Notes under the pieces: model-generated
Seen by the model: only the letters and a program-made list of their open reading frames with translations
The model's database searches: none
What the model was told of the DNA's origin: nothing
Translations under genes and position numbers: made by a program
Part shown: piece after piece, positions 1-64,000 of the stretch
Layout of the letters: each line of letters starts with the position of its first letter
Position numbering within the stretch: the first letter of the stretch is position 1
NCBI RefSeq assembly: GCF_032854445.1
Contig: NC_088301.1
Coordinates: 51,819,187-51,883,186, forward strand
From: Liolophura sinensis
Taxonomy: Eukaryota > Mollusca > Polyplacophora > Chitonida > Chitonidae
DNA: 64,000 bases
Direction of reading: 5' to 3'

Positions 1-599
1 CTCAAGTCCCAAAATACAGAAATGACCAAAACACCCTATTGAGTGAATCTTTAGCTCTCCAGTATTCTACTGATGTCCAAACCAAAGACTCTCTAGATAA
101 CTACCAAGGATTTGATCGGTTAGGTAACCGTGCAGCCAAAGAAAGTACCTCCAGTGAGGACAACTCTGAGGACACTCCTAGAAATATGTCTTCCCCTTGT
201 ACTTTGTCAACTGAGGACATCAGTAAAGTTCCGGTCCGGCGAGGGATCCTGAAAAGACCAAAGAGATCAAACACTGACGACCAAAAGAACAGAAACAGCA
301 TGGGAAGCCAAGGATCCAATTCATCTGGTGATCTTCTGGACTTCTCCTATGACAGCACAGAGGGAGAAAATCTCATGTCAAAATTCTGTGTTTCCACAAA
401 GCCTGCAAGTAAACCATCATCAGATACATCCATGGATTCAGAAGAGGATAGTATTTCCAGCCGAACAAGATTCCATAGCATGTCTGTCTCTGAGGAAGAC
501 CTCTCTTTCAAGGATTGTGTCTTTGAAGATCTTGACCTTGAAGAAGCCAGAGACATTTGTAGGAAAGCCTTGGAAATCTGTTCTATAAAAGGTGTATGA
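1..599 (+). CDS. NUAK: NUAK-family kinase, C-terminal exon (partial)
   Basis: The frame is open from base 3 to a TGA at 597-599, about 198 residues, and enters from outside the window, so no start codon is expected. The segment is polar and Ser/Asp/Glu-rich, as in the regulatory C-terminal half of AMPK-related kinases. Two landmarks point to NUAK: VRRGILKRPKRS at about 228-273 (GILK motifs in vertebrate NUAK1 bind protein phosphatase 1 with MYPT1) and the last block, ARDICRKALEICS, which resembles the vertebrate NUAK1 end (..KQALEICSK..). A conserved-looking SFKDCVFEDLDLEEA stretch precedes it. The kinase domain would lie upstream, outside the window. NUAK kinases act downstream of LKB1 in adhesion and actomyosin control. 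Identity comes from recalled family features; no alignment was possible. Confidence 0.72.
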   Translation, partial: QVPKYRNDQNTLLSESLALQYSTDVQTKDSLDNYQGFDRLGNRAAKESTSSEDNSEDTPRNMSSPCTLSTEDISKVPVRRGILKRPKRSNTDDQKNRNSMGSQGSNSSGDLLDFSYDSTEGENLMSKFCVSTKPASKPSSDTSMDSEEDSISSRTRFHSMSVSEEDLSFKDCVFEDLDLEEARDICRKALEICSIKGV

Positions 600-1910
600 A
601 AAAGTCACTGTAATATGCACTGTACACACAATGGTTGATCAAAAAAGGGAAAATCCCTTGTGAAACTTACATAGTAATTTACAAAAGATCAATCCACTGG
701 TCCGTCTTCACATTCCCATCATTTTTGTTGTATTTATTGATTGTGCCATTGCTGTTGAAAGTCCAATATTTGAATGATTGGATTACTTTTGTTCTCTTTC
801 TCTGTACATTGTCCCTCAAACCGATGGCTTTCAGTGGAAATGTACTGAACTTGTGAACCAAAATAGGGAACAGCAAAACTAGTGCTGGAGTTGTGAGATA
901 CGAAAATTGCTGATTAATTTGCTTTGTGAAAGTTTTGTGCAACCATATTGTGTCTGAAACATATAGCCTGATGTGCTGTACATTAGCCAAGGGTGTTAAA
1001 TCCACATTCCATATTGTCATCTTTTTTGTGTGAACTTGAACTAGGTACTTTTTTGGAAGGATACCTTTAACTCTTCGCAAAGATTGTAGCTGTTGCTCAA
1101 TGTGTATGATCTCATTTCATCCTATTTTGTGTCCAAAAAAAGTTGCTTTGAATTGTCTTAAAAACTTTCTCATTTGGTGGCTATTGTTAATTTTGATCTT
1201 AATTTAATTGCATTGTATGTAAACTATACCTGTTAATGTCCTTTGATCTTGACCTGTTAAACGCAAACTGTTGTTAAGACAGTCTTAATATTTTGGTCAC
1301 ACTATCTTGTAATGGATTAATATGATTTTGTGGACATAACATGCAAGATTTGAATTGTGACCCTGTCCATAAATGTGTCATCAGTGCTTTAGCAATATTC
1401 ACTCGTTGCATTTATATTTTCACCCTGTTTAAGTGTTGAATTGTTTCCATGGTGATACATGCTTTATGTGCTTGTTAAATTAAAACTGTCTCTGCTCTGT
1501 GAACCCTCTGAATATTTGGCTGACTAAATGTTTACCTTTCACCAGGTCATGGATTTTGACCAAAACTTTCTGTGATTCAGTGATCAATGATTTGAGTATT
1601 ATCATGAACAAAGATTATACATCATTTGATTTGTCTATGTATGCATTAAAACCATGTCATTGCCTTATAATCCAGCGGTATGCATTATAATGAAACAACT
1701 ATGCATTGCAAAGTCATGCCATCCAAGAAGAGGGAAAGTCCAAAAATTGTATACAGTGTGCTCACTCATGTTATTGACACTATACAAGCAATCGTTTGAG
1801 TTGAGTTTAATTTATTACATGCCATGTCTCGATCCAAATTTTGTCTATGGATGTAATTTTGTAACACTTTATTTTTTTTGTGTCAAAATAAAAACTTTCT
1901 TTAGCATTCT
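600..1910 (+). other. 3'UTR of the NUAK-like gene
   Basis: AT-rich sequence with many ATTTA/TTTTGT words follows the stop codon with no further coding signal. It ends at the poly(A) signal at 1887-1892. An upstream ATTAAA at 1479-1484 could give a shorter form. The long - strand ORF inside it (679-1080) has no family resemblance and looks like chance. Confidence 0.55.
1887..1892 (+). promoter_or_regulatory. poly(A) signal AATAAA
   Basis: A canonical AATAAA is followed about 25-45 bases later by a T/GT-rich stretch (gttttgttgtgtttctttt), as expected for a cleavage site near 1905-1915. It is the best candidate for the end of the NUAK-like transcript. Confidence 0.6.
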
Positions 1911-2454
1911 CACCAGTTTTGTTGTGTTTCTTTTTAAAAGTATGGAAGGAAGTTGAGATGTTAGATGTTGATAGCGATGGTGAATATGTTGGTGGTTAGA
2001 TGCACATCATACTGCAAAAACTGTTCAAGGCGTGGCCTGTATAGCGAGTTTTGTTCGTGCAGTTCGTGTGCTGTTTCTTCACTGTTTTCAGTTAAGTGTG
2101 TGTCATTACACGACTTATGGAAAGAAATCACCATAGAACTGATAAAAATAGATTGGGGCATGTATGTACATGAAATAGCATGGCAAACATTTGGCGGTGT
2201 TCTGGAATTCTGTGATATCGTTTACAGGTTTTATGAAGGCCACGTTAGAAACAGGTACTCGTGTGTTAGTTGCAACTTAACTGCGATCATGGACTTGGAT
2301 TATTCACTTGTATTTCTGAAGTGGCTGTCGATGTGGATAAACACAGTGTATGGGCTTTACCCCCAACCGTGATGTGGGCGAAATGGGTTACAGTTATAAG
2401 AAACTGTTAGCGCGTAGAATGTTTATCTGTATTAGGTGTATGCTCAGGGTTTTA

Positions 2455-2790
2455 CCGAAGACACCAGGTATGACGCCCCACCCAGTCACATTATACTGAC
2501 ACACTTAACGATATTTCAGGCGTATGACGAGGAGGAATCATTAGGTGTGTTCATATACTGTGTCCTCTTGTGGCAGGGAGAGTCCAAGTTGCCAAAATGC
2601 TACCACCACTAAAGTATCGTGCCGAACACACCAACCATGACACCCCACCCAGTTACATTATACTGACCCTGGGTCAACCCTTGCTCTAACCAACTCAGTG
2701 CTGAGCACCAAGCAAGACATCAACAAGTACCATTTTTAAAGTATACATGTGGTGTAACCCGACCCGAGTTTTATCCCATGTATTCCGAAA
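2455..2790 (-). repeat. SINE family 2, copy plus fragment
   Basis: The words cacccagtcacattatactgac and catttttaaag...tgacccgaccc recur at 44840-45065, which defines a dispersed repeat. The + strand end (gacccgagttttatccc) looks like the reverse complement of a tRNA T-arm, so the element probably runs on the - strand with its head lost. A second partial block (2465-2510, gacaccaggtatgacgcccc) suggests a nested or duplicated insertion. Confidence 0.55.
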
Positions 2791-2984
2791 TCGACGAACA
2801 ATATAGCACTAGGTATACTGTTATACAGACTTTGATAGCTCTGGCTCACAAAGCGATTCTTATCTCACTTTATTGTAAATACCATTGCAAATTATGTCTA
2901 TAACATTTGTTATGGTAATTGCAATCGCCTTAGTGTCACACGTGGACAGTTCATAAATAATTTCCCAAAGGCCGGTGATTTATC

Positions 2985-3060
2985 TAGGACATTCCTGTTT
3001 CCTCCGCCCATAAAATCGACTCCAGTCGTATTTGGTGAAAAAAATATAACCCCTTGGGCA
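2985..3060 (+). repeat. Possible SINE family 1 fragment (old)
   Basis: Contains cctgtttcctccgcccataaa followed by a run resembling the family 1 body (cggtttcctcccaccataatg...gtgaaatat). It is short and heavily diverged. Confidence 0.25.
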
Positions 3061-3384
3061 TTGCGTTAAATAGTCAGTTATATAAGCTATCCCTGAAATT
3101 ATGGAATATACCTATACATAGAATTGTAGCATTCTGACCATTGGTTTGAGGAATGTTTGGATACACCATAGGCACTGTACTCAGGGTAAAGTTATTGATC
3201 TGCCCTAGTATACGCTCAACTAAACGTGGAATCACATCGAACGTTTATAACCAAAATTGTTAAACTATACCCATACATGCAGACACAAAGGAAATGTTAA
3301 CAGATTGACAAGCTCACCTATTTAGTTATGTTATGGCGTAAAACTTAGTCAACACAATTAGTTCAGACGACTTCCTGTCGCACT

Positions 3385-3498
3385 GCCGATGGTTCGTCTG
3401 TAGGATATGGCCTCTGTCCCGTTTCCTCAACACATAAACCTGTCCGCCGTGGATTAAGTGAAATAGTACGGCGTTGAATACTCACCCAATCACATAAC
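3385..3498 (+). repeat. SINE family 1 fragment
   Basis: Shares with the other copies, in order: gatggt..gt, a ctgtcccgtttcctc block, gtccgccgtggattaagtga, agtacggcgt and a tail like cacccaatcaca. It is 5'-truncated and diverged. Confidence 0.6.
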
Positions 3499-4442
3499 TT
3501 AATTACTTTCGTATATATATAGGCCTGCTGAAAACAGGCCTATAAAACGATACTGTTGGAAATTAACATTCTCATCCAAAGCGCTATAAACCCGTCAGTA
3601 GGCAGAATGTACATGTATACGTGACGTATGTGGGGACACATTTGCTATGAAGAACCCCAGTTATCTGTTACCAATCCTTTTCAAACTGAAATCTTCTGTG
3701 TACTTGTTAAGTCACACGTAGATAACGAAAAGGTTTCGCGGTGTTACAACAAACGAATAACATGTGGTCAAGACTTATTAAAGCTGGATTGTGCGTCGCT
3801 CACTCCAAATGTTTGGCATTCATTTTCAATTTAAAAGTTCTAAATTTGGTATAAATATAAAAATTATGCTATATATCGTCATCCATGAAAACTCGCCGAT
3901 TTGCTTCTAGCTGGACATGCTCGGTCCAACATTTCTGACATGAATTTTTTTCTTCTTCTAAAGCTATGATAGATGAGTGCTTTGCAAACAAGTCTAGGAC
4001 TAATGAACCGAAACATCCTTTTATACGATATTTTGTGCGAGGACGCCGAATTTAACGCTTTGTACTTTCAATGCGGTACCTGATGGGATCAAAGTCCAGT
4101 TTATGTAGTTGAACTGGACTCCTGAATTTTATATACGTCCATAACAATGTGGAAAATCTATCATAGTATGCCAGCCTGCGTTCCATTGAAAATAGCTGGT
4201 TTGTGTATAACTAATCGTGTTTTCTTGTGTGGTTTCTCTTCATGAGAGATAGTGTTAGTGTAAAGGACTATATTTCGCCCTACTTTGAATGTGACATTGA
4301 AGTTTGATTGGAATTTTATGTGTGGTATCTCACTAATGTCTTCCAGAATTTATTGGGAACCGACAATCTTTGCTCATTTATATGTAGTTATTGTTAATTT
4401 ACTCTAGCTTAACTTGGCATAATTTAATAACTGTTTGGGCTG

Positions 4443-4566
4443 CGGATGGTCGTGTGTTCCCCCGGGCTCTGTCCGGTTTCCTCCCACCGTAAAGCTGACC
4501 GCCGTCGTGTAAGTGAAATATTCTCTAGTACGACGTAAAACACCAATCAAATAGATAAATAAATAA
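4443..4566 (+). repeat. SINE family 1, 3' half
   Basis: A clear copy of the body and tail: gcggatggtcgtg, a CCCGGGCTCTGTCCGGTTTC core, gaccgccgtcgtgtaagtga, gtacgacgtaaaacaccaa and a (AAAT)n tail. The tRNA head is missing. Confidence 0.75.
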
Positions 4567-7500
4567 CTAGATGGGATTGGATTCTATTCTCGCGGCTGTG
4601 AATATAGACTTTAGAGCATAGACTGGGAATTATTGATGACAGTATAAAAAGGGACCTGTTGGACAAATGAGTTCTGGGATAAGATGTCGAACTGATGTTA
4701 ATGTTGTGAAAGCAGTTCTGACTTTGCATACTGTCAATTAAAAGCATGCAGCTGCGAAGTGTGAATCGTAAAACAATGGATTTTTGTGCAAGATCCGCCG
4801 CAAAACTGATGCGAATCTTTTTATCCATAGTGTAATCGGGTCACATAATGATTGATACAAATGTTTTCAGACTGCTCAGTTCAAAGATAATAACTAGTTT
4901 ATGAATAGTAGAAACATTAATTGTTTAATGCCGATGTTATATCGCAGCTGTCGTCACGCATACATATGTATTCCAACTAAGACATCGGAATGGGGGATAC
5001 TTTAAAAAAGGGTAATGGCCTTGTTGGTATATTTTGGTATTGAAGCACATCACAAGGAGGTATATACTCTGGAAACCAATGAATGTGCCTACAAAGAGTC
5101 CAGTAATGTGACAAGTATGATATGAGTATTGTGCGTTATGTTAAGTTATAAATGGAACATTCTGCCAGGAAAATTTGATTCCTCCACCCATTACAACCCG
5201 GATACATGTCCTGCCATCGCCGATAGTATCCCCTGGCTTTTCCTAACTTAGACGATGTGGGCAGGACCAGTGGGTGTCTGACCGTGCTGGTCATACAGCC
5301 CAGAATGATGGGACATTATCTCCGGTGATCCGTCGACCAGCAGGCCTTGTCAACACCTGTCCGTGTATCTCCACTGGCCTTTCGTTGACATTCAACCTCT
5401 CCCTCGTGTCTCAGATACATTTCTGTTACAGGGGTTCTTCAGAGTAAATACAGCCCAGCTGACGGAGAAATGGTTCGACGATCAACACGGTTTACACCTT
5501 GAACCTACATCTTGATTTCCGGCTAAACATTTGGTTTGATGCGCAGGACAGTTAGAGTCTCATGATCCCCTCCCCCTCCCACTCCCACTTCTTCTCCTCT
5601 ATACCTCCTTTAAACAGAAGCCAGTCGGCAGCGGGAGGCTGCTATCGGACGGGTGTGGGAAGGAAGGATGTGCTTCCCACGTCTCCGTGTCCCCCAGTGA
5701 TCAGAGTAAACCATCCACGAAACCATCGTCACTTCATATCTTTGTTTTTCCATAAGGGCCATCGGCAAACGAGAGATATCACATCTCCTGTGTGACCCAA
5801 AAGTAGGTAATCAAACACAAGCCAAGCAGAATCGTTTTGGTGTGCGGACGCTATTCTGTGATCAGTTTCCCATCTGTCAGATAATCCCGGCTCTGCTTTT
5901 GTTTCTTTTGTTTCAAATAATACAACTAACATCGGGAAGAGATGTTGTCTCCAGTCCTTTGTCCCTTAAAGATTCCATAACCGGATATGGTTTTGTCTCA
6001 CCCTCTGTGAGACACTCGTAAAATCGGTGTAAATAGGAAAACCTGTCCCCGGGATCACGAAGCGCCTTTAAACTTAAGTTAAAATTTTAATCATTATATT
6101 TAATATGTTCCTTTCCGTAATTATTGCTGAAATTTGTTGTTCAATGACTTACCCAGAATTTACGTTGTCAGGCAATATTCTGACATTCATGGGGTACGAT
6201 GCTTCCTAATCCTTCCCTGAAAGTCTCAGCATTGCAATAGATAATATATTTTCCCTTTTGTTACGGAAACATTGCAACCGGGCGTACAGAATAATCTGGT
6301 GTACAAAATGGTCATTATGTTTCAATGATCAAAACTGTGTTGTTAGATGCCGAAGTAAACTGATTCTCATGATAAGCAGCAAATGCAAGATCTTTTTTAG
6401 AATACTCCCGAACATGAATTGTGAAGCCAGGAAAAGCAACAAAGCTATCAAGTGCTGACTTACACCAAGCTGTGGTAACACAGTATGTAGTTATGGGACT
6501 AACCAACTGATGGTGTTGTCAAGTGGAAGTGAATTACTGTAAAGCATATTTGTCCAGTGGTTGATGGTGACATATGTGCTTTGCTAATCTAGTGCGTGTT
6601 TGCCAGGATCGGGATAGGATACTGAAAGTGTTATCCGTCGTGTGACCTGCAAACATTAGTGCCCAAAGGGCATTGTAAACATTAATTGTAAACACTCAGT
6701 CTTCGCGACAATAGAATAATGTTAGAAACAAACAATCAATGCCAACTAAAATTTGACTAAACGCGTGGTGTCAAACAAAGAAAACATAACTGGGCAAAAC
6801 AAATTTCTATATGGCATAAACAGACAAAGAACTAAAACAATTCTCGGCTTGTTCGTCCAATCTGGATATGTGGTCCTATGTAAATATTCCAACTGCATAG
6901 GCTCACAGATCTCTTTTACGTTAAAGTGCTCGTCGATGCTGATGTAAAGTGTTTTTATCACATACTTGTATAACACCACAAGATCAATGCCGTGAGTTCA
7001 CTAAAAACTACATGCTTTAGTTTATTTCTTACGAGACATGCAATGAAGTTGACATTTCGATGGTATTCTCATGAAGGGTAGCTTTTATTTTGTTTTTTCA
7101 TATGAAATTGTGAATTAGTAATCAATCAAAATAATACAGCATGTAAAATATATTGGCTCGGGCATTTATTTATGGTGAAATTTTCTGTGGTGGCTGAGAA
7201 GAAACAGAAGAGTTTTATTGTAACTGATTTTGCTTAACTGCAACACACATAAATAAAATTTATGTTTTAATAATAAAATAAAACGGAATAAAAGGGCCAC
7301 GTGTTACCATTTCTCCTTTGATGATTTTCTAGCGCACTTCACAACCTAAGAAGTATTCGACAAATATTATGTGAAAGGTGGTTGATATTTACTTGACGAA
7401 TCCTTACCTGCAGGTCGTATTGGGGAGCGGGGAAGTATTGGCTGTTTAATTTCTGTTTGTTTGTTAGCAGTCTTCTTTGACACTCCAGATAAAATTACAT

Positions 7501-7689
7501 GACGCCGGACGCACTGATGAGATGCATGCTGATGCTCAATGTGTCACAGTAAACCCGTTAAAAGTACACACGACATTGACGGGTGTATTGTATGGTAGCC
7601 CAGAGGGACAGAATTATACCAGAATGGTATATGATATCGCTCTTTAAATATAGGACTAAACTTGAGTTACTTATACCATCAAGTGATGC
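4567..7689. other. Gene-free stretch
   Basis: No supported exon on either strand; the short ORFs here match chance expectation for this base composition. 5150-6060 is more GC-rich than its surroundings, with pyrimidine tracts near 5560-5600. It has no splice-bounded frame. Confidence 0.4.
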
Positions 7690-7812
7690 CATTATGCTTA
7701 TAGGGTGTCCTATTCGAAGTCGGGACACCTTGAATCAACCCGGGCTTGGGTCAAATGGTACTTGCCTCACTTGTGGCCATGGTGGGGTGTCATACCTGGT
7801 GTATTCGGTATG
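7690..7812 (+). repeat. SINE family 2 fragment, opposite orientation to 2455-2790
   Basis: The reverse complement contains acaccaggtatgacacccc, matching gacaccaggtatgacgcccc at 2460-2480. Only about 120 bases remain. Confidence 0.4.
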
Positions 7813-10800
7813 ATAACTCGGCAGCACTTTGGCGGCATGGACTGCCACACGAAGTCACACTATATATATGTACACACACATGATGGCTTCATGTCCGGTA
7901 ACTTATAATACTGATTTCCTCAAGATTTCACATATTATAGAAAAGACAAAAGCATATTGTGTGAATTTTCATCAGCTGCTGCACATATTTATAGAAAAAT
8001 AATTTGTAATGTGTTGATATTCGATAAAACATGAAAACCTTTCAAATTTATAGAAAAGACAATGTTATAAAAGTGGCCCAAGGTTTGGCACTGACCTCGT
8101 ATATTCTCAATTAATAAATGTAGAGACCTTCCATTACCGAAATGGATCATTGCTTACAATCCTGTATTAATCGCCATAATCAGCTTTGAAATTAACAATT
8201 TATTTTCATAAAACAAGCTAACAATCATAAAACCAAGCTCATAATCTACATTTGTGTGAAAAAAAATGTCCAAAGAACAAAGTAAAGGTGTAAACATGTA
8301 TAACATATGGATCTTCATGTGTAAGACTGCTTTTGTATTAGATTTTTGCAGATCTCCAATGTGCCACCATAGATAACACTACCACCATTGGGTGGCGATC
8401 ATGAGTGTCATGGATAATATTTGTTGTCTTCCTAAAGTAAACCAGCATATTTTCATAGCTTAACACATTTCCCTGCATGAGTGGTAAAATATGTGAGGTG
8501 AGGGTGAGAAATCTATACACATTGTCGTTATTCTTTGTTAAGTGCCCTAGACATCCATGCAAACAGGAATGTAACACGCTACGAAGAGTTCGTATTTTGG
8601 ACCTAGCATAATTGCTTGGAGTTCCGAGTTAGTGCTAATTTAATCGTTACATGTCTGTTCATTGCAAACATAAGAATGACAACATCTCTCGCTCAAAACT
8701 GACAAACACAACACCAGATAATGCTTTGCAAGTGTGTACTTTTCTTAATATTTGATTAATCTATCTACCTATTTATTTCTCGCTTATATTATACAAGAAT
8801 ACAGTCTAGAATATAGCCAAATGTGCTTTATTATATGAAATCTGTCCTCTAAATATTTTCTGCTTACTAACTTTAATGTTGAGTACATGTAAACAGAAAG
8901 GACTCAGTCAGCTGGCCAAATGATTTCAAGTGTGTAATAACACATAGCTATTTCACAAACAGGATGCCATAAACAGCTAAGCCGATTTAGAAAAAAATTC
9001 TTTAGTTTCCAAACAGTAATTAAAGTAACTAAAGCCGGGCTGATTATTTATTTTCACAACGTTAACACAACGTTTTACAATTTGTAATTAGTCTGTATAA
9101 CCTAAATGTAGATAACAGCTATAAACTGTTGAATTAAAACAGTACCAAAATATCGTGCCATTTCTCGTGAGCTAAGATATATATATATTCATGGTGTAAC
9201 CTTGATTATCACCAATATGGCACTTCACTCTTGACAGTTTTTAATCCCCGGAATCTATGGACAACTTGTCAACTGGCTGTTGATGAGCACTGGAAAAATT
9301 GACTCAAGGCCGAAGCGTGTTTTAGATCAAGCTCCAGCCCGGTATTGTCCTCATAAGGACACCAAGATAGCTGTGTCGGCTGCCCCGATGATTATTGGGG
9401 ACAAAGACACTCCAGATAAAGTCCAAGACGACAAATACTGAAGACGTGATGTCGGTCAGTCCTAGGAGGCTAGATAAACGGTAGAGCCTCGCCCAAAAAC
9501 AATGTATACACACGGGTAACACGAGATCACATGACCTCTAAACACAGCTTCCATATAGATATCATACATAAATAACTGACTATTACCAGGCACTAACTTA
9601 AGCCAATCATAAACACTCTCATGCATTGTTTTAGTAGAATGTACGACATACCAATAACAGTTCTATTTCATGGTGGATTTTTATTCATCAACACACATTT
9701 TACGGCATTGTATGTAAGTAAAGTACAGTCAGTGTTATGTAAATCATATATAGCAGGTGATTTCCTATGGCGTAACATCACAGATTGCCACATGCCGTGG
9801 ACAAAGATGATTCGTTTTAATGCGCCGTCGCTTAGCACCCTGTTCTCTAGTGACATCACTGGCTTCATGCCATTTCTTGGCAGCAACATCAGTGTTTGTC
9901 AATCTTTTGTGAAGGAATGATGTTTTGCCGTATCGTATTCTTTTTAGAGACGTCTGTCAATGATACGCTAATGACATGTTAATTACTTGTATTGGGGAAA
10001 AATGTAAAATGACAACAATGTTTATTTTTACATTGTCTCCATTATCTGTATATATAATTAATATAGAAAATTTGCAACTTAGAACTAATCCATGACTTCT
10101 GGGAAACCGTTTATATCTTCGTTGAACAATATCCACTGATTTCTATGAATGATCGACGAAGTCAATGATGTTAAGTAAGATTGTTATTGTAAACTTATTG
10201 CACATAAGAAAAAATATTTCCATAAGAAAGAAAACCAATATGTCATGGCCCAACTGTTATCGCATAACCGGTGTTGTGTATATGTGTAGGTATACCATTG
10301 TTGAAGGAAGGAGGTCAACTTGTGTAAGCTTAACAGAACAGACAGGGGGCATGGGTGCGGCTGTTGAGGTGTTTAAGACCATTCCTTATGCCCAGGTTTC
10401 AGTGTTCAGTGCTTTACGGACAGGGACATCGGACTGTGCATCCTCTGGGTAAATCTTCGAAAGAACATCACGTACGGCAAGCAGGCAAGCGTGTGGAGAC
10501 CAAACAGTTAAATTCCTCGGTCGAATGTCTATCTGCATCGTACGGAAGATAGCACACGTGCAGGAAAGACCACGCCAAACTATCTCGGCCAAGCGAATAA
10601 ACCTTCCCTTGAGAATTGGACAGTTTGAGATGCATGTAATTGCTTATCACATTCGCTCAAATTGGCAGGACATTTTATCCGCCCATAGATACGGCCAGTG
10701 AAGCGCATGATTTTCCCGATGGCCAAGGAAACATTGCTTGAATTGCCGGACAAATCCCGCGCCCTTGACCGTCGACGACGAATATGGCCAAAAACAAACG

Positions 10801-13800
10801 CAAAGCATAATTTACTGGATTGAAACATGGATGGATTAGATTTGTCTATTTAGAATCCAGTTTTCAAAATTCATAATGTTTTCCCAAAGCTGTGTCTATA
10901 TCGTTGAAGATTTTCCATGCACTTATGCAATTTAACCCATATAGGACTGTAAATTCGCTCTTATTTCTCAACCGCACTTTTTGTATAGAGGTATTTATCG
11001 TTGTTTAAAGAGTTTACAACAAAACATATATGAGTGTTACGGAAATTCTGATTGATAAGAAACGTAAATGTGCGCTCAACATTTGAAGAAATATAACCCA
11101 AGAATTTTAAACGCGGATGATGGAAGCAAACAGCGTCTGTTGAAAACACTCCGTGAAATTTTTGTAAGAAACTGTTTGAGACAGACCGGATTATGGCGAC
11201 GTAGCGTGATATCTTAAACATGTCCATAGCGACCCAAATGTAACCAAGCTGTTATTCGGTGGCCCGGATGGAATATGGCTTCCGTACCGGTTCCATACAC
11301 ACGTGTTTAACCCGACAAGCAACACGTGCGGTCACTTCATCTCGGACTGCACGCATACCCATATCCCTACAGACTGCACAGTATGCGTTTAGATATTTCC
11401 CTATTTATTCACCTTTTTAATCTAAAAATGTTGTGAAATTATGGCTTGAAATGGGGACATCTCATATCAAGCACACACACGAGGAGATATTCTCGAAAAT
11501 ATTGTGCCATTCGAAGAAACCGATCAAACATCCTTATGCCCTTGGAGAGAAGTTTGAAAAGAATCAAATTTTTTTTATAGACATCATCTCATCTAGCTGC
11601 ATCATAAATGGATAAAGCAGTTAGATACTAACTCATGAAACATTAACTTCTGGACACAAAACTTCTACATGTAAATAATAGTAATGTTTCCTTCTAGTTA
11701 CTTTAAGTAGTATTTGTATGTACTTTTCACAATCTCACAATTTCTCAAAATGGATGTATATACGAACAGAACATGTGGAGGAATCTGTGAGCACTTTTAT
11801 GTGGTCATTTGCATTAACATGTAAACAATGATACACATGTTTATATGTGCACACCTTGGACTTTTAATTACATATATAGTTTCAAGTAAGATAAATTATT
11901 TTAGCTGACTCTGTACTACTAAGTTGTGTTTGTGTTCATGGACAGCAGAACCCTTCCCTCGTTTTATCTAGCGAACAGGATAGAGTAATTATACCATCGG
12001 TCAGTGTCAAGGTCGTATTCACGGCACACCTATCTCAAATTAACGGCAAGGTTACAGGCGGAGAAACATTGTCTCATGTGGGAATGTCACAGGCCTCGGC
12101 ACGTCCTTTCTGGTGCGTATTAGCTCAATTAACTATCATCAAATTTTGTCGTAGCATGGCCTCGAAACTTCAACACTCCCGATGTTAAAAGTTGAACTTA
12201 CGCAGAAAAGACGCTATCTGGTTGTGAGAAAACCCGAAGTGTTTCATCGACTTTCTTACCCTAATGATGCAACAGGGTATGATGCTGTATGTAACTGTTT
12301 ACTCTGACCTGTGGACACCAACAAAACATCCGAGAGAATTTGACGTCAATGGGTTCATGTGGCGTCAATTTGCCGATGTCAACGTTTAATCAAAGGGAAG
12401 CTCAGCAGGTGGCCCTGGCTTTAAACAAGGTAGTAATGAAATTTGGGCGTTTTGATAAAGGAATAAAAGCCGGACAGACCTTCAATCCAGTTGATTTACT
12501 CGGATCTATTATAATGCTTGCACTTATTAAATAATATTAATCATGTAAACTGAAATGCGGTTATCCATTTACAGGCAATTCTGCAATCATATTTGCCTGT
12601 GTGAATGCTGAATAAAAAATATGACAGAGAAGAAAACGTTAGATTGTTGAACCATTAGCAATAACTCCCACTTGACCAAGCGGAAACATCGCTGAACAAT
12701 CATTTCTAAAGGCATCCACAATCAACCTTAACTTGTACAACCTCCTTTTTTTTAAAATCACCTTCGCAGGACGTATGCTATATAACCAATGATAACCACT
12801 TCTGTACACGATATTAGACTATTACCTATATACCTTATGTGTAATTGTCTTAGTTATGTATATGTACATGCCAGCATACTTGGTGTTCAGTCAGCCATCG
12901 TAACATGTTAAAAAGTAGCAGGCCAAGTATAATAAATGTCCATGAAGCATATTTATATATATATAATCCGTTCATACTGGGTTAAAAACAAATGTGCCAT
13001 TTATATATCCTGCCTACAATGTTTGCCCATGAAGACCGTGGACAGTGCCTATAGTTTTGCATTATTATATCACTGTTTATACTGATATAACCAAGTGTTG
13101 CCAAGTTTTGTAAACTGATTGGTTGCATAATTCTGAAGAAAATTAGTTTTAACAGTTTGAGGTAACACCAGTCAGTTGTTGAGGTATTATGCAAATTTCA
13201 ACAATAGCGTGTGAATATACAATCATGTCCACGACATTTAGACTGGGAATATCACACATTCACCGACATACATCTGGAAATAGTCCAGATGACCCTGTCT
13301 GTGTAGAACATATTTTAAATGTCACAGCCATGTTTATTGTGATCTGTTAGCAAATAATTCGAAAAGGTGACCAAAATTCTCCTCGTTTTCGGGGTGTCAA
13401 ATTGTGTTGTCTTAGTGGCATATGTGTATTCGCAGACGCACTGCAATATTTCCAGGAAGCCTTGTTCGTGCGATGGATAATATTTGGCCGAAGGGTTACG
13501 ATATTTGAGCGCTCCTGGCGCTGTTATATAGCCAACAAGGTCTTATTTAGAGAGGAGAGCGTGTCTGAGCCTGGTGATGTGTACACCTTTCCTCTCCAGT
13601 GGGGGATCTCTGCCTGGAGCTGATGATGTCCCATCACACGGCAACACGACATCATATCCCAAGTCAGCAAACATGGCTGAGGAATCGCAAACGGGGACCC
13701 CGGTCTCTTCCTGTGCTCATCGTACACAGTTACACAAAGGGTAAACACCTGACTTGGACTTCTGGCCTTAGAGCGTTAAAACTAATTTATTAATTTAAAC

Positions 13801-16800
13801 AAATTTGCCGTGTGTGTCACAACCAGATGTGTATCCTCACAATCACGTGTGCAGATTGAAATGCATTAAGCGTGTGTTTTTTGAGCCGAGTGTCGTTGTA
13901 ACGCCCCCGCCCTTGCCCGCCATATCTACCAATTATTCCACTCTCATATGACCATCACAGGGACCATTCTCATGGGTACTAATGTTTTTATGTGCGACGC
14001 TTTGGCTTCAAAAACGAGGATGTACACACCTGATAAATCAAGAGAGCACCTGCCGCCCAAACTCCAGATATACTCACATACACCTACAAGTGCTTAGCTC
14101 TCAAGGATAAAGAATTCTGCAATATTTAACAATTTATATGGCCTACAAGCTACCAAAGTTAATATATAACAGTTCTACTATATCACACAAAGTAAACACA
14201 GGGAGAGAACGTGAGAATTATACGATGTTAGGAAATACACATATAACGAAAACAAACCAACAACACAAGACTATTAACCTAGCCCAAGTCTTCAAAACAT
14301 ATGGTATAGTTTAACTAGTTTGTTTATACTATTAGATATGTTGATAATCATGTTCGAATAGAACTGAAAATTTCTCTTTGTTGACCACTTACATTCTTGT
14401 CCCCATTTGTTTGTGGTTTATTTATATGGCTATCACTTTATTTTATTCATATCTCACACCTGTGTCTGACGAAGGTAAAGACTTCCGCGAGACGCTGAAT
14501 TATCACTTGTATACATGCATTCAGTGGAGCAAGGGTAATATTGGCCCAGGGATATGGTGGTTGAAGTAAGTGTGTGTGAAACTGATATTAATAATGTTCT
14601 CAAATCGCCCATTTCCATAATAATTTAAACATCTCCTTCAGGCTATTCCTTTATTTCTTTTACAGTTCAATAAAAGGTTTTCTTTAGTATATAATACGCC
14701 TTTTTAATTCTCTTTCCATAGCACATAAATACCTAAATATGATCTGTGATGTTATTGTTATAATAACACCCAGCGAATCGTCGAGTATAGGCCTTAATTC
14801 GCATTGATTTTTTTGTTGCAAAAGTCTATAGCCATAGGAAATGTAGTCACAATTAATCATATCAGCGGAGTGGCAAGAAAAATATACCTTTCAGGTGACC
14901 TCAAATTATGATTATCACATATCTTGATAAATGTTTTTATCTCACTTACAAGATTGTTCTACTCTTCGGTAGATGACAGTGATTCTAAGGGCAATGTGGT
15001 TTATCTTTCGTGCATTCATGAGTTCGAGTCCGACGGCCGGAGATTTGTTTCTTTCTAAATTAGTGTTTTTGTACATGAAGTAATGAAGCATAATACACGT
15101 TACAAACGGATTATGACACATCTTTTGTCCTCTGTCCATTACTGGTCCTATATACAAGTAATTTAAAAGGACAATTTGATGATGATTTACATGCACGATT
15201 ATTTCGTCATTGTATAAAGCAATCATTGTCCCTTATATTGTCTCCTTCCAGGTGCTAAACTCATGATGTGAGCTGTTAAAGGGCCTACCCATTTATACGC
15301 TTATATGTTAAAAATAAAATAGTGGTAAATTCAAATACTTGCGATATCATAGCATTGAAATATTGTTTGTCGACTGCGGTGTCATTGTGCCCTTAAGCTT
15401 TCCGATGTTAGGTCACGAACAGCCATTGTATTGTGCACATCGTCCTTCTCTTGCGCTGTCCTCATCTTTTTCATCACATGTCCCCGACTACAGTGAATAT
15501 GACGCAACAGCCATGCCGTCGATATCATTCCATACATGCCTCATGCAGTCGAGCTATGCGAAGAATCCTATATATCATATAAATAGGTCAGCAAATTTCT
15601 GCGTTTTAATGTCTTCTGTATATGTTAAAATCTAATGTCCACATTCAAGAACTCAACTGTCAAATCGTACATACGTCGAATGTCTTTGATATGTTCTAGT
15701 ATAAAGTTTGTGTCATTTCCAGTGGCTTTCTCCTCCATATTACCCTGACACCATGCACACATAATGGGCACGTTTCCTCTACGATTTCCTTTCGGCAAAA
15801 TACAGCTTTACAAAAAAACACGTAAGTATAGTTTAAATATCTCTCCACTATCTCCCTGCTTCCAAATAAACTTCAGGCATGGTTTGTATGTTTTACTTCT
15901 GTACAGAGAGCAGCTGGCGGCACGACAGTGTTTGCAACACGACAGTGTACGTTGTTTAATTATATTGTAACAGTCGGGTCAACAACAATGGACTGTCAAG
16001 TAAGCAGTTAAAGAGCATATAATTATCTTTTAACCCTCTGTAAGTCTAGGTTAAATGAATCGGCTTAAATTCCAATTTCTGAAATAGGGTAAACTAAAGT
16101 GGTTCAACCCCAACGGAAAGAGTATATTATGGGCTACAATTTGGTACGTATTATAAATTCCTAACTTCGACCTTGGTAACTCCTGCACTTCTCAAAACGT
16201 AACCAAAATAGAACAAAAACAAACGTCGTCCGTAAAGGCACATTTTATACATTTTGAACGCATGCTTGATAAAAGTGAAGTTCAAGCAGTTGGATTAATT
16301 ACAGTAGATATCGTGGTATAATGCAAGCCTACTGATGGTTGATATTTATCGGTGAAACGAAGTGGGTTAAATCGGTTTATCTGACAACCATATGTTAACA
16401 CGCATGAATAATATAGTTAAGTTGCCTTCCTGACTGATGAAAACGTTGCATATAACGTATGGTGCGGTTTTGCATCAATGCTGTCGAGAGTTCAAATATG
16501 ACACTTTCATGATAGCGGCCCAAGGAATGCTATTGTGACGATGTAAACATCAGATTCTTACTTCCTCTGCGCAAGAAACACCTCCCATACATACAATATT
16601 TAGCCTTAAAGTAAAAGTTGAAATCGTACATAATTACAATGTGTATGTCGTAAACTATTCGGGTTAGAACAAATGTGGGCAAACGCAGCACAAATTTTAT
16701 TTTTACCAAATGCTTTGGTGTACATGATGTTAAATGTACAAAGATGTTGTAACACGAACTAAAAAGTGTTTAGGAGTCAACGAATACGAACGTCTAAGAG

Positions 16801-18415
16801 TATATATCCGATCTATATCGAGGATAATTGGTCTCGGTGGTGCATTTACCACTTTTCTTCCTTAATAGACAGTGCTTTCACTGTGTTGTATTTCTCCAAT
16901 TCATGTTTTCTTAACGTCCATGAAGGCTCCGGTGTCAAAAGTAACAACAGTTGCCTGGTGTACTGGCAAACAGATTATTTGCATAATATGTTTAGATTTT
17001 CCGCCTGCTATACAAGAGAACGATGGCTGTATAGTGAGTGACTATAAATCAAGCGCGACAAAACTTGAGCATCCAGCTATTGAAACGCCGATACCGACAT
17101 TCCTCTGCAGTTGTGGCAAGTGTTGGAATACACACTACGCTCCTGTACACTTCAAGTATGTTGTTATTGAACTATATGATTAATAGGTATATTGTGTTCC
17201 TAGGGCATTTTTCTTTGCGGGCACAAGTCCACTTGCAAACGACCTTTGAGTAAGATCTAAAGCAGGTTTCAACGAGAAACATGCATGTCGTTATATGGAG
17301 CAAGCAGGTTTTTACCAGCTCGTCAATATATCTCGAATTCTTCACAGGATTACCTTTTCTGAACACAATGGAGAAAAAGACACTTAAGTGTCACACAATT
17401 TCCTAGCTAATGCGGCAGCAGATTCTAGGTTCTTTGTTAAAGGCGGGCAAATGGCATTTTGAATCCATTTCGATATTTTGTTTCTGCCATTTTTCTTCAT
17501 GTTTTTTCAACTCGTCATAATTTATGACAAGCGCAAAGAGCATGCTTCTGCTGTTATTGTTTTGTAATGGGAAAGGCGTACACATATACATGTACATATA
17601 TCTTGCTTCGTGCGATTTCAATTCGCCATTAACAGATACATGTGTGTGTTATACTGTAGGCAGTAGGTTAGAATACATGGGGCCATCCATAAGCATATAC
17701 ATATCACTGTTGTATATCGCCTTCACGGCAGACGGCAATGTAACACACGGCCTGGTAGGCTGTACGTGTATATTACAAAATCGTATGTTCTCGTCATTTG
17801 GCAGGCAGTTCGAGCTTACGTCACTTCCAAAAGACAAACCGTCTCCAACAATTTATTAGACCTTTCGGGGAGGGACACAAATGTTGAACACGGGGTTAAA
17901 GTGCCTATGGAGGATTGTAAATTTTCCGTTTATGATTTGTTTGAGTTTTCGGCAGGTGTATACGCAATAAGCAATACACACATATAATAAATCACTTGTC
18001 AGTGACGACCTAACCATACAACCTATGAGCAGGGATCATTTGTCGTAAAAAATATTAGCCTTTGAAAACGTCTACATAAATCATGTCTGAATCCAAGTGT
18101 ACTTCCTAGTAACAGAACCATTTTAATGGGTTTACTGTTACGTTAAGTTTCAGGTGTATGCAGCATATATATCGACTCCAACTTCTCTTTATATACGATA
18201 ATATATATAGTTGTATTTTGTTTAACGGTTATATTTACACGTGCTGTTTGAAAACTGAAACTGTAAGTGATATTTCATTTCTTCTCATCGGCTGTTCAAT
18301 GTTACATCAGACTTTTAACAAGAATCACGTCTAAATGGTCAAAAATTCATGTGTTCAGACAGATTCTGGTTCATACACATTAAAATTGAGCATTTCGTTA
18401 TTAAACACAATACCA
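7813..18415. other. Gene-free stretch
   Basis: About 10.6 kb with no convincing exon, RNA gene or intact transposon seen. Some sub-stretches (about 10550-10830 and 13400-13720) are richer in GC and CpG than the AT-rich background and could be old conserved non-coding or exonic relics. No frame or splice sites support a gene. A T-arm-like word (gttcgagtcc, 15023) is not part of a tRNA fold that I can build. Confidence 0.4.
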
Positions 18416-18805
18416 TTACAGTTTAGAAACGCGTTTATTGATAAAAAATATGTTTAGCACATAAAGACATCTGTTCATTAAAGTTAACTTGTGAAATGTT
18501 TGCATAGTAATGTGGCGAATACTTGCTTTAATTACAAATAGTCCGGAAGTCCATGTAAAAATATTTGCCATAGTAATCTTTTGACATGTTTGCATAATAA
18601 ATGTCACATTTTTATTACAGTAAATACATTTAAATGTTTATCGGTATCTTATACTTAATATAAATACCAAATCATTTTTACTTGATTATGTTTAGTAAAA
18701 AATATCAACCACATTACTATGTAAACATTTCACATGTTGACTAATGAAAACATCTCTTTTACTAAACATAGTTTTAATGAATAAATGCGTTTTTAAACTG
18801 TAACA
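18416..18805. mobile_element. MITE-like palindromic element
   Basis: Left arm 18416-18522 is the diverged reverse complement of right arm 18703-18805. Both arms read, from the outside in, TTACAGTTTA, a gcgtttatt-type block, atgtttag, gacatct/gagatgt, cttgtgaaatgttt/acatgtgaaatgttt and gcatagtaatgtgg/acatagtaatgtgg. The spacer is about 180 bases and AT-rich, with no coding capacity. Long imperfect terminal inverted repeats without a transposase are typical of a non-autonomous DNA element or foldback repeat. The superfamily is not known and no target-site duplication could be fixed. Confidence 0.6.
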
Positions 18806-21800
18806 GAAATATGTTTCGAAACAAAACACTTTTTCAATTTGTGTGCAAAATATGAAGCAAAACTCAATAAGACTTCCCTGGCATCGGCAAATATAAAAGT
18901 ATTAATGAGTGAAGACGTGATGAAGATCTGTCTTGTATATCAAACGCTCGACTTCTGGAAATCTTCGGTGAGGTAATCTAGGAATATCAATATTTGTTCA
19001 AGTGATGTCTTCTGATAACAGTCAGAAAGCAGTGAACACGTTTCGCCTGCTTGACCTACTACGATATTCAGCTTTTACTTGTCATATACCACGCGGCATG
19101 AACAAAATACATGGCTCGGCATGAAGTTAGTTCGATCTTCAGTGTAAAATTCAGTTCTTGTTGATCTCAAAAACATGGTATCGACAGTGGACGAGATAAC
19201 CTAGTTTACAGCTGAAGGTAGTTTTGTGTCATAACTATAATGTTTCCGCTATAATGTTTATTCACGCCTTCATATCTCGTCAACGAAGAGCCTTGGTATT
19301 GAACAATTTAAGTGTGATGTCAGGATATATTCCATCAACCTTGTTGTAATAATCAAGGGCAAAAGATAGCTCTTTTACTTGTTCTGATACGCTAGGCGAT
19401 GTATTGGCTACTTTTGATGGCTACACAGCATTTTCAGTAATTGTAGTGACTATAGCGACTTCCACGGCAATAAACAGCACTGCATTTATACCTTAATTCT
19501 GCTAAAACCTTTGTTCAGAGAGCGTGTCAGATTTTACTATTTAAGCGTTAACAACTCTCTTTGCTGTAGTCTCTTGTATTCATATTTTAATTGCTTAACA
19601 CTTAAACTGTTGTGTGATAAAACAGGGGTATATAGGTAATTCCTGTATAAAACTTGTCGTAAACATGCCCTAGTAAATTACATCGGATCGTACTCCTGTC
19701 AGTCCGTTTTGAAATTCAGTTCAAAGTAAATTTACTCCTCAATATGTGCCAGTCATTTTTGTCGATTTCACTTATTTTTAACACATATTCTGAAGTTTAG
19801 AGCTTTAGGAAGTAAATGTAGTTTCGGAATAAAAGTATTTGAACTCCACATGCCGCATACGTTTACGATTTTATTGCGGGTAGTGCAAACTTTCGTTTTA
19901 GGTTACATGCATACTGCTCACTCTGACAAAGAGGAACAGTTATATGAATAATCAAGGACCATGCTTGTCATGTACTGAGACACAAAGATGATACTGTCAG
20001 CCTTTATAAATTACCTCATCTTGTAAAGCAAATTACGATGCTTTTTGCCTCAGGTGTTTGCATAATTGTTTAAAGATAAGGTAAACATAGTAGGTATGAA
20101 TATTAAATTTGCGCTTAATTTTAAGTTATCCGCATGCGTTACTCTTAATAAACAATGTTATCATCAACGGTTTGTCAGTTAATGCATTCTGAACCAAGCC
20201 GATAAAATGCAAAACATATCTTTGAAATTCCTGCTCCAAATTTCTAGTTTCCCTTCATAAAATAGCGATGTGGGGACAGCAACCTTGTTACATACCTTAC
20301 TTGACAATTACACTTGTTTTTCTCAACCCGAGAGCTTTTTGCATGCATATGTCTCTACCTGTTCTGTTCAGGTTAATTGCGGTTTATAGGTATCAGCATG
20401 TGAAGACTGTACCTCGTCAAGGGTAGATATTAGGTATAATGTGATCATATCACACAGAATCGCCATTTAGTATGGTCTAAAGTTCATTTTATCTATAAGC
20501 TGTAAAACAAATTGGACACAAGGGTATCAAATTTGTTTCAGTGGATACTGATTAAAAATTGTTCTCCTGCCTTATATTTTATCACAAATACAGCGAACGG
20601 GTTTAAACGAAATCATTTTTGATGTGAACAGGAATGCAGCCTTTCAGTTATAAGTGAGTTTCGCGTGTAATAAATTTGTGTGCGGAAATCGTTAATTTTG
20701 GCACAAGTTGGGAAAGTTAACAACTTGCGGACGATAGTGGATGAGTTGTGTCATATTTGTGTGTATTCTTCCTTAACCGATTTTCCTAGCTGGAAGCAAA
20801 GTTCTCAACGAACACGTGAGCGTAGCACTTTTTATAACCCCAAATATTTCTGACCGGTTTCGTAATCAACATCCAGAGGCCAAGAAATAAAGCTTGTTTT
20901 ATCTCTTGGATTCTTTGCCGGGTAATTCGAAATGCGACACATTTTTGCTGCATGTTTACTCCATATAGAATTCAAATGATTTTACAGTTGATACAGAAAA
21001 TCTCTTGACTGTGATGCGAAGATGCAGAATCGTAATGTGGTATCGATTTGAAACAAAAACTGGAATCGCTGGAAATCCACAAGAGCCTTACTGGATCAGT
21101 TGCAGAAGTCTGAAAGAAGATTATGGTGATGTAACATCTGATACGCGAGCATGATAGTAAACAAGCTTTATCCCCAACGAATTGTAATTCTTTTCTAGGA
21201 CGAATAGCACAAGAAAGCATGATAAGAAGTTCACGGTTTAGTTAATTAATACCTGAACGAACATTGACATAAGGCAAGAAAAGCTCTCGAATCAACGAAA
21301 AAGTTACCGAAATAGAAGGAATTTGTAAAACATAAATAGAAGAGTAAGAGATCGTACGAAGCATTACAGTTTTTTTTCTATCCAGTAAGGTACGACAAGT
21401 CGAATTAAGTAATACTGACTAATTTCTGATTTTGCAGGAGGCGCTGGAGAGTAAGAACAAGCAGGTTCGTACAGAAAACCAGCAACATTTGTCGTAAGGA
21501 ATTTCTTGTAGGTATGGTTTATATAATTATCGACTTGGTTCGTTATGTGAACCGTTGAAACATTACCTACGTGATTCCGAATATTTGTGCAACATTTTAG
21601 TTCAGTCGTTTGTAAGGCGTATTGCCATGGTCATGCATTTGAGTTCAAACCCCATAGAACGGCAATACACAGCTATATTAGGACATGGCCCGTCACTGCT
21701 GCAGGCAAATGCATGTAATATCCATATAGCATAATGAATACAGATCTATTCCCATGTCCTCCTTCCTCTTATTTTGCACGCATTGACCGATGAAGACTTT

Positions 21801-24800
21801 AAATTAATGAATTACTTTACATGTCCGTTAAATGTATGAGTTAAAGGTCATGTGCACTTGTGGATAATCTGGGCGAAATATCACGCCCACTCGCCCTGCA
21901 CGTGGAACTTGACAGTTCATCTTGTCAAGATTTACACCTTTTGATATTTGGGTGCAAGTGCGCCAAGAATGCATGTGTCCCAACCCAGATCAAACAACGG
22001 TAAATCGTTTGAAACTCAAATACCAAATGGTCTCGAGAAGTGAGAAGGAGTAGCAGTGTATTTGGCAAACCTATTTGGGCCACGATCCTAGTAAATCCAC
22101 TTGAAACCATGCTGTCCGATTTTCCTATAGTATAATCTACGGTATCACTCTGACTCAAAGATTGAAAATATTTGCTAGATTTGTGTTTATGTGGGACGAG
22201 GAAAAGTTTGTGTCTCACCGATAATTCTCGCTCATTCTACAACAGCCCCACATAACCTGTTGGTTAACCTCGCGTGGGTTTGTCGTGTGCAGACGCTAAG
22301 AACTTGAGTTTTTCACCTGCCGTAAAGTTTTGGCAGGTAAAAAACCAAAGCCATCATTATAGAGCAGCAGGTAAGCTTTTAAAATAAAATTAAACGGTAC
22401 TTTTTACGAATTAATTTAATGTGCTGAACATATCATAAGATAATAAGATTCAGATGAGTTAATGACAAGACACGCTAACGCTTGAAGGCCTGGTTTCCAG
22501 TTTTAACCTTTAAATTGCCTATAGTGTAAACATATATGAATTAAAAACTAGCCAACCTTCGTGTTCAAATCATGCATGCCATGTTCATCAACACACATAC
22601 TTTAACTCAATCTCAAATTATCATATAATGCGTTAACTGACGTCATTATCTGACGTAGTAAATGGCTCCTAACAACGGAACTGGTTACATAATTGAGTCG
22701 CATCAAATTAATAAACGTAATGGGATATCTTATCCAAGGCTATCATCATATTTAACATACAACAACATTAAATCAATACGAGGATACCAGGTCTCTGGGA
22801 TGCTTAGTCAGCCAGTAGAATCCTGGTTTATGCAGGAATAAATATAGTAAAAGACCTAAAGAATGTAACCTAACTCAATGAAGAACATTTCAATTAGGAT
22901 TTCAATTCAATTCATTTCAATTACACCGAGTTTCTTTTAAGATATCAGTAAAAATGTAACACAGCTTGGAAACGTCTAGAAACATGAACTCAGAGAGAGT
23001 CTTTAAGTGGAAATAGCCTATGTAAACGCCGTCTCCAAGCATGTTTGTGTTCACCTACAAAAGCATTGTATTCTTATTGTATTATATGGCTGCGTTGTGC
23101 GATACGCCAGTCTACCACAAATATGTGTAAGACGAAACCAACGTCCAAGTCGAGGAATACGGCATGGAATCTGAAAAACAAGAATTGCAAGGCACTGGAA
23201 TACAATACTCGTCTATGTATAACCATCAACATTGCCTCTGTATTTAAGTCTCCATTCCAGTATGCCTCTCACCCCCCCCCCCCCCCCTCCATTCAATGGT
23301 CAGATCTTCCTCGCACAGGCAACAAATCCATAACTGACCTGTGTATGTGCATGTATGTGTAAAGAGCTATTTGGGTATATAAGGAAGCAAATTTGATGTT
23401 CGCTTATGCACATGGGTCGATTGGGTGTGTAAGACCGGAAGTTGTCAAAACGGGCAGCGGTCAGTGCTGGCCTGTTTGTGGGTCACGGGGTCAGTTGGCC
23501 AGCCACTCGCACTCACTGTTCTGCCTCGCTATAGACACATTGTTGTTACTTGCTTGCTGTAGCCCATCGACAACTCTAACAGATGCCCACATGATGACCG
23601 AGGATAAATACGAAACTGTCAAGAGATCGCTGAAAATAAATAGAATGTGAACACACTAAATGCCATTAGTGGATACAATCCAAGCATCAAACCTGGCATT
23701 CGTATACCACTCTTAGACCAACAATGGCGTCCCTCATGGATAATATCAAAACTGATTTCTATAACAATCTAAACTACCAATTCTAAAGGGTTAAATAAAA
23801 ATAATATATAAACAGTAAATAAAGCTGTACATGTAACAGAGAAGAAGTCGCCAGCTTTCAGAGATAAAAGGAATCTGTGCCTCGAAACTGACATTCGCAT
23901 ACCAGTAGTCAACCAAGACAGACGTTCCAGGTAAAAAATCGCAAGGCCAGTTTCCAAAGCGACGTTTAACACAATCCACCAAAGAGCTCAGAAAGTATAT
24001 CACATGAAGGGTTATAAGAATGGGCAGGTCGAGAAGGTGGTTATTGCATGGAAGATCTGACCGAAGGAGCAAAAGATAACGCATGGAAACGGGCCGCTTA
24101 ATGGGATTAATAAAGTACATATATTTAAGCTGATTTAACATGGATTCAGTTTTATAAATGACAACTTCTTTGATTATACCGAGCAGCAGAAGGGTGAATG
24201 CTAATTTATAACCAAGACAGCGTCAGTTTCACAGTCGTACATTTACAATGACTGTTTATAAGAATGTAGACATTCTCCTCTGGAACATATGAAAGTAATC
24301 TCGATGTACTCTCGAAATGCAATTAATTATAGAAGAAAGCGCTATCAGCTCTGAGATGTGTGGTTTAAACAGCCAATTTAAAATCTCTTCGATTTCTGAT
24401 TCATTTACATGTCAAATATTGAGTGGTTATCTTTGCCATATTATATTAGTGTTTTAATCCTAAGCGTATACATGTATTTCGTGAACTAAAATCGCCACAG
24501 ACTCAGGCATACGTTATAAATAATTGGTTATTTAACAAGCTATCACATACAGGAATACACTTTCATTTATTATATAGATAAAAACAATACAGTTTTTAGG
24601 TATATGTAATGAAACGTTGAATTAGTTTTGAGAGGCCTTGGGATTTGCAAAAGAAAAGTTGTCTATGTGTAGAAGTTTGCAGCGAGTTGGCTATAGTGTT
24701 GTATAATCTAGCTGTTTATGTAAAATTTCTGTAATGTATCAAATTTATTTCTTTATCGTTAGTTATGTCTGTGGAGCATTTGTTGTGTGTGATACATGTA

Positions 24801-25426
24801 AACGGTGTCGTATGAAGTCAAGGGAGACTACTTTGCGAGATAATCTATTAGACAAAGTCATTACGAATTTGGATTGCAGCAGCCGGAAAATTAAGTATCT
24901 CACTCGCAAGACATGCAGATTTAAATTTAAAACTGACTGTCAATGAATAATTTTCAGGTCGAATACTAATATTGGTATCTCAGTCGGGCTTTCGTAGCAT
25001 TTGTTCAGAAAGGCACCCCGTGATGTAATAAACAATAAAGGATGCGTATACATCGCCTTTCACCGGGTTAAGCGGAATTAGATATCACTACGACACAGGT
25101 CGCTTTGATGTTGTGAAAGCTTTGCACAGATTTGTCTTCTAGAGTACTGCACTCATTCTGTAAATTAATAAACCTAAAGTGAACGTAAGGGTCACGTTTG
25201 GCATTCGTATACCGTTCGAAAACCATTAAGGCATAGCCTTGACACGGTATTCAGTAACTTGCGACGTAGATTGAAACCATACATATGACGCAAAGTATGC
25301 TACAAGGTGAGATGTATAAGGCTAGGCTGTTATTCATACTGATCATGTAAATGTCTAATTCTATTACCCTTCGATTCCTTTTTATTACATACAACGCACT
25401 GCTTGGCTCTGTGCTAAGTGCACATA
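18806..25426. other. Gene-free stretch
   Basis: No supported gene seen. It contains a 16-base C run (23272-23287). A T-arm-like word near 21640 (gagttcaaacccc) lacks a matching acceptor stem. Confidence 0.4.
23272..23287 (+). repeat. Poly(C) tract
   Basis: An uninterrupted run of 16 C. It is prone to length error and is G-rich on the - strand. Confidence 0.9.
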
Positions 25427-25455
25427 CCCGCCCCCCACACACCCCACTCCCCATT
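25427..25455 (-). other. Putative G-quadruplex
   Basis: The - strand reads GGGG, AGT, GGGG, TGTGT, GGGGGG, C, GGG: four G-runs with short loops. It lies just upstream of the Crypton-like remnant. Confidence 0.4.
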
Positions 25456-25515
25456 ACGAGACAGAAGCGTTTGACTTCTGGACGGGTCTATTGTCGTTGT
25501 ATGGGTGGATAGAGG

Positions 25516-26290
25516 TTGTTGTTTACATTGAATAAAGCAGACGACAAACATAAACAAAGAAACAAAATGGCGATTTTTTCTGTCGAAGCGAACGTTTATT
25601 TTAAAGGAGAAAAGTATCAAGTTACAGATGTTTTTAAGCCCATAGGGACGTTTGAATGCTACACAATAAGAGATAGTAATGGTTTCACGAAAATTTTTTT
25701 TTTTTTTACATACGGACCTGATAATTCTTCCTGCGAGTCTTTCTTTCAGCGGCCTCTCCTAAACGTCCCAGTTGACCACAAACCATGGTATGGCAATCAA
25801 CCTGTGGGTCACAAAACGATCGGATCCATGATGTTTCATATTTCCCGCGATGCAAAACTTAGCCGCCGGTACACGAAGCACTGCGTCCGGGCTACGACAG
25901 CCACAGTTATTGCTGATGCCGGTGTTTCTGTGATGGACGTTATGTCTGTGACAGGTCACCGCAATGAATCCAGTTGTACGGAGTTATGTCACCAAATCGC
26001 CCGTTTTAAAAAGCCGTGAAATCAGCACTATCCTGCACGCTTCAAGTGTGTTATCAGAAAATGCTGAAAGTGAAAATGCCGTTGAGTGTAAATACTCCCA
26101 TGTCAGTCACGCCACTCCCAGTGCAAATGCCCGACGCTGTCGACTGTAATATTACACGTAACAGTAGCAATACCATCCAAATGGCAAAATCCCAGTTTTC
26201 AGTCACGCCTCAAAGTTTTGGAGGGTTGTTCAACAATCCAATAATAAATAACAGCAGAGTTCACATCAACTTCACATCCTCTGGATAGCG
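25516..26290 (+). pseudogene. Crypton-like tyrosine recombinase remnant
   Basis: The 25516-26019 frame encodes the C-terminal catalytic part of a tyrosine recombinase of the kind found in animal Cryptons and their domesticated relatives. It has WYGNQPVGHKTIG (substrate-fold region), then HCVRATTATV at 25879 (HxxR box), then VMSVTGHRNESS (GH[RK] box at 25954-25962). The nucleophile tyrosine (RSY, TAT at 25985-25987) is present only in the next frame, so a one-base loss separates it from the HxxR box. A second break follows: the C-terminal piece with GGLFNNPIINNSRVHINF is in a third frame. A run of about 15 T at 25692-25706 puts an odd phenylalanine string in the frame. No N-terminal DNA-binding part or element ends were recognised. 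It is an inactive copy unless the breaks are sequence errors. Confidence 0.7.
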
Positions 26291-29200
26291 GACTGGCTGC
26301 AGACTCCCAATCCTTGTTTGATGTTTATCCGTGTTGTAGTGTTGTTTTTTTCCCTACAATATTCAGTCCGTTTACTCATGTTTTCTCTCCGCAAACGCTA
26401 TTGTCTGACTGCCGCCAATATATTGCCGTTGACCCAGATCTTCAAATTTGGTACATCATGTGACCTTTATGCATGAGTGTGACGCGTCTATTTTACGTAA
26501 ATGGTACGGCTCACTGAGTGAAACATGTGCATGGGGCTGGTTTAATGTACATATAACTTTGTACAGATTGCGTCATTACAAATTTAAATTGTGATAGCCA
26601 TCCATTGTATTTCACAATACTACAAACGCAAATCACATTTATCCTCGTGATACCTTGAACATATAAATTATAATATATTTATTTGCTTACTTATAATAAG
26701 CATAAACACATATCTATCATGCTGTTATTGTTTTGTTTCTCAACATATGTTGAGAAATTAACATTGAATTGAAAATGTGAACTGAAGTGTTCCATTATTC
26801 CAACATTTGTTACCCAGTGTTATTGAATTTGATACAGAATATAACACGACCGCAAAGCATTTACACAAGCAAACCAAATAAAATTCAGTGTCAAACTATT
26901 GTTAATCTAATTTTGTGTGTTTCAATTATTATTTTTTCGTACGTAATTCAGACGTTTAAACAGTTGAACTCCCGACTTTTGTTTTGGTTTGGCTGATGCC
27001 AGAGGTTTCCAGCCCAGAGTTTGGGAAAACTTTTGGCCTGCCCGAACTCTCGCTGCCAGCAACGAGCGACCTCCCCGGCTCACTGTCAGTGTTTGTCGGT
27101 TTGACACCGTGCCTGTCTTACAGAAGCCCACCCTTATCACAGCGTCTAAGTTGAAAGCAGGACAATATAAAAGCAACCCTGCAGACGTTTTACTTTATAG
27201 TGCTATATTTTACACTCGGAATTGTTTTCGAGAAACAGACCTATTCTTTTATTATTCCATTGTAGTTGTAAAGCACGTCCGTAATATTTAGCATCGCATT
27301 TTAACACCCCTGTAAAACACATCATGGTTTCGTCCCGAATTAAATCACGCCCCTTTACAACGTTCTGTTGGACGAAAACAACGTGTCTGGGAAATTGGGG
27401 GCGTTTTTTGCTGTTAATCTATACCGCAATGGCGTTTTTGTTATAATTAGGAAAACATTTTGCTTTTACCAAGGTAATAGAATAAAAATAATGAACATTA
27501 TTTCTTAAATGGCAGCATCGCTTAAGCAGAAGAAGGTAAACGTGCAGTGATGTTAGTTGCACCTCTCTGTTAAACCTCACTGTCTAGAATTACTCAAAAT
27601 GCTGTATGGTCATAGCGTTTAATAAAAAATCACACGGAAACATATGCGCCATCTGCATGACCCTTTGCTAGATTTTCTTTCTACATAAAGATAATTTACA
27701 TTTTGAAAACGCATCCCTTTTGCCATTAAGACGACTCGAGAGAAGAATGTGACGAGCTACTGTACTATACCCTGCTGTCTCTTTTAAATTTAAGGAAGGT
27801 GGATAGGTTTCTAGTACCGCTTCGTCAATACGGGGATTGTTTAAGACCAAAACTAACGAAAAGTAAGTGAGTATTACAGTATTGAAAAGAGATGTTAAAG
27901 GACATTCAGGTTACTCACATGTGAAACACTACTTAGCTAAGCGTCATGTTAGACACTTGTGTACAACGTTTAGACTATGGAGGGTTTTCCCATGCAAATG
28001 ACAGCAAATTTCCATTTCTGAAACAATCTAAAAACACAAGTCCACAAAGGAATATATAAAAAAAAGTAAATAAAGACGGTAACGTATAAAAGAGAAAGTC
28101 ATCAGTTTTCAATGACGCACGGAAGACTGACGGTATTAAATAGGCTAACATAGTTACCTCAGACGCTTTTGGTTGCAAATGCGAGTAAACCATGCTGATG
28201 TAATGAACATGGATGTTTATACATGTTTTATAGCGATGCGATGCTGTGTGAAATGTCTAATCGTGTTACTGTGTAGACAGAGGAGAAAATTCAGAATGCG
28301 TATACAAGAACGATACACCAACAATCATTCTATTGCAGTTAAGGTGAATTACAGGTATGAATCTTTAGATTTATGTTTAATGTATATGCTAGACTGGTTT
28401 GCTCATTAATTTATGTGTTTGACCGAGTAAATGATTCGCACTACATGATCCCGGTGCTTCCAGGTTGTCGACCACAAATTCGCTCCCGCTACACCAGGAT
28501 TCGAACACATAATCATTTTGGTTAAACTAGATTTTTTTTTTAGATATTTTTTTCTAGTTTTAGAAAACTAGATTTTGGCATTTTTAATAACTGGTTTTAT
28601 TGGATATGTATTTATTTATTCACTTTCACGATAATGGTCAGTTTTATTGGCAGGGGAAACCGGATGATAACTCACTACAACTTTCCACTGATGTGTACTT
28701 GCAGCACCAAGTTTTATTTCCCAAAAACACCAAAACTTCCATGCTAGATATGCCGGACAACAGCAGGGGAGGTAAATTTTCCTTCATTCAATGAAAATAT
28801 ATGGATTATTATGGCTTAAAACCAATTCATATATAAATATGAAAACAGAAAATGTTAGATTAGAAACATTTTATTGAATGAGACAAAGGAGGAAAAGATA
28901 TACACCTGTTACAAAACTATTGGTATAACCGTTATGTATTATATGAATAAAGATATCCCTCAATAGAAATAGGACACTGAGATTCGATGTATACGTTATC
29001 TTTTGTTCGATATCTGTACACATAATCCATACTTCGTTATATACACAAGTAGGTGGAATAGCACAAACACAGCTACTCAGACTGAAATTAAAAGTTCAAC
29101 TCGGAATAAAACATCAACAATAAAGAATAGGAGAGCAACAATATAGTATGCAGTGCTTCAACGCCCACACATGGTTGTTCACCATCATGTCAACGTTACG

Positions 29201-30395
29201 TAAAACCACTTCGATTGTAGACTCCGAGTATACCTAATTTTTACACAAATGTATCAAACAGTCAAAGGCAAAAGCCGTATTATTGCAAGCGTTTATCACA
29301 GTACAAACCCGATGAACAGGTTTTCCTTTTCCTTCACCTATACTTGTACCAATGTACAAGACTTCCCAGTTTCAATGACGTGGGTATATTTTATCAATCC
29401 AGCAACATTGTTAAACACCCCATCCATTGCAGGGAACTTTTCGAAAACTATTCAGCTTCAGAGATTCTCAAGAAACACTTGATTAAAAACCCAAAGTGAA
29501 AACATGGCATCACTTTACAACGATAGAAAGATTGAAACTTAATAATCAATTTTAAAATACTTTGAAATATATCTGGTGTTGATAACACTATGAACTCAAG
29601 CAGGAGTTAACCCACTGCAAAGTGTAAACAATAATAGCAATGTAAAGTTCTAGGTATTATTCATGTTAAATGATACATGAGTAAATCCAGGTTTTGGAGG
29701 CTCGAATACGGTCGCAATAATTGATATCGAGTCTATTTCACTGGTCTATATGCAGCTGAGACAGTATTATTAGGCAACACATGATGCATCACAGAAGTAG
29801 TCTGCTATGGTAAATATCTGACTACTGCCTTATAATGTCAGAAAAAAATATACACTCCCATCGATAGAGTCAAAGGCAGGAAGCATGTACGCAAGGAAAC
29901 ACTACAAATACTAGAGATTTCAAAATAATATAAATGACTCTACTACACAAGAAAACGTTTTCAAGTCTTGTTACTTACCCATACAGTAAGTGCCATAGCA
30001 TTCTACACTCATACAAGTGCAAAAGCTGACAAAAATGTACACATTAATAAACCCCTGCTATGGTCATATGCATAAAACTGACAGGGATAATGGTGCATCG
30101 AGGAAATAAAACATATTACCTAATAGGCCCTGTGTAAAAGTACCAATGGTCTTTCTTTACAAGTATATTATCTATCTACCTACCTATAGACAAATAACGT
30201 AAAGAATTTCTGAAGTTCACACTTTTCTTTGTGTATTGTTGAAAAGGTTTGGACTCATTTTTTTAGCTTTCTTGGTTATATATTACGCACTTCATGACCG
30301 ATATGTTTTTTTTGTACACGCCAAGAAGCCTTGAAAAATATTTTCTGCTTTTTCCAGAATACAAGACCCAAATTTCCTCAAGCAAGGCTTCAAAT
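26291..30395. other. Gene-free stretch downstream of gene A
   Basis: No supported coding exon. 26990-27140 is GC-richer than its flanks (gccagaggtttccagccc..). A tRNA-like fragment on the - strand (T-arm tgttcgaatcctgg, about 28490-28506) looks like SINE debris. A small perfect palindrome (tctagtttt/aaaactaga) sits at 28552-28572. Confidence 0.35.
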
Positions 30396-30415
30396 TTCTG
30401 AAGATGGTCAGGCCA

Positions 30416-30421
30416 TTTATT
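30416..30421 (-). promoter_or_regulatory. poly(A) signal of gene A (candidate)
   Basis: AATAAA on the - strand, about 90 bases past the gene A stop codon, gives a compact 3'UTR ending near 30395-30400. Other AATAAA words lie further downstream, so a longer 3'UTR is possible. Confidence 0.45.
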
Positions 30422-30508
30422 TGTTTAATATGACCTGAATTAAACAGCGTTGCTTTTCATTTTGATAGGTTATATATTACGCATTTTAAGAAGTAGTTTT
30501 TGTGACAT

Positions 30509-30763
30509 CTAGCAGTCTTGGTCGGTTCTTTCCTTTGCTGTTTCTTCTGGTAAGGTAATGGACAGCCTGCGCAAGACAGGAACTTCTTCAGGATGATCAT
30601 CCGGGTCAAGAGAGTAGGTGGGCGGGAGAGTGGATTGGTCGATGGCCTCCTGATAGCTTGGTGGGAGCAAAGCCGGGTAGTCACCAGCAGATACCATGGT
30701 GGACACATCAAGGGGAATCTTTTTCTCTTCCTGGTTTAAGGGTACCACATAGGTCGGGTTGTC
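30509..30763 (-). CDS. Gene A exon: cytoplasmic tail
   Basis: Acceptor ttgtatag precedes GAC at 30763. The frame is phase 0 and ends at TAG (30509-30511). It encodes 84 residues: DNPTYVV at the start, two PPxY motifs (LPPSYQEA and LPPTYSLD), an acidic DPDDHPEE stretch and a basic RRLSITL segment that would suit a basophilic kinase. The junction with the previous exon gives NDGGLDNPTY without a frame change. Confidence 0.8.
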   Translation of the reverse strand, partial: DNPTYVVPLNQEEKKIPLDVSTMVSAGDYPALLPPSYQEAIDQSTLPPTYSLDPDDHPEEVPVLRRLSITLPEETAKERTDQDC

Positions 30764-31221
30764 CTATACAACAAGAGGAAGAGCTAAACTATTACTTATC
30801 CCATTTGATTACGGCTAACGCTTGATTACTTGTTAACATTAAACAATCGCTTCCATGAACAAGTAAAGTGAAAATGTTTAGTAGATCCCAGATTGGACAA
30901 AAAATGGAAGCCTGACTCATTTACAAATGGAGATTTTTTTAACCTTTATGATGAATTTTGGGAATACCAGTTAGGGCATATTCTCACTTTAGATTATTCC
31001 TGGGATACAGAAAATATCACATTGGCTAGTGTGAGAGATTAGGGTAAGCTGAATCTAGGGTAAGCTGAATTTCGGGCTCATTTATTCAGGTTTGATCAGA
31101 ACTGTAAGAGATAACCAAAGAAACCTCATTTCCACTGTCAGACAATCAGCTCTGATTCTTTATTGTCTTTTATTTCTTCTATACTATTTGAGTATAACAG
31201 TACACTTGTCAGATGTACAAG

Positions 31222-31296
<75 letters not shown>

Positions 31297-34200
31297 ACGG
31301 GCGGAAACGGATACAAGTAAATATTATAACTGTGACAAGAAACTTTCTGAATGAAGTGGAACACTCTAATACTGACCAGGCCACCATCGTTAAATCTCAT
31401 TCCTGATATATAGAGGTTCTGCTGGGCTTGTGCCAGAGAGCGTTGGCGTCTGTAAAATGCATAAATTCGCAGGCATATATAAATAAATACCAACAACTAC
31501 AAGCGAAATAACTTCGCCATACCGTCACAGATGGCAAAGAGTTGATACATGACCAGCTGATTTGATTAAGACTTACGTGTTTAAGCTTTTATAAATGACT
31601 TTTTCTTAAGCTTAATATGTCGTCCATTCCCAAGCCTGAACATAGGTGCTTGACACTTTTGAAAACATCCCATTTGGACAAACTGGTTACACCCATATTG
31701 TGCATGTTATATAATGGACAGGTTGTACTTGAATCAAATAACCTTGGTATGTACAACATAGGTGTTATCACTTTTTATCAGGCGGCCAAAGTGGTAAGAC
31801 CCATACAGCCTATATTATGTAATGCTGGACCAAAGACAGTGCATGTACAATATCGATCTTGCCACTTTCTATTAGGCAGCTAATTTTATTGACGATTACA
31901 ATTTTCACAACGCACTGTTTTTCAGACACTGTTATTGGACATTGGTATGTATTGACCAACCTTGCTAGGAGTTTCCTCTTTCGGTAATAGATGGCCATGA
32001 GAAGAATAAGCACAAGGCCAAGGACAAAGATTCCCACTGCTGAGCCTGTAAGCATGGCACCGGTACGGGCTGATAACGCGTTGTCGTTTTTGTGGTTTGA
32101 TGGTGTCGCTGAAAGTAAAAGATATCAGGTTATTTCTGAATTCAGTCGACACAAGATGAAAACTTACAGTAGTCGCACGTATACATAATAAGGATTTGAA
32201 TAATTCGCCAATGAGGAGAAGAAAACGTGTCTCGTATACGAGAAGTATAGCTTCTTCGATTGGATACTATAAAAATATGTGCTGAGACATGAATGCCGAC
32301 CATGCATACAGGAAAAACAACGGTAAAACTAATTTGAAAAACTTATTTAAGAGCCCATGAAAAACAAAAATGTTACGTCGTTTTTAGTTCCAAGAATTCG
32401 AACAAGTATCTAACCACCTTCCCTGTTCGTTCGGGTTATTTCTTTCGGCAAACCATTCTCACAATTTAACCCCGATATCCCGTAGCAAACCCTTAGGTCA
32501 ATGGGCATCCCCGGATGCATAGAAAAGTTGACTTCTTGAATCGTTCGACTAGGCGTACATGATGTATACTTACGCATATACCATCCGGATTCGTCTGGTA
32601 GCCTTGGTTCCTCCATGGCAGGAGCTGTAATAGTTTAAGAGTAACATTTATTGTTACTGTATATTGTATCGGTGATGTTAATTAAATTCCCATTGAACCT
32701 TAATAATACATCTTGTTTCGATGATTACTATACTATGCATGCATGAAAAAATATTTAAAGGAACTTGTTCTCCTGAAATTGGGTGTAGTGCGGTATGCTA
32801 GTGTTTTATTTACTAATACTGTATGCCCTCACCTTCACTAGTCTTCTGTGTGCTCATTTTTTGCCATTTCTCCCATTTCAGATCTGGAACATTTACAACA
32901 AACAACATTTACGCAAACGACATGTGTGTCATAGAACGTGTGGAAATGGCACTTAGTCAACAGCTAGGGCGTCTGGCATTTCCATTTCTAAATGCTTAAA
33001 GCCGTTTTATATTTCATTTTCAGTACATGGCAAAGATAACTTCACCATACTTCAAGTTAAATAACGAATGTTAACCATGACTGATTTCATATTCAACAGA
33101 TGATGAAAGCTTGAATGATGATGAATGCTTTAAGATACTAAAGAAAAAAAATTTATGGTGCTGCATACATATACATTTCCGACCAATAAAATAAGCTATA
33201 TAATGGTACATATATAATATGACATAATGTGATGTAATTGAGGTGAGGTACATTATATATTCTGCCACGTAACATTTTGTCAAAGTACAGTACACAACTA
33301 ACCGTTTTTCTTTCCTGGCCACTTTCCATGTCCGGGCCATTTATCGTGCTCAGGCCATTTCTCATGACCCTTCTTAGGGTGCTCCATTCCATGATGAGGC
33401 TCTGAAATAGAGCGCATAGCATTTCAGATCTGTTTTGAAGAAACTGTGCTACATCTAAAGAGTGTGTGACTGAAAGGAATTTATATATAAACCTTGTCCG
33501 ACAAAAAAGCGAAAACAAATCGTGTACTCTGGGGGGAACATGTTTACAAGCGCAAAACTGTATAAAGGTCTGTATATTTGAGAACCAGCTGGGCGATACA
33601 TCCTAAATGAATCGAGCAGAGGAGACTTTTGCCAACAGTTTGGCGTGTAATGCCACTGATCTTTGAGTTTGTTTCAGTCTGAAGGGAAGGAAGAGTGCAA
33701 TGATCAGGGTCATGCAAGACAAATGTAAACACATCTTAGGCAATCTATGGATTACTCTATGACGGGAGTAGTGCTAGATACACTCCTTCACAACTCTTTG
33801 TACATACAAGAAACACGCGTTCCTCTCAAGCCAATAGAAGCACCAGTAGCCCAGATTAAAAATTATTGACTGAGCGCTAAGCCAGAATCTGTTTATAACA
33901 GTTTTTGTATGTATTACATGCATTCTAGCGCAGGTCTATATTTATACATAGGAACACAAATGCCATTTACTCACTTCAGCGCGGAGATACAAAGCAATGT
34001 GTTTGCATGGAAACAGTTTGTAATGGGCGGTGAATGGAAATATGATAAAAAAAAAATCCAGAGTGTAAATTAATATAAACAGCCAGGGCGTCATTCTTGA
34101 TTAGAGTAACGGATTCCTATCAAGGAAATCCTGCATCCTCAAGGCTGTATAGTTTTGATCGACAAAACCCATATATGCATCTATTTGGAAAAATGTTAAT

Positions 34201-37200
34201 TTAGAATTGGCACTTTTATCTAAATCATGCAATATGACTTATTTCGTTGTGTCTTTTGGTTATAATTTTTGCTTTGAGGGTTTGATTGAGGGTTTGATTG
34301 AGGGTTTACAACGAAATCACTGTTCTCCATTTGAACAGTTCTTCTGGATTTTCTGGCAATACTGTATCCGTCGCTGCTGGGTATGGCAGCGAAATTTACC
34401 TTTACATGCATTTAAGACCGTGGCACCTAATATCTCGAACCCATCTATAGATTTATACATAACTTTTTTGCCATCAAAGCGGCTTTTAGCCACGCACTAT
34501 TTCTCACCTGTTCACGCAAAATATGCATTAGAACTTTGTGTGAGAATTGACCAGTCGATAAGATTATGAATATTAAATGTAGGGTCATATTACACCTACA
34601 CAAAAAAATTATTTTATCCAAAGTGGAAATTGTGTAAAATGTCTGGAATATTAACATCAGAAAGATTCTTTAGCTTAAAGCTTTGTACAAAAACTAGCAG
34701 ACTAGTATTCCGTCATATATGTACCTCTTTAGACTTAGAACTAATGCTTATATTTAGACTGTGCGGCCCAAAACAGGTTAGCTGGATTCAAAATACGTGC
34801 GTTATTATTTTTGTTCATAGTCCTACAACACCTTCATGAATATGTTAAGTATAATATACTTCCGAGAGCCGAAAACATTTTTTACATGACCTCGTTTGGT
34901 TATCGTAAGGTTTGATTCACGCATTGCTGATCATGGGTCGTTTGTCCCAGGCTACTATAAGATCCAGTTAGGTATGTTTGCGCTTGTAAAATGTGTTTCT
35001 TCTGGTGTGGCGAAGCATTGAATGAAACACAGTATGTATGTAGAGATACCTACAATATACTGCTGATGCACAGACAAGTTGAGCAGCCAGTCCATGGTCA
35101 CGCAAAATTCAACTGCTCTGTTTACTTCTCTCCGTCTGCGCCGAATGTTTTCTCTTACTGTTCCCGCTTGACGGGTAATGTTCTTCAATATACATGTGCT
35201 ATGCTAGATGTTCAAGGGTACGTCTAAAGAACAATTAATAATGACAGGTAATAGGTCTTGATAATCGGTATTAATGATTATTCCACGTGTATTCAAATCT
35301 AACCAAATTATCTGCAGATCTGAACTTAGCCATAGACAATGAAACAGCATGTTCTGATATATACTTAATTTAGTGGGCCGAATATCGAACTCAGGACACA
35401 AATAGGCACAACTAATGTAGACTTAGATCAAGATTGTGAAGAACGTGTTGCGTATGAGACATTTATTACACTGACAAAACCTGACAGAGAATTTATTTCA
35501 TAAATTCTGTTTTGTATTATTTAGTAAATTTCTTATTAAAATGGAGTTTTACATGAGTCACCCGAGTTTTTGACTTTGCCAATCCGGTCAGCTTAATGAG
35601 TGGCTTAACAAAGCGCTTATGCTACCATGACACCCTTCGAAGACACCAAGTCTGCTAAATAGCACAGTAGCAAAACCAGAAGGAGGCTGTTTTGAACATA
35701 CAACCTGGGATTTCTGGGTTTACAGTCTACGCTTCTACCAGTACACTAAAGGGAAATTCCCCAAAGCTCGGATAGTGCTTACATACTACCCTCCTACATA
35801 ATGTTAGGCACTGTTGGTCGCAAAGATGTCTGTACACCGTTAATGTAAATACATGTAGGCCTATATCACGTGCATGTGATGACGATGGTGACCATGGGTC
35901 TTGAAACCAACAGTTTCAAGGGGATAAGAATGCGAAGAAAACAAGAATGTCCAATACATTTTCCCTGGCTTGTACGCGGCTGGTATATTTTAGCATATCA
36001 CAAATCTTGCGAGTGAGACCAGGTGCCACACCCACGCACACGCCCTGATTCTACATGTATATGGAGTACACTATTAACAGGGAAACGTAACATGCAGATC
36101 GATATAAACTGCATGCTAGAGACTCGCTGCTGCGTGGCTTGAGTCCATGTAGTCCACTGCACACCTTTCTTCGACCAGGAAACTATATTGTTAGCACTGT
36201 TATCGCATGGCAAACCATGTCATGGCGTATAGCAAAATTTTAACGAAACCGTGCCCAACACTAAAATGCTTTCTATTCCTTTGACAGATACTTTCAGATA
36301 GTGGACTACGGTATACATAGTGTGTGTAAGTATGGGTGTATCAAGAAGAGGGCTTTGTTGTAGGCTTAACGTCACCTGGAGTTTATACCTACACGGGCGA
36401 GATATGTGTTTCGTTCGTTGATCCAAGGTTGCTAATTTTTGTGTGTATATATTATGGAAAATGTGAGGTTGTTCCTCATATAGTTTTTCCTTTGGCAAGG
36501 ACAGAAAACCCAGCTGTTCTGTAACACGGCTGGAGTCACGATACAGTTTACTCTGGGGTACCTTGTTGTCTACAGCCCATCCAAGGACAGCTTACAGGCT
36601 ATCGACCGGCGAGTGAAATTTGTTTTGTAATCATGGCCTATTTCATATACATGCACATACAATGGGTTGTGTGCATTCCTGAAGAGGTGAGGGGATACTC
36701 GGGTGTTTTTCGCGCACAAACATTACTCTCATGACATGCTGGTTAGCGTATCATCCTTATAGTGTCTTTGTGGTTTGCTTTTCAGTTCAATTATATGCTC
36801 ACAACCAACTCTGAGATGATGCAGTATAAAATTTTGGTGAAAATGTTTTGTTGCGGTTTAATGCCACATTGGCAAATATTTCAGATATATATCGTACCGA
36901 GGTGGCAAAAGAGGACACCGAACAAGCCAACTTCTTTGCACCATTACTTAAATCAAACGCACACAGTCTGCATGCAACTGCAACTTTATATAAAACATTT
37001 TCCACAAAGGATAAATGTATCATGACTAATTCAACTTTGATATGATTCTGCCATAAATAAACCTAATCAGCAGATGTTTCTACATTTAAGCGGTGTATCA
37101 GACAACGACAATTCAGGTCCTGTGCTCTAACAGTCACAGATGACTTACATAATAGCATACGGCCTGTCAGTTCAATACATGTAGGCCTACATGTACTTAC

Positions 37201-37543
37201 ACGCTTCTGGTAATATCTGGCAGATATGGCAAATAAGTACGAGTATACAAGTATTGTATGACTGCCAGATCATTAAATTCCCGCATTTATAATTTGTCTG
37301 TGACAAAAAAGATAAAGATCCAAATACAAGATAGTCAGGCACACCGTAAAAGAGGTCGTTCTGCAGGTAGCCATTTTTGTTACCTGTCTTACAGTCTACC
37401 GCTGAGCCCACTCTAACAAAACGATAACAGGTGAGTTGGATATTACCTCGATCTAACCGTCTAAAAGGTTTATGTTCATCGCTTTACCTTACCATGGTTG
37501 TGGTCGCCGTGTTTCCAGCTTTTCATCATCGTGTCAGGTGTAG
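30509..37543 (-). CDS. Gene A: single-pass membrane protein with PPxY tail (5' end not found)
   Basis: Seven exons join in one frame (726 bases after the first split codon, divisible by 3): 37493-37543, 33303-33401, 32833-32883, 32574-32624, 31961-32108, 31377-31449, 30509-30763. Intron phases run 1,1,1,1,1,2,0. The visible ectodomain is about 90 residues with no cysteine. It is rich in His, Lys, Trp and Pro, with KWP repeats. It is followed by a 20-residue membrane span (GSAVGIFVLGLVLILLMAIY) and a YRKRK stop-transfer. The cytoplasmic tail of about 115 residues has DNPTYVV, LPPSYQEA and LPPTYSLD. PPxY motifs are ligands for WW domains, including Nedd4-type ubiquitin ligases, so the protein may be ubiquitinated or sorted through them (inference). 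The signal peptide and any folded domain must lie further upstream (higher coordinates). I do not recognise the family. Confidence 0.72.
31225..31293. repeat. (AT)n microsatellite
   Basis: About 34 uninterrupted AT dinucleotides inside the last intron of gene A. The ORFs that read as Ile-Tyr strings here are artefacts of the repeat. Confidence 0.97.
31377..31449 (-). CDS. Gene A exon: juxtamembrane linker
   Basis: Acceptor gcattttacag, then 73 bases (1+72; phase 2 in, phase 0 out), then donor CTG|gtcagt. It encodes RRQRSLAQAQQNLYISGM and then RFNDGGL, continuing the basic stop-transfer region of the transmembrane exon. The 2-to-0 phase pattern recurs in the matching exons of genes B and C. 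Confidence 0.75.
31961..32108 (-). CDS. Gene A exon: transmembrane segment
   Basis: Acceptor ttttactttcag, then 148 bases (2+144+2; phase 1 in, phase 2 out), then donor GCAAG|gttggt. It encodes a short polar stalk (TPSNHKNDNALSARTGAM), the hydrophobic span and the YRKRKLLA anchor. The ORF beginning with ATG at 32055 is only the 3' part of this exon. Confidence 0.82.
32574..32624 (-). CDS. Gene A exon: 51-bp ectodomain exon
   Basis: Acceptor aaactattacag and a strong donor ATGC|gtaagtat bound exactly 51 bases, phase 1/1. It encodes PAMEEPRLPDESGWYM with split codons at both ends. Confidence 0.72.
32833..32883 (-). CDS. Gene A exon: 51-bp ectodomain exon
   Basis: Acceptor gtaaatgttccag and donor GAAG|gtgagg bound exactly 51 bases, phase 1/1. 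It encodes LKWEKWQKMSTQKTSE, continuing the KW-rich character of the preceding exon. Confidence 0.7.
33303..33401 (-). CDS. Gene A exon: KWP/His-rich ectodomain exon
   Basis: Acceptor gctctatttcag and donor AACG|gttagt bound 99 bases, phase 1/1. The 32 whole codons are rich in His, Lys, Trp and Pro. The core is HEKWPEHDKWPGHGKWPGKK, a KWP unit repeated every 5-6 residues. The density of His and acidic residues suggests metal or charge-dependent binding (inference only). Confidence 0.75.
34277..34309 (+). repeat. 12-bp tandem repeat
   Basis: The unit gagggtttgatt is repeated 2.7 times without error inside the gene A intron. Confidence 0.85.
35595..35765 (-). repeat. tRNA-Tyr-like SINE
   Basis: The - strand reads TAGTGTACTGGTAGAAGCGT (A box), gactgtaaaccc (anticodon loop with GTA) and gttcaaaac (B box), spaced as in a tRNA-Tyr. 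A non-tRNA body containing ggtgtcttcgaagggtgtca follows on the - strand (lower coordinates). The T-arm stem is degenerate, so this is a SINE head and not a tRNA gene. Confidence 0.5.
37493..37543 (-). CDS. Gene A exon: most 5' exon found, upstream border uncertain
   Basis: Donor CATG|gtaagg is strong. With the acceptor at acccaag (37544) the exon is 51 bases, phase 1/1, the same size as two other exons. It encodes TPDTMMKSWKHGDHNH, and its split codon joins correctly to the next exon (GAG). That acceptor lacks a pyrimidine tract. The frame is open further upstream to about 37667, including a CSCQSGF stretch, and a separate donor gtgagt sits at 37615. The exon may therefore be longer, or a further exon may lie at about 37616-37670. 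Confidence 0.5.
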
Positions 37544-38244
37544 CTTGGGTCCGTTGTTTGAAGCCTGATTGGCACGAACATGTAATCAACAACACGTTCT
37601 TCGAGCTTGGACTCACCTGTAAACACACAGGCCTCGCTATCGATAGTCTCGACAGTGAGGGTCTTTTGGAGCTAAATCAGCGGGAGGGATCAGCAGGCAT
37701 TGCACGAGGTCTTCACATGATTGCGGTAGAACAAGTCTTCTGTGTAGAGGCATACACCAGTTGATATGAATAGATTATTAATATGTGTAAAAAGCCTTTC
37801 TTCGCCTCATAACATGCATGTATATTTCCTAGGTCTGCAATGGCATTAATGCCTTGTACCGATTTATTATTTCGAGAAAGGTTAATGTGCCGTGTTATTT
37901 ATGCACGCGCAATGTTAAACCTAGGTTTTCCGACATGTTCAGATAACCCCTTTTAAGATAGAAGTGCTAAAATATCTAAGGCATAGTTTCATGTGAGGCA
38001 CAGCAGTACAGTCTGTAGCGTTTGAATAATATAAATCAAATTATACTAGTTCTTTTTCTCGATTTCTCTTCTGCTCAACTTGAGTGAAACAACTAGAGCG
38101 CGTCTCGTGTTCTGTCACGTGGCAGTCGGATAAACAGTAAATCATTTAAAATACAACCAGAAAATCGGTTAACCTATCAGCTTGGCTGGAATTCATGACG
38201 TATGTGAGAATATTAATTGACTGTGTGTATGTTACTACCTTAAT

Positions 38245-38290
38245 ACAGAGGACGGCGATAAACATCAATCAAATAAACAAATAATACATG
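38245..38290 (+). repeat. SINE family 1 tail fragment
   Basis: Only the 3' end is left: ggacggcgataaacatcaat followed by caaataaacaaataa, matching the tails of better copies. Confidence 0.45.
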
Positions 38291-39024
38291 CTGTTAGTAC
38301 GTCCTGGCATAGATATAGACCTCAGAGTCGTACTGACCGAGGATAGATAATCGTATTGGCCCAGGTAACAAAGTGCAGTCGAGGATATGCATCGCAGTTA
38401 ACATGCAGTTCAATCTCTTAGTCTTACTTATGTTGAAAACAGAATGTTCTGCCAATGATCATCTAATTTGTCTACTTTAATCTATAAACTACTAGCCTTA
38501 TCCAATTAAATGAATTTCAGGAATTTCAGAATTACAGTAAATAAATCTGGAAAACTGTAACAGCATAAATGTACTGATCTTAAGGCAGTACTGGTATCAA
38601 CATATACAATCAGTTTATAAAAATATTATTAATATAGAATGTCTTGGCATTGCTTCAGTTTTGGTATTCGGGGCGCAGAATTGGGCCGAGGAAAAAAGCC
38701 CCGTGTTCAGTCATATTATCACGCAGTTTTACCTGCGCGACAGCCTAGTTATGAATGTTTGTTCTGTAGAAAAGAGTATGCATATCGCAACACGTGTAAG
38801 CCAGATTAGAGTCACACGACTGCTTAAGCATACAGATGCCTCTTAAACATCCGGATACAGTAAGGCTAATTGATTTAATAATTTTTTTTGATTGTTTAAA
38901 AGACTGTTTTTAACCCCAAACTCGAGCATTTTATTCATTTATATCATGTCAGTCAGTTCATGTGTGTTGGGAACCGAGCGCCAGGGTTAAAACCATTGAC
39001 AAGTTAGTGACGAATTTTTCCACG

Positions 39025-39087
39025 TGTGACATACCGTGTGTTCGAGTCATTGTCAGACCAGCGTCTTAACCACTTGTCCAGCACTCC
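39025..39087 (-). repeat. tRNA-Ser-like fragment
   Basis: The - strand carries gctggacaagtggttaagac (D-arm-like) and gactcgaacaca (degenerate T-arm). Acceptor stem pairing is absent, so it is more likely SINE or pseudo-tRNA debris than a gene. Confidence 0.3.
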
Positions 39088-40689
39088 ACATTCTAGTTTT
39101 GTTTGTACAGCGCTAAAATGAATAAATTTATATAGTTTGTCTTTAGTAAAATTTTGTTGTGAAATGTTTACCCCATTTACTAGACACTGTATGGAAATCA
39201 TTTCTGATGTGAAACAAGTTGTGCAAAACTTCTTGTATAGCCGACAAAAATATACAAACAAAATGACCATCCAGTCATGCAAAAATCAGAAATACTACAA
39301 AGATACTTGCTATCTCTTTTATAGTTGTGTTGGATAGTTGTGTTGATATTTATGGGGAATTTAGTGTTCATTTAGCAAACTGTCTGACGTGATATGGATT
39401 CTCTAATAGATAAATAATGACAATAGCTTTTAACCACATTATATATTTGTCTGTGTGAATTAGTACTTTCAAATTCATGTCTTTTTCCTGCCTTATACTT
39501 GTTCTCGAAAGAAAACAACTACTATATATTTCAGAAATTATTAAAGAGTAATCTGCATTGGGCTTGATCTATCTCATTTGCTGAAGAGTATATTGATGAT
39601 ACGCTGGCTTTAAACAATTCACACATAGCAAAGTCTGTGACAAATATATATCCACCATCGTTGGATTTAATGGAAACTTCAGACTCTTCAGATCGTACAT
39701 TTTATCTGGACCAGAATTTATGCAAATGCCAACATGGTTTCCTATCTCACAGGCTTTAAAAGAGAAGGGATAGTTTTAATTTAGCGTTGTCAGCTATCTT
39801 TACGTAAATAACAATACACCGCACATTTCGCGTACATATCTCGCACTGTAACATTTCTTAGATCATGTGTGTTAAGTGGCGTTTACAAGCAACGTCAGTT
39901 ATTATACTGCAAAAACTATTGTGTCAAGGTTATTCCATCAAACGCCTTAAAGCACTCTAAGGCTCTTAAGTTTTACAATAAGTATAATTGTCTTAATTGT
40001 AACTAAATATGTACAGAGAGTCTAGAATATCTGGCAGTCTGATGCATTACTGTGTCTAATTCCGCTTAGCTTGGTTGGATTTACGAACCGTTACAACCAA
40101 AGCGCAACGGATATACATATTTGATTATCGACTTATAAAGCAAGATGATATAAACATACAAACTAGAACGGTATACGATTTGGATACTGATTTATTCATT
40201 CACCTGAAATATTCTTTACTTTGCTTTCTTTATCTTTGTTCACCATATTTATAATGATATAGAGATGTAATCTGCAGATATTACTATCGTATGGCGGAAC
40301 TAAAGTCAGGTGAGATACTTTTTATCCCATCACATTCCTTGCATCTTTCCATAATCATAAATTGAAAATTGCTGACTGCTTCTGTTTGTATGACTCCTTT
40401 CTAATTGTACATTTTATACATTTCCTTAGAACTTTCTTTAGTGGTTTGTGTAGAACGTTGTTTGGGGATTGGCCTTGTGATTATTGACCCGAAACGCCCA
40501 TTTCGTTGGTAGCTGCTATACGAATTAGAAAATGCTTCGCATTTGTGATCACGTGAAGGTTAGTGCATTGATCCTGTAATTAATAGTAAGGTTGCTGACA
40601 AAGCCTTCTTCGTCGACTTGCTCTGGTAATAAATATAAATTCTTCGTAAGATAAAGTACAACTCGGAAGTACCACTTAACCTTCGTGCA

Positions 40690-40866
40690 GAACAATGACA
40701 CAGGAGCCCCTCACCAATGCGGTCCCTCTGAGTTCAAATTCATCTCAAGCTCTGGTCGGATGGTCGTGGATTTCCTGCCACCATGATGCTGGCCGCCGTG
40801 ATATAAGTGAAATATTCTTGAATACGGTGTAAAACACTAGTCAAGTAAATAAATAAATGAATAAAT
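40690..40866 (+). repeat. SINE family 1
   Basis: Has part of the tRNA-related head (gagcccctcaccaatgcggt, gagttcaaattca), the body (gatgctggccgccgtgatat, gtgaaatattcttga) and the tail (gtaaaacactagtcaagtaa). Confidence 0.75.
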
Positions 40867-41159
40867 TCGTATCAGGTCTGACTGCCAAAGAAATGAACTC
40901 TCGGACACCATCAGTATCAACAAAACATTAGGACATATCAATTATTATTAGGTGGCATGGTTTACTCTGAAGCAGTATACTTTTATTTCTTTGTTTGGTT
41001 GGTTTAATTCCTTCCGTGAACCTTTTGCCTGGTTCACCGTCTAAATTGTAGTCAAACAAATTTTAATCAATACATTTCGAAAATGAACACCTTTGGCAAA
41101 TATAAATAGGTAGTTTTACATGTATATTAAAGCTGTTAGAAAACAGCATTTCGAGCTAT

Positions 41160-41486
41160 TCAAACTGTTCTTCCGGTAGCAATAATCTTATTTCTGGTTA
41201 AATCACTTCTGTCTTTGTGCAGCAAAATATCGAATGACACTACCCCAGTGTCTGTGGGATTATTTGAAAGGAGATAGCCTACAAGTTTTCTAAGTTTGAT
41301 AAAACAAATTAAAGACGCATAAAGACGTTCTCGGTATGTATCATGAGATGATTCAAACGACTTTAAATATATTTGTGTACCTGCAAAGTGAAACTGGCCA
41401 AATGTCGCGGACTGATAAATTTTTAAACTGTTTCGCCGAGTGCCATTCCCATACATAAAGATATTACAACAATTGAGAACAGACAA
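41160..41486 (-). other. Unassigned 108-codon open frame
   Basis: One of the longer ATG frames outside the repeats, with no recognised motif or convincing splice borders. It lies in the expected 5' region of gene A. An open frame of this length is within chance for 64 kb. Confidence 0.15.
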
Positions 41487-41832
41487 AAAGGTTATATTAT
41501 AAGCAGAAACTTTTATGGGCGGTCTTGGATTGAATCTGTGATCGACTGCAGATAGTCAATGACAGAAAAATAAATTGTTGCAAAGGGCCAATATGGAGAA
41601 AGTGGGGAAAATTAGTTTGGTGCAGTTTTGCACGCAGCCCCCATTTTAAATAAATGACAGACATATGGAGGGGTTTAAAAACTTGTTACTAACTTCACGA
41701 AAACTGCATTCTGACGTCAAGCTTCATTCTAGTTATTTTAAACGCTTATTAAAACATACATACCTTTGCGCCATTTGCAAATCTCAGCCAAAAAAAAATG
41801 GAAAAAGTACAAATTTTTGAAAAGATCATGAA

Positions 41833-41965
41833 TAATTCATTTATTTATTTATTTATTTTATTGGTGGTTTTACGCCGTACTTGAGAATTTTTCACTTATT
41901 GCACGGCGGCCAATATTACAGTGGGAAGAAACCAGGGGCATCCGCAGTTTGCTTGTGGTGAAGAA
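41833..41965 (-). repeat. SINE family 1, 3' half
   Basis: Reads on the - strand: the tail (atttatttatttatt on +), ggttttacgccgtacttgag, gcacggcggcc, ggaagaaacc and catccgcag. The head is missing. Confidence 0.75.
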
Positions 41966-42624
41966 AACACCAGCACTTTTTTCATGTGAGTAGATTCATT
42001 AGTCTCGGAGATATATAATTTTAAAGGGTTTCCATTAACTCCAATATAGCCGACCCGTCATAGGGGCAGAATGAGACCAAAAGTTACTGTTACAAAGTCC
42101 TACCCTAAAACATACCTAACTTTCAGGAATTGCTGGCAAACTGGTGGGGCTAAAATCGTGACACAGTTTTGTCAAGAATAATAATAATCTTAACGATTTC
42201 AAGCCGAAAAGCTTGAACACTTTGTTAATATCGCTTCTTCAGCGGGTGACGTGTCACAGCTGAAATTCACCTGGAATTATCTCAAGTTAAGGTTGGTCCT
42301 TGGATCATGTATATTTGATCATATTCGATGGGTGACATCTTTAGGTTTGGTTTTGGACATAAAATACGTTAGTTATTCACGTACTTCTAACTCGTCCTTG
42401 GTTTGCATATCTTTAAGTTTCCCAACAGTATGTACAGTTTCTACAAATCAATGCAATGTTATGATATAAAGAAACAAAAACATGAGGTTTGCGGTATCAA
42501 TAAAACTTTAATTCGAAGAACCATAAAGAAAAGCAAAGTGTGAAAGGCATCATCGCAAGTAAACCTGGACCTAGATTATTATTTGCCTTATAAATTGCAG
42601 ATTTATGCTATATTGTTAATATAT

Positions 42625-42890
42625 GCATGTAATTTATTTATTTGATTGGTGTTTTACGCCATCCTCAAGAATATTTCACTTACACGACGGCGACAGCATT
42701 ATGGTGGGAGGTAACCCGGCAGAGTCCTGGGGAAAATCACAACCATCCCACAAGTTTCTGACAAACCTTCCCACGTACGGCCTGAGAGGAAGCCAGCATG
42801 AGCTGGACTTGAACTCACAGTGACCCCATTGGTGAGAGGCTCCTAGATCTTCTCGCCGCGCTGGCGTGCTTACTACCTCGGCCAGCATGT
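42625..42890 (-). repeat. SINE family 1, near full length
   Basis: The most complete copy. From the 5' end on the - strand it has a tRNA-like head (ctggccgaggtagtaagcac and a B box gagttcaagtccag), then catgctggcttcctctcagg, a central domain (ggttacctcccaccataatg) and the body gtcgtgtaagtgaaatattc. It ends in an AAATAAAT tail. Head and body identify a Pol III-type SINE with a conserved central domain. Confidence 0.85.
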
Positions 42891-42969
42891 AATATAAGTT
42901 AATCTATTAAATACACATGTCCTCACTACAAAGCACAAAGACAACCGATTCAAAGATGATCAGCTTGGG

Positions 42970-42975
42970 TTTAAT
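42970..42975 (-). promoter_or_regulatory. poly(A) signal of gene B (candidate)
   Basis: ATTAAA on the - strand, about 110 bases beyond the distal stop codon (43084) and upstream of a SINE that itself carries AATAAA words. Confidence 0.35.
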
Positions 42976-43083
42976 TCTATTACATGATATTGGTGATAAC
43001 ATGACGTCTCCTTTGGGAATCTTGCGGCATCTTGGTCGTTTCTAATGCTAACATTTACTTCAGACACCGGTGTTCTCTGCTGA

Positions 43084-43522
43084 TTAGATATAAGGAGTTA
43101 CTTCCCTTAGTGAATTTTCATTCTGTAGGACATCATAATTGTTTTCTCTGCTATTACCCGAATGGTCGTACAGGTCATTCACGCTGTTCTGTGAAGGATT
43201 AGTAATATTATTATAACCTCCATCGTACTCCACCAACTCTAAGTATGTATGACTACCTTCATTTGTATCATCTCCACCTTCGCGGATATTTGTCGGTAGG
43301 TTATGGTCGTTTGGATTTATCCCTTGGCAAGTTTAACTGATTATATCCCGAGGATCTGTTCGACACCCCTCGAGAAGGCACCGTCTCGTAGAAGTGTGAT
43401 GAATCGTTTTCTTGTCTGAAGGAATCCCCGTCGTAAGCGTTGGGACCATGTCTAGTATCCACAGCGTCATTGGGATAGGGTTGTTGTCGCGTCATTTCAG
43501 GCTGTATCGGGGTATTGTTGCC
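43084..43522 (-). CDS. Gene B exon: cytoplasmic tail with frame break
   Basis: Acceptor catatttctttccaacag, phase 0. First frame, 43522 to 43301: contains HFYETV and GYNQLNLP, then a TAA. Second frame, about 43328 to 43084: contains SHTYLELVEYDGGYNNITNP and NNYDVLQNE, ending TPYI and TAA. Both parts share the same acidic/Asn-rich, tyrosine-motif style, which argues that they are one tail split by a single-base indel near an AAA run. Confidence 0.62.
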
Positions 43523-46500
43523 CTGTTGGAAAGAAATATGAATTATGATGAAAACAAGGGTTTAGAAGATAGAGTACCTAATTCGGTGACGCCTTTACTG
43601 AATTTATGTAGAACATTTTAGTCATATTTTTAGGTAGGCCTTATACACCAGTGATGTTTAATATACTACATTTTTTATTTAATTCTGGTCAAGCCATTGT
43701 GCTAGAGGGTGCGTAAGTATCCACATTTAAGTATTTGACATGAACAGTTTAGAATAAATCCTTAACTGCTGTAAACTGCCTAGATCTTGGAGGTTAAAGG
43801 TGTCCATTTACCAAGTATCAGTGTCCAAGTTTCTCTGACTTTACTCTCCATGCTTTTGCTATTTGTATGTTCAAGTTAACTTGTTTGGGAAATATTTTGA
43901 GCCTTCAAGAACTATATTCGTTTTGCTTGTCACGCCTTCCTCTCCCCCCCCCCACCCCCCCCCTCCCTCCCCTTTTTTATTCTGTTCTGCCTGGTTGATA
44001 TATTTGAAGCAATTCTTATAACCTTGGACGACATTGACTGCAGACTAACATTTGAATTTGTTCTGTCTCCAGCACTTGATGCCCAGCAACACAGGGGACG
44101 TTTATTGTCGACGTGTCTGTAACACAAGCAAGTCAGGAATTTACCATAAGGTTGGTTCGACCTCTGCTAAGCAAACGATTATTCTTATTAACAAAAAGAT
44201 ATGTACTCATAAGCACTTTCAGTTTCAGAAAGGTCATAACTTAAATGTTTGGTCATCGTGCCGAGGTGTTTAGCGTGCCAGCGCGGCGCAATGACTCAGG
44301 GAGCCTCTCTCACAAATGTTGTTGTTGTGAATTCAGTTCGTTCTGGTTTCTTCCCTCTTCCACCAAAATGCGGATGATTTTGTGTTTCTCCTAGGGTTCT
44401 GCCTAGTTTCCTAACACCAAAACTTTGTGAATAGTGAAATATTCATCACCACTGCGTAAAACAACAATCAAATAAATAAATAAATAAATATGCTATGATG
44501 ATTTTTAACATATTACGATTAAAATCGACGATATGCCATAGATCATCTGAAGTGTTATATATCTTTATCATTGCTAGTATTACAGGCACAGTAATCCCAT
44601 ACCTGGGTCTTTTCCTGTAGATTAGGAATATTATTACAATGCCGACAATGGCAATCAAACTGGCACCACCAATGGCTCCACCAAGGATCGCGGACGAATT
44701 GGTATTAAAACTGTCCTGGGGAGAACTCTCTAGTGGGTGGTACCTGAAAGGGCAAGAAATGGTAATTTGGTGTACGCATGAAATTTGTATGTTTATGTAT
44801 GCTTGGGATTTTAGGTCGTACTCAGCAATTTTTCAGTCATTATATCGTGCTTTCTTGTGACGGAGAGAGGATGCCACAAAAATGCTGCCACCACAGAAGT
44901 GTCATGTCGGCACCTCACCCGGTCACATTACACTGACACCAGGCCAACCACTTTTTTCTCCTTGTTCTCGCCTCTTAGGGCTGAGTGCCAAGCGAGGCAG
45001 AAACAAGTAGCATTTTTAAAGCCTCTGGTATGACCCGACCCTGGTTTAATCCCTGCCTCCCGAGAGATATTTAAACGTCAAGTTTAGTGTACAATTTAAC
45101 ATAAATCTCAGGTGCCATGTGAAGGTGCTATAGTAGTGGATAATAAAGTAAAGGCCAAATCATACTACCTTGCACTTCATTATACGAGTCGCGGATCAAA
45201 GATTTGGATTTTTAAAAAAAATTTGAATGAATATACACACTGTAAACATATACAGAACGCGACTGATTAATATTTCATATATGGTATGATCATAAGCTTC
45301 TATGACTCAAATGTCTCATGAAAGGTGTATAGGCTGAGGAAATTGTAACCTACCTTGGTTATCAGTCGTCCTTGTATTATAAGTACTGCCTTGGTAAAGG
45401 AGACGTTGGGCGTTAGGAGGCGGCCTTGTCCGGTGGGTACGAACGTAAGCTGTTAACCCACAAGGCAGAAGATTGCATTCAATTCAGCATTGTATTATCT
45501 TAAAAGACCGTGTGATATGTTTTTTCCTATGGAGTGTGGGAATAGTATTTATATATGTATCTCTCTAGGTATATGCAAGTAAGGTGATCTGGATCGACCT
45601 GACCTACCAGTATCCGGAGTGCTCGCTGACATGGTCGTCCGGCTTCTGAGAGGACTCCTTGTGTGTGGGGAACTTCCTCTATCCTCTGAGACGAATAAAA
45701 CCATTAATTCAGTTAAAGAGATAATCATATTCTAAGAACTATATACACTATAGACAAATACAGCAGTACAAATAGCGAAACAAAAAACGCCAAATTTGAA
45801 AAGGCTTGTTTGATGCATTAAAATGATTGTTGTTAACTTTACTGACATTATTCATCGCCCGAAGGAGTCAGTTAACTTTATCAAGCCTTATATAGCTTAA
45901 AAATGTCCGCACGTTATCATTGGGCTAAACTTAATTCAACCATATGAGCCTCTGCGCATGTAATTATAGACAACGATGCGTATATGAAAATACTAATATA
46001 CAAACGCATGGATATCCATTATTGGGTAGTTTACAATACAAAAGTGTTTTCCTTCGTAAATATAATTGAGAAGAAATGTTCTTGCCGTTCTTATTAATAT
46101 ATAAATCCACATTCTACTGTTCTACTGACTCAACCCGTTTATTCCATTAATTGTTCTGAATCGGGATTTGTCTCCTACACAGGTTATGTATATTCTGGTT
46201 AGATGTCTTGTGTCATGAATATACAGGGAAAAATTCACATTTATCGCCAAGATAAAGCTTGCAAAGTAAAGACAAATAACTTGTTTTATAGTCCTAAGCT
46301 ACCGAAAGAGAGATATGAAGAAAATCTGAGGAACTTTTCTAACTTTGATTTGTAAAGTGCATCAATTTTTAACTATATGTGTAATTCTGTAGCTTATACG
46401 CATATAACATTTTTCGAAAATGTTTTTTTTCTGTCTTATAAACGTATAACTAGATTTGTACACTTGTTAGTTCTTCGCCATAAACATATCGTCATTATAA

Positions 46501-48412
46501 ACTAACACCCCACCATTATTTAAATAGTTATAAAACAGCTGCATCTTAACTGAAGACTGAAGTCAGCACTTAATGACAGCACGAATTGTCAGTGTTATTA
46601 TTTTTATATATGAACAGTATATACTCACTGACTGTATCTAAGGTATGTAGAAGAATACCATTAACTAATGACTCGGGCTTTGGAGTCGGTCTTGGCGGGC
46701 CACCTCCGTCTGAAATAAAGTTCGTAATGTCCTTTAAAATCACTGGTTTCAAGATTAGTTCCGTTAATTAACATTTCTTAATCTTCAAAATATAGCACTA
46801 TAGGTTAAGTAACATTTGCCCGTTGGCTTCAGAAGTAATTAGCAAACAAACCGCATTATATATATCAACATTTAATGAAGTTTAATACTCATGTAGCTGA
46901 AGAAAGCAGCAGAAGATATTACCTCAGAGCCCTTTCTGTTTTGGTCGCACATGAATATATGTATATAGAGACAGTACATTCGTCTGCCATCATGTTTATA
47001 TTGCCCTGGTCCTTGTAATTATTCATGACTATAGCTTATTTACTTACATAGTCAGTGCGATAAATTATCTTACCAAAAGAATGTTATCCTTTCAATGCGA
47101 ATACGTATAATCAAATGATTATTATTAAAAAGACTCGTTTATTCACCGCTGCTTTATCAATAGAATTGCAATTACCTAAACCTGTTAATTATGATATTAT
47201 ATAAACTTAAGTGGAATATACGCCATTTTCGTCGCCTACAGGTTTAGATTAACGCTGGCATATCTTATATCATCAACGTGCACTGGGAACAGATAGGTTG
47301 ATTGATTCATTCATTCATTGGTGTCAAGGACAGAGTCAAAAATTTCTGACTTACATAACGGCGACCGTGCTGCTTTATAGATGGAGGAAACCGCCGATCT
47401 TTGTCTTGAAATAAAGACGCAGACGAAACATACAGAACTGGATTCGAGCACACGGTCACTTTTGTCACAACTTGCATGCATGGTCGCACGCAGCCATTAA
47501 TTATCTGAACCAGGGAAACACCCCATAAATACAGAGTAATTCAAAATTCATGATAGTGATCGTTTAAAATCTGGTATTGAAAAGAAAAATAATTGATTTT
47601 TATTGATGGTAATAATGAAAGAAATAGGAGAGTGCAATTATTATAACTTTTAAATTCATTGCTTGTGTCATGTTGAGCTTTATATAGGAAGTCTTATGCT
47701 TTGCTAAATTTTATGCATGTATACCAAATTTTAGATTCTCATAGGTTGGTTTTCGTGTGCACTATAATATCATCACACAAATATTTTGTCCATTGCCGCT
47801 AAAAATACAACAGCGATAAATTAATTAGTACTCGGCTTACAGCAGTGCGGCCCCGTATTTCACCAAGGTGTATAAGCCATTAAAGATCAACCATGCGGAT
47901 CGACTCGCCCGCCTGTTCGTGATAGGCTTATATATGAAATTCACTTATAATGTTGTTTAGAGATACATGTATATTCCTAAGTACCAGAAGGGCTTAGGAA
48001 TGTATTGCGAGCGTTCACCTTGCCAAACCCTGCGGATGAGTCCAGTGACTTTTGAACTCGGGCCTCCTGAGGTTCCCGAATTTTTTCTGAAATTCCCACT
48101 ATAGGTACTCCTAATATATAAGTACTGAATAGCTGCTCCCGCTATATTACACACAATCAACCTGGGGATGGTCGTGGATTTCCCTCGTCTCTGCCCGGTT
48201 CCTTCCAACCACAATGCTGGCCGTCTTCGTACAAGTGAAATGTTCTTGATTCCAGCGTAAAACACCAATCAGCAAAATCAATGGATAAATAACTACATGT
48301 GGTCCTTTGGTATAGGGAAATTGTACTTACTTGAAGTTTGATTTGGAAGCAATGAACTGGGACGGCGCTGTATCGGGAGAACATTCCTGTCGCCCATGAT
48401 GAAATTTGAGAA
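43084..48412 (-). CDS. Gene B: single-pass receptor-like protein with ITAM-type tail
   Basis: Seven exons join cleanly: 48331-48397 (possibly from 48412), 46629-46709, 45608-45685, 45354-45449, 44603-44729, 44023-44116 and a tail from 43522. The ectodomain part is about 105 residues, low-complexity and rich in Pro, Arg, Ser and Thr, likely an extended O-glycosylated stalk. The membrane span is ASLIAIVGIVIIFLIY with a YRKRP anchor. Tail motifs are YETV and YNQL in the first frame and YLEL, YNNI and YDVL in the next. The first frame stops at 43301-43303, but a +1 shift keeps a coding-like frame open to TAA at 43084-43086. The shift must lie between about 43303 and 43331. It carries a one-base excess relative to an intact frame (sequence error, pseudogene or allele). 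YxxL/I pairs recruit SH2 proteins such as Syk-type kinases in known immune receptors. The ligand and family are unknown. Confidence 0.68.
43945..43976 (-). other. G-rich intronic tract, possible G-quadruplex
   Basis: The - strand has consecutive G-runs (GGGG, GGG, nine G, ten G with single-base breaks), about 50-80 bases downstream of the donor of the gene B linker exon. Such tracts can affect splice choice. Their length is error-prone in assemblies. Confidence 0.45.
44023..44116 (-). CDS. Gene B exon: juxtamembrane linker
   Basis: Acceptor acttgcttgtgttacag, then 94 bases (1+93; phase 2 in, phase 0 out), then donor CCAAG|gttata. It encodes HVDNKRPLCCWASS followed by an Asn/Ser-rich stretch ending SMSSK. 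The CC pair next to the membrane is a possible palmitoylation site (inference). Phases match the linker exons of genes A and C. Confidence 0.7.
44256..44497 (+). repeat. SINE family 1, near full length, diverged
   Basis: Head gtgccgaggtgtttagcgtg and ccagcgcggcgcaatgactc, a weakened B box region (gtgaattcagttcg), central cctagggttctgcctagttt, a body with gtgaaatattcatcacc and tail cgtaaaacaacaatcaaa plus (TAAA)n. It lies in the intron between the transmembrane and linker exons of gene B. Confidence 0.75.
44603..44729 (-). CDS. Gene B exon: transmembrane segment
   Basis: Donor CCCAG|gtatgg at phase 2. Two acceptors are in tandem: tttcag at 44744 (better pyrimidine tract) and cactag at 44730. 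Only the second keeps phase 1 open (127 bases, 2+123+2); the first would meet a TAG at once after the split codon. It encodes SSPQDSFNTNSSAILGG, the hydrophobic span and YRKRP. Confidence 0.72.
44840..45065 (-). repeat. SINE family 2
   Basis: Shares with 2550-2790 the words ggatgccacaaaaatgctgc, cacccggtcacattacactg, gctgagtgccaagcgaggca and catttttaaagcctctggta, plus a T-arm-like end (ggtttaatccctgcctcc). It is inserted in a gene B intron. Confidence 0.6.
45354..45449 (-). CDS. Gene B exon: stalk
   Basis: Acceptor gttaacag and donor CCAAG|gtaggt bound 96 bases, phase 1/1. It encodes YVRTHRTRPPPNAQRLLY and then QGSTYNTRTTDNQ, a Thr/Arg/Pro-rich stalk. Confidence 0.68.
45608..45685 (-). CDS. 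Gene B exon: stalk
   Basis: Acceptor ttttattcgtctcag and donor TACTG|gtaggt bound 78 bases, phase 1/1. It encodes DRGSSPHTRSPLRSRTTMSA followed by STPDT, Ser/Arg-rich and probably disordered. Confidence 0.7.
46629..46709 (-). CDS. Gene B exon: stalk
   Basis: Acceptor cgaactttatttcag and donor GTCA|gtgagt bound 81 bases, phase 1/1. It encodes GGGPPRPTPKPES and then LVNGILLHTLDTV. Confidence 0.7.
47297..47495 (-). repeat. SINE family 1, old copy
   Basis: On the - strand it keeps the T-arm-like gctcgaatcc, a cggtttcctccatctataaa block and a cgccgttatgtaagtcagaa block, with a (GAAT)n-type tail. Strongly diverged. Confidence 0.5.
48165..48297 (+). repeat. SINE family 1, 3' half
   Basis: ggggatggtcgtggatttcc, ctctgcccggttccttccaa, atgctggccgtcttcgtaca, agtgaaatgttcttga and tail gtaaaacaccaatcagc. 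It lies just downstream of the most 5' gene B exon found. Confidence 0.75.
48331..48412 (-). CDS. Gene B exon: most 5' exon found
   Basis: A strong donor TTCAA|gtaagt ends the exon in phase 1. An in-frame ATG at 48395-48397 would give MGDRNVLPIQRRPSS with no signal peptide. The frame also continues to a weak acceptor (aacttag) at 48413. A start here would imply an N-out protein without a signal sequence, so a continuing exon with more ectodomain upstream is equally possible. Confidence 0.5.
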
Positions 48413-48929
48413 CTAAGTTCCTGTCAAACTTCCAAGTCCTTGATTTTAGTCCAGAACGTAACAGAATCCTGCTGCACTACAAGTAATGTTCCTTGGCTTC
48501 AATTATAGTCCTTCTCAAAGGCTTTACAATATCCACATACTGTACTGTAATGATCCTAGCGTTTCGTTAGACGATGGAATATATATATAATCCCCAAATT
48601 TTACATCTCTTATGGTTTGTTATGTTTTTGTGGATAAAAAACCACCCAGAATCAGTCATGCGTACAGATTTAAGAATATACTATTGGTCGACTGAGATTA
48701 CACCTATGTTTATTTGCTGTCGCCTACGGCTATCTATTTATGCCCGTCATGACTGCATGACTGTTGTATTGCACGACCAATTGTAGGATCGTTAGTGTAT
48801 CCTTACGGAGACATCGCCAACGAAACTAAATGAAATGTCTAAAAATGTTGACGAAATAAAAAATATATAATCAGGTATATTGTATATATTTTTCCATACG
48901 TAGCATCACGTGTAAGATGCACATGTCAG

Positions 48930-48960
<31 letters not shown>

Positions 48961-49919
48961 ATTACCCAAAGGCTTACTTGCCTTTTGATTAGTCACACAG
49001 GAAATCCATTTAGAGCCTAATTTCGCAATATAGGTGGCATAATTGTATCTATATCCAGGGTGTTTTTCACACGCATGTTAATTTGTTACTCTTAATTAGG
49101 AGAAAACTTACCTTTACAAACAAATTGCTGGTTGTTGTTTAATGTATATTTATATGTGATCCTTGCTTTCGACATAGTGACGTCATCCTCGCGTTAGCGA
49201 GACGATTGCATTCGCTTCAGTCGTCTTGTTACCTGCGAGTTTTCTACAAATACTTTGGAATAGGTAAATATGGCCAGAAATGGGCAAGTAGATTTTACTT
49301 AAAAACATATCATTTGAACTATAAACCGCGTTAAAATATCAAATGTTAACACATTCTTTTAATATTAATCGGTCTGTCCTTCTATGCGTCTATCTCTGAA
49401 ACCTTCTTGCCCTTTGCCGTCGCTCGGATTTATTTGTGATTTTATGTCAGAATCTATAGTTTGTCATCTAACTGGGAAGACAACCATTAAACATGCTTCT
49501 GGTTTGCTGGATAATGGGCGTAGTTCAGTACGCTTTGACGAATTGGGACACCTGTTTTCTAGTAATTATTTATCCCTTTAACCCTAAAACCTGTTTCTGG
49601 CACGCCACGTTTGAATTATTTTCAAGTTTGGGTATAGCATATCTTTACTAATCGAAGTTTATATGATTTCGTGTAGCTATGTGGTCAAGACGTTATATGT
49701 AGCTTCAGAATTCGATGTTAGGAAATTCTACTATTAAAAAATCAAGTGTTATCTTTTCGCAGAGACATTAGTTTAGGGTTTCGTTTTAATTGCTTCGGCT
49801 GCTGATATACTAAATGCAAGCATTGTGAGTGAAAGGAAACAAATTCTAATGCTTGGCAAGATACTCTATTTTCGGCATACCAATTAAAAATCTACTAGTA
49901 CACACTTTTCACATCATCG
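48413..49919. other. Stretch with no clear exon
   Basis: May hold the promoter or 5' exons of gene B, but nothing could be fixed. It includes a compound (AT)n(AC)n microsatellite at 48931-48960. Confidence 0.35.
48931..48960 (+). repeat. (AT)n(AC)n compound microsatellite
   Basis: About eight AT units run directly into about eight AC units. Confidence 0.9.
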
Positions 49920-50295
49920 TATGGTACACATTGTTCATGCATCCTGTTATACATACTGTTCGCACAATCGCATAGTTCACACCTCCCACTCCATCCTACT
50001 GTACACACTGTTCACACCATCGTATGGTACACATTGTTCATACCATCCTATGGCTCACACCGTACTGTTGTTCACACTGTTAACGCCATCTTATGCTATG
50101 CATGCACTGTTCACACCATCCCGCGATACACACTTTTCATACTGTCCTATTGCGCTCATTTTTGCCATCATTCCATGGTACACATTGTTTCATACCATCA
50201 TAAGATGCACACTGTTCACACCATTCTACAGTGAATATTTTTCACACCATAAAATGGTACACACTTTTCACACCATACTATGGTACACACTGATA
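49920..50295 (-). repeat. 26-bp minisatellite, inverted array (about 14 units)
   Basis: The + strand repeats catcctatggtacacac and tgttcacac, the exact reverse complement of the unit at 51970-53805. Units are degenerate and some are shortened. The Thr/His/Tyr-rich open frames here come from the repeat and are not a gene. Confidence 0.9.
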
Positions 50296-51119
50296 GCTAA
50301 ATTGATACCTTATCCAATACCCTATAAAATCAGACCATTGCCTTCATAGAGTACTGTGTATGAGTATTTCAGATAACGTAAGGTGTTGCTGACATTTAAG
50401 CAAGCATAATGCAGTCGTTGTTAGGGAATATATTAATAGGCCCATAGATTTAATTTCAATTATACATTTTAATTTCCAGCAATAAAATAACTATATCTGG
50501 AGTGAAAATGTTGGCCCGAGTGAGACAGCCTATATCGAAAGCTCGACTCTTACTCGAACAAGTATTTTTTATGATCTTCAGAGGGACCTAGTTGTTTCAG
50601 TGTGCGAAAAAAATATACATTAACGGAATAGTATAAATATGTTTGTAATGTATTTTGTAATTAGAATAGGGTATGAACAGGCTGGCATAATAGAAAAGAG
50701 AAAAATAAGATTTGTGTTTTACTAAAAAAAAAACAATTCTAAAGTGAAAGTTTGAGTCTGGGACTGCTTCTTGGCCCCGAAGAATAAAGCCAGCACATAA
50801 GAACTATCTGTTCATCAATGTGGCATTCTATGTAGTGGGAACAGCCCATGGTCTAGCGGTAAAAGTTGCTTATTTTTTGATATATCTAGGGACCATTGGG
50901 GTGCAGGTTCTAAAACGGCGTTAGATATGGAATTAGTGTATCCTTTGTAGATTCTTCCGCCTTCATTGCTTGTGGGGCCTTGATGACACTAAGGGGTCAA
51001 CGACATTCGTTGAATTCCACTGATATGGAGTGCATACACGTAATGTATATGTGTGTCATATGTGGAAAGATCGCCAGTAACTTACCAAAGGCAGATGTTT
51101 TCTTCCTACGATTTAATCA
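50296..51119. other. Spacer with tRNA-like fragment
   Basis: No exon is supported. 50842-50912 reads catggtctagcggtaaaagt and gcaggttctaaaac with tRNA-like A/B box spacing, and looks like a decayed SINE head. Confidence 0.35.
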
Positions 51120-51770
51120 AGAATTACCGATATACACGTATACCGAAACCGACAAATATTCATCCATATTGCCATTTCATTTATCGATACCAATAAATAA
51201 ACCTATCGATATCCATACATGAATTAGTGACATCGATAATTGACAGAAATTTAATGATATCACTAATTAATTTAATGATATTGATATGAATGAATTAGTG
51301 ATATCGATAAATGATTTAACAATGATTTAACGATATCGATAAATGGTGCTTCCTGTTTGGCTTCAATGGAAATAACCGCTGCATCTACATTACTTGAGTA
51401 AAACTGAGCATAAGCTAAATGCATTGACAATGGCCAAGGTAACCTGATCAGTCATCGAGGAGCAAGGAAGCAGAATCAGGACAGTCTCGATCAGTTACTT
51501 CATGCAGCAGGACATTGCAGGGCTTAAGGACAAACAGCGTTGTATGAGGATACAAGTACTAACATAATACCAATACTTTTTTTTTCAACTTTCGTTTGTC
51601 TTCCTCTGTTCCAGTATTGATCAATATCAATAAACAGTGGTATTTAGGGATATCGTTAATTCATACTTAGATATCGAAAAATAAGACTTTTCATCGATAT
51701 TGATAATTGATTTAGATAAATGAATTATCAATATCGATAACTGAACCACCGATATCGACAATTAAATACT
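51120..51770. repeat. Two clusters of TATCGATA-like words around a GC-richer core
   Basis: ATATCGATAAAT-type words recur in 51180-51350 and again in 51640-51770. In the second cluster, atcgatattgataat at 51695-51709 faces its reverse complement at 51725-51739, a 15-bp hairpin stem. Between the clusters (51353-51570) the sequence is less AT-rich and has a 39-codon frame (EEQGSRIRTVSISYF) without start or splice signals. Confidence 0.6.
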
Positions 51771-51959
51771 TAAATGTTAGTTTAGCCCATCATGTCTTTC
51801 ACCCATAAAAATAACCACCATGGTATAAGAGAAAAAAATTTGAGTATGGTGTTATCTGCTACAGAAATTCCATAAATAAACAGTCCGATAAAGTATCTCC
51901 TCGTAGATAATACACCTAAATAGTAGGGCACATTTAAGTTATCATACAACATCATAGAA

Positions 51960-53805
51960 TCATAGATCACACATGAACATGTGTGGACAGTGTACCATAG
52001 GGTGGTGTCAACAGTGCTTAGGCCTACCACAGGATGGTGGGAACACTGTGTACCATAGGGTGGTGTAAACAGTGTACTATAATATGGTGTGAACAGTGTG
52101 TACCACAGGATGATGTGAACACTGTATACCACAGAATGGAGTGAACATGTAATGTATACCATAGGATTGAGCGAACATGCAGTGCTTACCACAGAATGGT
52201 GTGATCAGTGTGTACCATAGGATGATGTGAACAGTGTATACCATAGGATTGTGTGAACAGTGTGTACCATGGGATAATTTGAACAGTGCATACCACAGGA
52301 TGGTGTAAACATTGTGTACTATAGGATAAGTTGAACAGTGTGTACCATACGATAGTGTGAACAGTGTGTACCACAGGATAGTGTGATCATTGTGTACCTC
52401 AGGAATGGTGTGAACAATGCATGCCATAGGGTGGTGTGAAGAGTGTGTACCATAGGATGGAGTGAACAGTGTATACCACAGAGTGGTGTGAACAGTGTGT
52501 ACTACAAAATGGTGTGAACAGTGTGTATCATAGTATAGTGCTATTAGTGTGTACCATAGGATGGTGTGAACAGTACATGCCATAGAATGTTGTGAACAGT
52601 GTGTACTATAGGATGGGTGTGAACAGTGTGTAGGCCTACCAATAGATGATGTGAACAGTGTGTACCATAGGATGGTCTAAACAGGGTGTACCATAGGATG
52701 GCGTGAACAGCGTGAACCACAGAATGGTGTGAACAGTGTGTACCACAGAATGGTGTGAACAGTGTGTACCACAGAATGGTGTGAACAGCGTATGCCACAG
52801 GATTGTGTGAACAGTGTTTACCACAGGATTGTGTGATCAGTGTGTACCATAGGATGGTGTGAACGGTGCATACCACAGGATGATGCAACAGCGTATACCG
52901 TTCGATAGTGTGATCAGTGTGTACCATAAGATGGTGTGAACAGTGTGTACCACAGAATGGTGTGAACAGTTTATACCACAGGACTGTGACATCGGTGTAT
53001 ACCACAGAATGGTGTGTACCATAGGATTGTGCGGAACAGTGTGTACCATAGGATGGTGTGAACTGTACCACAGGATGTTGTGAACAGTTTATATCACAGA
53101 ACGGTGTGATTAGTGTGCACCATATGATGGTCTGAACATGCAGTGTGTAGCATAGGATGGTGTGAAAAGTACGTACCTCAGATGGTGTAAACAATGTGTA
53201 TCATGGGATTGTGTGAACAGTGTGTACCTCAGAATGACGTTGAACAATGTGTATCATGGGATTGTGGTGAACAATGTGTACCACAGGATGTGTGAACAAT
53301 GTGTACCATAGGACTGTGTGAACATTGTGTACATACGACGTGTGAACAGTGCGTACCTCAGAATGGTGTGAACAGTGACTACCATGGGGTCATTTGAACA
53401 GTGTATACAGTATATATGATGGCTTGAACAGTGTGTACCATGGAATGGTGTGAACAGTATGTACCACAGGATAGTGTGATCAGTGTGTACTTCAGAATGG
53501 TGTGAACAATGTGTATCATGGGATCGTATGAACAGTGCGTACAACAGGATGGTTTGAACAGTGCGTGCCATATTATAGCCTGAACAGGGTGTACCGCAGG
53601 ATGGTGTGATTAGTGTGTATCATAGAATAGAGTGATCAGTGTGTACCATAGGAAAGTGTGATCAGTGTGTACCATAAGATGATGTGAATAGTGTGTATCA
53701 TAGAATGGTGTGATCATTGTGTATCATAGGATGGTGTGAACAGTGTGTACCATATGATGGTTAGAACAGTGCGTACCATAGTATGCCTGAACAGTGTGCT
53801 ACATA
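51960..53805 (+). repeat. 26-bp minisatellite, main array (about 70 units)
   Basis: Unit gtgtgaacagtgtgtacc followed by ataggatg or acagaatg, repeated head to tail for about 1.85 kb with point variants (gatcag for gaacag, cctcag for ccatag). Because the unit rarely makes a stop codon, long - strand frames (up to 216 codons) appear in all phases. Confidence 0.95.
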
Positions 53806-54039
53806 AAATATGTCCCTCATCAAGGGGCATCTATGCAGACTTCGTATTGATTACATATTTTGGGAAAAAATATGTAGATATATTTTTACCCATTAACTTG
53901 AAAAGCGTACGGTAACTGTAAATCGCGCATTCCGTCAACATTCAAAAAGATACGCAAAGAGTACATGTAATACTATTGCCCGGCCAGAACGCGATAGAGC
54001 AAATGTATTTATGTAGTATATTATTTTGCTGAGGCTTTC

Positions 54040-54157
54040 AGTCTGGTACATAACCAGGGCCGTTGATTTTCCTTCATTTGTCCAGGTTTCATCTTCCACA
54101 AAACCCGACCCCCCGTCACATATTAGTGAAATATTTTACACCATACAACAGATAAAT
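54040..54157 (+). repeat. SINE family 1, old fragment
   Basis: tccaggtttcatcttccaca, the Pro-rich ccccccgtcacatattagtg and gtgaaatattttacac follow the order of the family 1 body. Confidence 0.45.
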
Positions 54158-54559
54158 ATGTGTATATCTGTAGTGACAATAAAATGCAGTTGGACCCCTC
54201 CTCGTGACATTTTTTTTAGTTCTGTGTTTCTCATTTTGATCAGATGTGATTCAATTCAGATTGCTTTCAAATGATAAAATACGTCTTCAGTGTAAATAAA
54301 TATTGATAAACTAAAAAACATCACAAGATGCAGTATATCACAAGCACATATCAATGCAAAATAATATTCATTGTCAATTGTATGCAGTCAATATTCATTA
54401 TCACACATACTGACGTCTCTTTAATACATGTATAGCCGTCTTCAAGAATCATACACACCCAAACACGCCCGCAGCGTGATTATCTCATTTGGACGACCCT
54501 ATACAACGATCGCAATATCGCATTATGATGGTATCTTTTTGTGGTAGTTAATTTTCACC

Positions 54560-54690
54560 ACATTTATCGGTTTCCAATTTCTGCTGCCTCGTGTCTTTCG
54601 AAGAACAAACTAGTTTGCTGCTAGATCAACATCACTTTTGTTTTCAACATCTTCGGTGTCAACGTTAAAATGCCGTGAAGCAGGTGCCAT
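54560..54690 (-). pseudogene. Decayed copy of the gene C tail end
   Basis: The + strand cggtttccaatttctgctgc...gaagaacaaactagtttgct aligns with 55924-56000 (tggtttccagtttctattga...cagaacaaaatagtttggtg). In the gene C frame it reads DVDLAAN, then a TAG where the tyrosine should be, then FVLRK. This corresponds to DVGPAPNYFVLQK in gene C. The motif tyrosine is replaced by a stop, so it is not functional as a tail. Confidence 0.6.
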
Positions 54691-54764
54691 TCTATACTGG
54701 CTTCCACATGATAAAATATATCACACATGGTCGTACTTGGACAGGTTTACCAACAATCTGCGGA

Positions 54765-54895
54765 GTGTCGTGATCTCCCGGGATCTAGCTACGCAATTTC
54801 CTCTCACTACAATGCTCTCCGCCGGTTTATTGAAATATTCTTCAGGTATATGGCGTAAGACACCAGTCAAATAAATAAATAAATATAACACATAT
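54765..54895 (+). repeat. SINE family 1, 3' half
   Basis: gatctcccgggatctagcta, acaatgctctccgccggttt, tgaaatattcttcaggtata, tggcgtaagacaccagtcaa and a (ATAA)n tail. Confidence 0.65.
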
Positions 54896-55200
54896 GTAAC
54901 GTAAAATAAGTGCTATGCATTTTAAAAAATCCATATCAATAACCTTGCAGAGAATGGGAAATCCCCTTGAACAAATACAGCCTCTTACAGAATTATCCCC
55001 CTTGAATGGCCACGATTGAACGTTTATTTACAGTGGTATTAAATGAGGCTACTGTTTCGTAAGAGGATTTCTTTATTCTTATTACAGACCACAGGATAAT
55101 TCATACTTAATTAATGCTAAGCACGTGGATTATATCGACATATGAAATGTTAAGTACTTAGTGCACAGCAATCTTATCCAGATGGGAAATGGATGCCTAC

Positions 55201-55241
55201 CGGGATTAATATGGCTGCCACAGTTTTTCATACAACCGTTT
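55201..55241 (-). CDS. Candidate 41-bp microexon (Cys-containing)
   Basis: A good acceptor (tttttgtttcttgtgcag) and a donor CCCG|gtaggc bound 41 bases. The only open frame reads NGCMKNCGSHINP, phase 2 in, 1 out. It could be a missing ectodomain exon of gene B or a relic, but no neighbour in matching phase was found. Confidence 0.2.
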
Positions 55242-55429
55242 CTGCACAAGAAACAAAAATCAAAACGAATGTTTAGCAACTGAATTTTAAAAAATGCATA
55301 GTAGGACAGTCTTATCAAATAGCACCCTGGTGTACTGTAGTAGTATTAGATTGCTCACCATGCCATATTACAAAGTATGTATTTCGAGCTGCTATGGCAA
55401 AATAACCACTAGATTGGTTGCCTTAATGG

Positions 55430-55560
55430 AGCATTGACACGAACGTTTTGTTTTGTGGAACAAAATGTGAATGTTAAATTGCCTGAAACAGAGGTCATTC
55501 TATATCAAGGTACACATTTGTCAAAATAAATATGCTCAAATTAATAGCCGTAAGCGGGCA
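55430..55560 (-). pseudogene. Decayed repeat of a gene C-type tail module (copy 1)
   Basis: The - strand cacattttgttccacaaaac aligns with catttcgttccggaaaacga at 55650-55675. Both resemble the ..TATTTTGT.CTGGAAAA.GA.. module of gene C. Upstream words (ctctgtttca) and downstream words also match between the two copies over about 110 bases. No open frame is left. Confidence 0.4.
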
Positions 55561-55639
55561 TAACATACCTACAATAAGCATAAAATAAATGTTATACAAC
55601 TGTTTATGTTTAAACAAAATAACTTTTTGTTATTCTGAT

Positions 55640-55760
55640 ATCGTCGCCCAGGTTTCGTTTTCCGGAACGAAATGTTGATATTAATAGGTGTGAAACAGAT
55701 GATATTTTATCCATGTTTCACATTGAACAATATATAAATGTGCTATTGTAGGCATGACTT
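55640..55760 (-). pseudogene. Decayed repeat of a gene C-type tail module (copy 2)
   Basis: On the - strand one frame reads HFVPENETWATI, alignable with YFVLENETRETV in gene C, with Tyr to His and Leu to Pro changes. The flank matches copy 1 about 215 bases away, so these are tandem relics. Confidence 0.45.
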
Positions 55761-55936
55761 GACATATAAACACATTTTGCAGTACCCGCGCTAATGCAAA
55801 GTAACTCATCCCTTGAGTTTAACATTCCATATCATACATCTTGCTATCTCGTACATTTCCAATCACCAACATTCACATCTATCCTTATAAGTCTTATGGA
55901 ATTATTTTATAGCCCTTAATTACTGGTTTCCAGTTT

Positions 55937-56424
55937 CTATTGAGGCATATCCTTCTGCAGAACAAAATAGTTTGGTGCAGGGCCCACATCACCTTCATTT
56001 CCAACAGTTTCACGCGTTTCATTTTCTAAAACAAAGTACTCGGGTGATTTGATGGTAGGTTGTTCACTAGAGTCTGGATTTTGAACTTCCAGAACAAAAT
56101 AATCAGGAGCTTTATTGCCAGATGGAACATCACCTCCAATGCTTTCGCTTTCCAGAACAAAATATGGTGCCGATATCTCATCAACAGAACCCTTTTCATT
56201 GATGTTGGTTGCTCCTTCCAAGACAAAATACTCGGGGCCGGTTTGAGTGTTGAGCTACATCCATCACCTTTGCCTTCAATGGAATCGTTGTGTAACATGT
56301 CGTAGGCTTTCTGATCTGTGTTGGACATATCAAGCCTGCTGTATTCGTTGTCTGCAACCTGTGCCTTGGCTCCACTGTCATCACTGATTTCTGCGTATTC
56401 TCTGTTAGTTAAGGCCTCATTTAC
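55937..56424 (-). CDS. Gene C exon: cytoplasmic tail with frame break
   Basis: Acceptor ttttcccggtttag, then GTA AAT GAG. The first frame runs through NREYAEISDD, NEYSRLDM and KAYDMLHND to about 56240. The second frame carries five YFVL(E/Q) modules to TAG at 55937-55939. Each module has the form (A/S)P-x-YFVLE in an acidic context. The break falls in CCCC (- strand) inside the first module. One extra C there would give the same APEYFVLE form as its neighbours. Confidence 0.7.
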
Positions 56425-57653
56425 CTAAACCGGGAAAATACAGTGTGTGTTTTGTAAGTGCCTTTCTTATGCGAGTATTAGAGACCATATAACAGACTAT
56501 GGATTTAATCAGGAATTAACATGATCTAACTCTTCCTAATTCATAAGTGGCAGAAGACAATAGCTATGCAACATTCACATCAGCTAAAAGAGGTTGTGTT
56601 CAACACATGACGCATACTTTTTCTTTCAAAGAAAAATGCATTCAAGCTGTGCTTTGTATTCGATTTACTATGTATATGATGTCTCTTCGTGTCTGCCATA
56701 GATGTATTCCCTGACATTTTATGCCAAGCCACCTTAATTTGCATTCCAAATAAATGTTCACTTTCAGTTGTGGCTGTCGGCAAAAATTCGTGTTCAATAA
56801 GTAATGTTTATGATAAACAAGTGACAAAAAAGTGTATTATTTTGTGGCTAAGCAGGCGCATCCATTTTTTCATTATGACTCTAACACTCGACATCATGCA
56901 AGCCTTACTTTATAAATGTGCATTTACGGTTAATGTATCAAGAGATTCTGCTTAGTTTTATTAATGCATTAAAAATTCCCACCATCAAAAATAACGCTAA
57001 AATGGTAAGATGATCGCTGAAATGGCATTCGTCTAGCGCCAGAGTACGACGTATGCTCCTTAAGCACAAATTATTTTAAAAAGTGCTCTATTAAGAGAGT
57101 TGACAACACCAAATTTGGAAGAACTTTAACCATACATTACATTTTTGTAACATTCTTGCCATCGCTAGCAAAATTATATAACTATTATACACAAATGTAC
57201 ATGCATGGACGGTACGGCAGTCAATTTCAAATATGCAGCCACCATAAAATTTGTCTTCCTCTGATAGTATGGTCCCATTCGAACAAAATATTCGTGGCTA
57301 GACTTGGGTGAAGTTTTAAAAATGTGTCACGTTATTAAACGCACACTGATCTGTTTCAAATATACATGTATAACCCCAAGTAATTCATACAAATTGAGAT
57401 AAAGCAATTACTTCCATGGGTTAATTATATGTATTACATTAGTTTTTAAACTGTGACAGTCTGCTGCTCATGTTGAGTAGGCTATAGAATAGAGAGTTAT
57501 GGCATAAGATTTTATGCATCAGTCCTCTTGATAAGATATACATGACAGAAAAGAACATGAGTGTCCCTTACAATGTTATAGCCAGCTGCACCCTGATCAT
57601 TAGAGCTGCTTGTTTCCACGTTCTTCATGTTGTTAGTTTTATCAGACGCCTCC
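55937..57653 (-). CDS. Gene C: C-terminal part of a receptor-like protein with YFVL ladder
   Basis: Two exons are visible: 57572-57653 (linker, phase 2 to 0) and 55937-56424 (tail, phase 0). This is the same plan as genes A and B, so a transmembrane exon is expected upstream. None is seen up to the gap at 57858, and it may be inside it. The tail has YAEI, YSRL and YDML, then YFVLE modules (PEYFVLE, APYFVLE, PDYFVLE, PEYFVLE, PNYFVLQ) about 22-25 residues apart, ending DMPQ and TAG. The first module is in a different frame from the upstream part. The two exons together are one base short of a continuous frame, and a four-G run (56234-56237 on +) is the likely spot. YxxL/I motifs are SH2-docking candidates. 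The family is unknown to me. Confidence 0.66.
57572..57653 (-). CDS. Gene C exon: juxtamembrane linker
   Basis: Acceptor tttttcattactttcag, then 82 bases (1+81), then donor AACATT|gtaagg. It encodes EASDKTNNMKNVETSSSNDQ, then GAAGYNI, joining in frame to VNEALTNREY. The entry phase of 2 implies a preceding exon ending in two codon bases, as in the transmembrane exons of A and B. Confidence 0.7.
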
Positions 57654-57857
57654 CTGAAAGTAATGAAAAAGTAATGTAAAATTACACCAGAATAAAAATA
57701 AAACTATGATTAAGATGACCATCAGATTACGGACGAAAAAGATATATCCTCTCAGAGAAATATATAGGTAGCAAAATATCGTAGGCAACTATTTCCTTAT
57801 TACACAGGCTATAAGGCTACATGTAGCGTATGTCAGGCTAACTTTCTCCAGTCACTG

Positions 57858-58057
57858 NNNNNNNNNNNNNNNNNNNNNNNNNNNNNNNNNNNNNNNNNNN
57901 NNNNNNNNNNNNNNNNNNNNNNNNNNNNNNNNNNNNNNNNNNNNNNNNNNNNNNNNNNNNNNNNNNNNNNNNNNNNNNNNNNNNNNNNNNNNNNNNNNNN
58001 NNNNNNNNNNNNNNNNNNNNNNNNNNNNNNNNNNNNNNNNNNNNNNNNNNNNNNNNN
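57858..58057. other. Assembly gap (200 N)
   Basis: Exactly 200 N, directly next to a 33-bp minisatellite. It is probably a collapsed or unresolved tandem array whose true length is unknown. Confidence 0.99.
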
Positions 58058-58059
58058 AC

Positions 58060-58795
58060 TGATCCCTTCCCATGTCACAACCTCCTAGCATTGATCTCCG
58101 CCAATGTCACAAACATCGTAACTGTGATCTACGCCGATGTCACAAACATCCCAACCGTGATCTCCGCCAGTGTCACAACTTCCAACAGTGATCTCCGCCG
58201 ATGTCACAATTATTTCAGCAATGATATCCACTGCTGTCACAAACACTCCAACGTTGGTCTTCACAGGCATCGCAGACCACCTAGCCTTGATCTCCGCCGA
58301 TGTCACGAACATCCCAACAGTGATCTTCGTCGATGTCACAAATATCCCAACTCTGATCTTCGCCGATGTCACAAACGTTCCAACATTAATTTCCACCGGT
58401 GTCACAAACATTTCAGTGACCCCAAAAATGTCAAGAACATTCCAGCCGTGACCCCAAAGATCGCAAACCACATCCCAACAGTGAACTTCGTCGATGTCAC
58501 AACCAACTCAGCAGTGATCTCCGCCGGTGTCACAACATTCCAGCACTGACCTCAAGGGTGTCTCAGTCCTAGTAGTTATCTCGGCCAATGCCACAAACAT
58601 CTCAATAGTGATGGCCGACGTCACAAACAACCCAGCAGTGACCTTCGCTTTTGTCACAAACAATTCAAAACTGATCACCGCCGGTGTTTCACAAACGTCC
58701 CAGTAGTGATCTCCAAAGGTATGGCAAGCAACAGTGATCTCTCCCAGCAATGATCTCCACCGAGGTCACAAATAACTCAACAAAAGTGTCACAAG
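58060..58795 (+). repeat. 33-bp minisatellite next to the gap (about 22 units)
   Basis: The unit reads tgatctccgccgatgtcaca followed by aacatcccaacag, with many substitutions. Since 33 is a multiple of 3, the frame repeats every 11 residues on both strands (+ TNIPTVISADV; - VGMFVTSAEIT). No start, splice or domain evidence makes it coding, and it loses frame several times. Confidence 0.85.
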
Positions 58796-60192
58796 CATCG
58801 CAAGGTTGATCTTCTCCGTAAAGTCAAGTTTGGCAGATCATACAATATGATGACACGTCCAAATGTGAAGAGAAAAATAGAAAGTTGATTTTTGTTCGCT
58901 ACCATGCAGACATGGTGTTGAATCTTGAATGTACACAATGGAACTTTATTAGAAATGAGCGCGATAGTGACGTTGCCAAGGCCATATTTGCACATAGATA
59001 TATTTTTGTGTTTAAAGCCTTGTAATTTAAAACAAAAAGTCACTGCTTAGCATAACGAAACTGCCAGGCTAAGTACTCCGTTACAATAGTTGTTTTATGG
59101 CAAGAATCAGCTTTTCAGGATAATGAATTAAACATTTCTGGAAAACGAAAATAAAGTAAAATAGTCATCAAAAGGACCATTGAAAGATGTCTAAAAGATT
59201 TTTAACAGAGAAAAATACCGCGAATTCATAAAACTGTAAGGTGGAATTATTGGTCATATTGTGGTATTATGCTTGTCAAGACATTTATTAACCCCAAATT
59301 TCATTTTTGAAATCTATTCATGTTATATGTAAATAAGCATGTAAGCGTTGCTAAAGTGATATCATATAGACATTCCGGGTAAATATCATGATATGATGAA
59401 ACAAACATTATATTGCATATTGTTTATGATGCCCACCTTAGATTCCCAATATTTGAGTATTCCGTATAGGTATCTGAGAAATCCTTTTAAAAAATTAGGA
59501 AACATTTTAGATACAGGTTTAGAAATTATTCTGATGGGTCTTCATTTGTTTGTTGCTTTTTACATTCATGTCAGTCCACAGGCCTTTGGATTGATCCTAC
59601 AGGCCCGGAAACAGTATACTATATGTGCACTGCACATATAAAGGACAAGGTTGGAAACAAATTTTGCCTATTTCAGAAATAAAGCATTTCTGCGTTAGTT
59701 TTACATTCATCTGTACTTTGCGGTATTATATCACGACCGCCAAATGTTTGTCAGAAATATCCACAACGTGGACAGAATCCATCAAAACTTCAACGCATAT
59801 TCATTATTTATTTATTTGCACACGTCGCCATTGTTTACTGTCTTACCCAATTAATATATCTCATAATACCGACTAAATCTGTTGGATCGATACAAAGGGC
59901 TGTGTTCAAGTCATATGTACAGAGTAAATCCAATTTATTTCCGAATGTCTAGATAGCCAATATTAACAACCATGATTTTTAAAATGGAGTTATTTTATAT
60001 CAGTTTTGCCATGTGCAATGCAATAAAAATGCATACTGTATTCAGAAGATTTGCCGGTATGTTTCACTGATCATATAAATAAAAAACATAACATGCTTAC
60101 TGCTTCCAAAGTTGAATGGATCACCTGCATGGTGAGAGTTTTGATCATGGGTTCATCCCGTATCCAAAAATATTGCAAAATTCACTATAACT
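58796..60192. other. Stretch with no clear exon
   Basis: Lies between the minisatellite and a SINE fragment, where 5' exons of gene C (-) or gene D (+) would be expected. The two + strand ORFs at 59393-59876 show no recognised motif. Confidence 0.3.
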
Positions 60193-60305
60193 TTATTATT
60201 GAATTGGTGTTTAACGCCGTACTCTTTAATCATATTTAATTTATACGACGCCCGTCAGTTTCATAGGTGGACGAAGCTCGATTGTCCAAAATAGACCGCC
60301 GACCT
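60193..60305 (-). repeat. SINE family 1, 3' fragment
   Basis: Reads on - : the tail, then (on +) ttggtgtttaacgccgtact, a ttatacgacgcccgtcag block and ataggtggacgaagctcg. Confidence 0.5.
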
Positions 60306-60379
60306 TTATCATGTAATTATAACTTTTATAAAAGTTTGGTGTTCGAATGAAAAAAAAGCTGAGATCTGTTTCATACACG

Positions 60380-60605
60380 ACAAACATGTACAATCATGTT
60401 GTTCTTTTGTGACCAGCATGTACTATCCTGAAGTTGCGCACATGGCCAAACATGTGTAACCATGTAGTTGCATATAATTGATAAATTTGTACAGTCCTGT
60501 TCAGGTAAACATGTACACCCATGCAATTGCATACATGACCAATATATACAGCCATGAATGATGATAAAATGATGGTAAACATGTGCAATCATGTAGTTGT
60601 ATGTT
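60380..60605 (+). repeat. 33-34-bp degenerate tandem repeat (about 7 units)
   Basis: The unit is close to aaacatgtacaatcatgtag followed by ttgcatacatgacc. The aaacatgt start recurs at about 33-base steps, with two strongly diverged units in the middle. Confidence 0.75.
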
Positions 60606-60997
60606 CCCCTTACATAAGTAGTGCTTTTTTAGTCTGTACAAGAGATAGATACAAGAATTTCGCACAAACTCAAATTCGTCGAGTCAGCTCGAGAAATCAG
60701 ACTTCGCCAGTCTTGGTTAAATCGGACCGGACTTTATCATCTCAGCTTGGGTATGAAGTCAAACTAGGACAACTTTATACAACATCATTTTACATGTACC
60801 TACCGTTATATCATTAAGCTAAATCAAACTCTGTCTACTTCTTCAGATCAGACTGATCTCAAATTTAAACTCAGTTCATTCCGTCTGAATTCTCACAACA
60901 TCTGAATTCTCAAAAAAGCCCATTGCACATTTGTGCAGAAACAGGGATTACATAAAAATGAAGAGTTGAGTTTTATATGAATAGGGACTATTTTTAG

Positions 60998-61421
60998 CCA
61001 GGCCATTGATCAAGGCATTTTCATTTTTACAACACGAAAGTATAAACACAGAGGAACTGATTCAGACGTTTCAGTACGATGTTGAAGGTTCACTAGATCT
61101 TTTGTCATCGGTATTACTTGGTCAACATTTCCACGGACAACACGTGTTTCTGAATATTACGAAGGCCAGAAAGGAACCTGGTGTCGTCGTGCATAGATGA
61201 TGTATGTCTTGTGTATACAGTGACATGTGGTAAACATTGTCCCATAGGTTATGTAACCTTGTATTCTCCAAATGACAAAACAAGCGTGACACAAACACCT
61301 GTGTGCACCAATAAAACTAGTAAACATAAAACAAAAGTCTTTCTTTTCTGTGTGGGATCTCCGCTTTATGCACTAACAGGTGGAGGGTGGCAAAATCTGA
61401 CAGACCCGTTCAAACAACAAG
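60998..61421 (+). CDS. Gene D exon region 1 (Cys-containing)
   Basis: Acceptor tatttttag, phase 1. The frame RPLIKAFSFLQHESINTEEL runs to about 61195. From about 61185 another frame takes over (SSCIDDVCLVYTVTCGKHCP) and runs to the donor CAACAAG|gtaagtg. The change falls in ggtgtcgtcgtg, consistent with one extra base. The last part, LYALTGGGWQNLTDPFKQQ, continues into the next exon with a correct split codon (GAT). Confidence 0.5.
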
Positions 61422-63695
61422 GTAAGTGTGATATCCTACAATAGATTATAGTATTTAAGTAAGCATGTACCGAAATGTGTAGATTTTGTTCTGACAATTG
61501 AACAGATAGCTGCGTTTATCTGACAGTTACATTTTGTGTTGATAACAGGGATTTACACGTTTTGTTGTTTAAAAACCAAAAGGAGACCGTAAAATCCTGG
61601 AGTAAAGAGTCCATTCAGGATATTGTACGTAACACAGATAAGTTCGTGTGTTTTGGTCTTAAGTGTTATGATATCTGGCAAGTTAGTCCTGAATAATAAG
61701 TACTCAAATTAAACATGGTATGTTTACCTTGCTTTTGAAGAGCGACCAGTATTCGAACAAAACGTGTTCTGCTATGCTTAACGAAATATTCAAGAAATGC
61801 GAGACCTGTCTTAACCTCTTTATTGTCATCAGAGTTTGGATCATATTGAATCCACAAACAAAAATGAAAAGTCTAATGAGTATTAAACAAGTGGGCTCAC
61901 GCGATTAACACCGTCCTCAGTCTTACATGAGAAATTTCTAGTTCATTGAATGTAAAAATTTGGCGTGAAGGATTACCTCCCTTCATTCAAACTACACATA
62001 CCAAGCTTTTTTTAGCCCCTCAACTACATTTACATACGAATTGATAGTTTTTAAAGTAAAGTTTGTTTAATTGAGAAATGCCCAAGCGTACGGCCACCGT
62101 TATAGATCATAGATTTTTATTATCTATGTCATAATTCTAATAACGTAACAAAAAACGATATCAAATGCCGCATAATGCTGGCCCCATACCAGTAATAAAC
62201 AACGCAAGTTGAAAGCTGTCTCGTGGGTGGTAGGGACGAAAGCTGTTATCTATCGCAGCTCATTGCTGACATTCGTGTTTTCTTAGTTTGGATCTTGCAA
62301 ATATAAGATATAAACTGCAAAAACACGTAAGTGTGAAGGTCTACATTTACCCAGTAGCTCCCAATAAGCGCCCGACGACTTTATGGAGCGTATGTGCAGT
62401 CTAACGTACGATGTGTGTTCCAATAGTACTGTGTGCATATTTGTTCGTCACGCGTTGTAAAATTCGTCTGTGGTTTACCTCGGGCATTCCTGCTTCCCCC
62501 TCCCATAAAACTGACCGCTATCGTGTAAGTGGAAAATTCGAGCATAACGACAAATATAAGCCTATAACAAAAGAGCAAAGATGACCTTCTTATCGCCTCA
62601 AGCTGTACCACATTTCAAAAATGATGTCCACCATCAATAACAAGAACACTACAGATCTGCCCTTCGAAGGTAAAAATTAACTCGCGGGCACTTCCAGTGT
62701 TTGTGCATACATGCATTTACTACCGTTGTAGGACTTGTGTTCTAATATTGTTAATAAGGATTCTTCATCAGTTTTACAGATGGTTTGTTGATCTCCTACA
62801 CAGTTCCTTGGCCGAAGCTTGGTTGGTTGATGACGGAAGGAAATGTGGCCGAATGCAAGAAGGGACCACATCCATAAAGCAACCGGTGTTCGTTTTCTTC
62901 TTTTTCCTGTTCGCCCAAAGCCTTATCAGTTGGAACACAATAAAAAGGGCACGATTTGGACCTGTTCATATCTACGTAAGTGAACAAGACGCAGAAAGGG
63001 AGCTCACAGAACTTAAGCCTGCATCTATGCATCACAGAATTTATGCAATTAACAGAGTGACAAGTCGAATGCAAGGATACCTCTTGACACTGACAGGATA
63101 ACATCTCAGAAAGCTCCGGACGGGGATGACTTTCCTAGAGATAAAGCTAAGTCCGACTTAAAGGTATATACGATCCTATCCACAAGACTAGAGGATGTTA
63201 AAACTACTACAAGTGAAACTCTTCAGAATATAAGTAATAACCATAGAGGAAGAAAGATTAAAGTTAACCTAGATGCAAATACAAACTTTGGTAAAGTACA
63301 TCAAGTTCTGAAAACTCTCAGAAGCCCCATAGTGTCTAAACCTTCGCCATTTCTGGGCGGGACGGTAGAACGGCGGGCAAATGATGCCAGAAGTTGGCGT
63401 AGAAGGCAACAAGCATTTACTGCACCCGAAAATAACAAAAACATTCAGCACATTGTACATAAGTCGTAATTCTTCCAAAGATGTAAATAGCTCGTGGCTT
63501 GGCCCTTGGGGTGATTCTGAGAAAAGTGTACCCACTAATATTTCCTTACGGATTTCGAGGTTTTCAGCTAAAACGTTGATATACAAATCGCCAAGGAGTC
63601 TCTATCAAGGAAGAAGATTATTGAGTTGGAGGCACAACTTCGGGAAACTTTACAGGCAACCCGGATGCACTGCCCTGTCACACCTCCAAATCTGG
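60998..63695 (+). CDS. Gene D: unidentified gene, two exon regions with frame breaks
   Basis: Exon region 1 (60998-61421) and exon region 2 (62780-63695) both have phase-1 borders (acceptors tatttttag and cagttttacag, donors CAAG|gtaagt and CTGG|gtgagt). The chain enters and leaves the window unfinished. Region 1 carries several cysteines (SSCIDDVC, TCGKHCPIGYV, TPVCTNKT, FLFCVGS), suggesting an extracellular or secreted part. Region 2 is charged and ends in a coiled-coil-like AKESLSRKKIIELEAQLRET. In both regions the coding-like frame changes by single bases, once in region 1 and at least three times in region 2. An alternative for part of region 2 is a hydrophobic PVFVFFFFLFAQSLISW segment, which would be a membrane span. 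I do not recognise the protein and do not assign a function. Confidence 0.42.
62468..62562 (+). repeat. SINE family 1 fragment
   Basis: gtggtttacctcgggcattc, cttccccctcccataaaact, gaccgctatcgtgtaagtgg and gcataacgacaa follow the family 1 order. It lies between the two gene D exon regions. Confidence 0.55.
62780..63695 (+). CDS. Gene D exon region 2 (frame-hopping)
   Basis: Coding-like stretches in order: GLLISYTVPWPKLGWLM to the TAA at 62875; a frame with the hydrophobic PVFVFFFFLFAQSLISW and GPVHIYVSEQDAEREL to about 63100; SDKSNARIPLDTDRITSQ from 63056 to TAA at 63467; NSSKDVNSSWLGPWGDSEK from about 63461; and NVDIQIAKESLSRKKIIEL from about 63572 to the donor at 63695. A good internal donor (TCTAC|gtaagt, 62976) and an acceptor (aattaacag, ends 63055) would bridge two of these as an 80-base intron in phase 0. 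The rest needs base-level corrections or means a decayed gene. Confidence 0.4.
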
Positions 63696-64000
63696 GTGAG
63701 TGTAAAGCACAAGCTTACATGATTCAGACTCAATTCTTTTAGGTCTAGGATGTTTGACTTTCTCATGCTTGAGAAAAGGGCAATAGGCGTTACAAATAGA
63801 ATAATTTATTTCTTGGGTATCACTGGATTATGGTACAGATGGCATAGTCAATTTTCGACGGCTACACTCCAGCATCATGCACAAGTCACTGAATCAATGC
63901 TTACCTTAGTATTCAGGTTACTGATTTTTACGCATGCATGGGGAACAATGTAAGGTGTTTGTGTTAAACAGAAAAACTGGAGCTGGTAGTTCGAATGTAA

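Follow-up and report, generated by a model that had tools for sequence, protein, structure and literature searches.

The locus analysed is a window of 64,000 nucleotides of Liolophura sinensis (C7:51819187-51883186), and genome-wide searches covered 609,464,459 bases in 632 contigs. According to the excerpted assembly report, assembly GCA_032854445.1 was built from 14x HiFi reads, with a heterozygosity of 1.22-1.26%, and the accompanying RNA-seq covers digestive gland, foot, gill, gonad and heart (PMC11068029); its species name was subsequently corrected to Liolophura sinensis (PMC12441733). The minus strand of the window contains the 3' portions of three genes, A, B and C. A galactosyltransferase-type gene is located to their right on the plus strand (PF13733, E 1.1e-25 and 8.2e-19), and beyond it lies gene D, likewise on the plus strand, at approximately 72-76 kb in window coordinates and approximately 8 kb outside the window. 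The exons and candidate exons of A, B and C, in window positions, are:

30509-30763, minus strand: A, tail exon, entered in phase 0, with NPTY, LPPSY and LPPTY; stop TAG; acceptor score 12.0
31377-31449, minus strand: A, linker exon of 73 bases, phase 2 to 0; acceptor 10.0, donor 6 of 8
31961-32108, minus strand: A, transmembrane (TM) exon, phase 1 to 2; hydropathy 2.71, RKRK stop-transfer, acceptor 13.3
32574-32624, minus strand: A, candidate stalk exon, phase 1/1 (splice scan only; other phases open too)
32833-32883, minus strand: A, candidate stalk exon, phase 1/1, with LKWEKW (splice scan); two KW per 16 residues
33303-33401, minus strand: A, candidate stalk exon, phase 1/1, EKWPEHDKWPGHGKWPGKKN; three KW
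37493-37564, minus strand: A, possible further exon, phase 1/1 (splice scan only; weak)
43084-43332, minus strand: B, distal part of the tail in another frame, shifted by 1, with the ITAM-like YLELVEYDGGYNNI and YDVL
43301-43522, minus strand: B, proximal part of the tail exon in the linker-joined frame, with YETV and YNQL, ending in DKSKRP and a stop; 73 aa
44023-44116, minus strand: B, linker exon of 94 bases, phase 2 to 0; acceptor 12.0, donor 5 of 8
44603-44743, minus strand: B, TM exon, phase 2 out; hydropathy 2.83
45354-45449, minus strand: B, candidate stalk exon (splice scan only); acceptor fits phases 0/0 and 1/1
45608-45685, minus strand: B, candidate stalk exon (splice scan only); acceptor fits phases 0/0 and 1/1
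46629-46709, minus strand: B, candidate stalk exon (splice scan only)
55937-56254, minus strand: C, distal part of the tail in another frame, shifted by 2, with five YFVL approximately 22 residues apart
56026-56424, minus strand: C, tail exon in the linker-joined frame, with YAEI, YSRL and YDML near its start and a stop at the low end; 132 aa
57572-57653, minus strand: C, linker exon of 82 bases, phase 2 to 0; acceptor 14.9, donor 5 of 8
57858-58057, no strand: assembly gap of 200 N, 204 bases upstream of the C linker

The surroundings contain several further elements. The 3' end of a plus-strand gene occupies positions 1-596; its 197-aa end has no Pfam match, and the frame preceding it may resemble the C-terminus of a NUAK-type kinase. 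A tyrosine-recombinase-like fragment is found at 25513-26016 on the plus strand (Phage_integrase PF00589, E 1.2e-4, under the cut-off; DUF3504, E 0.021), which we take to be possibly a Crypton-type element. A 26-base minisatellite with approximately 68 copies extends over 51990-53798, and the unit of a diverged block 1.7 kb away (49892-50292) is the reverse complement of the minisatellite unit. Another minisatellite, with a 33-base unit and approximately 20 copies, lies beside the assembly gap at 58072-58714. The Rfam search of 30-64 kb produced no match at gathering scores.

The original prediction described A, B and C as three receptor-like genes with a common C-terminal exon plan, and their 3' ends were well read; A, B and C are probably membrane-protein genes. 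The predicted linker lengths and exon limits hold, and phase 0 is the sole open phase for all three tail exons, the first stop coming after 84, 73 and 132 residues in A, B and C, respectively. For the linkers, the proposed phase of 2 to 0 is the sole open one in A and C, while the linker of B is open in both 2 to 0 and 1 to 2. Splicing of each linker to its tail exon is predicted. Both A and B have outstanding TM exons that leave in phase 2, as predicted, but entry in phase 1 is doubtful for B, where the highest-scoring acceptor (15.3, at 44743) implies phase 2 and the one implying phase 1, at 44729, scores 9.5. Scores of at least 9 occur in 13% of all AGs. Both A and B have one TM segment that is followed by a basic stop-transfer and a cytoplasmic tail, as expected of type I receptor-like proteins; the reading as receptor-like single-pass genes with a common C-terminal plan is supported for A and B and likely for C.

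The prominence of the TM exons was assessed by scanning 563,832 strand-bases (the window and the fetched loci, excluding loci L032-L041) for donors that match the consensus at 6 or more of 8 positions and follow a segment with a hydropathy of at least 2.3. Sixteen donors passed, leaving in phases 2, 0 and 1 in seven, five and four cases, respectively. When at least three K/R were also demanded in the final nine residues, three donors were left, those of A, B and D, all of which leave in phase 2. The scan is not exhaustive, because the donor of gene E (see below) scores below 6 and was therefore missed. A laxer scan for phase-2 donors in the flanking 50 kb (30 kb right, 20 kb left) gave 18 hits, none of which was counted as a receptor TM exon; several lie in simple repeats, and the strongest of the others (hydropathy 2.96, on the left) is not followed by a basic stop-transfer. 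Hydrophobic stretches are present on the minus strand at 66-82 kb in window coordinates.

Upstream of the TM exons the gene structures become uncertain, and this applies to the phase in which the TM exon of B is entered and to every stalk exon of A and B. The run of phase-1/1 exons that had been proposed for A and B does not stand out, since acceptors giving such candidates (six in A, at 32.1-38.0 kb, and four in B, at 44.7-49.8 kb) are no commoner than those giving phase-0/0 candidates (nine and four, respectively). In B, the 96-base candidate 45449-45354 contains a stop in phase 2 and thus cannot join the best TM acceptor. Some support for the stalk exons of A comes from a KW pattern, which runs on from the candidate exon 33401-33303 into the candidate exon 32883-32833; among 3240 blocks taken from the frames of the window, 3 hold two KW per 16 residues, the block of A being one of them. 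An exon model based on codons was abandoned, since its training frames were mostly repeats.

The tail of A is open to its end and, in agreement with the PPxY predicted for it, carries two such motifs, LPPSY and LPPTY, a number reached or exceeded in 0.145% of shuffles. The only genome match to the DNA of this tail exon is the exon itself. PPxY motifs recruit WW-domain ligases of the NEDD4 type, and NPTY recruits PTB proteins. Judging from its motifs, A would use its PPxY pair to recruit such ligases and its NPTY to recruit PTB proteins.

For B, the ITAM-like pattern described in the original prediction exists, but it is located past a stop and in a frame shifted by 1 relative to the linker-joined part. 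The tail encoded in the assembly thus lacks the YxxL/I x6-8 YxxL/I arrangement of an ITAM-bearing receptor. When the two parts of the tail are joined, five YxxL/I/V motifs are counted, compared to 1.28 in shuffles (P 0.0028), and the ITAM spacing is seen in 0.96% of shuffles.

The YFVL ladder attributed to C is likewise real, since none of 20,000 shuffles reaches five YFVL, yet its frame is shifted by 2 relative to the linker-joined part, which has no recognised motif beyond YDML. The codons of the ladder repeats differ synonymously. In the search up to 74 kb in window coordinates, no convincing TM exon with a phase-2 donor scoring at least 6 was found for C. The only nearer hit, at 58551 (hydropathy 1.86), lies inside a minisatellite, and two candidate segments at 61.3 and 61.9 kb were rejected by eye because of their charge order and short length. 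In A and B, the introns between the TM exon and the linker span approximately 0.5 kb, and the assembly gap is therefore a natural place for the TM exon of C, which was probably lost in the gap at 57858-58057 or lies beyond it. C may also not be a membrane protein.

The ITAM-like part of B and the ladder of C are both outside the linker-joined frame, and so neither is encoded as assembled, although the distal parts of both tails look coding. The two tail frames overlap at 43304-43332 in B and at 56029-56254 in C. The frame change in each tail would reflect an error in the 14x consensus, an allele, or genuine truncation or decay. The shifts differ (1 and 2, corresponding to opposite directions if each is due to a single base), which speaks for independent small changes; for the same reason, regulated frameshifting is not favoured. 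YxxL-type motifs bind SH2 or endocytic proteins, and provided that the animal itself has uninterrupted frames, the tyrosine motifs of B and C would be predicted to recruit SH2 or endocytic/AP2-type partners. It is also conceivable, albeit doubtful, that B and C are decaying, with tails genuinely truncated by the frameshifts and A alone intact, which would be compatible with the other readings considered below. The frame changes are found in both B and C, whereas A and D have tails that stay open throughout, in line with decay. On the other hand, 14x coverage and a heterozygosity of approximately 1.2% make consensus errors or one bad allele plausible, and the distal parts still resemble constrained protein, as indicated by the synonymous codon differences in the ladder.

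A profile search of the ectodomains was run with Pfam on stop-to-stop frames of the minus strand of at least 38 aa and covered 175 of 180 frames, the other five (tail/TM) being scanned to nearly equal limits. Frames starting at 51.9-53.9 kb, in the minisatellite, or holding N fall outside this set, as do short exons, the gap and far 5' exons. In the 175 frames no useful domain was detected: eleven families reached an E of at most 0.1, in one frame each, the best values being 0.0085, for a family of unknown function, and 0.011. Thus, no shared ectodomain was found in minus-strand frames of this length, and the ectodomains of A and B, as far as they are visible, are apparently stalk-like and domain-poor. 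Copies of A, B, C or D elsewhere in the genome did not rise above noise in a search loose enough that a miss is not proof. The tail of A and the distal parts of B and C retrieved nothing from the PDB by sequence (best E 0.9). Among the matches listed, the open-licence titles and abstract beginnings contained nothing recognised on this cluster, and YFVL was absent from the matches listed for the open-licence literature, to the extent of these partial texts.

Gene D repeats the C-terminal plan on the opposite strand, with a TM exon of phase 1 to 2 (187 bases), a linker of phase 2 to 0 (130 bases) and a phase-0 tail. The latter encodes 234 uninterrupted residues with HPYFILP and GPKYFILEN, and two YF[VI]L motifs were reached in none of 20,000 shuffles. 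Upstream, D contains two CBM14-like exons in phase 1/1. The first module scores 22.5 bits against CBM14 (PF01607), compared to a cut-off of 22.1; the second is missed by Pfam but resembles the first (E 2e-9, for that single comparison). Its motifs suggest that D could provide the same kind of output with chitin-binding modules on the outside. A CBM14 identity of A, B and C, considered after D had been found, gave no match in minus-strand frames of at least 38 aa. In the genome search for CBM14, 150 of the 244 candidates were scored, and D is absent among the matches listed. These include a dense CBM14 cluster on both strands of C7:52.37-52.49 Mb, 0.5 Mb from the window; in three sampled pieces of it the genes look secreted, and no stop-transfer-like TM exon was seen. 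In five further CBM14 pieces, two donors accounted for three weak TM-like hits, which were not receptor-like. Another CBM14 match, at C10:9367916-9368071, falls within an open frame given as 11,299 residues.

A genome-wide DNA pattern for [DE]YF[VIM][LF]E matches 91 places, compared to 85 for a reversed control, and at this level the motif alone means nothing. Sixteen of the pattern places, representing 27 of the 91 matches, were examined, and one was tail-like. This is gene E, at C7:57.79 Mb, 5.9 Mb from the window, with a near-identical second copy at 57.83 Mb, approximately 41 kb apart. Gene E has a TM exon of phase 1 to 2 and a tail-like phase-0 frame of 303 residues with PDYFVLE, YEEL and YEVP, while a P/S/T-rich frame of 313 aa is located upstream of the TM exon. 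Two short candidate linkers, whose phase was looked for by eye, fit 2 to 0 and could connect the two exons. As E was chosen through its motif, the motif of E is not independent evidence, unlike that of D. Because YF[VI]L is common to C, D and E, the tail of C is not unique.

Whether the common plan reflects duplication was examined by comparing the tails of A to E in 21 shuffle-tested pairs of parts. The tails had been described as mutually unrelated, which agrees with the eight pairs among A, B and C (p 0.13 to 0.92). The distal part of C compared with E gave 0 of 300 shuffles, and compared with D a p of 0.017. The tail of D also resembles that of E (p 0.007), and the distal part of B resembles E to a lesser degree (p 0.03). 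Five TM pairs were at 0 of 300 and one at 0.017, a likeness that is that of ordered hydrophobic segments in general. The copy-to-copy sequence similarity expected of recent duplicates was seen neither between the tails of A, B and C nor in the genome searches with each of them. The claim that A, B and C are tandem duplicates with swapped tails is therefore neither demonstrated nor excluded by these comparisons, given that the three tails are not alike.

Seven TM loci retrieved with the Pfam families Syndecan and EphA2_TM served as controls (L032, L033 and L037-L041); only L032 and L033 passed the Pfam cut-off, L034 and L035 were excluded as overlapping L032, and L036 for having no TM segment on the matched strand. 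A phase-1 acceptor is present at five of the seven matched frames, and a donor scoring at least 6 at three (phases 0, 1 and 0). None of the seven has a phase-2 donor of that score; E would fail by the same rule. The plan, present in D and E and not seen at seven controls, which is a small sample, is thus not confined to A, B and C, nor is it universal. At L032 (C3:4379042-4379550), the Syndecan-like membrane segment is matched six times in tandem over approximately 0.5 kb.

The reading that best accounts for these data, to which we assign a probability of approximately 0.6, is that A and B are two separate genes for type I single-pass proteins and C is the 3' end of a third, that they encode receptors or adaptors with short tail motifs, and that their C-terminal scaffold is old or recurrent. 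It is founded on directly observed open phases, motifs and frame changes, and on the exon plan of D. Each of the three genes would end in a short linker exon, spliced to a phase-0 tail exon, and their products would act at the cell surface as receptors or adaptors, with an output determined by short motifs in unstructured tails. The plan of a TM exon leaving in phase 2, a linker of phase 2 to 0 and a phase-0 tail is also that of D and, with a candidate linker, of E, and is taken to be an old or recurrent scaffold of this genome rather than a sign of a recent tandem triplication. Common descent of the C-terminal scaffold is possible but unproven.

A doubtful alternative is an old tandem duplication of a single receptor that gave rise to A, B, C and, as an inverted member, D, with the scaffold kept while the tails diverged or were exchanged. 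It draws on a plan that recurs within approximately 45 kb in A, B and D and in part in C but was not seen at the seven control TM loci, on YF[VI]L in both C and D, and on the two of six linker pairs that stand out (B-C, p 0.007; A-D, p 0.003). There is also a precedent, as the CEACAM pairs, in the excerpted text of the respective study, had their cytoplasmic exons replaced after duplication (PMC2832619). Against descent from one receptor stand the tails of A, B and C, which have no significant similarity, the TM likeness, which is ordinary for hydrophobic segments, the presence of the plan in E, 5.9 Mb away, and the failure to find a shared ectodomain. A more elaborate and rather improbable version is a receptor locus comprising A, B, C and D, the last inverted, whose scaffold has been kept by descent while the tail exon was repeatedly replaced (PPxY, ITAM-like, YFVL ladder), and of which one member reads ligands resembling chitin. 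It is very improbable that a single long minus-strand gene has A, B and C as alternative 3' ends: the three share strand and linker-to-tail phases, their 5' ends were not found and C has no visible TM exon, but A and B have their own TM exons, each unit has its own stop, and approximately 13 kb separate the tail exons.

The preferred reading, of separate single-pass genes on an old or recurrent scaffold, can be compared to several known systems. PPxY-tailed membrane proteins that recruit NEDD4 exist as a family, and A resembles them in its single TM segment and two close PPxY, but differs in having no known ectodomain; binding by A is predicted. D is alike in its TM exon of phase 1 to 2, its linker of phase 2 to 0 and its phase-0 tail, has YF[VI]L in common with C, and is distinguished by its CBM14-like modules, opposite strand and uninterrupted tail, while E is alike in its TM exon of phase 1 to 2, its phase-0 tail, its candidate linkers and one PDYFVLE, and differs in its P/S/T-rich upstream frame and in its 303-aa tail with YEEL and YEVP. 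CEACAM-type paired receptors, as far as the excerpted sources describe them, are similarly clustered single-pass genes with short cytoplasmic exons carrying tyrosine motifs and with varying tails, but their ligand-binding domains are closely similar and include recognisable Ig domains, none of which were found in the frames searched for A, B and C (PMC2832619, PMC2110893).

If the locus does combine a scaffold kept by descent with repeatedly replaced tail exons, it would be a molluscan counterpart of tail-swapping paired receptors. A scaffold shared by descent would in itself represent a small case of invertebrate receptor genes changing their output while the exon plan is kept. Otherwise, the locus contains membrane-protein genes of an ordinary kind and serves as a reminder of caution, in that two of the three tail motifs originally highlighted fall outside the reading frame in the assembly. 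The YF[VI]L motif, with five occurrences in C, two in D and one in E, constitutes a concrete candidate docking motif.
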